Virus record (IMG/VR): IMGVR_UViG_3300022874_000036
Coordinates: 1 to 27,271 of that record
Reading direction: 5' to 3' (one strand)
Length of the DNA stretch: 27,271 nt
Source: a virus
Notes under the pieces: model-generated
What the model saw: only the letters and a program-made list of their open reading frames with translations
What the model was told of the DNA's origin: nothing
The model's database searches: none
Made by a program: the position numbers and the translations under genes
Shown here: positions 1 to 27,271 of the stretch, piece after piece
Layout of the letters: the number at the start of each line of letters is the position of its first letter
Position numbering within the stretch: position 1 is the stretch's first letter

Positions 1-225
1 AGTAAATCTAAGAACAAGGCTGAGACTTTGACTGACGTAACTGTCCGTAAGATGATCTATGAAGTTCTTGATGAGGCTAACATCAAGCGTCATAAGTGTG
101 AGAAGTGTTCGGCTCTTTTCTACAGAGCCAGCCCGGCCCAAAAGATTTGCTTGACCTGCCGCAATAATAGGGAACAGAATGTTCCCAAACTTGACAATGG
201 AACATTGTCTAAGGAGAGCAAGTGA
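1..225 (+). CDS. Small zinc-ribbon protein, 3' part (5' end outside window)
   Basis: The frame is open to the left edge, so this is probably the last 74 codons of a gene that begins upstream. Internal candidates are TTG at 28 and ATG at 52, and neither has a convincing Shine-Dalgarno (SD). The readable part has two CxxC pairs (CEKC and CLTC) about 15 residues apart, a typical structural zinc ribbon, followed by a charged tail. Its TGA overlaps the ATG of the scaffold-like gene by one base (TGATG), so the two are translationally coupled. Position just before the head genes suggests a late-module accessory protein, but no function can be assigned. Confidence is good that it is coding and low on its role. 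Confidence 0.6.
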   Translation, partial: SKSKNKAETLTDVTVRKMIYEVLDEANIKRHKCEKCSALFYRASPAQKICLTCRNNREQNVPKLDNGTLSKESK

Positions 226-1085
226 TGCCTGATCCCACAAATGACATTATTGATGAGAATCTAGAAGAGACTACAGACGAGGTTATTGAAGAGTCTGAGG
301 ATACCACCGAAGAAACAGAGGAAAATAAGCCATCTATCCTAGATGTAATCAAGAACAAGATTAAGAGTTTTACTAATAAGGATGAAGAGACCGAAGAAGT
401 AGCCACAGTAGTTCCTGATGACTTCTCTAAGGCTGCCTTGAATAAGGGTTGGTCTGGTGAAGACGTTAAGGAGTTTGCTAAGGACTACACAGAAGCTGAA
501 CTAGTAGAAATGATTCCTGCGTTGCTCAGTGAGGACACCGACGAGTCGGATGAAACCTCGGATATGTTTGAAGAAACAGAAACTGAGGAAACGGAGGAGG
601 AAAATAGTCAGGATGACGAAAAAACTAAGAAGCTCTTGGAGAGAATCGAGGCCCTTGAGAAAGCTCAAGGTAAGTCTCAAGAAGAAGATGAAAAACAAGA
701 GTTGATTGGTTTTATACGTACCGCATCTCAGGCCTTTGATGAAGCATCCAAAGAGTTTGAGGTTTTTGGCAAGACGGAAGACCTGCCAAAGTTTCCTGAT
801 GGGCGTTTAATTCATACAAGCCCACAGCTGAAAGCTCGGAATGAGGTGTTTGACTTAGCGAACCAATTGAGGGCAACTGGGATGGGCAGTGATGATGCAC
901 TGTCAGTTTCCCTAAATGCCTACAAGGGTAAGAACCTCAAGAAGGACGTAAAACGGAATTTGATTAAGGATTTGAAAGGTAAGGAGAAACGTCTGTCTGG
1001 TAAGAGAACCAGTCACGAATCAGGGACGAAGGAAATGACAGGCCCTGAAGTAATCAAGGCCATTTTGAACAAGAACAATAAGTAG
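225..1085 (+). CDS. Putative capsid scaffolding protein
   Basis: This is a 286-residue protein. ATG at 225 is preferred over GTG at 222 because AAGGAG at 211-216 lies 8 nt upstream of it. The first ~140 residues are extremely acidic, rich in E, D and T. A charged segment predicted to form a coiled coil follows (KKLLERIEALEKAQG), and the C-terminus is strongly basic and lysine-rich. An acidic helical body with a basic coat-binding tail, encoded immediately before the major capsid gene, is the usual signature of podovirus scaffolding proteins (P22 gp8, T7 gp9). There are no catalytic motifs. The assignment rests on composition and gene order, not on recognised homology; it could instead be another acidic assembly factor. 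Confidence 0.65.
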   Translation: MPDPTNDIIDENLEETTDEVIEESEDTTEETEENKPSILDVIKNKIKSFTNKDEETEEVATVVPDDFSKAALNKGWSGEDVKEFAKDYTEAELVEMIPALLSEDTDESDETSDMFEETETEETEEENSQDDEKTKKLLERIEALEKAQGKSQEEDEKQELIGFIRTASQAFDEASKEFEVFGKTEDLPKFPDGRLIHTSPQLKARNEVFDLANQLRATGMGSDDALSVSLNAYKGKNLKKDVKRNLIKDLKGKEKRLSGKRTSHESGTKEMTGPEVIKAILNKNNK

Positions 1086-1105
1086 ACTTTCCGAAAGGAT
1101 AGATC

Positions 1106-2200
1106 ATGGCAACGGATTTTTCATTGGCTACCGATATTTGGAATGCCACTCTGCAAAATATTGTTACGAAGCAGCCTGCACTTGCTACCTTTGCGTATAA
1201 CAAATGGCAGCTGTTTAACAAGTTCTTCCAGAGTGCGGTAAAGGTCAAGGGTGGAGACTCGCTCGAAGGTCACATCACTCTTGACAGTGAAGGAAATGCC
1301 CGGATGGTTGGTATCTGGGACCAGGATACCCTGGTGAAGAAGAACATCCAGAGAAAGTATACTGCTAACTGGCGTCAGGCCAAGGGTGGTATGCTGTGGA
1401 ATCTCATGGAGACTTCTCTGAACTCGGGTGAGCAGAAAATCTATGATGTTTTGGAAGCACAATACCAGAGTGCTGTAAAGGATATGGTTGAGGCTGTGTA
1501 CCTTAGCTTGGTTACTGGCCCGACTAGTGCCACGGATGAGGATAGCCCGAACTCCCTTAACACCTTCCTCCGCGTTGGTACTGCTTCTAGTACTGGTGGG
1601 TGGACTGGTTATCAGAGTCGCTATAATGATGGCTCGGCTCCTGGTACGGCTTATGATACCTGTGGTTTGACTTCCTCGGCAAGTGCTAATGCTGGTTGGG
1701 CTTCTTACTACGCCGACCACCTGGGCAATCTTGATGAGAGTCTTCTGAGTATGATGGATGAGGCTATTCGCAAGTTGAACTTCCAGGCTCCTGTGGTTCC
1801 CCAGAAATTGGGTGAGGAAAATGGCCTGCTTAGCTTCTCGATGTATACCTCTAACAACGTGCTAAAGAAGCTCAATACCTTCTATGCTCAGTCTGATGAC
1901 AACATGGGCTACAACCGTGACAGTCATTGGGGTACCCCGACGTTTATGAGTATTCCCTTTGCCTACTGTGACCTCCTGGATACCGCTCGTACTTCGCTGT
2001 ATGGTACTGATCCTATCTTTGGTATCAATCACTCCGAGCTTTATCCGATCATCCACCAGGATTGGAACTTCAAGGAGATTGATGGTACTGATCCGAATCG
2101 TGCTGTTGTGAAGCAGAAGCTCATGTATCTCCGTTACCAGATGTGGGCGTCTAATCCCAAATATTGTGGCTTCCTCATTTCGCAGCACCCGAGTAGCTAA
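1106..2200 (+). CDS. Putative major capsid (coat) protein
   Basis: This is a 364-residue protein with a strong SD (AAAGGA, 1094-1099) six bases before ATG. It follows the scaffold-like gene by 20 bp and precedes a decoration-like protein. It has no signal peptide or membrane segment. The length, the aromatic and mixed alpha/beta composition, and a C-terminal block (LMYLRYQMWASNPKYCG) resembling the end of HK97-fold coat proteins in many environmental podoviruses support the call. A Ser/Gly/Thr-rich insertion at about residues 150-195 may be a surface-exposed domain. Codon choice looks strong, with many GGT, GCT and CTG codons, as expected for an abundant protein. The fold is inferred, not demonstrated. 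Confidence 0.75.
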   Translation: MATDFSLATDIWNATLQNIVTKQPALATFAYNKWQLFNKFFQSAVKVKGGDSLEGHITLDSEGNARMVGIWDQDTLVKKNIQRKYTANWRQAKGGMLWNLMETSLNSGEQKIYDVLEAQYQSAVKDMVEAVYLSLVTGPTSATDEDSPNSLNTFLRVGTASSTGGWTGYQSRYNDGSAPGTAYDTCGLTSSASANAGWASYYADHLGNLDESLLSMMDEAIRKLNFQAPVVPQKLGEENGLLSFSMYTSNNVLKKLNTFYAQSDDNMGYNRDSHWGTPTFMSIPFAYCDLLDTARTSLYGTDPIFGINHSELYPIIHQDWNFKEIDGTDPNRAVVKQKLMYLRYQMWASNPKYCGFLISQHPSS

Positions 2201-2246
2201 TAGAATTCCAAAATGAATATAGAAGCAAGATTAGAAAGGATATACA

Positions 2247-3053
2247 ATGCCTAGTTATTACAGAATGCACTTGGATGAGACTCTTAAGGCTGGGATCTAC
2301 GAAGGACAGGTTCCGACTCTGGATTTTCTCACCAAAGTAAGTACTACGATTGATCCCGTCTTTAAGCCGGGTGATGGGCTCGTCCTGCCTGATGGTCGAG
2401 AGTTTCGTTACGCTCTTTCGACTGGGACCGCAGCCATGAATCCGAATATGGGCTGTAACTATACTGATGTGGGCTTCATGGCTTACACCGCTTTCGCTGC
2501 CGCAGCAGCTGTAGGTGTGGTAGAGATTACTATTCCTGCAAATACCCATGTTCTACAGGCAGAGGATGCGTTGGCTGGTGGATATGTTGTTGTGTTCGAT
2601 GGTGCTGGTGCGAATGACATCACCTATGGGATTACTGGCAATGATGCGACAGCAGCTGATGTTGCCTTCAAGGTAAGACTTGATATGCCTATTGCCAATG
2701 CTATTGTTGCTGGTACTGAGGCTGCTGAAGTTTATAGCAACCCCTGGAAGGCCATTGCTCAGGCCAATACGGTAGTTCTTCCTCGTTGCGGTGTCCCTGT
2801 TGTTCAGGTCTCGGCTGCGGCTAACTACTTCTGGCTCCAGACAAAGGGTATGAAGTTTGTTAATCCCCAGGCTGGTATTGGTGCCGACAATGGTGGTATG
2901 GTTGTCCAGTGGCGACACGACGGTTCGTTGCAGAAGGGTGAGACCGCTCAGGGTGCTACGGTTCCTGCTCTTGATACCAATCAGATTGCTGGTATTGTGG
3001 TCAGTGGAAGTGCCGCTGGTAATGGTCCTCTTATCAACCTGATGGGTTACTAA
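2247..3053 (+). CDS. Putative capsid decoration / stabilising protein
   Basis: This is a 268-residue protein with SD GAAAGGA six bases before ATG. It lies 46 bp after the coat gene. The sequence is rich in Ala, Gly and Val with alternating hydrophobics, suggesting an all-beta fold. An early motif, PGDGLVLPDGREFRYA, resembles the start of structural proteins that commonly follow coat genes in environmental podoviruses. No enzymatic motif is visible. The C-terminus (GPLINLMGY) is hydrophobic, perhaps for inter-subunit contact. I infer a head-decoration or minor head role from the position and composition; direct proof would be its presence in virions. Confidence 0.55.
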   Translation: MPSYYRMHLDETLKAGIYEGQVPTLDFLTKVSTTIDPVFKPGDGLVLPDGREFRYALSTGTAAMNPNMGCNYTDVGFMAYTAFAAAAAVGVVEITIPANTHVLQAEDALAGGYVVVFDGAGANDITYGITGNDATAADVAFKVRLDMPIANAIVAGTEAAEVYSNPWKAIAQANTVVLPRCGVPVVQVSAAANYFWLQTKGMKFVNPQAGIGADNGGMVVQWRHDGSLQKGETAQGATVPALDTNQIAGIVVSGSAAGNGPLINLMGY

Positions 3054-3125
3054 AATCTGTCTCCTCCTGCCCGTGAGGTTATGGGAGCAGTAGCCGGGCC
3101 AACGCTGCTTTCCTGGGAGATAGAA

Positions 3126-3287
3126 ATGACAGTAGAACAAGCAATGAATTTGATTGTAAAATATACTGGTGATCTTCGTATTAGTAGAAATGAACATGCT
3201 GCAATTACTCAAGCCCTAGAGGTTATCAATAGGGAACTCCGTAAGTTGCCAGTTATTGCACCTGCCAAGGACCCTGAAAATGAGTAG
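3126..3287 (+). CDS. Small helical protein of the head module
   Basis: This 53-residue protein starts at ATG 3126 rather than at an upstream in-frame ATG (3081), because GGGAGA (3115-3120) is correctly spaced only for 3126. It is predicted mostly helical with a charged C-terminus (VIAPAKDPENE). It overlaps the next gene by 8 bp (stop 3285-3287, next ATG 3280), indicating coupled translation with the head-tail connector gene. I do not recognise a family. Small helical proteins in this location can be assembly chaperones or minor connector parts, but that is only a positional inference. Confidence 0.55.
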   Translation: MTVEQAMNLIVKYTGDLRISRNEHAAITQALEVINRELRKLPVIAPAKDPENE

Positions 3288-4038
3288 GCTGACTCTCTCC
3301 TATCAAAATCTGTATGATCGAGTCTCTGCTTATCTTGGGCTAACAACTGAGGGCTCTAGTCCTACTGGCAATAACCTTACGTTGTGTGAAGGTATAGTAG
3401 ATCGAGGCTTGCGTCAGTTTCTGTACCCCATTGATGAGAAAAATGGTGTACGCCACACTTGGTCTTTTGTACAACAGTACTGGACTTTCCAGACAGAAGA
3501 GGATAAGTGGAAGTACGCTTTGCCCATAGATTTCTCTGACCTCTTGTCTGACCTTTCCTATGATTCGGAAGATGCTTATCCTCCGCTGAAGAAAAGAAGT
3601 GGACAGCAGATCAAGAAGATGCGTGCTATAAGTGTTTCTTCTAGTTCTCCTGAGTACTACGCCGTAGTCCCAACTCAGTACGATATTGAAATTGGTACTA
3701 AGTATGAACTGTGGCTGTACCCCGTTCCCAGTCAAGCTTATAAGCTCTCTACCTTTTACAGGTTGGACCCCACTCAGCTAGACGCTACCTCAGATTTAGC
3801 CATCGGTGGGATTGCTTCTATAGAGGCTATTTTGGAATCGTGCCTTGCAGTAGCAGAGACACAAGAGGACGATAACAAGTCTACTCATCACCAACAGGAA
3901 GCACGTAGATTGATACAAACTCTCATTCGTTTTGATAGTGGTAAGACTGATACTGATGTTATTGGTAATCTGTATGATAATCGGGAAAGCCATAAGATTG
4001 TCTTCCCTGATGTTGATTTCACAAACGACGTTTACTAG
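3280..4038 (+). CDS. Putative head-tail connector (adaptor) protein
   Basis: This is a 252-residue protein. ATG 3280 is chosen over an upstream in-frame TTG (3256) because AAGG at 3267-3270 precedes it. The N-terminus (SYQNLYDRVSAYLG), the block around GIVDRGLRQFLYP, and a middle segment with W/Y/L-rich strands (YELWLYPVPSQAYKLSTFYR) match the pattern of podovirus head-tail adaptor or tail-tubular-A-like proteins that sit on the portal. The C-terminal half has a helical segment containing TQEDDNKSTHHQQEARRLIQ, also typical of that group. It lies between capsid and tail genes, consistent with joining the two. Confidence is moderate to good for 'connector' and low for the exact ring position. 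Confidence 0.65.
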   Translation: MSRLTLSYQNLYDRVSAYLGLTTEGSSPTGNNLTLCEGIVDRGLRQFLYPIDEKNGVRHTWSFVQQYWTFQTEEDKWKYALPIDFSDLLSDLSYDSEDAYPPLKKRSGQQIKKMRAISVSSSSPEYYAVVPTQYDIEIGTKYELWLYPVPSQAYKLSTFYRLDPTQLDATSDLAIGGIASIEAILESCLAVAETQEDDNKSTHHQQEARRLIQTLIRFDSGKTDTDVIGNLYDNRESHKIVFPDVDFTNDVY

Positions 4039-4064
4039 ACAATAACAACTATTCTGGAGTAACT

Positions 4065-4436
4065 ATGTCCGCATTTAACTGGTTTAATACTGAGCAGAAG
4101 GCGTTCGACATGCGTACCAAGTCTCTTACGACCGCAGATGGTGACATTACCTACACGGCTAAGACTGGTAGAACTGACGACAACTTTATTATTGATCGTG
4201 TGATAAAGGTAACTACCACATCTACTTTTGACATGACTATTACTGTTCCCGATGGTGTTTATTATGGGCAGCAATTACTGGTTATCATGGAGGTAGAAGG
4301 TGGAACTGACACTGTTGACGTGACTACGACCACAGGTGACAATGGAACTCAGTTGACCGCAGCTGGTGGGTATAATGTTCTTATGTATCATGGTGATACT
4401 CTTGGTTGGGCTTTGATTGCCTCCAGTGCTACCTAA
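4065..4436 (+). CDS. Small beta-rich virion protein, function unknown
   Basis: This 123-residue protein has SD TGGAG five bases upstream. It is rich in Thr, Asp, Gly and Val with alternating strands (TVPDGVYYGQQLLVIMEVEGG, in two segments). The C-terminus, GYNVLMYHGDTLGWALIAS, resembles short beta-sandwich or trimerising modules at the ends of phage structural proteins. There is no signal peptide, membrane segment or catalytic motif. It sits between the connector and another beta-rich gene, in a run of small late genes. It is probably a minor structural, decoration or fibre-associated protein, but I cannot name a family. Confidence 0.5.
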   Translation: MSAFNWFNTEQKAFDMRTKSLTTADGDITYTAKTGRTDDNFIIDRVIKVTTTSTFDMTITVPDGVYYGQQLLVIMEVEGGTDTVDVTTTTGDNGTQLTAAGGYNVLMYHGDTLGWALIASSAT

Positions 4437-4460
4437 GAAATAGTTTAAAGGAATTCTGTA

Positions 4461-4961
4461 ATGGGAAACGCATATTACAAGTTGTCCACTACAAAAGGAC
4501 AGCCTGAGACTATTGGCACCGCATCGGTTCAAGGAACTACTCTTGCAGTTGGGGGTAGAACTTGGGCCGATGTGAAGACTTATTTCAGAGATACCCAGAC
4601 TACATATCTGGGCTATACTGTTCCATTGGGTATCAATTCTGGTGAATTTAGATTTCAAACTAAGGCAGAGGATGATGCTCAGGTTGTAGAAGTCTGGGGT
4701 TCCAGGGGAACAGATCACTTTACCCTCTTGGCTACCCTTACACTTACTGGTGGAACACAGACGGCTGACAGTAGTTTGGTCTTTGTTGATACCATTGTTG
4801 CTAGTACTGAGAATCTTCCGAAGGCTGGTGTTGTCTGTGATAATGCCGGTGATGGAATCTGTAGGTACTCTGTTGATCTTTGTGGTTTTGATAAGATCCT
4901 TGTTATGGCTACCACCCTGGCTGCTGGTACAACTCTGGCGGTACAACTTGGAGGTTACTAG
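4461..4961 (+). CDS. Beta-rich virion protein, function unknown
   Basis: This 166-residue protein has SD AAAGGA about 9 bases before ATG. It is Gly/Thr/Val-rich with predicted beta strands throughout (TYLGYTVPLGINSGEFRFQT, DHFTLLATLTLTGGTQ) and ends in LAVQLGGY, an ending similar to that of the decoration-like protein at 2247-3053 (INLMGY). Five cysteines are not arranged as a metal site. The next gene starts one base after its stop. I do not recognise a family; a minor head or tail structural protein is the simplest reading given the neighbours. Confidence 0.5.
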   Translation: MGNAYYKLSTTKGQPETIGTASVQGTTLAVGGRTWADVKTYFRDTQTTYLGYTVPLGINSGEFRFQTKAEDDAQVVEVWGSRGTDHFTLLATLTLTGGTQTADSSLVFVDTIVASTENLPKAGVVCDNAGDGICRYSVDLCGFDKILVMATTLAAGTTLAVQLGGY

Positions 4962-4962
4962 A

Positions 4963-5208
4963 ATGCAAATTCTTAGAAGCTTCAATTGGAATGACCAGGA
5001 TTATACTGTCGTTGAGGGTGACGACGGCCAGAGGATAGAGCTTCGATGTAATGCCAAAGAGGCTCCTGCTATATACTTAAAGCTTAGCAAGATCGTTGAC
5101 GTGCCACAACCAGCTAGACTAGAAATCACAGAGTACCAAGACAAGGTACTGCTGGCCGAGGTAAAGCGACGGGATATTAAGCAAGTAATACTCGGGGAGG
5201 CAATATGA
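4963..5208 (+). CDS. Small unknown protein, probable paralogue of the next gene
   Basis: This 81-residue protein starts at ATG 4963, with GGAGGT (4950-4955) upstream. The frame stays open further upstream to ATG 4750, but that part lies out of frame inside the previous gene and is not a gene. The N-terminus (FNWNDQDYTVVEGDDGQRIELR) aligns loosely with the start of the following gene (YIWNETEYCNILYGDATCITLR), suggesting duplication then divergence. It overlaps that gene by 4 bp (ATGA). Its role is unknown. Confidence 0.5.
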   Translation: MQILRSFNWNDQDYTVVEGDDGQRIELRCNAKEAPAIYLKLSKIVDVPQPARLEITEYQDKVLLAEVKRRDIKQVILGEAI

Positions 5209-5474
5209 CTGCTGAAATCCTGAAAAAATATATATGGAATGAAACCGAGTATTGTAACATCCTGTATGGAGATGCTACTTGCATTACTCTGAGAGGCGAG
5301 ATAGGGCAATACACAGATGAGCAGTGGATTCTACTGGCTCTTGAACTGTATGCGAATCTGCCGGAAGAGATTGATCCGATGTTGCAGATACTACATAGTT
5401 GTACGGATCAGATGATAGTTGACGAAGTTATTCGTCGGCACCTGGAATTGGTTGTAGCTGGGGGAGCAGTTTAA
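5205..5474 (+). CDS. Small unknown protein, probable paralogue of the previous gene
   Basis: This 89-residue protein has a strong SD GGGGAGG (about 5194-5200) and overlaps its upstream neighbour by the ATGA tetranucleotide. The first ~25 residues look like a diverged copy of the 4963-5208 product. The rest is acidic and helical (LALELYANLPEEIDPMLQIL) and its C-terminus, RRHLELVVAGGAV, is amphipathic. Its TAA overlaps the next ATG by one base. It forms a chain of four overlapping genes (4963-7389) that are probably translated together ahead of the large fibre gene. A chaperone-like role for that fibre is possible but is inference only. Confidence 0.5.
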   Translation: MTAEILKKYIWNETEYCNILYGDATCITLRGEIGQYTDEQWILLALELYANLPEEIDPMLQILHSCTDQMIVDEVIRRHLELVVAGGAV

Positions 5475-5623
5475 TGCAGCCCGACCACAGGGAATGTATA
5501 GACAGGCTCCATGCGATTGCGGAAGAGTACCACAAACAAGGGATTCGTTCCGAGGATCAATGTGCCCTTCGGTGGTCTGCGAATATAGTGGCCATTGAAA
5601 TGAATAAAGGGGAGGCCACATAA
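5474..5623 (+). CDS. 49-residue helical protein, unknown
   Basis: This is a short gene with a very strong SD (GGGGGAG, about 5460-5466), starting at ATG 5474 inside the preceding TAA and ending at TAA 5621-5623, which overlaps the ATG of the tail-fibre gene. The product is charged and helical, with two cysteines and a tryptophan (MQPDHRECIDRLHAIAEEYH at the N-terminus). Tight overlap at both ends makes it a real gene despite its size. Tiny genes directly before fibres are sometimes fibre chaperones; that is unproven here. Confidence 0.55.
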   Translation: MQPDHRECIDRLHAIAEEYHKQGIRSEDQCALRWSANIVAIEMNKGEAT

Positions 5624-7389
5624 TGGCTATCATAACTTCTACAGCTACCGGAGCATGGGATACAGGTGCAACTTGGGTTGGTGGAGTTAAGCCCGCCAAC
5701 GGTGACTCGGTGGTAATCGCCACTGGGCACATCGTGACATTCGATGCTGATCTATCCGGTGATGGAATCGACCTCGCAGGGCTGACTATTACTGGAACAC
5801 TCACGGCTGATACTACGGCTGGGGCCTACACGCTTAAATGCTCTGCTGACATCACCGGGGCCGGTACGTTCAATATCGGTTCGTCTGGTGCGGATTACCC
5901 TATCACTTGCACCTTCCTTATTGACTTCGATACAACGGCTTCATCTATTGATGGGACTCCAGGATTGACCTGCAACTTCTACTGTGTGAATCCAACTAAT
6001 CCTGTGATTGAGTTGACGGCCTTAGAGGCCATAGGCCAAACCGAACTTGGGGTAACTACCGACGTCACTGGCGACACCTGGGCTGTAGGTGATGCCGTTC
6101 GTATTGACAATATTGATGCTGGTGTAGATAGTGAGGCACGAACGATTGCTGCCGGGGGTATCTCGTCCGACCACATAGATGTCACCGCGGGTTTGACGGC
6201 AGAGAAGATTGCTGGGTCAAAGGTTGTTCTTGTTACCCGCAACATCAAGGTTACAGGAAGTACTGGGTTTGCGTTTGATGATGTCAGTGGTTCCAATCTT
6301 GGGTGTGAGATCAGTGGCTGTACCAGCGGGTACACTGTAAGTGTTTCTAACACCATAAGCGGGGTAACTAGTGGTTGCTCCTACGGGATCAATGCCAGCT
6401 ATTCTAACACCATAAGTGGTCCTTTTAGTGGGTGTGGCAGTGGGGTTTATCGTAGTTATTCTAATGCCATAAGTGGTGCAATCAGTGGCTGCACAAATGG
6501 GCTCAATGAGGCTTATGCAAACATCGTAAGTGGTTCTATCAGCGGTTGTGGCAGCGGGGTCCTAAAGAGTTATTCTAATGCCATAAGTGGTCTTGTTGAC
6601 GGTTGCACGAATGGGCTTAACGGCAGTTTTTCTAACTTTCTAAGTGCTGGCCTTAACAACTGTGCCAACGGATTTGTAACCAGCCCTTCAAATACCGTCA
6701 GTGGTGTTATTACTGGATGTGTAAATGGGCTTAACACCTCCTATTTTATCACCCTATATGGCGTTGATTTTTCAACCACCACGGCTGAAAATGCTTCCTA
6801 TGCAAGCACCTCTATCCCAGCATGGGCCTACACCAACTCCTACGACCACGACGCCACCACCGGAAAATTCAAGTCGTGGACTAAAGGAGGAATTACTTTA
6901 AGTGAGGTTACGACCGTTCCGACTGGCTTTACTCAAGGTTACAAGATGACCTGTGAGGATGCAGACAACGCTGCGTTCCACCAAGAGGAAGTGTCATTGG
7001 AGCCGGGCGAAACATTGGAGGTCAGCGGGCAGATCAAGTTTGCTGACAGCCACGCGGCCTACCTCCCGAGACTGGAACTGATTGATCCTGGTGCTGACCC
7101 GTTGTGGGGCTCTGGTGAGGCTGTGTTGGCTACAGATAGTGTAGCAAGTGGCACCTCGACTGATTGGCAGGCGGTTTCTGTGAGTTACACCAATTCGACG
7201 TCACTGGCTAAGCCCATCCTGGTCCGAACGCTGGCGAAGCGGGCATCCGGCGATGTGTACTTTGGTTGGGTTGAAGATAAGGACTATCCTGCTGTTGGTG
7301 ACGTTAACTATGGTACCAGCTTCGATCATGGTTCTACCGGAACCTTACGTCCTGGTGCTGTTGACAATAGATATAGATATAACTATTAA
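5623..7389 (+). CDS. Tail fibre/spike-like protein: G8-like start, 19-residue beta-solenoid repeats
   Basis: This is a 588-residue protein with SD GGGGAGG (5609-5615). Residues 8-40 (TGAWDTGATWVGGVKPANGD) match the opening of G8-type or related beta-helix domains, which carry Trp, GG and GD turns. Residues 228-379 are eight tandem 19-residue repeats of consensus GxxSGCxxGxxxSYSNxIS, expected to form a right-handed parallel beta-solenoid. Residues ~430-550 look like a carbohydrate-binding beta-sandwich (SLEPGETLEVSGQIKF, VYFGWVEDKDYP). The last ~30 residues (PAVGDVNYGTSFDHGSTGTL) match a C-terminal motif frequent in phage fibre and baseplate proteins. I infer a receptor-binding or adhesive virion protein. 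No glycosidase catalytic residues can be assigned with confidence. Confidence 0.65.
   Translation: MAIITSTATGAWDTGATWVGGVKPANGDSVVIATGHIVTFDADLSGDGIDLAGLTITGTLTADTTAGAYTLKCSADITGAGTFNIGSSGADYPITCTFLIDFDTTASSIDGTPGLTCNFYCVNPTNPVIELTALEAIGQTELGVTTDVTGDTWAVGDAVRIDNIDAGVDSEARTIAAGGISSDHIDVTAGLTAEKIAGSKVVLVTRNIKVTGSTGFAFDDVSGSNLGCEISGCTSGYTVSVSNTISGVTSGCSYGINASYSNTISGPFSGCGSGVYRSYSNAISGAISGCTNGLNEAYANIVSGSISGCGSGVLKSYSNAISGLVDGCTNGLNGSFSNFLSAGLNNCANGFVTSPSNTVSGVITGCVNGLNTSYFITLYGVDFSTTTAENASYASTSIPAWAYTNSYDHDATTGKFKSWTKGGITLSEVTTVPTGFTQGYKMTCEDADNAAFHQEEVSLEPGETLEVSGQIKFADSHAAYLPRLELIDPGADPLWGSGEAVLATDSVASGTSTDWQAVSVSYTNSTSLAKPILVRTLAKRASGDVYFGWVEDKDYPAVGDVNYGTSFDHGSTGTLRPGAVDNRYRYNY
6304..6759 (+). 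repeat. Eight tandem 57-bp coding repeats in the fibre gene
   Basis: Eight in-frame units of 57 bp (19 residues), no gaps. Each has a conserved Gly-Cys at positions 5-6 and an Asn near position 16. Two unit types alternate in the middle (GCGSGV and GCTNGLN), giving a 114-bp higher-order repeat. A 24-base stretch starting at 6454 recurs exactly at 6568, 114 bp apart, so the expansion is relatively recent. Confidence 0.85.
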
Positions 7390-7400
7390 GGATACCCAAT

Positions 7401-7655
7401 ATGGCCAAGTATAGAGAATCAGAGAAAAAAGATTACATGAAGTATTATAAAAAGACAAAGGCTGCTGGTAAGCCTACTCTTACCTTTGCTAAGTGGTTGG
7501 GACCTAATTGGAAATCCCCTAAGAAAGCTTCCAAAAAGACCAGTGGAGCAGCAAAAGCTAAGTCCAAGGATACTGTTAGGACTAAGGCTGTTTCCAAGGG
7601 AGCCTACTCTGCTGGGCTGACTAAAGAAGAGTTGGCTAAGTTTAGGGGGAAGTAA
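7401..7655 (+). CDS. Small lysine-rich basic protein
   Basis: This 84-residue protein has SD TAAGGA 8 bases before ATG. About a quarter of the residues are Lys or Arg. It has an N-terminal Tyr/Lys helix (SEKKDYMKYYKKTKAAGK), a central WLGPNWKSPKK segment, and a Lys/Ala/Ser-rich low-complexity middle that resembles histone-tail-like DNA-binding regions. There are no cysteines and no membrane segment. It is followed directly by two mini-hairpins (7662-7705). It might bind DNA inside the virion or neutralise charge, but this is inferred from composition only. Confidence 0.5.
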   Translation: MAKYRESEKKDYMKYYKKTKAAGKPTLTFAKWLGPNWKSPKKASKKTSGAAKAKSKDTVRTKAVSKGAYSAGLTKEELAKFRGK

Positions 7656-7661
7656 TCTCAC

Positions 7662-7705
7662 GAAATCCGTAGGATTTCAGTTAACTATAATTTCAAGGAA
7701 ATTAT
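7662..7705. repeat. Paired mini-hairpin element: hairpin-AGTTAACT-hairpin
   Basis: Hairpin 7662-7678 has arms GAAATCC/GGATTTC and loop GTA. The perfectly palindromic linker AGTTAACT spans 7679-7686. Hairpin 7687-7705 has arms ATAATTTC/GAAATTAT and loop AAG, and is followed by GTGATG. The SD for the next gene (AAGGAA, 7695-7700) lies in the loop and right arm of the second hairpin. This is the only copy of the family seen in the left arm. Confidence 0.75.
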
Positions 7706-7708
7706 GTG

Positions 7709-7933
7709 ATGCAGAAGCTGGCTTTACCAATCAGGGGGATCTCAAAGGGTCTGACTGTAGCCGTGACTCCACAAGAGTATACCACGAATATTAGTAATGT
7801 CCGCCCTAGGGATGTTTTGGAACAGCGGATCAGGTTGGGACAAAGACCAGGATTAGCTAAGTGGTCTAGTGTACAAGTTGGTGCTGCTTCCAATCCGGTA
7901 GTAGCTATTTGCTCAGTTTCTTCAATTAGTTAG
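7709..7933 (+). CDS. Short N-terminal-like piece of a tail protein ('GQRPG' motif)
   Basis: This is a 74-residue product from ATG 7709 (AAGGAA at 7695-7700, 8 nt spacing); GTG 7706 is the alternative. The core, NVRPRDVLEQRIRLGQRPGL, is the hallmark of the first ~60 residues of a group of large podovirus tail proteins that continue into a propeller-like domain. Here the frame stops at TAG 7931, and the propeller-like domain appears as a separate gene at 9196-10791, after an inserted fibre gene. It therefore looks like the detached N-terminal part of that protein. It may still act as a separate subunit, because its own start and SD are intact. The SD lies inside a mini-hairpin, so translation may be regulated. 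I rely on remembered family patterns, so certainty is moderate. Confidence 0.55.
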   Translation: MQKLALPIRGISKGLTVAVTPQEYTTNISNVRPRDVLEQRIRLGQRPGLAKWSSVQVGAASNPVVAICSVSSIS

Positions 7934-7938
7934 AGATT

Positions 7939-9183
7939 ATGGCTGATCTAAGAGAAAACTATACTGGTGATCCGGGCGAAGAGTCTGGGCAGTTCTTCTA
8001 TAATGATATCTTTTCAGAGGTTCACACCTATGCCCAAACCTTCTTAACCACTGCTGGTGGTAACATAGAGTATGTGGACATGCTCTTTAGGTCTTCCGTC
8101 GGCACTACCTCTGATACTGTTGTCAACATGTCCATACAGGCTTTGGATGGCGGCGGTAAGCCAGATGGTACTCCCTTAGAAACAGCTTCAATTACTATTC
8201 CAAAAACTCAGACTACTTTCACATATCAAACTTTGACTTTAGCCGCTCCTCTGACTGTTACGGACGCCACTAGCTATGCCATTGTTTTAGAAGCCGGCAC
8301 TGCTGATGCAGATCATTTAGGACAAGTTGCTGCTAACGATACTGGAACAGCTTATTCAGATGGAGCAAAGTTTTATACAACAGATGGTGGAGCTTGGACA
8401 GAAACAGGTTCCTCAGATGATTTGGTATTCAAAAATTATGGTGCTGCTCATGCCAAAGCAGACAACCCAACTCCTACGGATGCAGATACCGAAGTTGACT
8501 TCTCTGGTGGTGTGCTTGACTGGGATGGGACAGGTGATACTTACACTGTCCACGTTGCAAATTCGGGTGGAGGATTCATAGCCTCGGACATAGTAGTGAC
8601 CGATACCGCTGCTACAACCTACACTTTAACTACTGCCCAGAAGGCTAAGTTTGCTGGATTGACTGATGTGCTGTACTGGCGAGTAAACTCTACCAAGTCT
8701 GGATCAACTCTTACTGGAGATACTTGGACCTTTGACCCTAGACCAGGGAAGGCTTCTGTTCCTACTCCGACTGATGCAGATACCGGTATAGCCACTAGCA
8801 CTGACTTCTCCTGGACCTTAGGAACTAATGGTACTACTAATGAATTGCTCATTGATGGGGCATCATACTTAGACAGTAGTGATGTCACTTATTCTATGAC
8901 CTCTGATCTGTTTATTTATGAGGCTGCCGTCGTTTGGCGGGTAGATACCACTAATGAGTATGGTACTACCACTGGGGATACATGGACCTTTGATGCTCAG
9001 GCATTTGGTATGCTTAGAGTTTCTTACACCTTGATCCCTGGTGGAAGTGGTGATGGGCCTTATGACGCAACTCCTGGAACCGAAGGAACAGATTATTGGG
9101 TCACTGGTGACAACAACGTTATAACTGTTAAACGATTAGTAGTAGCCGCAAATAACAAAATTCACTATGAAAGCTTCGGATAG
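7939..9183 (+). CDS. Tail fibre-like protein with beta-sandwich and two Ig/FN3-like repeats
   Basis: This is a 414-residue protein. ATG 7939 is 5 bp after the previous stop and its SD is weak (GAGA), so it may depend on re-initiation. Residues ~1-165 form a beta-sandwich of the 'AQTF...GKPDGTPL...YAIVLEA' type found in adhesins and phage fibres. Two repeats follow at ~175-270 and ~271-360. Each opens PTPTDADT and closes with a WRV strand and TGDTWTFD, as in Ig/FN3-like fibre modules. The C-terminal ~50 residues form another small beta domain. Its TAG is followed in the same frame by CAG GAG ACT GTT and then the TTG start of the next gene. An attachment role is inferred. Confidence 0.6.
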   Translation: MADLRENYTGDPGEESGQFFYNDIFSEVHTYAQTFLTTAGGNIEYVDMLFRSSVGTTSDTVVNMSIQALDGGGKPDGTPLETASITIPKTQTTFTYQTLTLAAPLTVTDATSYAIVLEAGTADADHLGQVAANDTGTAYSDGAKFYTTDGGAWTETGSSDDLVFKNYGAAHAKADNPTPTDADTEVDFSGGVLDWDGTGDTYTVHVANSGGGFIASDIVVTDTAATTYTLTTAQKAKFAGLTDVLYWRVNSTKSGSTLTGDTWTFDPRPGKASVPTPTDADTGIATSTDFSWTLGTNGTTNELLIDGASYLDSSDVTYSMTSDLFIYEAAVVWRVDTTNEYGTTTGDTWTFDAQAFGMLRVSYTLIPGGSGDGPYDATPGTEGTDYWVTGDNNVITVKRLVVAANNKIHYESFG

Positions 9184-9195
9184 CAGGAGACTGTT

Positions 9196-10791
9196 TTGGC
9201 AATTGCAATTACTAATATAACCAATGTTCTCCGGTTAGTTGCCTGTGGAAATGATATAGCTTATTATGAGGATATTAACGTGGCTGCTGGAACTATGACC
9301 GCCTTAGCTGCAAGTGATGCTGACATTGATACGAGTGATAATCTCAATATGTTTGAGGGGTTCCAAAAAGTCTATGTAGTGAACGGAGCCAATCTTAAGG
9401 TCATTGATTTTAAGAATGCTGAGCTTACTCACGGGGCTTTGGGTACCCAACATGCTGTTGGTGATATTCTAACTCAGGCTGTCACAGCGGCTGTAATGGT
9501 GGTGGACTTTACTAACACTGCCAAGACTAAGACCTATGGGTATGTGACTTCTGGAACATTTAACTCTACTAACGCTGTAACAGGTTCTGGTTCTGGATCT
9601 GGCTTTACTCCCACTGGTACTGATACTGGGGTTCCTGGAGGTAATGATCCTCACTGGTATGATTGGACTGTCTATCCTGGTGGAGCTAGTGGAGCTATGA
9701 TCGCCAAGGCTTATCTTGGTTGCTTGTATAGAGGCCGATGTGTGATTAGTGGCAATCCCAATTATCCATATCAGTGGTATATGAGTAAGGTGGGTGATCC
9801 ATACAACTGGGTATATGGAGCTAATAATGCTCTATCTGCTATTGCCGGAAAGGATGGCAAGGCAGGAGAACTAGGCGATGTTATTAGAGCCTTGATTCCT
9901 TATCAGGATGAGTATCTCTTGTTTGGGTGTGCTAATTCCATCTGGGCCTTGAGAGGAGATCCCGCTGATGGAGGCTCACTTACGCCCTTGAATGTATCTA
10001 TAGGTGTTTTTGGAAACCAATCCTGGTGTTTTGATGCTGGGATGAATCTGTACTTTGCAAGCAAGAGTGGAATACATAAGATCCCTTATGGGTTTGGCCC
10101 AATTCAGAATCTCTCTCAGTTTGTTCTTCCCAACCTAGTAGAGGATACCAATATTGATCCTGCTATCCATAGAATTACAATGGGATATGATAGAGAACGG
10201 GAGGGAATCCTAATCTCTATTACCACAATTGATACTGGAGCCAATGTTTGTTACTGGTATGATATAGGAACTGAGGGATTCTATCCTGAGTCCTATCCCG
10301 CTACTTGTGGTGCTTACTCAATGTTCTTTCACTCTGCTAATGATGACGCATATCGAAAGCTCCTTATTGGGTGTACAGATGGATACATTAGAAAGTTTGA
10401 TGGAACTGCTAAAGACGATGTGACTACCAATGGGACTACTGCTATCTCATCTTACATGACGCTACCTATTATTACAGTTGAGGAAGACGATACTGATCTC
10501 AAGATAAATTCAGTGTTGGTGACTACTGCTGGGGGAGCAGCTGGTGGTGCGGCGTCTGATACAGACTCTGTTGATGTTGAAATTTACACAGCAGACGGAG
10601 CAGAGGAAGTAGTAGAAGCTATAGAGGATGGGGATACACCACTACACAATACTACAATTACTGGGCCTGGAAAATCTAATAGACTCAGGAATAGAACCAG
10701 GGGCAAAGCAATCGGAATTAGACTAGCAAATGATACGGCCACTTCTACTTGGGCTATAGAGCGGGTGTCCGCGAACGTAAAGGAAGTATAG
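9196..10791 (+). CDS. Propeller-like podovirus tail protein (nozzle/hub or stabilisation type)
   Basis: This is a 531-residue protein. TTG 9196 is used, with AGGAGA at 9185-9190 five bases before it; no ATG fits. Motifs GRCVISGNPNYPYQWYMSK, VGDPYNWVYG, ALIPYQDEYLLFGCANSIWA, LRGDPADGG and GVFGNQSWCFDAGMNLYFAS repeat the W/G/D pattern of a beta-propeller. The order matches structural proteins of podovirus tails related to P22 gp10-type 'stabilisation' or nozzle proteins. The N-terminus starts directly in the first blades and lacks the 'GQRPG' segment, which lies upstream at 7709-7933. The protein has no signal peptide. It probably forms or caps the short tail tube. Homology is judged by pattern, so the exact ring is uncertain. 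Confidence 0.6.
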   Translation: MAIAITNITNVLRLVACGNDIAYYEDINVAAGTMTALAASDADIDTSDNLNMFEGFQKVYVVNGANLKVIDFKNAELTHGALGTQHAVGDILTQAVTAAVMVVDFTNTAKTKTYGYVTSGTFNSTNAVTGSGSGSGFTPTGTDTGVPGGNDPHWYDWTVYPGGASGAMIAKAYLGCLYRGRCVISGNPNYPYQWYMSKVGDPYNWVYGANNALSAIAGKDGKAGELGDVIRALIPYQDEYLLFGCANSIWALRGDPADGGSLTPLNVSIGVFGNQSWCFDAGMNLYFASKSGIHKIPYGFGPIQNLSQFVLPNLVEDTNIDPAIHRITMGYDREREGILISITTIDTGANVCYWYDIGTEGFYPESYPATCGAYSMFFHSANDDAYRKLLIGCTDGYIRKFDGTAKDDVTTNGTTAISSYMTLPIITVEEDDTDLKINSVLVTTAGGAAGGAASDTDSVDVEIYTADGAEEVVEAIEDGDTPLHNTTITGPGKSNRLRNRTRGKAIGIRLANDTATSTWAIERVSANVKEV

Positions 10792-10793
10792 TT

Positions 10794-11462
10794 ATGATAC
10801 AGTCAACAGGTTCAGGATATTCCAAGACAGCAAAGAAGAAACCTACTTCTTCAGGAGGAGCTTGGGGTGGGGGTGGAGCTATGAGCCCTGAAGACCAAGC
10901 CAATCAGGCCAACTTTGACAGAGAACAAGAGATCAGGAACCTACTAGATGAAGTCATTGGAACCTATTCTCCTGCAGGCTCTGGCGGTGGTGGTTCGTTT
11001 GGTGCTGGTACTGAGGCCATGATTGAGCGTCAGAAAACCAAGGCTATCGGACAGGGAACTCAGAGTTTGATTTCTTCTGGTCTGTATGGATCTACCATGA
11101 CAGCTGGATTGGGAACCGCGTTTGAAGAAGACGTGGCAATGCCCACTAGGTTAAAGCTAGAGGACTTGAGAACCCAAAAATATTCAGATGCTTTGGGACA
11201 GAAGGCGGGCTTTATTGAAGGCATTGAAGATCAATCTCCCTCTTATGAGACAATGGCTAAACTTACTTCCCAGGCTAACTCTGCACCAGAATCTTCTCTT
11301 AGTGATTGGTTGGCACAGAATTTTGGAAGCACTCCTAATCCTACTAAGTCCGCTTCCTCACAAGCTAGTGCTCAGTCCGCTAAGGCTGAGACCTCCCGCT
11401 GGCAGAAACAACAGACTGGTAATCTGGCTAAATTGAAATCCCAATATGGATACTCAGTATAA
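10794..11462 (+). CDS. Putative internal virion / ejection-associated protein
   Basis: This is a 222-residue protein. ATG 10794 (with AGGAAG at 10781) is preferred over an in-frame ATG at 10749 inside the previous gene; it starts 2 bp after the previous stop. It has a Gly/Ser-rich N-terminus (SSGGAWGGGGAMSPEDQ), a second glycine run (GSGGGGSFGAG), then a helical region with IGQGTQSLISSGLYGSTMTA and a conserved-looking block FEEDVAMPTRLKLEDLRTQK. Similar proteins sit between tail and fibre genes in environmental podoviruses and resemble small ejection proteins in size and composition. It overlaps the next gene by one base (TAATG). No enzyme motif is seen. Confidence 0.5.
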   Translation: MIQSTGSGYSKTAKKKPTSSGGAWGGGGAMSPEDQANQANFDREQEIRNLLDEVIGTYSPAGSGGGGSFGAGTEAMIERQKTKAIGQGTQSLISSGLYGSTMTAGLGTAFEEDVAMPTRLKLEDLRTQKYSDALGQKAGFIEGIEDQSPSYETMAKLTSQANSAPESSLSDWLAQNFGSTPNPTKSASSQASAQSAKAETSRWQKQQTGNLAKLKSQYGYSV

Positions 11463-13036
11463 TGTCAGTGGGCTCAAGAGTACCATATATTGCTAATGTC
11501 ATTCCTGAAGACTGGAACTCGGTACTGAGGTTCAGCCGGGATGTACAGAAGTATATGTCTACCCTGGCTAATTCTGAGCAGACTATCTACACCACAGAGC
11601 TATTCATCACAGGCAGCACTGCTTCTAGACTCTTGGCTACTGATGCTTCTCAGGAAGTAGTTAGTACCGATCTAGCATCCTGGGTCACAGGAACAGCCAA
11701 TCAGGTTATAGTTACAGATGATACAGATGGAACGATAACACTCTCAACCCCACAGGATATTAACACTACGTCTAGTCCAACCTGGGTAAATAACACACTT
11801 ACTGGATATCTTACAGCGGTTGGAAACATAACAAGTACAGCAGGAGAAATTCGTTCTGGTGTCCTAGATACTTATCGTGGCTTCTTTAGAGCGTATGGCC
11901 ATGCTACTGGGAATGCCTGGGGTGGGACACTTTATCTTGAGCCTTCTGCTGACTATGATACCGACATTGGTGCGTATATTCTATCGGCCTATGAGGATGA
12001 CTTCGTTATTCAGAGTGGTGGGGGAACAAGCTGGTTCAGGATTGATGGGCCAACGGGTGGCATTACAATTGCCGGGACTCTTGAGTCAGTTGGTGTTGCT
12101 ACTCTAGCTGATGCTTCTTTGTTGAAGACTAGTGCCGCACCTACTACTGATGCAATGATTGCCAACAAGAAGTATGTAGATGACTCTACTGCTGCTCCTG
12201 CTGCCCACGTACATGACGGAGACACCCTACAGTTAGATGGAATCAATAGTGATGGTGGAGCCTTTTCCTTTGATACAACTGGAACCGTAACCTTTAATGA
12301 GTCAATAACAATGTCCGCTGGCAAGGACTTAACAATTCCTGGTCACATTATCTTCAATACAAACAACTCTTACATTGGCTTTGCCAACCCAAGGATTACC
12401 TTCAATGATACAGATGACCGGCTTGAGCTTACTGGTGGTTTAACTGTTTCTGAGGGTGGTGTCTTCCAAATAGCTGGGGATGATCTATCGGTAACAATCA
12501 ATGCTCATGCCTATTCCGCATTACAGGTAGTAAATAATAGGTCAGCCCAGAACACTGACTCTGCTTTTGACTTCTACAAGTCACGGGGAACACCGGCTCT
12601 CCCAACAACAATCTTAGATGGCGACTGGCTCACTAAGTGGAGATTCTACAGCCATAATGGCACAGCGTTCGCACAGACCGGCGGATTCATATATGATACG
12701 TATGATATCGGTAATAATTACGGAAAGTTCAAGTTCTACTACTATGCGGGGAATACGTTTTTCCATTTTGAAACAGGGGCCGAGTACACCAGAATAGGTG
12801 ATATCACAAATGCTGATTATATCAACATAAGTACCGCTAACGGCGACTTGACTTTTGTTGGGGATTCTGGGTTCTACCCCAGACGTGTTACTCAAAGTGC
12901 AGAGCCAGCTAATGGTACTGGCGTTACACAGATCGATGTAGGGGAGCTTATAATCTGGAGAGATCCAGATGACAATAAAACATACCTATTGTATCAGGAT
13001 ACTGACGAAGGTGTCAGAAAATCGGAGATGACCTAA
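11462..13036 (+). CDS. Tail fibre protein
   Basis: This is a 524-residue protein. The N-terminal ~50 residues (RVPYIANVIPEDWNSVLRFS) probably attach to the virion. Residues ~80-120 carry the widespread phage-fibre motif ANQVIVTDDTDGTITLSTPQ followed by a short repeat of the SSPTW/TLTG type. The 'NKKYVDDS' segment near residue 240 is the common fibre motif (cf. TKAYVD). Long Asp/Gly/Thr-rich beta stretches follow. The last ~50 residues end in LIIWRDPDDNKTYLLYQDTD, a C-terminal knob-like pattern. The gene begins inside the stop of the previous one and has a weak SD, so coupling is likely. It probably contributes to host recognition. Confidence 0.65.
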   Translation: MSVGSRVPYIANVIPEDWNSVLRFSRDVQKYMSTLANSEQTIYTTELFITGSTASRLLATDASQEVVSTDLASWVTGTANQVIVTDDTDGTITLSTPQDINTTSSPTWVNNTLTGYLTAVGNITSTAGEIRSGVLDTYRGFFRAYGHATGNAWGGTLYLEPSADYDTDIGAYILSAYEDDFVIQSGGGTSWFRIDGPTGGITIAGTLESVGVATLADASLLKTSAAPTTDAMIANKKYVDDSTAAPAAHVHDGDTLQLDGINSDGGAFSFDTTGTVTFNESITMSAGKDLTIPGHIIFNTNNSYIGFANPRITFNDTDDRLELTGGLTVSEGGVFQIAGDDLSVTINAHAYSALQVVNNRSAQNTDSAFDFYKSRGTPALPTTILDGDWLTKWRFYSHNGTAFAQTGGFIYDTYDIGNNYGKFKFYYYAGNTFFHFETGAEYTRIGDITNADYINISTANGDLTFVGDSGFYPRRVTQSAEPANGTGVTQIDVGELIIWRDPDDNKTYLLYQDTDEGVRKSEMT

Positions 13037-13038
13037 TC

Positions 13039-13938
13039 ATGGGAATAGAATTCAAACATGGAGCAGCAGAAGTTAAAGCACTGGCAGCACAAGCTGGGAA
13101 AGCTCAGGCTGCTAACGTTGCATTGAATCAACGATTCACAAAAGATATGGCAATGATGGACTACCAGTTCAAGCTTGCTGGCGAGCAGAGAGCTAGAGCT
13201 TGGGATCTTGAGAAGATGGAGATCGCTTCTCGGAATGATTTCCAGCAGGAGGAAACTGCTAGGGTTCAGAAACAACAGCAGTGGAGCCTTATCAAGAAAC
13301 AGATTGAGGATTCAGATATTCTAAGTGAGCCACAGAAAGAACAGGCCCTACATGAGAACTTTATGAAGCTTCATGGCGGTGTGGTTCCCAGGCAGAAAAG
13401 TGTTGAAGAGCAAATGATGGAAGCTGCATTCAATGGCCCACAAGGTGGTGGAAAGACTGGAGGACCAACACAAGGGTCGCAGGATACTGCTCAGTCTAGT
13501 CCAGATCCCGGTCGTTCCCTCGGCGTTGTTGAAACCCCAGAAGGTATGCAAGTTATGTCCCCAGATGGTGGGATGAAGCCAATCAATCAAAGCGGTATGG
13601 TCAATGTAATTAACCCTAGTGGTGAGAGAGTTAAGATTAAGGGCTCACAGTTACAAGAGGCTATCGCAGAAGGATACCAGTTTATTGGTGTGGCAGCTTC
13701 TTCTATGGGACAGACCACAAAGAGTCCCACTACGACTGCTCCTCGACAGAAGGATTCCTCATTTGATTTTGAGGAAGATGTACTTGCTGGAATTTTTGGT
13801 GCGGACACCACTATTAAGTCCAGAGACGTAACAACAGAGGACATCTCCAGGATGGGTTGGAACCCAAGATCCAAAACTATAAAACCTAAAAATAAGAAGC
13901 CCTCTGCTCTTCGTAAATTACTTCCTTGGAGTAAATAA
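13039..13938 (+). CDS. Internal virion protein, coiled-coil
   Basis: This is a 299-residue protein. ATG 13039 lies 2 bp after the previous stop, with GGAG 11 bases upstream. Residues ~5-115 are strongly helical and charged with many Gln, Glu and Lys (AGEQRARAWDLEKMEIASRN), likely a long coiled coil. A Gly/Pro/Ser-rich hinge follows, then a small domain with VNVINPSGERVKIKGSQLQE and AIAEGYQFIG, a pattern that recurs in phage internal proteins. The C-terminus is basic (PKNKKPSALRKLLPWSK). Placement directly before the 1028-residue internal protein fits the trio of ejection proteins in podoviruses. The role in DNA delivery is inferred. Confidence 0.5.
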   Translation: MGIEFKHGAAEVKALAAQAGKAQAANVALNQRFTKDMAMMDYQFKLAGEQRARAWDLEKMEIASRNDFQQEETARVQKQQQWSLIKKQIEDSDILSEPQKEQALHENFMKLHGGVVPRQKSVEEQMMEAAFNGPQGGGKTGGPTQGSQDTAQSSPDPGRSLGVVETPEGMQVMSPDGGMKPINQSGMVNVINPSGERVKIKGSQLQEAIAEGYQFIGVAASSMGQTTKSPTTTAPRQKDSSFDFEEDVLAGIFGADTTIKSRDVTTEDISRMGWNPRSKTIKPKNKKPSALRKLLPWSK

Positions 13939-13940
13939 TT

Positions 13941-16900
13941 GTGGCAATAGAAGAATTCCCAAGTACATTTGAAGAAGAAGTAGTTCCTTATTTTCCTGAG
14001 CACAATGACTCGACCCTGGAAATATTTGGTAAAGGTCTGGTTAAAAGTTTTCTGAACATAGGTGCAGGGGCTGTTGGTACTGTTGAAGAACTGGCAGAAC
14101 TTACTCCTTGGGTTGATGAAGAGAACTACTTAACTGGAATCCGTGAGAATATTAGGGCAGAGGAAGAGAACTGGGCTACTACTCCAGAAGGTGCAGTCGA
14201 ATGGACAGCAAATGTTGTTGCTCAAGCTCTGCCTTATATGGGAGCGGCATTAACTGGACATGCAGCGGCTGGTGCCCTTGGTTCTATGGCTATTTCTTTC
14301 TCAGTAGAAGGCCAGGAAGCATATGACAATGCTAAGAAACGTGGTGCTACAGAGACAGAAGCGAATACTAGCAGGGCTGTAGTTGGTGGAATCAATGCTG
14401 TCATAGAGGGTGTCCAGATGGGCAGGCTGCTTAAAGTAGCCAACAAGGGAAAGCACTCACTAACTCAATTTCGTAAACTTGCTGCCCAAAAAGCTTGGGG
14501 AAAGATGTGGAAAGAAGGGACAGATTTTGGAAAGGACTTGCTGCTTAATTCAGTAGAGGAAGCGGCAGAAGAATTTATACAACAGGGGGTGTCCTTAACT
14601 GTACCTTATTATGTCGAGAGTACCCTAAAGGGAGGCTCAGAATACTTTGACGATAAAGAGATTTTCTCATATCTGTGGGCCAACAAAGAACAGCTAGGAG
14701 CAGCGGCTTTGGGTGGGGCTGTGGTATCTCCGTTCCTTGGAGTGGCTAGGGCTGCCATCCCGGCTGCTGCTAATCCTGGTGTTGCACAGATTCAAGCCTT
14801 AAAGGACAGAGTACAGGACCAAGGCTGGAGTAATGAGAAGAAGGCAGCTTACATAAGAGACATTGATAAGTTTGCTGAGAAGGTCTATGGTGGAATACCT
14901 GATGTAGTGCAGACTCTGAACCCTGAGAATGTAGAGGCCCAGGAAGCACACGCCACCTTGATTGATCGGATGGATGATGTCCTAGATGGAGTAGAGAATA
15001 ATCGTGCGGCCTATGAAGCAGAGATCAAGGAGACCAGGGCTGAGAGATTTGGGGATGTAGAGAACACTGTCAAAGGGATTATGAATGATCCCAATATAGA
15101 TGACAGAGCTAAGATGGCTATGGTTCGTAAGGTCATGCAGGGTAAGATGGGCTCCTTGTTTGACTCTCTTATAGAACAGGGGTGGACTCAGGAAGAGTAT
15201 GACCACTTTATCCACACAACTATGGTAGTCCATCAGGACTCTGCTACTGATTTGCTTAAGTCTTTCTCGGCTTTCCAAAAACTCTTTGAAGATGGGATGA
15301 TGCCTGAGGTCAATGAACTCAAGTCTCTTGAGCCTATCCTTGGTAGAGCCTTTGTTAAGAAGGCCACCGAGACTGTTACTAAGATGAAGTCCAAGCCTAA
15401 GACATTTGGCCAGAAGATTCTTAGCAATACCAAAGAGTTATTCAACTTTCCTAGAGCGGTACTGGCTTCCTTGGACTTCTCTGCTGTTGGTAGGCAGGGT
15501 GCATTGATAGCCTTTATGAAGCCTGGAGCTTGGGCTAAAGGTGTTGGTGCTGGATATAGGGCATTCTTTAGTGAGGATTATGCTGACTACATTGACTTGC
15601 AAATTAAGACACATCCTATGTATGACCAGTTAAAAAAGAATGGAGTCTTTATCTCAGAGCGTGGAAACTTGGCAGCATCCGAAGAGTACTTTGCATCTAG
15701 GTTGGCTCACAAACTTCCTGGTATCTCAGCTTCAGAGCGGGCTTATGTTACCTCACTGAATACAATGCGGGCTCATGCCTTCTTTAACATTGCAGAGAAG
15801 TGGGCTGGTACTGGGTCCATGAGCAATCTTCCTGAACTTGCTAATGTTCTAAATCACATTACTGGGCGTGGTGATTTGGGGTCTCTTAGAAAACTAGCTC
15901 CAGCTTTGAACATTATGTTCTTTGCTCCCAAGCTACAGATTGCCAGGATACAGACCTTGACTGATCTGGTTCCATTTAAGGATGGCAAACACATTGTTAG
16001 TCCTACTCAGAAGATACTAGCCGCTACCTTAGCTGAAGCCTTTGGTACTGGGGCTCTGATTCTCTGGCTATTGTCACAAAGAAAAGGCGTAGAGGTAGAA
16101 CACGATCCTCGTAGCTCGGACTTTGGTAAGGTTAGGATTGGAGACACAAGGATTGATTTCTGGGGTGGGTACTCTCAGATGATGAGGCTGGTTGCTAATC
16201 TATCTACAGGCGAGATGAAGTCTACCACTACTGGTGAGGTTTATGATCTTAAGAGAGTGGATACGGTTGCTAGATACATGCAGACCAAGCTGTCACCTGT
16301 TGCTGGAATAACTTTGGATGCTTATCGAGGTGAGGATTTCAAGGGAGACTTGCTGGAACCTAGTCTGGAAACTGGTGCCCAACAGTTCTATCAGAGATTT
16401 ACCCCCCTGTTCATACAGGATACCAGTGATGCCCTGTACTACCAGGGATTGACCAAAGAAACAATGGCTACATCTGCTCTAGCCTTGCATGGTATTGGGG
16501 CTATGACTTACCCTGTTAGTGAGGCTGGTCAAGCTGCACAACTTAAGAACAAGTATGCCTCTGAGGTATTCAAGGGTTCTCGGTGGTCTGACCTTGGACC
16601 TCTCTCTCAGAAGATACTGAGACTTCACTATCCTTTGATTGGTGAGTCGGAGCGTAGATCAAGAAGTGAGAGAACTGGTAAGAAAGCTAAGGCGAGGGTA
16701 CAGAATGAGATGAGGAAGTCTGAACGTACACTCATGCGTAGCCTAGAGCCTGACGTTAAAAATGAGTTGGATAGGCTGTTGGTTCCTGTAGGTGGACTAG
16801 GACGGAGGCTGTCTGAGGATTGGTACTTGAATGACCAGAAGTACAAACAGTATCAGTTTGAAGTCTCAGCTGCATTGAACAAGGTGCTACCTAGATTTAC

Positions 16901-17027
16901 CAGCATGGACTTGGATGCCAACGTGAAGAGGATTATTTTGGAAAATATTATCTCCAAGATTAAGGCGAGTGTAAGAACTAAGTTAGTGAACCAAGCTAAA
17001 TTTGAAGACTTGCAGAGGCTGCGATGA
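13941..17027 (+). CDS. Large internal virion / DNA-ejection-type protein (1028 residues)
   Basis: It starts at GTG 13941 with GGAG (13928-13931) 9 bases upstream. Residues ~90-160 have a Gly/Ala-rich hydrophobic helix followed by SVEGQEAYDNAKKRGATETE and GINAVIEGVQMG, a motif block common in very large phage 'polyvalent' or ejection proteins. A second hydrophobic stretch lies at ~250-277. The middle is long helical. A membrane-like helix (AEAFGTGALILWLLS) lies near 697-711 and is followed by HDPRSSDFGKVRIGDTRIDF and WGGYSQMMR, a conserved block of such proteins. The tail is basic and helical. No lytic transglycosylase motif is evident. I infer that it is packaged and enters the cell envelope with the DNA. 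It overlaps the holin-like gene by 4 bp. Confidence 0.6.
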   Translation: MAIEEFPSTFEEEVVPYFPEHNDSTLEIFGKGLVKSFLNIGAGAVGTVEELAELTPWVDEENYLTGIRENIRAEEENWATTPEGAVEWTANVVAQALPYMGAALTGHAAAGALGSMAISFSVEGQEAYDNAKKRGATETEANTSRAVVGGINAVIEGVQMGRLLKVANKGKHSLTQFRKLAAQKAWGKMWKEGTDFGKDLLLNSVEEAAEEFIQQGVSLTVPYYVESTLKGGSEYFDDKEIFSYLWANKEQLGAAALGGAVVSPFLGVARAAIPAAANPGVAQIQALKDRVQDQGWSNEKKAAYIRDIDKFAEKVYGGIPDVVQTLNPENVEAQEAHATLIDRMDDVLDGVENNRAAYEAEIKETRAERFGDVENTVKGIMNDPNIDDRAKMAMVRKVMQGKMGSLFDSLIEQGWTQEEYDHFIHTTMVVHQDSATDLLKSFSAFQKLFEDGMMPEVNELKSLEPILGRAFVKKATETVTKMKSKPKTFGQKILSNTKELFNFPRAVLASLDFSAVGRQGALIAFMKPGAWAKGVGAGYRAFFSEDYADYIDLQIKTHPMYDQLKKNGVFISERGNLAASEEYFASRLAHKLPGISASERAYVTSLNTMRAHAFFNIAEKWAGTGSMSNLPELANVLNHITGRGDLGSLRKLAPALNIMFFAPKLQIARIQTLTDLVPFKDGKHIVSPTQKILAATLAEAFGTGALILWLLSQRKGVEVEHDPRSSDFGKVRIGDTRIDFWGGYSQMMRLVANLSTGEMKSTTTGEVYDLKRVDTVARYMQTKLSPVAGITLDAYRGEDFKGDLLEPSLETGAQQFYQRFTPLFIQDTSDALYYQGLTKETMATSALALHGIGAMTYPVSEAGQAAQLKNKYASEVFKGSRWSDLGPLSQKILRLHYPLIGESERRSRSERTGKKAKARVQNEMRKSERTLMRSLEPDVKNELDRLLVPVGGLGRRLSEDWYLNDQKYKQYQFEVSAALNKVLPRFTSMDLDANVKRIILENIISKIKASVRTKLVNQAKFEDLQRLR

Positions 17028-17203
17028 ATGAATCAGAAAGAGATTTGTTAATAAGAATTGACGAGAGAACGGAATCTACCCATAGGTGGGTACTTGAGCA
17101 TCAGCAAACTCACAAAGACGAAAGGGCCACAAGATGGAAAATTATTGCCCCCATCTATGCAGCCCTTATTGCAGTCGTTAGCAAAGCGATCTTCTGGGAT
17201 TAA
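17024..17203 (+). CDS. Holin-like / XhlA-like small membrane protein
   Basis: This 59-residue product starts at ATG 17024 in an ATGA overlap, with AGAGG upstream. The N-terminus (MNESERDLLIRIDERTEST) is a short coiled coil of the kind seen in the haemolysin XhlA family, and the C-terminus has one membrane helix (WKIIAPIYAALIAVVSKAIF, residues 38-57). It is the last gene of the late module, where lysis genes often sit. No endolysin is recognisable in the window, so the partner would be elsewhere. It could also be a membrane anchor for the ejection protein. Confidence 0.55.
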   Translation: MNESERDLLIRIDERTESTHRWVLEHQQTHKDERATRWKIIAPIYAALIAVVSKAIFWD

Positions 17204-17265
17204 TTTTTAACCCCAATTGCAGTGATAAAAATAAGTATCCATAAAATCAGACCAAAGGTTTGCAT
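17200..17265 (-). CDS. 21-residue hydrophobic peptide
   Basis: AAGGAG lies six bases before ATG (17263-17265), and the 21-codon frame encodes MQTFGLILWILIFITAIGVK plus Asn, a single membrane helix. A further in-frame ATG at 17269-17271 is too close to the SD. The stop overlaps the end of the oppositely oriented holin-like gene by 4 bp. The SD and pure membrane-helix composition argue against chance, but the size keeps confidence modest. Confidence 0.45.
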   Translation of the reverse strand: MQTFGLILWILIFITAIGVKN

Positions 17266-17321
17266 TGTCATCTCCTTTTCTTACTCAAATTAATGCCATA
17301 TACGGCAAGTATTTGAACTAA

Positions 17322-17546
17322 CTAAGGCCCAGCGACCTGGGCCTTGCCTCCCATACGATAGGGCCATAAAGGGCACCAGTTAATATCACAGGAGTTTACT
17401 AGGCTTTCCTGCCATAGCATACAATCCAGGCACTTGGCCCTGATCGCTGCTTTCCTGGAACTGAGCCCATCTTCTATAGCCCGCTGGTATATCTTCTTAT
17501 GTCTAGCTGATCGCTTACGATAATACTCCGACTGTTTTTTGTTCAC
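17322..17546 (-). CDS. Four-cysteine small protein (CLDC...CPLWPYR type)
   Basis: This 74-residue product starts at GTG 17544-17546 with GAGG 6-7 bases upstream; an in-frame TTG at 17567 lies inside the previous gene and lacks an SD. The N-terminal half is very basic and helical (QSEYYRKRSARHKKIYQRAI). The C-terminal half carries C39xxC42, C53 and C58 in the context CPLWPYRMG, a metal-site pattern I recognise from many uncharacterised phage proteins. The combination suggests nucleic-acid binding. The last codons are encoded within a GC-rich hairpin (17324-17345). Confidence 0.6.
   Translation of the reverse strand: MNKKQSEYYRKRSARHKKIYQRAIEDGLSSRKAAIRAKCLDCMLWQESLVNSCDINWCPLWPYRMGGKAQVAGP
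17324..17345. terminator. Strong GC hairpin at the convergent junction
   Basis: Arms AAGGCCCAG (17324-17332) and CTGGGCCTT (17337-17345) form a perfect 9-bp stem with loop CGAC. It lies where the + strand late genes (end 17203) meet the - strand genes. There is no clear U-tract on either side, so a bidirectional terminator is inferred from position and stability. Confidence 0.5.
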
Positions 17547-17547
17547 A

Positions 17548-17745
17548 TTATTCCTCTTCCCTTTCAAATTCTATCTCTTGTCCAAGTTCAGGAATCTCTC
17601 TAGCTTCCCAGATAAACTCACCTTGAATCCGAATATCCTCTGAGCTTAAACTGGCAGCAATATTATCTGCATCATACTCATCTTGGGCATCAACGGCCAT
17701 ATCATATGCCTCTGTTAGTTCAACTCTGACTCTATATCTTTTCAT
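17548..17745 (-). CDS. Small acidic protein, unknown
   Basis: This 65-residue protein starts at ATG 17743-17745, just 3 bp after the previous stop, with a weak GGTGA SD. It begins with alternating basic and hydrophobic residues (MKRYRVRVELTEAYDMAV) and then becomes strongly acidic, ending EFEREEE. The YRVRVELTEAYDMAVDAQDE pattern resembles small phage proteins with an alpha/beta fold of unknown role. The next gene's SD lies in its last codons, implying coupled translation. Confidence 0.5.
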   Translation of the reverse strand: MKRYRVRVELTEAYDMAVDAQDEYDADNIAASLSSEDIRIQGEFIWEAREIPELGQEIEFEREEE

Positions 17746-17748
17746 AGT

Positions 17749-17967
17749 TCACCGCCATTCAGGATAAATCATAATTTGTGTGTGAAGTACCACAACAGTA
17801 TCACATTTTGGGCAGCTGGCTGCTTGGCCATCTAAATCACCAGCAACGGATGGAGCAATATCCCCTATGGTATAGTCATTCAGTTGACAAGGACCAGACT
17901 TTGATTGAAACTCTATCTCTGATCCACAGTTCTTACAATTAATTCTAAAACTATCAAACATTCCCAT
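17749..17967 (-). CDS. Zinc-ribbon protein ('MGMFDS' family)
   Basis: This 72-residue protein starts MGMFDSFRINCKNCGSEIEF, a beginning shared by many uncharacterised phage and mobile-element proteins. It has C11xxC14 and C52xxC55, a probable zinc site, and an intervening QSKSGPCQLNDYTIGDIAP segment also typical of the group. Its ATG (17965-17967) abuts a hairpin (17968-17988) whose loop carries the SD sequence TAAGG, so ribosome access may be controlled by that structure. The function is not known. Confidence 0.65.
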   Translation of the reverse strand: MGMFDSFRINCKNCGSEIEFQSKSGPCQLNDYTIGDIAPSVAGDLDGQAASCPKCDTVVVLHTQIMIYPEWR

Positions 17968-18012
17968 TGTAATTTCCTTAAAATTACATTAACTTAGTTT
18001 GTTTCACAAACT
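17968..18012. repeat. Paired mini-hairpins upstream of the MGMFDS gene
   Basis: Hairpin 17968-17988 has arms TGTAATTT/AAATTACA and a 5-nt loop; on the - strand its loop TAAGG is the SD of the gene starting at 17967. A 7-nt linker TTAACTT (17989-17995) joins it to hairpin 17996-18012 with arms AGTTTGT/ACAAACT and loop TTC. The palindrome GAGATCTC follows at 18013-18020. The first hairpin closely resembles the one at 7687-7705 in the opposite arm. Confidence 0.7.
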
Positions 18013-18036
18013 GAGATCTCTATCCCTCCAACCCAC

Positions 18037-18108
18037 CAGACCTTCGGTCTGAGTTAACTTATTCACTAGACAAGCCCTGCTTGTCAATATTAGCAATCTC
18101 TGATTGCT
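18037..18108. repeat. Three-hairpin element with AGTTAACT and AATATT linkers
   Basis: Hairpin 18037-18051 (CAGACC/GGTCTG, loop TTC) is followed directly by AGTTAACT. After CACTA comes hairpin 18069-18085 (GACAAGC/GCTTGTC, loop CCT), linker AATATT (18086-18091), and hairpin 18092-18108 (AGCAATC/GATTGCT, loop TCT), then TACTTTG. The last two hairpins lie inside the 3' end of the 18059-18394 reading frame. Confidence 0.75.
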
Positions 18109-18394
18109 TACTTTGTGAATCGTGCCAGTGTTTATCAAGAATCTGCTTTGCTTTTGCCATGCGTTCACCATTCCAATGATATACATTTTCTGGCAATAAT
18201 CTATCACTGGCACTAACACACTTTACCACGCCCAGAATTCCTTTTCTAATCATACAGACACACATTGGAACAACAATAGCATAAGCCAGCAAAGTTAGAT
18301 AGTATCTCCCATAAGCAATCAGTACAATCCACAAAGCTCCATCACCGGCTTCTCTAGCCAAGTCGCACAACATCTTAAACTGTTCCATGTTCAT
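18059..18394 (-). CDS. Small membrane protein with two hydrophobic segments
   Basis: This 111-residue protein starts at ATG 18392-18394, with GAGGAGG seven bases upstream, and overlaps the preceding gene by 4 bp. It has hydrophobic segments at ~20-32 (GALWIVLIAYGRY) and ~33-58 (YLTLLAYAIVVPMCVCMI), followed by a soluble charged tail. The last ~20 residues (SKQSEIANIDKQGLSSE) are encoded by two mini-hairpins of the dispersed family, as if the C-terminus had been extended by an inserted element. I do not recognise a family. Confidence 0.5.
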   Translation of the reverse strand: MNMEQFKMLCDLAREAGDGALWIVLIAYGRYYLTLLAYAIVVPMCVCMIRKGILGVVKCVSASDRLLPENVYHWNGERMAKAKQILDKHWHDSQSKQSEIANIDKQGLSSE

Positions 18395-18558
18395 GTCAGG
18401 TCCTCCTCAATAATTTCTCTTGCCAGTTGAATTTGTCCAGCCGCAAAGCCTTTCCAAAATGCATCATCTACATTTCCTCCAGCATAGTCATCAATAACAA
18501 CATCTTCCTCATCCAAGATACTTTTACGCACAGCAATTTCTTGTAGCCAGGGTTTCAT
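18391..18558 (-). CDS. 55-residue acidic protein, unknown
   Basis: This short gene has GAGGAG SD and ATG at 18556-18558, 2 bp after the exonuclease stop, and an ATGA overlap with the next gene. The product is acidic and helical at both ends, with a central DDAFWKGFAAGQIQLAREII segment. It has no cysteines and no membrane helix. The tight coupling on both sides makes it a credible gene. Its function is unknown. Confidence 0.55.
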   Translation of the reverse strand: MKPWLQEIAVRKSILDEEDVVIDDYAGGNVDDAFWKGFAAGQIQLAREIIEEDLT

Positions 18559-18560
18559 CC

Positions 18561-19304
18561 TTACTCCTCCTCTAACATCTTGTTATAGGTTGTATTACTC
18601 ACTGTAAAATATTTATGGCAATCGTTGCAGACAAGCTGATAACGTGGGATTCCCATAGCACTTACTCTAGTCTTGGAAAGAGATATATCCTTAGAGGCAC
18701 AGTGTACACAATGCCATCTTTCACCGCCTTCCAAAACAGCTATGTTAGTCTTGTGGGGACAGTAAGGGGCCAGTTCATGGTACACATTCTCCAGCATAGT
18801 AACGTCGTTCTTGCAATAATCTACCATTGTCTTAAGAGCTTTCTTCTCTCCAGACATTACTCTCTTCCACAGATCAAATCCAGTAGGAAGCTTTGCTACA
18901 CCTCCAAGGTACTGAGAAAGATAATCTAGCTTGTTAGAGTTGAAGTAGAATGTTCGAGCCCACTTCAATGTGTCAACAGTTTTGTATGTAGGGAAACAAG
19001 GAATGCCGTGCTTTACACACCTAGCACGTAACCAAGGAAGATCAAAGTGATCTCCATTGTGAAATACTACTTCGTCTGAATCATTCATTACCTCCATAAA
19101 TTCTCGGATTAATTCAACATCACTCTCTCCATCCCACGCAATGGACTTAACTTTCTTTTCCCCCTCCCATTTCCATGCTACGCAGATAATGTTTCTTTCC
19201 TTGATAATGTTTTCTGGTGAGAGATTAATCTTATAGCCAACTCTCCAAGAGTAAACTATATTTGGGGCAGTCTCTAGGTCCGCGAACAAACGTCTGATTG
19301 CCAT
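18561..19304 (-). CDS. DnaQ-like (DEDDy) 3'-5' exonuclease with C-terminal zinc ribbon
   Basis: This is a 247-residue protein. ATG 19302-19304 has AGAGGT 5-6 bases upstream. The three exonuclease motifs are present: ExoI D9-L-E11 (FADLETAP), ExoII N83xxxF87-D88 (HNGDHFDLPWL) and ExoIII Y163xxxD167 (DYCKNDVTML), the DEDDy arrangement of proofreading-type 3'-5' exonucleases. A C-terminal zinc ribbon follows (C199xxC202, C226xxC229), which is not usual for the minimal domain. No polymerase is fused or visible in the window, so it probably acts as a separate exonuclease on DNA during replication or repair, perhaps paired with a polymerase encoded beyond the window. Its start lies inside the 3' end of an HNH gene. 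Confidence 0.8.
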   Translation of the reverse strand: MAIRRLFADLETAPNIVYSWRVGYKINLSPENIIKERNIICVAWKWEGEKKVKSIAWDGESDVELIREFMEVMNDSDEVVFHNGDHFDLPWLRARCVKHGIPCFPTYKTVDTLKWARTFYFNSNKLDYLSQYLGGVAKLPTGFDLWKRVMSGEKKALKTMVDYCKNDVTMLENVYHELAPYCPHKTNIAVLEGGERWHCVHCASKDISLSKTRVSAMGIPRYQLVCNDCHKYFTVSNTTYNKMLEEE

Positions 19305-19786
19305 GGTATACCTCTTTTAATATCTGAAATTACTGATTGTGAAACTACAAAGAATTTGGCCAATCTTGTTTGTGTGACTGGACAGTTTCTACTAAATAGT
19401 TCCCTAATGGTATTTACTTTTTTATAATTGAGTTTAGATCCTCCATGTCTTTCACCACTATTATCTGTTCCGTGTTTAACCTTGTCTAGTAAATTATTTT
19501 TCCGGGTGTCCCATCGTAGATTTTCTATCCTATTATCATCCCGGATTCCATTGTTATGGCAAGACTCCTTACCTTGTGGACAAGGACTAACAAATGTTTC
19601 TAACATAATTCTATGTAGATAGGAAGTCTTTCTGTTTAATATAACCTGAACATACCCTCGTTCATACCTTGGGATCAGCCAGCCTCCTGTATTATTATTC
19701 TTTTTATCACTCCACACATTTCCATCCTCAGCAATAAAATATCCAGGATGCCTGGGAATTGGAAAGCATTCTTTTAGTTCACCCAT
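19274..19786 (-). CDS. NUMOD4/HNH homing-type endonuclease (copy 1)
   Basis: This is a 170-residue protein with start ATG 19784-19786. It has a NUMOD4-like N-terminus (FPIPRHPGYFIAEDGNVWS), an HNH_3-type nuclease core (LHRIMLETFVSPCPQGKESC, then HNNGIRDDNRIENLRW), and a C-terminal helix-turn-helix (TRLAKFFVVSQSVISDIKRG). The invariant-type His58 and His77-Asn78 are present. Such free-standing enzymes nick or cut recipient phage DNA and spread their own gene. Its last 31 bp overlap the start of the exonuclease gene in another frame, so it sits exactly at a gene boundary. It is related to the copy at 21719-22225 but clearly diverged. Confidence 0.8.
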   Translation of the reverse strand: MGELKECFPIPRHPGYFIAEDGNVWSDKKNNNTGGWLIPRYERGYVQVILNRKTSYLHRIMLETFVSPCPQGKESCHNNGIRDDNRIENLRWDTRKNNLLDKVKHGTDNSGERHGGSKLNYKKVNTIRELFSRNCPVTQTRLAKFFVVSQSVISDIKRGIPWQSDVCSRT

Positions 19787-19937
19787 TGGGGGCCTCCATT
19801 AGTTTTCTTAATTCTGCCATTAGTGAGCAGGTTTGGTCACTGAACAGATTGCGATTATCCTTCAGGATTTTCTTTAACAGAACCTGCTGGTTATCCAAGA
19901 TGTTATATAGTACTTTAATCAATAATTCATCAGACAT
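19779..19937 (-). CDS. 52-residue helical protein, unknown
   Basis: AAGGAGG lies six bases before ATG (19935-19937), an excellent start. The product is a charged amphipathic helix (LDNQQVLLKKILKDNRNLFS) with one Cys, probably coiled-coil. The stop lies 8 bp inside the start of the HNH gene. A mini-hairpin (19971-19987) lies upstream, between this gene and the deoxyribosyltransferase-like gene. The function is unknown. Confidence 0.55.
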   Translation of the reverse strand: MSDELLIKVLYNILDNQQVLLKKILKDNRNLFSDQTCSLMAELRKLMEAPNG

Positions 19938-19970
19938 GTTGAACCTCCTTGAATCTCTTTTTGGAATCTA

Positions 19971-19987
19971 ACAATGTTTCACATTGT
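19971..19987. repeat. Single mini-hairpin, loop TTC
   Basis: Arms ACAATGT/ACATTGT with loop TTC, preceded by CTA and followed by AATTACTGG. It begins two bases beyond the stop (19990-19992) of the gene ending there on the - strand, so it lies in the 3' untranslated gap. Confidence 0.65.
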
Positions 19988-19989
19988 AA

Positions 19990-20451
19990 TTACTGGCAAA
20001 GCTTAAAACGTTTCTTTGCCTGTTCTACAATCGGTGAAAGAACCTTACGAACTACACCGAAGTTTGCCTTCAATAAATCTTGGTAGATAATCTGTGGGCT
20101 TCTATTTAGGCAAAGGGTTGGTTCTGCCATTTTTAGAGTGACAGCTTCCAGATATTCTTCCTCGCACCCACGAGATTCACTAGTCCACCACCACATCCAT
20201 CCTGAACAGGCTCTTAGAATCTTTAGGTCAGCAAACATAAAATCATCAACATCAATGCGTTTATCATACCATAGAATTTGCAAGACCAGATCGTGATCCG
20301 CCGGGCAATAGATAGCCACCTCCGGGAACACACTTCTGATCTTGGAAGCAACTCTCATTGCTCTCTTACAGTTCTGTTCAATAGTCAGGTCTCCATTGCC
20401 TCTTACGGAGTGAGACATATACAAAGTAGGTTTTTGGAACTTAATTTTCAT
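19990..20451 (-). CDS. Nucleoside 2-deoxyribosyltransferase-like protein
   Basis: This is a 153-residue protein. ATG 20449-20451 has GGAG six bases upstream and overlaps the previous gene by 11 bp. The pattern fits the NDT/DUF4406-like Rossmann fold: an N-terminal strand ending in YMSHSVRG (nucleotide-binding loop), an N-x2-A-helix with A..VASKIRSVFPE, a YCPAD strand, VDDFMFADLKILRACSGWMW (Asp75 at a conserved place), and SESRGCEEEYLEAV, where a Glu (97-99) would be the nucleophile. Members transfer or hydrolyse deoxyribosyl groups and serve dNTP salvage or base-modification pathways. It lies next to a dATP/dGTP pyrophosphohydrolase-like gene, supporting a nucleotide-pool role. Homology is by pattern only. 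Confidence 0.5.
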   Translation of the reverse strand: MKIKFQKPTLYMSHSVRGNGDLTIEQNCKRAMRVASKIRSVFPEVAIYCPADHDLVLQILWYDKRIDVDDFMFADLKILRACSGWMWWWTSESRGCEEEYLEAVTLKMAEPTLCLNRSPQIIYQDLLKANFGVVRKVLSPIVEQAKKRFKLCQ

Positions 20452-20884
20452 AAACTTCTCCTTTAGCTTTCTCAGTATAAGGAAGTACCGGATTAGGATA
20501 CTTATCAGATATTGCTGCGGCCATGTTGTTGTAAGCTTCTATTCCTGCTCCACCTGGGATTCTAATTGGCCGGTCATCTTCCCAGTTCTCTGCAATCATA
20601 GAATCTCGGAAGGTAGCCAAGCAAGTTAGAACCTTTGTAATGTGAGACAACCCGGTATCTGGATCGTCATCTTCTCCTTCCCACCAAGCCATGAGATGCC
20701 TCATAGCCGCGTCATAATAAACAGAAGCTCGTACCCCTGCTTCTCTATAGTTATGGGAGCCATACTTACAAGCCCCATCCATCATTCCAAGACCCATCTC
20801 AAACAACACACGACAGGATACGTTGTGCATAGGAACTTTCTTGACACCAACCACATCCTTTGGGTTAGACTCTTTTTTCGACAT
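20441..20884 (-). CDS. dATP/dGTP pyrophosphohydrolase-like protein (DUF5664/MazZ-like)
   Basis: This 147-residue product is called from ATG 20882-20884, with a purine-rich SD (GGAGGTGAAGGG); the frame extends 19 codons further up but into the previous gene. NPKDVVGVKKVPMHNV, a helix with MMDGACKYGSHNYREAGV, and YYDAAMRHLMAWWEGEDDDP followed by LSHITKVLTCLATFRD match the all-helical DUF5664 family. Acidic and His residues (H63, E69, D72-D74, H81) suggest a metal site for a nucleotide pyrophosphohydrolase. Related MazZ enzymes act in 2-aminoadenine phages, but the family is also common outside them, and no PurZ or DatZ gene is visible here. Confidence 0.75.
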   Translation of the reverse strand: MSKKESNPKDVVGVKKVPMHNVSCRVLFEMGLGMMDGACKYGSHNYREAGVRASVYYDAAMRHLMAWWEGEDDDPDTGLSHITKVLTCLATFRDSMIAENWEDDRPIRIPGGAGIEAYNNMAAAISDKYPNPVLPYTEKAKGEVYEN

Positions 20885-21089
20885 GCCCTTCACCTCCAGG
20901 GAACTTGTTCCCAGACCTGGGGATGTATCCATCCCCACCACAGTTAATACAATCTCTCTTACCCTTGTCTAGTCCTTTTGGATTACACCGAGAACAGGGT
21001 ACCCCAAAAATTTTTAGGTAATTGTGGTCAAAAAACTTCTTGTTTACGCGACGAAATCTGTCGCCTTTGCCTGCTTGTCCATCAACCAT
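20865..21089 (-). CDS. Small 'GKGDRFR' protein with DnaJ-like zinc motif
   Basis: This 74-residue product starts at ATG 21087-21089, with GGGAG upstream; the frame is open 9 codons further up but overlaps the previous gene. The opening MVDGQAGKGDRFRRVNKKFF is characteristic of small phage proteins of unknown function. It has C..C (CSRC) and C..CxGxG (CINCGGDGY), a DnaJ-type zinc-binding arrangement. A palindrome (GGGAACTTGTTCCC, 20899-20912) lies within the 3' coding part. It overlaps its neighbours at both ends. Confidence 0.6.
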   Translation of the reverse strand: MVDGQAGKGDRFRRVNKKFFDHNYLKIFGVPCSRCNPKGLDKGKRDCINCGGDGYIPRSGNKFPGGEGHVEKRV

Positions 21090-21540
21090 TTGAACTCCCA
21101 AGAGTAACCAAGGCATTGCTCTTGCTCTTAATTATACTATCCTTCTTACGATTGTCAATGACGGCACCAAGGCCCAGGATACCAGCCAGCGTAAATCCAA
21201 GGCCAACAGGATCTACTGCACCACCTTGAGCGATAGCCCAACCAGCTTCTAGCAAAGCCTTACGCATAGCTTCCTGCTTATCCAGGTCTTCAACAGCAGA
21301 CGATACCTTAACTACATACATCTGAACTTCGGCGTCCAACTCTGCTCTAGTTACAGGTTCGTCAGTGAATGGGCTCTCTGTCATTACATCACAGCCTGAC
21401 CATGCCAACAGAAGTACACACACTATAGCACCAGCTACTAGGGTTTGGTTATGACGCAGGTATGTCTTGATACGTGATGCAATAGGCATCACGTTAACTG
21501 GAAGCTGTGCTTCCGTGATATTTTCAATTACCTTATTCAT
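21082..21540 (-). CDS. Membrane protein with two hydrophobic segments
   Basis: This is a 152-residue protein. ATG 21538-21540 sits inside the previous stop (TAATG), with AGAGGA 9 bases upstream. An N-terminal hydrophobic helix (TLVAGAIVCVLLLAWSGC, residues ~33-50) ends in a Cys that could be a weak lipoprotein signal but lacks a canonical lipobox. A helical coiled-coil region follows, and a second Gly-rich hydrophobic segment VDPVGLGFTLAGILGLGAVI lies near residue 120. Residues 7-15 (ITEAQLPVN) are encoded by a copy of the AGTTAACT-type hairpin element (21493-21519). Similar two-helix phage proteins are unassigned. It may be an inner-membrane or envelope-spanning protein. Confidence 0.5.
   Translation of the reverse strand: MNKVIENITEAQLPVNVMPIASRIKTYLRHNQTLVAGAIVCVLLLAWSGCDVMTESPFTDEPVTRAELDAEVQMYVVKVSSAVEDLDKQEAMRKALLEAGWAIAQGGAVDPVGLGFTLAGILGLGAVIDNRKKDSIIKSKSNALVTLGSSNG
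21493..21519. repeat. GTTAACT-hairpin-GTGAT element inside a reading frame
   Basis: GTTAACT (21493-21499), hairpin 21500-21514 (GGAAGC/GCTTCC, loop TGT) and GTGAT (21515-21519). It matches the intergenic copy at 25129-25156 over more than 25 bases with one loop change, though that copy lies 3.6 kb away in a non-coding gap. Confidence 0.75.
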
Positions 21541-21731
21541 TATACAAGTCCTCTCATATATGTGTGGAATCGTGGAGCAATCCACTTCTTGTTGGAAACA
21601 ATCTTCAACTCAACATCTTTCCATTCTTCTTCATCAGCATCAATACACAGTCCATACTTGCTACACAGTACTAGGTAATCTTCTACAAACTCTCTGCGAT
21701 TTGCTAATTCTCGTTTACTTAGCTCGTCCAT
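21540..21731 (-). CDS. Small acidic protein after the HNH gene, unknown
   Basis: This 63-residue product starts at ATG 21729-21731, with AAGGAA seven bases upstream; the frame runs 11 codons further up into the HNH gene, overlapping it by 13 bp. It is predicted helical and acidic (CIDADEEEWKDVELKIVSNK) with a basic end (FHTYMRGLV). The N-terminus MDELSKRELANRRE resembles the N-terminus of the upstream HNH product (MDERELAKREA), which may hint at where the HNH gene entered. The function is unknown. Confidence 0.5.
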   Translation of the reverse strand: MDELSKRELANRREFVEDYLVLCSKYGLCIDADEEEWKDVELKIVSNKKWIAPRFHTYMRGLV

Positions 21732-22225
21732 GCAATATTCCTTACTATTCGACCTATATGACATTGAAGAACTCTAAAACATTTTGCCAACTTTTGTTGC
21801 GTAATTTTTGGATTTTTATACAACTCCCTAATTTGAAATACTTGATATCTTGTTAGCTTTCTATTTGGATTGCCCTCCTTTTCTCTGCTGTATTCTGTTC
21901 CATGTATTTGTTTGTCCCTATTATTTTCCAACCGAGTTCCCCACCTTAAGTTACACAATCGGTTGTCTGTTCTAATACCATTGTTATGACAACATTCCGT
22001 ACCCTCTGGACAAGGCCCAGCAAAGGTCTCTAGAACAAGACGGTGTACTTTCTTAGAATGCTGTTCTCTATTTTGTACTAGTGTAATCTGCTTATAGCCC
22101 CCACTATTTGTTCCGGGATTTAACCATCGGCCCAGATACAAGCTCCAAATTCTGCCATCTTTGGTAATCTCATAATTGGGAAAACCAGAGATAGCTTCTC
22201 GCTTTGCCAACTCTCGTTCATCCAC
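21719..22225 (-). CDS. NUMOD4/HNH homing-type endonuclease (copy 2)
   Basis: This is a 168-residue protein. The start is GTG (22223-22225) with AAGGAG seven bases upstream. It has a NUMOD4-like start (ISGFPNYEITKDGRIWS), an HNH_3 core (HRLVLETFAGPCPEGTECCH, then NNGIRTDNRLCNLRW, with His61 and His80), and a C-terminal helix-turn-helix (QQKLAKCFRVLQCHIGRIVR). It is a diverged paralogue of the gene at 19274-19786, with the same domain order and close matches in the core. It spreads or protects its own locus by site-specific cleavage, as established for this class. Its 3' end overlaps the next gene by 13 bp, a pattern shared with copy 1. Confidence 0.8.
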   Translation of the reverse strand: MDERELAKREAISGFPNYEITKDGRIWSLYLGRWLNPGTNSGGYKQITLVQNREQHSKKVHRLVLETFAGPCPEGTECCHNNGIRTDNRLCNLRWGTRLENNRDKQIHGTEYSREKEGNPNRKLTRYQVFQIRELYKNPKITQQKLAKCFRVLQCHIGRIVRNIAWTS

Positions 22226-22236
22226 AGCATTACTCC

Positions 22237-22320
22237 TTAATGAATAATGAAACGAAACAATAGTTGCATAACTATAAAGCCAACACTAAAACCAACAATA
22301 AATTGGACTAGTCTGCTCAT
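22237..22320 (-). CDS. 27-residue hydrophobic peptide
   Basis: ATG (22318-22320) follows GGAAGG, which is placed in the last codons of the previous gene 3 bp upstream. The frame encodes MSRLVQFIVGFSVGFIVMQL plus LFRFIIH: one membrane helix with basic ends. The HNH copy 2 SD follows it. Overall it resembles the single-helix peptide at 17200-17265. Confidence 0.45.
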   Translation of the reverse strand: MSRLVQFIVGFSVGFIVMQLLFRFIIH

Positions 22321-22322
22321 AT

Positions 22323-22643
22323 TCAACTACCTTCCTTTACAACCTTTACCTCATATCCCAGTTCCTTAGAAATCTCCGCTACCGTCATCTCCTTGACTAT
22401 GACCTTCTTCTTTTCAATCAACTCAAGGACAAACCAAGGAAACCAGTAGCTATCCAGACTAATTCCATTCTCATGTTCCTTGTTAACCACGTACCTATTA
22501 CCAATAAAGCGATTCATTCCTTCGGTCCAACAAGTTGACCAGCCAAGGCTGTAATCTTCGGCCTTCCGTAGAACCTTAACAGTGTCACCAACTCCAATAC
22601 CACAGCTGTCTTGCATTACCTTGTAAGCTTCTCTCAGATCCAT
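22323..22643 (-). CDS. Conserved-type phage protein, unknown (GIGVGDTVKVLR)
   Basis: This is a 106-residue protein starting at ATG 22641-22643. The centre, GIGVGDTVKVLRKAEDYSLG, then WSTCWTEGMNRFIG and GISLDSYWFPWFVLEL, is a pattern seen in many phage early-region proteins of unknown function, with a predicted small beta-barrel. Its C-terminus is Lys/Val-rich with VAEISKELGYEV. The SD (AAAGGAAT) lies inside a mini-hairpin (22647-22663), so translation may depend on opening that structure. It is followed closely by a hydrophobic peptide gene. Confidence 0.6.
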   Translation of the reverse strand: MDLREAYKVMQDSCGIGVGDTVKVLRKAEDYSLGWSTCWTEGMNRFIGNRYVVNKEHENGISLDSYWFPWFVLELIEKKKVIVKEMTVAEISKELGYEVKVVKEGS

Positions 22644-22646
22644 TGG

Positions 22647-22663
22647 AATTCCTTTCAGGAATT
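22647..22663. repeat. Mini-hairpin enclosing a Shine-Dalgarno
   Basis: Arms AATTCCT/AGGAATT with loop TTC (GAA on the transcribed strand). On the - strand the right arm AAGGAA is the SD of the gene starting at 22643, five bases before ATG. Two other copies (7687-7705, 17968-17988) have the same arrangement. Confidence 0.7.
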
Positions 22664-22735
22664 AAGTGCTGTGTTAGCTAGTGCCAACAACATTAATATG
22701 AACAAGATTTCTAATACCGATCTCATTGTTTTCAT
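22655..22735 (-). CDS. 26-residue hydrophobic peptide (possible)
   Basis: The frame from ATG 22733-22735 encodes MKTMRSVLEILFILMLLALA plus NTALNS, looking like a signal-anchor or membrane helix. The SD is poor (GGA close to the ATG). It sits between two hairpins (22741-22789) and the SD-containing hairpin (22647-22663), which its 3' end overlaps. It is reported because two similar hydrophobic peptides occur nearby; it may be chance. Confidence 0.3.
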   Translation of the reverse strand: MKTMRSVLEILFILMLLALANTALNS

Positions 22736-22740
22736 TCCGT

Positions 22741-22789
22741 GCTCTAACGAATCTGTTAGAGCGAGTTTGGACAAACATTTTGTTTGTCC
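22741..22789. repeat. Two adjacent hairpins with 6-nt spacer
   Basis: Hairpin 22741-22762 has arms GCTCTAAC/GTTAGAGC and a 6-nt loop. The 6-nt spacer GAGTTT follows. Hairpin 22769-22789 has arms GGACAAACA/TGTTTGTCC and a TTT loop. The spacing and triloop match the other paired elements. These lie between the gene at 22810-23007 and the small downstream genes. Confidence 0.65.
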
Positions 22790-22809
22790 TTCTTTCTGTA
22801 TTGGCTCCA

Positions 22810-23007
22810 TTAAGAAACACCGTCGGAAGGAGTAAAGAGTTTGTGGTCTGATATTGATCCTCCTTCCCAGTAATTACTGTCGAATCCACATCCCCAACAA
22901 GCTCGATACTCCATTTGTTTTCCTGAGCGGTCATAATCTAATCGCAATTGGCCACGCTCAAACAATTCTCCACAATTCTTGCATCTAAAACTAAATTTAC
23001 TTTTCAT
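22810..23007 (-). CDS. Small two-CxxC zinc-ribbon protein
   Basis: This 65-residue protein starts at ATG 23005-23007, in an ATGA overlap with the HNH gene and with AGGAGG upstream. C9xxC12 and C37xxC40 form a classic zinc ribbon. Between them the sequence is basic (GQLRLDYDRSGKQ). Such small phage zinc ribbons are usually unassigned; several appear in this arm. The enclosed frame is short but has good SD and clear motif support. It probably binds a nucleic acid or protein, by inference. Confidence 0.6.
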   Translation of the reverse strand: MKSKFSFRCKNCGELFERGQLRLDYDRSGKQMEYRACWGCGFDSNYWEGGSISDHKLFTPSDGVS

Positions 23008-23402
23008 TTCAATAGCTCCTCCTTTATTTGAGTTAGTCTGTCTCTCCAGTTTGTATCGTGGATAGTAGCTTCAATCAACATGTCTGCCCAGTTGTCTCCC
23101 CTACTTCGTAACATTTCACGCATAAAATGTAACTGGTTCTTGTGTGCTGACATTGGACTGTTGACATGACAGTTGTGACATAGGCACGCTCCATTAATTT
23201 TATTCCACCTTACTCCGTAGTGCTTACATCTGTGTATATGGTGACTTTCAAGGCTAGTGGTGCTTCCACAGATTTCACACTTCCAGCCCGCGTTGTCTTT
23301 TACTTTCTTAGACCAGAGTTTATCAAGACAGCTGTTACCATAGCCCCTAAGTCTTTTTGGAACGCTAACTCTTTTCTTTCTACGCCGTCGTCTCTTAGCC
23401 AT
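23004..23402 (-). CDS. HNH / NinG-like nuclease
   Basis: This 132-residue product starts at ATG 23400-23402 inside the previous TAA (TAATG); the frame is open 7 codons further up but there is no SD. It has a very basic N-terminus (MAKRRRRRKKRVSVPKRL), then WKCEICGSTTSLESHHIHR and CLCHNCH: C42xxC45, His54-His55 and C75xxC78-H79. These give the zinc-bound HNH (beta-beta-alpha metal) nuclease. The arrangement 'LDKLWSKKV..AGWKCE.CG...SHH' recalls NinG (Rap)-type recombination nucleases of phages. It probably nicks or cleaves branched DNA, though a general HNH role is equally compatible. Confidence 0.65.
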   Translation of the reverse strand: MAKRRRRRKKRVSVPKRLRGYGNSCLDKLWSKKVKDNAGWKCEICGSTTSLESHHIHRCKHYGVRWNKINGACLCHNCHVNSPMSAHKNQLHFMREMLRSRGDNWADMLIEATIHDTNWRDRLTQIKEELLK

Positions 23403-23668
23403 TAGACACACCCACCACAACATCCATGAGGAATTTCTCTGTTTACTTCTATCTCAGCTTGTTCTTTCAAATCTTCTGGAAAATCATCTGGCCACTCGCA
23501 AATTGACCATTCTCCTTGTGTGACATGCTCAGTCCAATCCTCATCAAACCATACGCTGCCTCCAGAGGACAAACAATAGTCAGGAAATAACCAATCTTTC
23601 CCATCTATCATTACAATTAGTTTTCCTGAACATAAATTTGGATAACCCCCATCATATTTAATCAACAT
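23402..23668 (-). CDS. Small acidic Cys-rich-tailed protein, unknown
   Basis: This 88-residue protein starts at ATG 23666-23668 with AGGAGGAA-type SD. It is acidic, aromatic and likely beta/alpha (SSGGSVWFDEDWTEHVTQGE). The C-terminus CCGGC adds a possible metal site. It overlaps the upstream gene by 11 bp and the HNH gene by one base. I do not recognise a family. Confidence 0.5.
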   Translation of the reverse strand: MLIKYDGGYPNLCSGKLIVMIDGKDWLFPDYCLSSGGSVWFDEDWTEHVTQGEWSICEWPDDFPEDLKEQAEIEVNREIPHGCCGGCV

Positions 23669-23834
23669 TGTCTTCCTCCAACAATCTGATCGTTGACTTC
23701 AACTCTTCAATGGTTACGTAGGACACAAGCGTAACTTCACAATCATCAGCCTCATTGAACATCCTTATAATAAACTCTTTATGGTGTTTCTGAATTTCAC
23801 AACTACAGCCATAAGCATCTATTCGCTCAGCCAT
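23658..23834 (-). CDS. 58-residue small protein, unknown
   Basis: This short gene has ATG 23832-23834 and AAGGA about 12 bases upstream. It starts 16 bp inside the primase stop region and overlaps the next gene by 11 bp. The product is MAERIDAYGCSCEIQKHHKE at the N-terminus, then a helical acidic tail (EELKSTIRLLEEDN). Three cysteines do not form a clear site. Continuous overlap with both neighbours supports a real gene. Confidence 0.5.
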   Translation of the reverse strand: MAERIDAYGCSCEIQKHHKEFIIRMFNEADDCEVTLVSYVTIEELKSTIRLLEEDNVD

Positions 23835-24601
23835 TTTTGTGTCTCATCCTTTCCTTCTGCTAGATACATATCATAAAGATCATTGTAAGGCATTGGTGCA
23901 GCCACTTTTACTTCTCCTAACAATGCTGACAATTCATTAGCACCCTCTACTCCAGGGCCATCATAATCTGCTACAATAAGAATAGACTTAAACTCCTTGT
24001 TGGACAAACATTCACCCACCATGTCATTGCAGCCATTAGAGTTAGGTCTTGCTATTCCATGCAAACCGCATTCCAAAATAACTCCCAGATCAGAGCAGCC
24101 TTCTGTTATGTAAAGCACCTGTGAGGGATCAAAGGTTATCCTTGGGATAGTAAGGCCTCGACGTGAGCCACTAACTGTACCCTTGTTATTGTCTGGGAAC
24201 CTACGCAAGATACCAATTACATTGCCGAGACCATCTCTTTCAGGAAAAGTGCTGGCTGTCCCATCCCATCCGTGTTCTAGTTTCATCATGGTTACTTTTG
24301 AAAAAGCTAGGGGTGACTGAACCCCCGATGAAAATCTATTGCTTATATAATCCTGGTTTAGTTTATCCCAGTCTAGTGTTGCCAACTGTCCTGGTGTTTC
24401 AGTCCTCATGGACCTAAGTTTCTCTAGGTCTTTGTCTGGTATCTTGCCACTGTATCCGCAACTCCAACAATGAAAGAAGCCAGCCCATCCTCCTTCCAAG
24501 GTAACATCTAAATCTGGTGATCCTTTTTGTGATATATGATTTGGGCAAACGAACATGGATCTCTTGTAGTAGACCTTGCTTAGTTCCCAGTTCTCAATCA
24601 T
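23819..24601 (-). CDS. Primase: zinc-binding and TOPRIM domains
   Basis: This 260-residue product is called from ATG 24599-24601, with GAGGGG 8 bases upstream; an in-frame ATG 8 codons further up lacks an SD. The N-terminus has CPNH (C19, H22) and HCWSC (C45, C48), a primase-type zinc-binding domain. The centre is DGLGNVIGILRRF. TOPRIM motifs follow: YITEGCSD (E167, D171) and ILIVADYDGPGVEG (D212, D214). The layout resembles the primase half of T7 gp4-type proteins without the helicase, and the helicase is encoded separately at 25231-26139. It synthesises RNA primers at the fork, by family knowledge. It is short for a complete primase but has all key residues. Confidence 0.8.
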   Translation of the reverse strand: MIENWELSKVYYKRSMFVCPNHISQKGSPDLDVTLEGGWAGFFHCWSCGYSGKIPDKDLEKLRSMRTETPGQLATLDWDKLNQDYISNRFSSGVQSPLAFSKVTMMKLEHGWDGTASTFPERDGLGNVIGILRRFPDNNKGTVSGSRRGLTIPRITFDPSQVLYITEGCSDLGVILECGLHGIARPNSNGCNDMVGECLSNKEFKSILIVADYDGPGVEGANELSALLGEVKVAAPMPYNDLYDMYLAEGKDETQKWLSE

Positions 24602-24764
24602 ATCGAATCCCCTCATAATAGTCATGAATAACTACCGCCTCATCAGAAGATGATATCTTACAAGCCATTCGATCACAAGGTCTATCAGTAGTCCAGGTCT
24701 CTATTTTAACCCTCGCATCTGGGTTACACTCTACTAGTTTTTCAATTAGTTCTTTCACTGTCAT
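24594..24764 (-). CDS. 56-residue conserved-type protein (MTVKELIEKL)
   Basis: This short gene has ATG 24762-24764 and a GGTAGG-like SD. It overlaps the primase by 8 bp. It begins MTVKELIEKLVECNPDARVK, the opening of a widely distributed small phage protein (an alpha-beta fold of unknown function), and ends acidic and aromatic (VVIHDYYEGIRYD). It may modulate primase or another replication protein, by inference from coupling only. Confidence 0.6.
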   Translation of the reverse strand: MTVKELIEKLVECNPDARVKIETWTTDRPCDRMACKISSSDEAVVIHDYYEGIRYD

Positions 24765-24782
24765 CAGTACAACCTACCTTCC

Positions 24783-25064
24783 TTATTCTGCATACTTGCC
24801 GACGTAGCAGTACTTATTGTATTGTTCTGGGTGTATCACTCCATCCGAACATAGTGCGTCGGTCCAATTGTTAAACTCCTCGTCGATCATAACTTGGTCG
24901 TCCCTATTCTTGTGAAGCCATTCTTCATGTTCCTCATCAAATCTTGTAGACAATTCCTCTTCACTGGACACCAGCCCGAACCAATCAGACTCATAAGAGG
25001 TTATCTTCAGATACTCGGCATAGGCTTCCACCATATCCAACAATTCTACATTATTCCATATCAC
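24783..25064 (-). CDS. Small acidic protein, unknown
   Basis: This 93-residue product starts at GTG 25062-25064, with AGGAG exactly six bases upstream. It is very acidic with many aromatic residues (FDEEHEEWLHKNRDDQVMID, then NNWTDALCSDGVIH), predicted helical and with no metal site. It is the first gene after the helicase, behind the largest hairpin cluster (25077-25209), so its expression may be tuned by those hairpins. I do not recognise a family; DNA mimicry is one guess based on charge. Confidence 0.5.
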   Translation of the reverse strand: MIWNNVELLDMVEAYAEYLKITSYESDWFGLVSSEEELSTRFDEEHEEWLHKNRDDQVMIDEEFNNWTDALCSDGVIHPEQYNKYCYVGKYAE

Positions 25065-25076
25065 AAAATTCTCCTA

Positions 25077-25209
25077 GGGAATCAAAGATTCCCAACATTG
25101 ACAATCGAAGATTGTCTACTAGAATTTTAGTTAACTGGAAGCTTTGCTTCCGTGATTAGTATAGTCCTCTAGGGAAGTGAAACTTCCCAATATTGTCAGC
25201 AAAGCTGAC
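25077..25209. repeat. Largest hairpin cluster: five mini-hairpins with AACATT, AGTTAACT and AATATT linkers
   Basis: CCTA precedes hairpin 25077-25093 (GGGAATC/GATTCCC, loop AAA). AACATT links it to 25100-25116 (GACAATC/GATTGTC, loop GAA), then TACTAG. AGTTAACT at 25129-25136 leads to 25137-25151 (GGAAGC/GCTTCC, loop TTT), then GTGAT. CTCTA precedes 25172-25188 (GGGAAGT/ACTTCCC, loop GAA). AATATT links it to 25195-25209 (GTCAGC/GCTGAC, loop AAA), then TACC. The cluster fills the 166-bp gap between the helicase stop and the next start; nothing else recognisable lies there. Confidence 0.8.
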
Positions 25210-25230
25210 TACCTGGTTTATTTTGGAACT

Positions 25231-26139
25231 TCAAAACAATGTTCCTTTAGCAGAACTCTCATTTATATCTGACCATCTCATACAGAATGGTTCAAACTTA
25301 ACATTGATCTTTCCTGTAGGTCCAAACCTTTGCTTGGCTACAATAATTTCTGCTTCTTCTGCACAGTTAGTTAGCAGTGTTAGGTCTTTTGGTTTATCAT
25401 AATACTCTGGTCTGTGCAGTAGTAGAATCTCAAATGAATCGTTCTCAATAAAACCAGAATCCCTTATGTCTGTCTTTTCTGGAGTAGGGTCCATGCCTTT
25501 TACTATGTTTCTTTTGGCAACATCTTTTGTCAGTTGAGACAACAGAATAATTGGAACCTGTAGATCAATGGATATTCTAGCTAACTTCCCGGTCAGTTCC
25601 TTAATTCTTAAGGCTTCACTCTCTATTTTGAATGACCAATTGACTAACTGCAAGTAATCAATGAAGAATATTCTTACACCTTTTTTGTGCATGGCTTGCA
25701 TGGACTGCTCAATAGAGTCCTTCTTTGGTCCCTTCTCCAATAACCAGGATGGATACATTGATACAGCTGCTTCATCAACATAGATTCCTTTTAGTTTCTT
25801 TAGTTCTGCCTTTGCTGCTTTGATGGCTTGTTCTTCAGTCTTGCTTAACTTTCCTTTCTTGTGATAGTTGACTCTAGCTAGGGTGTATATCATGACTTCA
25901 ACGGTAGAAAAGGTACCACCTTCAATTGGAAATATTCCAACAGGAACCTCTTTTGCTGCGGCTAAAGCCATGCTTCTCATTAAACTACTCTTGCCCATTG
26001 AACTAACAGCACCAATAGTAATTACATGGCCGGGATGGAATCCTTTTATTGCATCGTCCAATGCTTTAATACCAGTGGTAATGCCTTGGGCAACTGGGTT
26101 GTTTAGTATTTTTTCTATGCTGCTTTGTATAGATTCCAC
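25231..26139 (-). CDS. DnaB-type replicative helicase (SF4 ATPase)
   Basis: This 302-residue product starts at GTG 26137-26139, with GGGAGGT six bases upstream; the frame is open to TTG 26154, which lies on that SD. Walker A is GAVSSMGKSS (43-52), an Glu follows at 73 (PIEGG), Walker B is VRIFFIDYLQLV (D161), the sensor-like strand is PIILLSQL, and AKQRFGPTGK (268-277) matches the arginine-finger region. It covers only the RecA-like helicase domain, with a short N-terminus, so it lacks the DnaB N-terminal primase-interaction domain. With the separate primase at 23819 it would unwind the fork. It is the best-supported replication gene here. Confidence 0.85.
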   Translation of the reverse strand: MESIQSSIEKILNNPVAQGITTGIKALDDAIKGFHPGHVITIGAVSSMGKSSLMRSMALAAAKEVPVGIFPIEGGTFSTVEVMIYTLARVNYHKKGKLSKTEEQAIKAAKAELKKLKGIYVDEAAVSMYPSWLLEKGPKKDSIEQSMQAMHKKGVRIFFIDYLQLVNWSFKIESEALRIKELTGKLARISIDLQVPIILLSQLTKDVAKRNIVKGMDPTPEKTDIRDSGFIENDSFEILLLHRPEYYDKPKDLTLLTNCAEEAEIIVAKQRFGPTGKINVKFEPFCMRWSDINESSAKGTLF

Positions 26140-26154
26140 GGCCTTACCTCCCAA

Positions 26155-26178
26155 GGGAGAAGAATCCTTTCTTCTCCC
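26155..26178. repeat. Ten-bp stem hairpin before the helicase start
   Basis: Arms GGGAGAAGAA/TTCTTCTCCC with loop TCCT. On the - strand the loop AGGA resembles an SD, but the working SD (GGGAGGT) lies downstream of the hairpin. It has no U-tract. It sits between the SSB-like gene and the helicase. The stem is longer and the loop larger than in the triloop family, so membership is uncertain. Confidence 0.6.
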
Positions 26179-26194
26179 GCCAACCTAGATTTAA

Positions 26195-26458
26195 TTAAAA
26201 TGGGCACTCATCCTTCGGCTTAGCAGTTCCCTGGTTATTCTTATCCATATAATGATCCATCAACATCTTCTGGGTACCAATCATAATATCCTTAAGGTCT
26301 GTCACCGTAAGGAACGGGCTTTCATCAAAAGTTTTGGTCTCCTCATTAAACTTCTTCTTCTTCAAACTAAAGGAGAACGTGGTCTGCTCCTTATAAGTTC
26401 CCTGCCACTTCGCGAATTCTACCATGCCCACCTTGAACTGAGATACAGGACCTGCCAT
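26195..26458 (-). CDS. Putative single-stranded DNA-binding-like protein
   Basis: This 87-residue protein is called from ATG 26456-26458. The body is strand-rich and basic (VEFAKWQGTYKEQTTFSFSL, then KKKKFNEETKTF) and the C-terminus is TAKPKDECPF, with an acidic-aromatic tip recalling the DDDIPF tail by which SSBs recruit partners. It is encoded immediately before the helicase and near the primase, a normal place for an SSB. The fold is not confirmed as an OB domain and the protein is short. It may instead be a small transcription or annealing factor. The assignment is suggestive only. Confidence 0.45.
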   Translation of the reverse strand: MAGPVSQFKVGMVEFAKWQGTYKEQTTFSFSLKKKKFNEETKTFDESPFLTVTDLKDIMIGTQKMLMDHYMDKNNQGTAKPKDECPF

Positions 26459-26487
26459 AATACATTCCTTAAATGTGTGTCAATATT

Positions 26488-27021
26488 TTAATTGTCAAAA
26501 ACATTTCCGATTACTTTGTATGTACAGACTGTTCTGCCATTGTAAAAGTCAATGACCTTTGGCTTAACACCTCCTCCTGTTTGACATTTGTAACAATCAT
26601 AAGACACAAATTTACCTCCAATTTTTAGAACAATTCTCTTTCCTCCACAATCATTAGTGACAATATCTCCATGCTTCGGTTGAATATCCTTCGCTTTCTG
26701 GGCTATGCGTCGTTCCTCCGTATCCTCCTTCTTTAGCTGTTCCAGGTTATCATTAAGAGTTTTAATGTTTGCTTCACATTGCTTGATCTTGTCATTGCTC
26801 ATCAGTTTTTTCTCCTTTTTAATCCACTGGTTAAGAAATTGTTGTGCCCGTTCTCTGGTCTTCCAGTAACCTTCACTGAACCTGTGATAATCATATACCG
26901 CACAAGCATTCCGAGAAAACGTTCCATCCTTTTGTAAATACTTTCCTTCATTGTAATTAACAATGGTATATTCATTTGGTATTGGGTCATGTCTCCTTGG
27001 TTGAATAACTTCCCAGCTCAT
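26488..27021 (-). CDS. Two-part protein, unknown, with strong internal start
   Basis: This is a 177-residue product from ATG 27019-27021 (AAAGG upstream). Residues 1-70 resemble a small phage protein with alternating aromatics (NEYTIVNYNEGKYLQKDGTF, then GYWKTRERAQQFLNQWIKK). Residues ~74-100 form a coiled-coil (NIKTLNDNLEQLKKED), and the rest is a basic strand-rich domain with CGGKRIVLKIGGKFVSYDCY and CQTGGGV. An AAGGAG SD followed by in-frame ATG 26800-26802 (MSNDKIKQ) could give a separate C-terminal polypeptide. No function is recognised. Confidence 0.55.
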   Translation of the reverse strand: MSWEVIQPRRHDPIPNEYTIVNYNEGKYLQKDGTFSRNACAVYDYHRFSEGYWKTRERAQQFLNQWIKKEKKLMSNDKIKQCEANIKTLNDNLEQLKKEDTEERRIAQKAKDIQPKHGDIVTNDCGGKRIVLKIGGKFVSYDCYKCQTGGGVKPKVIDFYNGRTVCTYKVIGNVFDN

Positions 27022-27024
27022 CCT

Positions 27025-27271
27025 TTAATTCTCCTTAATAAGTTTAATACAGGCTTTTACATTATCAGCTGTAGGGAATCTCTGGAACTTTGCATAGACT
27101 TGTGATGCTGTCCACTTTGTTTCCTGTTCCACTATCTTTAATGCTTCTTGCTGTGGAACGGTTGGAGTTGGGCAGGTGAGGTCTGAAACCACGCCAGAGA
27201 AGCCTTGCTTCTCAGTAACTTGGGAGCTTTGCTCCCTGGCTGTCTTAGGTTTTGGGAACGCAAGCTCTTCT
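27025..27271 (-). CDS. Partial gene, C-terminal 81 residues, containing a hairpin pair
   Basis: The frame is open to the right edge; the gene starts outside. The visible part begins EELAFPKPKTAREQSSQVTE and has a low-complexity, Ser/Gln/Pro-rich linker followed by an ordered helical end (QQEALKIVEQETKWTASQVY, then KACIKLIKEN). The segment REQSSQVTEKQGFSG is encoded by two mini-hairpins (27197-27236), looking like an in-frame insertion in a tolerant linker. It ends in the SD region of the next gene. The function is unknown. Confidence 0.5.
   Translation of the reverse strand, partial: EELAFPKPKTAREQSSQVTEKQGFSGVVSDLTCPTPTVPQQEALKIVEQETKWTASQVYAKFQRFPTADNVKACIKLIKEN
27197..27236. repeat. Paired mini-hairpins inside a reading frame
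   Basis: Hairpin 27197-27213 (GAGAAGC/GCTTCTC, loop CTT), linker AGTAACTT (one base shorter than AGTTAACT plus T), and hairpin 27222-27236 (GGGAGC/GCTCCC, loop TTT). The pair is fully within the partial gene at 27025-27271 and keeps its frame open. Confidence 0.75.

Follow-up and report, generated by a model that had tools for sequence, protein, structure and literature searches.

Double-Hairpin Elements in an Uncultured Phage as Probable Mobile DNA of the REP/REPIN Kind

Introduction

Bacterial chromosomes and organelle DNA are known to harbor mobile palindromic mini-elements. The closest parallel to the elements described here is provided by the GTAG-REPs and REPINs with their TnpA-REP/RAYT proteins, above all by group 3 (Stenotrophomonas REP-Sm). 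GTAG-REPs are described as forming dimers and clusters, with complementary stem changes, TAG stops provided to genes, copies kept in frame, and insertions into palindromes (PMC3733652), and REP doublets have been proposed as the unit that moves (PMC3116915). Stenotrophomonas TnpA-REP cuts single-stranded REPs having 8-bp perfect stems, 3-nt loops, and a GTAG foot; it accepts many substitutions in the stem but no mismatches (PMC8266576). In the promoter hairpins of phage N4, a C-G closing pair and G and A loop ends are needed for extrusion and for the stability of the DNA hairpin, and the virion RNA polymerase leaves the non-conserved stem bases free provided that pairing is kept (PMC4496689).

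The phage elements share with GTAG-REPs short perfect palindromes with 3-nt loops, beside GTAG in most type A units, and complementary stem changes (PMC3733652, PMC8266576, PMC3116915), as well as doublets and tandem clusters, in-frame copies, TAG stops, and a location inside other palindromes. In the literature on phage hairpins and palindromic repeats, no report of REP-kind elements in a phage genome was found.

The Virus and Its Records

The window—that is, the whole stretch of DNA analyzed, 27,271 nucleotides—constitutes a 27 kb record from an uncultured virus. The same virus is also represented by G001 (a 35 kb record), G004 (an upstream record), and G002, whose capsid protein compares with that of the window species at 94%, which together brought ~46 kb within reach. 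These viral records are fragmentary, and the paired-hairpin scan was run on 46.4 kb assembled from overlapping ones. Genes at 1–17,200 run rightward (head and tail), and those beyond 17,200 run leftward, encoding an exonuclease, a helicase, a primase-like protein, and HNH endonucleases. G004 adds an upstream gene for a family A DNA polymerase, and the early part of G001 one for an RtcB ligase. Relatives were recruited via capsid, helicase, and portal-like proteins.

Hairpin Excess and Pairing

An earlier note on this DNA had listed about 20 hairpins as one family. All of the listed hairpins are present, with the kind of stem and loop that it described, and they are real; the single family, on the other hand, resolves into two element types and a few outsiders. 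The comparison with shuffled sequence that the note had proposed showed triloop stems to be well above dinucleotide-shuffled controls: 27 stems of at least 6 bp were counted in the window versus 8.0 (maximum 16) in the shuffles, and 14 of at least 7 bp versus 2.0 (maximum 5). Most of the excess falls beyond 17,200: from that position to the end, 10 triloop stems of at least 7 bp were found versus 0.8 (maximum 4). Furthermore, two hairpins lying 4–10 nt apart occur at 14 sites in the 46.4 kb versus 0–2 in 20 shuffles, and the elements, when folded as DNA strands, are much more stable than shuffled sequence (z about −3 to −7).

The hairpins are not independent units, most of them being halves of double-hairpin elements with fixed linkers. 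About a dozen such elements were identified, each of ~40–50 bases and each made up of two perfect DNA hairpins and a fixed linker; in 46 kb there are about six copies of type A and five to seven of type B. The earlier list lacked this pairing with fixed linkers, along with the pairs at 170–209, L001 3171–3213, and L034/G004 375–411.

Type A Elements

Type A has the design TA-hairpin-AAYATT-hairpin-TA(C) and a length of 38–45 nt, and is found in the window at 25075, 25170, 18067, and 168, in L001 at 3171–3213 (on the other strand, from the pair scan), and in G004 at 375, where the linker is AATACTT. Element 'a' (25075..25119, plus strand, 45 nt) reads TA-GGGAATC aaa GATTCCC-AACATT-GACAATC gaa GATTGTC-TAC, with a DNA fold z of −5.4 and a covariance-model match of E 6.5e-15, the element itself being in the training set. 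Element 'c' (25170..25212, plus strand) reads TA-GGGAAGT gaa ACTTCCC-AATATT-GTCAGC aaa GCTGAC-TAC, and element 'd' (18067..18111, plus strand, 45 nt), located at the 3′ end of the ORF 18059–18394 (−), reads TA-GACAAGC cct GCTTGTC-AATATT-AGCAATC tct GATTGCT-TAC; both were recovered by the pair scan, the covariance model, and the DNA fold. Element 'e' (168..212, plus strand), found by the pair scan and absent from the earlier list, reads TA-GGGAACA gaa TGTTCCC-AAACTT-GACAATG gaa CATTGTC-TAA and thus has the linker AAACTT; it lies in frame near the C-terminus of the ORF 28–225.

In 9 of the 11 type A units, GTAG precedes one hairpin, and it is absent from the other two. The last G of GTAG is usually paired within the type A stem, so that the motif overlaps the stem by one base, whereas in REPs this G is unpaired. 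The type A units of the window genome have mostly one orientation, although the surrounding genes run both ways.

Type B Elements

Type B has the design (T)CAC-hairpin-AGTTAACT-hairpin-GTG(A), with units of about 48–52 nt and without GTAG. It is found at 7658, 21472, 25063–25155, and 18032–18122, with looser forms at 17968 and 27193. Element 'i' (7658..7709, plus strand; pair scan, DNA fold) reads TCAC-(GAAATCC gta GGATTTC)-AGTTAACT-(ATAATTTC aag GAAATTAT)-GTGA and lies between the ORFs 7401–7655 and 7706–7933, with a Shine-Dalgarno-like AAGGA in its second hairpin; it is identical in G002. Element 'j' (21472..21519, plus strand; pair scan, DNA fold) reads (ACGTGATGC aatag GCATCACGT)-TAACT-(GGAAGC tgt GCTTCC)-GTGAT and lies in frame near the N-terminus of the ORF 21082–21585 (−). 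A 27-bp block at 96% relates it to the second half of the type B copy near 25130–25157.

Two further pairs, both from the pair scan, are type B-like. Element 'o' (27193..27240, plus strand) reads GCCA-(GAGAAGC ctt GCTTCTC)-AGTAACTT-(GGGAGC ttt GCTCCC)-TGGC and lies within a 150-aa ORF (−), where it occupies a linker whose counterpart in the G005 homologue is dissimilar. The pair at 17968..18012 (plus strand) reads (TGTAATTT cctta AAATTACA)-TTAACTT-(AGTTTGT ttc ACAAACT), with AAGG in its first loop just before the ATG at 17967 (−).

Nesting and Residence in Genes

In the type B copy at 25063..25155 (plus strand), ATCAC-(AAAATTCT cct AGAATTTT)-AGTTAACT-(GGAAGC ttt GCTTCC)-GTGAT, the loop of the first hairpin is interrupted by element 'a', and in that at 18032..18122 (plus strand), CAC-(CAGACC ttc GGTCTG)-AGTTAACT-(ATTCAC ttt GTGAAT)-CGTG, the second hairpin is interrupted by element 'd'. 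Cutting out 25075–25119 (TA...TAC, 45 nt) joins AAAATTCTCC to TAGAATTTT and yields an 8-bp stem with the loop CCT; cutting out 18067–18111 (45 nt) joins ATTCAC to TTTGTGAAT and yields a 6-bp stem with the loop TTT. At random junctions, spanning stems of at least 6 bp arise in 0.99% of cases and those of at least 8 bp in 0.2%. The same excision applied to elements 'c' and 'e' restored no stem. Each restored hairpin adjoins AGTTAACT and, with it, a further hairpin, and the flanks read CAC and GTG. It therefore appears that on two occasions a type A unit inserted into the hairpin loop of a type B unit. Against the mobile reading, 'a' and 'd' might alternatively represent three-way structures.

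Open reading frames contain elements 'd', 'e', 'j', and 'o' and also the L001 copy; these ORFs, some of them only putatively coding, remain unbroken. The three type A units within ORFs measure 42, 42, and 45 nt when one flanking TA is included, all multiples of three in what is a small sample; the other type A lengths, counted in the same way, are 38, 38, 39, 40, and 42 nt.

Stem Covariation and Loop Chemistry

Among nine type A units from two viruses, 26 double-sided stem changes and not one single-sided change were counted, with slid controls giving 0–4. The covariation claimed in the earlier note therefore holds among paralogous copies. Its corollary that covariation implies selection on the folded form does not follow, since the same pattern arises through templated correction of palindromes or if the copies descend from different palindromic parents. 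In type A stems, 98% of cells are paired, and no G-U pair occurs among 119 cells; genome-wide, perfect triloop stems are enriched, and those with one G-U are at chance. Because selection on RNA would be expected to leave G-U steps, of which none is present, these data point away from RNA and to stem pairing that belongs to the DNA, or that results from a copying process generating perfect palindromes. The accompanying argument that stems of such variability are beyond recognition by any single protein is contradicted by TnpA-REP (PMC8266576) and by the N4 virion RNA polymerase (PMC4496689).

The closing pair is C-G in 21 of 30 triloops, 29 of 30 loops are purine-N-purine on one strand, and 14 of 30 are GAA or GTA, i.e., with G and A ends.

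Distribution Among Relatives

Among the relatives' records, type A covariance-model matches at E≤1e-3 are confined to the window species, G008, and G012, one match in the window species (L034 3513–3574) being weak at 26 bits. Of the weaker matches elsewhere, the two inspected, in G037 and G072, proved to be shared coding sequence and not the element. G008, with a capsid protein 87% identical, carries a three-unit tandem array in which the stems differ and the linkers alternate between TAGTA and AATGTT. G012, which is syntenic and mostly 30–70% identical at the amino-acid level, carries two copies of one 42-nt unit with one loop mismatch, 31 kb apart, and its exonuclease has its TAG stop supplied by the element.

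None of the element positions compared between lineages is shared, and the sites are empty in the relatives compared. Element 'e' is absent from the homologues in G008, G005, L004, L021, L005, and G007. The proteins of these six relatives stop a few residues past a shared cysteine motif; the frame of the window protein continues through 'e'. Complete copies within the window species all differ from one another.

A pattern scan of viral contigs returned 12 stretches, the paired double hairpin occurring only in the window species and G008 and the remaining stretches being chance-like. A generic search for paired hairpins, run with a looser threshold on about 0.92 Mb comprising relatives and more distant helicase loci, gave scattered chance-like pairs and no family. 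BLAST found no match for the G008 array among phages and plasmids or for window positions 25050–25230 among phages, and Rfam gave none. In GTDB genomes, the first exact pattern had no match and the second had five, all without pairing; the covariance model had none in 396 genomes of one phylum, under stricter filters and without a positive control. Thus, no cellular genome carrying the element was found by exact patterns or in that one phylum.

Origin of the Elements

Most of the hairpins probably make up, two by two, short mobile DNA elements of the REP/REPIN kind, non-autonomous and amplified within this phage lineage, a reading to which we assign a probability of about 0.68; the earlier guess of a mobile palindromic mini-element is accordingly the best-supported one. 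A Y1-type transposase, inferred by us, would act on the elements as single-stranded DNA, and the stems would diverge while template switching or recognition-driven selection keeps the palindromes perfect. Some type B copies are so placed that a loop contains a Shine-Dalgarno-like sequence, and these may since have been co-opted. More tentatively, the hairpin doublets may move as folded single-stranded DNA with a preference for hairpin loops, driven by a host RAYT-like transposase in trans or by a new phage activity. The search for the Y1 transposase domain PF01797 found none in 13 phage records (the control matched 5 of 14 genomes), and no other transposase was recognized in the phage records. 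The dissimilarity of all window-species copies, unlike a recent burst, counts against mobility, as does the lack of any observed excision or transposition event. The usual pairing of the last G of GTAG and the lack of GTAG in type B also speak against the REP reading.

It is unlikely that the hairpins are RNA elements, whether mRNA processing sites, stabilizers, translation switches, or U-tract-free terminators between early genes. The leftward early region does hold most of the hairpins, several fall between genes, and a Shine-Dalgarno-like loop or arm stands just before a start codon at 26155, 17968, 7687, and 22647; however, the stems lack the G-U pairs and single-sided changes discussed above, many copies lie within ORFs, Rfam is without a match, the type A orientation ignores gene direction, and positions are not common to the compared relatives. 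Intrinsic terminators were rejected, as in the earlier note, on direct inspection of the sequence, no T tract following a G+C-rich stem on the transcribed strand. Quite unlikely, too, are passive palindromes arising during replication from short duplications and quasi-palindrome correction by template switching, with neither mobile unit nor function. Such a process would account for covariation without selection, for the missing G-U intermediates, and, through tandem duplication, for the G008 array, but it leaves unexplained the constant linkers AAYATT and AGTTAACT, the constant ends and lengths, the G012 copies one base apart at 31 kb, and the 45-nt units in hairpin loops.

Structure-read DNA sites, e.g., promoters or replication sites resembling the N4 virion RNA polymerase promoters, are a distant prospect. 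Both are short-stem, 3-nt-loop, C-G-closed DNA hairpins that would be read largely by structure, and the closing pairs and GAA/GTA loops reported above match the N4 requirements for extrusion (PMC4496689). N4, however, has three fixed-context sites and a giant polymerase, whereas the phage has many movable sites and no such enzyme: the longest ORF in the window is 1028 aa, against ~3500 aa for the virion polymerase of N4-like phages, a comparison that for the upstream and early regions draws on partial records only. Moreover, copies lie inside ORFs, and their positions are not kept in relatives. A promoter reading of TTGACA at the AACATT/GACA junction was also dropped, the motif not being kept between copies and being antisense in the early region. 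Least credible of all is one-off hitchhiking of inert relics imported with host or mobile DNA; a patchy occurrence in three lineages would fit, but the elements are single, lie inside or between phage genes at sites that are empty in relatives, and come with no imported blocks.

If mobile elements of the REP kind are indeed spreading in a phage, sitting in one another's loops and borne within genes without harm to the frame, this would show how REP-like elements could pass between hosts. A compact, fast-replicating phage would also offer a small system for testing palindrome movement and stem perfection.

Relation to Known Systems

Repeated perfect or near-perfect palindromes with stems in the 5–13 bp range of REPINs are present, as are doublets and clusters, the latter seen in the paired scan and the G008 array. 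The copy number (about six of type A and five to seven of type B in 46 kb) is below the tens to thousands of REPINs, and no RAYT/Y1 transposase (PF01797) is encoded in the phage records searched. Type A may, by analogy, be said to work like a REPIN, and it is not filed as one because of the low copy number and the lack of a Y1 transposase in the 13 phage records. Other differences from REPs are the phage setting, hairpins 6–8 nt apart, and a near-palindromic AT linker.

Double-hairpin elements of fungal and sponge mitochondria likewise consist of adjacent hairpins forming one dispersed unit, scattered among close relatives (PMC2800124), and tandem hairpins here also make up a dispersed unit with a patchy distribution in close relatives. 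The two further share intergenic and in-frame copies and no known function (PMC2800124); however, the sequences are different, and phage DNA and nested loop insertion are particular to the present case; kinship is not claimed. Rickettsia palindromic elements similarly place palindromic repeats in frame within protein genes (PMC10969869). They are ~150 bp long or CGTC-tagged, with a conserved peptide, whereas the phage units of 38–45 or about 48–52 nt amount to about 14–16 varying codons and have no CGTC ends.

Hairpins Outside the Two Types

Pair 'k' (22741..22789, plus strand), (GCTCTAAC gaatct GTTAGAGC)-GAGTTT-(GGACAAACA ttt TGTTTGTCC), has a DNA fold z of −6.8 and a linker that resembles neither type A nor type B. 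Three single hairpins also fall outside the two types. That at 26155..26178 (minus strand, 10 bp) carries AGGA in its loop directly before the TTG taken as the helicase start, and is possibly a translation-initiation hairpin rather than an element. The 7-bp hairpin at 22647..22663 (minus strand) has a Shine-Dalgarno-like AGGAA arm 5′ of the ATG at 22643 (−) and may be a translation feature. The 7-bp hairpin at 19971..19987 (plus strand), ACAATGT ttc ACATTGT, lies between genes and may be a lone remnant.

Hairpins presenting Shine-Dalgarno-like sequences, and further hairpins

In the hairpins at 26155–26178, 17968–17988, and 7687–7705 in the window and at 3520–3571 in L034, a stretch of the upstream record of the same virus, the loop presents a Shine-Dalgarno motif of the AAGG, AGGA, or GGAG kind. 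The three window hairpins are each immediately followed by a start codon, and the group as a whole possibly represents a separate translation-initiation device. An additional hairpin pair, GGGAACTTGTTCCC and TGGGGATG tatc CATCCCCA, with a spacing of 5 nt, lies at window 20899–20937, within the frame of a MazG-like gene and in its N-terminal part. In the syntenic relative G012, a GCACTC-NNN-GAGTGC hairpin occurs twice in inverted orientation (L055 16194–16208 and 16512–16526), with one of the two immediately adjoining a copy of the type A double-hairpin element.

Other features of the phage and its relatives

Four HNH endonuclease genes (window 19274–19786, 21719–22225, and 23004–23423; L034 4494–5099) are all free-standing, with three of the four mutually related; these genes are themselves mobile, and are possibly of relevance here. 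Within the ORF at window 5623–7389, a 278-bp stretch recurs in overlapping register with 68% identity (6345–6735), suggesting that the predicted protein contains internal repeats. L001, a stretch of the 35-kb record of the same virus, contains an RtcB-type RNA ligase gene (51–1190; Pfam E 9e-107) and encodes a paralogous protein pair (1328–2482 and 4096–5223; 36% identity), both members having cysteine-rich C-terminal parts and the 1328–2482 protein showing no Pfam matches. In the 53.7-kb record of the relative G007, each end bears a copy of the capsid region (L027 918–2670 and L029 11961–13734), and the two copies differ slightly, as if the record were permuted or an assembly of two strains.

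Follow-up and report, generated by a model that had tools for sequence, protein, structure and literature searches.

Miniature hairpin repeats shape both bacterial and mitochondrial genomes, and how they move is poorly understood. The promoter-early stem-loop (PeSL) cassettes of T4 are mobile stem-loop cassettes that lie between phage genes and carry an early promoter. The GTAG REPs have stems of 5-13 bp, form dimers and tandem clusters, often supply TAG stop codons with their ends, have copies in ORFs and, in some species, lie within palindromes (PMC3733652). The REP of S. maltophilia has an 8-bp stem and a 3-nt loop, and TnpA-REP enzymes cut REPs as single-stranded hairpins (PMC8266576); for Pseudomonas it is the doublet that has been proposed to move (PMC3116915). 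The sections of PMC2800124 drawn on here describe mitochondrial double-hairpin elements as two adjacent hairpins, dispersed between and inside genes and patchy among relatives, and the Rickettsia palindromic elements are palindromic inserts that lie in frame within ORFs (PMC10969869).

The DNA considered here, a window of 27,271 nt, represents part of the genome of an uncultured tailed phage and lies inside the 35,088-bp contig IMGVR_UViG_3300025736_000090 (99.96% identity). Its hairpin units, some 40 letters long, are scattered, stacked and inserted into one another within a little-known lineage of bacterial viruses and are probably mobile; we consider it likely, from sequence comparison, that they make up two related families of short non-coding, non-autonomous mobile hairpin repeats. 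Mobility is thus deduced by comparing copies and sites, rather than from observed movement.

Structural genes occupy 1 to 17 kb of the window and point rightward; the replication genes, pointing leftward, take up the part from 27 down to 17 kb. At the convergent junction of the two blocks stands a strong, GC-rich 9-bp hairpin (17324-17345), likely a two-way terminator. A repeat array with a 57-nt period (19-aa repeats) occupies 6345-6734 within the 588-aa ORF 5623-7389. In the replication half, ORFs 19274-19786 and 21719-22225 are related (74% identity over a 73-nt stretch), the first of them matching HNH endonuclease families, and the 166-aa ORF 20441-20941 has as its best PHROG phrog_2252, described as endolysin, and also matches a dATP/dGTP pyrophosphohydrolase family. 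The phage also encodes an RtcB-type RNA ligase (L085 51-1190 in contig 3300025736_000090, outside the window; PF01139, E 9e-107). Strain L014 has two additional stretches relative to the window, of some 500-600 nt each, at 2264-2865 and 13670-14218, one of which, by eye, codes for a small endonuclease-VII/HNH-like protein.

Paired hairpins and their two classes

Hairpins were counted as perfect stems of at least 6 bp with loops of 3-5 nt, and 300 dinucleotide shuffles of the window served as control. The window holds 44 such hairpins (shuffle mean 21.5, maximum 33), 27 of them with 3-nt loops (mean 7.8, maximum 17), and 8 pairs 4-9 nt apart, for which the shuffles give a mean of 0.11 and at most 2 in 300. 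The hairpin pairs reported in the earlier note, whose coordinates and sequences were all correct, are therefore real, and further pairs lie at 170-209, 21472-21514 and, more weakly, 22741-22789. The linkers, too, are more frequent beside hairpins than chance provides: 3 of the 47 AAYRTT-type sites in the window are flanked on both sides by an abutting hairpin, as against 0 in each of the 300 shuffles, and AGTTAACT abuts a hairpin at all three of its sites (shuffle mean 0.003). The condition that the earlier note named as refuting its observation thus does not hold. Intrinsic terminators or chance palindromes would likewise appear as short stem-loops between genes, and the separate hairpin at the convergent junction is terminator-like, but no T run follows the units, some units lie within ORFs, their linkers and flanks are conserved and the shuffles do not reproduce the pairs; we hold such an origin to be extremely improbable.

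The units fall into two classes (Table 1). Class A reads TA-hairpin-AAYRTT-hairpin-TA, which extends to GTA-hairpin-AAYRTT-hairpin-TAG when written in one orientation. Its stems measure 5-7 bp and most of its loops 3 nt; the window has three full fits (18069-18108, 25077-25116 and 25172-25209) and one diverged copy (170-209). TA stands on both sides at all nine class A loci and the flanking G/C is likewise conserved at eight of them, so that a duplication of TA and a TA belonging to the unit itself are both compatible with the pattern. Standard units with the AATRTT linker read GTAG in eight cases of nine and GTAA in the other, the G being the first paired base of the stem; the L069 unit, with a 7-nt linker, reads GTAG, and that at 170-209 of the window TTAG. 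A half unit (AATATT-hairpin-TAG), its partner hairpin missing, occurs at L085 3197-3213 in ORF 2475-3356.

In a set of 19 different class A hairpins the five outermost stem pairs approximate R-R-S-A-A, with pair 4 always A-T, and the inner pairs and loops vary. The hairpins' own arms pair at 95 of 95 outer positions, as against a mean of 60.8 when arms are swapped between hairpins (maximum 77 in 20,000 permutations); arms taken from different hairpins match only 62% of the time. The sole exception to Watson-Crick pairing in the stems is a sense-strand G-U in L019. The proposal that linkers and outer flanks are conserved and stems are not is thus borne out for the linkers and flanks; the outer stem bases are partly conserved. 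Template switching during replication can create and keep perfect hairpins (PMC8794818), so that compensating stem changes alone are not proof of RNA function. Template switching might even make and spread the hairpins by itself, with no recognising enzyme, and the perfect Watson-Crick stems are what it would leave, but fixed linkers, TA edges and nesting at exact class B positions (see below) are unexplained by it alone, and as a full account it appears highly improbable.

The class B consensus is (A)TCAC-hairpin-AGTTAACT-hairpin-GTGA(T), represented without interruption in the window at 7662-7705, and no strain outside the window's own species has been seen to carry the class. Beside the loops of 7687-7705 and 17968-17988, or within them, lies a ribosome-binding-like AAGG(A) directly before a start codon, which the unit may hide or supply. 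The pair at 27193..27240 lies in a stretch that the L073 orthologue seems to lack, a weak indication, as the alignment there has 35% identity.

Table 1. Hairpin units and pairs in the window, by class
Feature	Position	Strand	Description
Class A-like unit	168..211	-	hairpins 170-186 and 193-209, linker AAACTT, TA flanks; part of the upstream ORF at its 3' end
Class A unit	18067..18110	-	hairpins 18069-18085 and 18092-18108, linker AATATT, TA flanks; nested in class B second-hairpin loop
Class A unit	25075..25118	-	hairpins 25077-25093 and 25100-25116, linker AACATT, TA flanks; nested in class B second hairpin
Class A unit	25170..25211	-	hairpins 25172-25188 and 25195-25209, linker AATATT, TA flanks; helicase stop codon 21 nt before
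Class B unit	7657..7710	+	CTCAC, hairpin 7662-7678, AGTTAACT 7679-7686, hairpin 7687-7705, GTGAT; fills stop-to-start junction
Class B unit	18032..18120	+	CCCAC, hairpin 18037-18051, AGTTAACT 18052-18059, second hairpin split by class A
Split second hairpin of 18032..18120	18061-18066 / 18115-18120		ATTCAC / GTGAAT
Class B unit	25060..25156	-	ATCAC, hairpin 25151-25137, AGTTAACT 25136-25129, GTGAT; split by class A
Split second hairpin of 25060..25156	25128-25121 / 25072-25065	-	
Diverged class B-like pair	17968..18012	-	linker AAGTTAA; directly precedes start codon of ORF 17749-17967; AAGG in loop
Class B-like unit	21472..21519	-	within ORF 21082-21585; hairpin and GTGAT flank match 25130-25156 at 26/27 bases
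Diverged class B-like pair	27193..27240	+	GCCA-hairpin-AGTAACTT-hairpin-TGGC, within 150-aa ORF
Hairpin pair	22741..22789	.	linker GAGTTT; without class A or B flanks, possibly unrelated

Class A units within class B units

With the class A unit at 25077 taken out, AAAATTCT[CCTACT]AGAATTTT is restored, an 8-bp hairpin standing where class B has its second one; read on the minus strand from 25156 to 25060, what remains is ATCAC-hairpin-AGTTAACT-AAAATTCT[..]AGAATTTT-GTGAT, a complete class B unit. Removal at 18069 restores ATTCAC[TACTTT]GTGAAT (6 bp), one base past AGTTAACT, again at the position of the second hairpin in class B. As background, restored stems of at least 8 pairs arise at about 0.09% of TA sites and of at least 6 at about 0.8%, and both cases are hard to explain except by insertion. 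The entire composite 25060..25156 folds as RNA at -30.3 kcal/mol (z -4.3). A general preference for insertion into loops was considered and dropped, with a strong hairpin restored at 2 of the 9 class A loci and a weak 4-bp one at 1.

Because class A is nested in class B, items listed separately in the earlier note at 18032-18120 and at 25060-25156 are each a single composite. Its defined composite unit accordingly stands as far as conserved linkers and flanks go, and is in fact two classes, some of the listed items being one class nested in the other.

Relatives and orthologous sites

Relatives, all of them metagenomic fragments, were collected by gene-based searches and range in protein identity from 100% to about 35%. 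As the earlier note had proposed, the unit was looked for in relatives and metagenomes, and class A was found with other stems and at other sites within the phage lineage (L019, L018, L075, L069 and L079), including a tandem array of three units at L079 1837-1962. An identical hairpin, GGGAATCTTTGATTCCC, stands at non-orthologous sites in the window and L079, and contig 3300033148_004783 holds the L018 and L075 copies, one base different, with the match stopping at CTA...TAC. Pattern scans of 2.9 million IMG/VR viral contigs, with only a few stem bases fixed, returned 42 and 17 stretches; both hairpins were perfect only in this uncultured phage lineage, the other matches having poor stems. Searches of phage and plasmid records found no units. 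For bacterial chromosomes, no unit with intact hairpins occurred in 84,980 genomes, a weak negative given a pattern that fitted only 15-nt first hairpins, and a broader pattern gave units in 0 of 791 genomes of two phyla. Across 28 related sequences, 547 sites with TA and linker spacing were either perfect or near-perfect units (10 distinct) or background, with no intermediates and no decayed class A copies among them.

Within the lineage the units are dispersed as a short hairpin repeated at many sites, with dimers and clusters. Copies are few, at most about 10 units in 35 kb, and their number varies among relatives, as does their position; many relatives have none. With respect to the genes beside them, units point either way. 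They supply stop codons, lie inside ORFs and are found in number where genes meet, in some cases immediately ahead of a ribosome-binding site or start codon.

Related phages are without the unit at three orthologous gene junctions. The pair at 170-209 lies in an ORF whose shorter orthologues in L006, L040 and L007 do not have it, that of L025 having an unrelated tail; the closing KE(S/T)K and stop are in frame in both the window and L006, consistent with a 42-nt insert. Around 7662-7705 the window has about 50 nt from stop to start, and the genes lie close together, with no unit, in L074 (junction sequence TTAAATGCAGAAGC), L018, L021, L082, L023 and L084. The L019 unit begins at the gene's stop codon and is missing from the orthologues in L015, L016, L017, L018 and L021; in L018 the exonuclease gene takes its TAG from a different unit. 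L078 and L019 are nearly identical, and the L078 contig stops exactly at the unit edge, as would be expected if that sample held the unit in repeated or polymorphic form. Strains with over 99% identity to the window have the same units as it does, and no strain pair differing by just one unit was found.

Occurrence in both orientations, inside ORFs, at stop codons and in tandem, together with absence from orthologous sites, favours a mobile hairpin repeat and tells against the earlier suggestion of a cruciform or two-headed RNA recognised by its shape, though a mobilising enzyme that recognised the folded single strand would likewise be reading its shape. The units might instead be structured RNA signals in phage mRNA, maintained by selection for processing, stability or translation control, with linkers and flanks as protein contacts and hairpins as scaffolds. 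Their frequency at gene junctions and before translation starts would suit this, as would the intactness of every stem, folds that beat shuffles in 5 of 6 units (z -2.4 to -6.7) and a sole imperfect pair that is G-U on the sense strand; but the orientations, the ORF copies, the empty orthologous junctions, the otherwise purely Watson-Crick pairs, unlike typical RNA stems, and the lack of any Rfam match at the gathering threshold make it unlikely. Units of the window first seemed co-oriented with transcription, as for a signal on the sense strand, an idea given up when L019, L079 and 170-209 proved opposite; N4-type hairpin promoters, which the 3-nt loops brought to mind, were set aside in view of units inside ORFs and at gene ends. 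Signals at the DNA level, whether cruciforms or single-strand hairpins, that serve the phage in place during replication, recombination or packaging would fit Watson-Crick-only stems and indifference to orientation, but copy number and position differ among relatives, many have none, and units interrupt other units, which leaves them very unlikely.

If the units are mobile repeats, each would fold in DNA left single-stranded while the phage replicates and would move in that form, and an enzyme acting in trans, perhaps a host TnpA-REP-like HUH enzyme, would cut and rejoin it at the TA of GTAG-like targets, stop codons and hairpin loops included. Perfect stems would last if only folded copies moved, if template switching at the fork copied one arm onto the other, or through selection in place, which the absence of decayed copies also fits. 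No Y1 transposase (PF01797; RAYT) was found in 16 related phage records, mostly fragments. One can imagine phage-specific miniature mobile DNA without a transposase of its own kind, as double hairpins whose insertion sites are TAs in stop codons, at gene junctions and in each other's loops, which are spread by the phage's own replication or recombination enzymes and keep perfect yet changing stems by template switching; this version we regard as rather unlikely.

Comparison with described elements

In our analysis the units are best read as resembling either GTAG-REP/REPIN/BIME elements or mitochondrial double-hairpin elements. With the former they share short hairpins, a GTAG-like foot, dimers, tandem clusters, TAG stops, copies in ORFs and insertion into palindromes; unlike them, they have stems that differ between copies. 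In contrast to GTAG REPs they are carried by a phage, with no RAYT gene in the 16 records, and the foot is not unpaired, the G of GTAG usually being the first paired stem base. Their linkers are fixed at 6 or 8 nt, whereas spacers in REPs are mostly 20-100 bp, and there is no REPIN-like inverted dimer with GTAG on both outer ends, one end being GTA(G) and the other a CTA(G) that enters the hairpin.

Unlike the T4 PeSL cassettes, the units have no promoter, by inspection, and also lie inside ORFs. A TA-target MITE (Tc1/IS630-like) would show TA duplication at its insertion site and the terminal inverted repeats of a parent transposon. Here TA stands on both sides at all nine class A loci, with no exact empty allele found, and the 42-nt length at 170-209 keeps the frame; the hairpin arms themselves are the only inverted repeats, and no parent element was seen. 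The Rickettsia elements are about 150 bp long and code for a conserved peptide, whereas the phage units are single hairpin pairs of about 40 bp. The mitochondrial elements likewise make two adjacent hairpins into one dispersed unit, but belong to fungal, algal and animal mitochondria, the sponge families having conserved stems, and linker classes like those of the phage are not described for them in the sections of PMC2800124 drawn on here.

A phage family of this kind would reveal where some short insertions in phages, in frame or at gene junctions, come from, and small phage genomes with nested copies and unit-free relatives would offer a simple system for watching such elements move. The nearest described behaviour is that of the GTAG REPs, in which we do not claim membership, the unpaired GTAG foot and the inverted order of GTAG dimers being absent; such miniature mobile DNA has otherwise been described mainly from bacterial chromosomes and mitochondria, and would here be found in phages.
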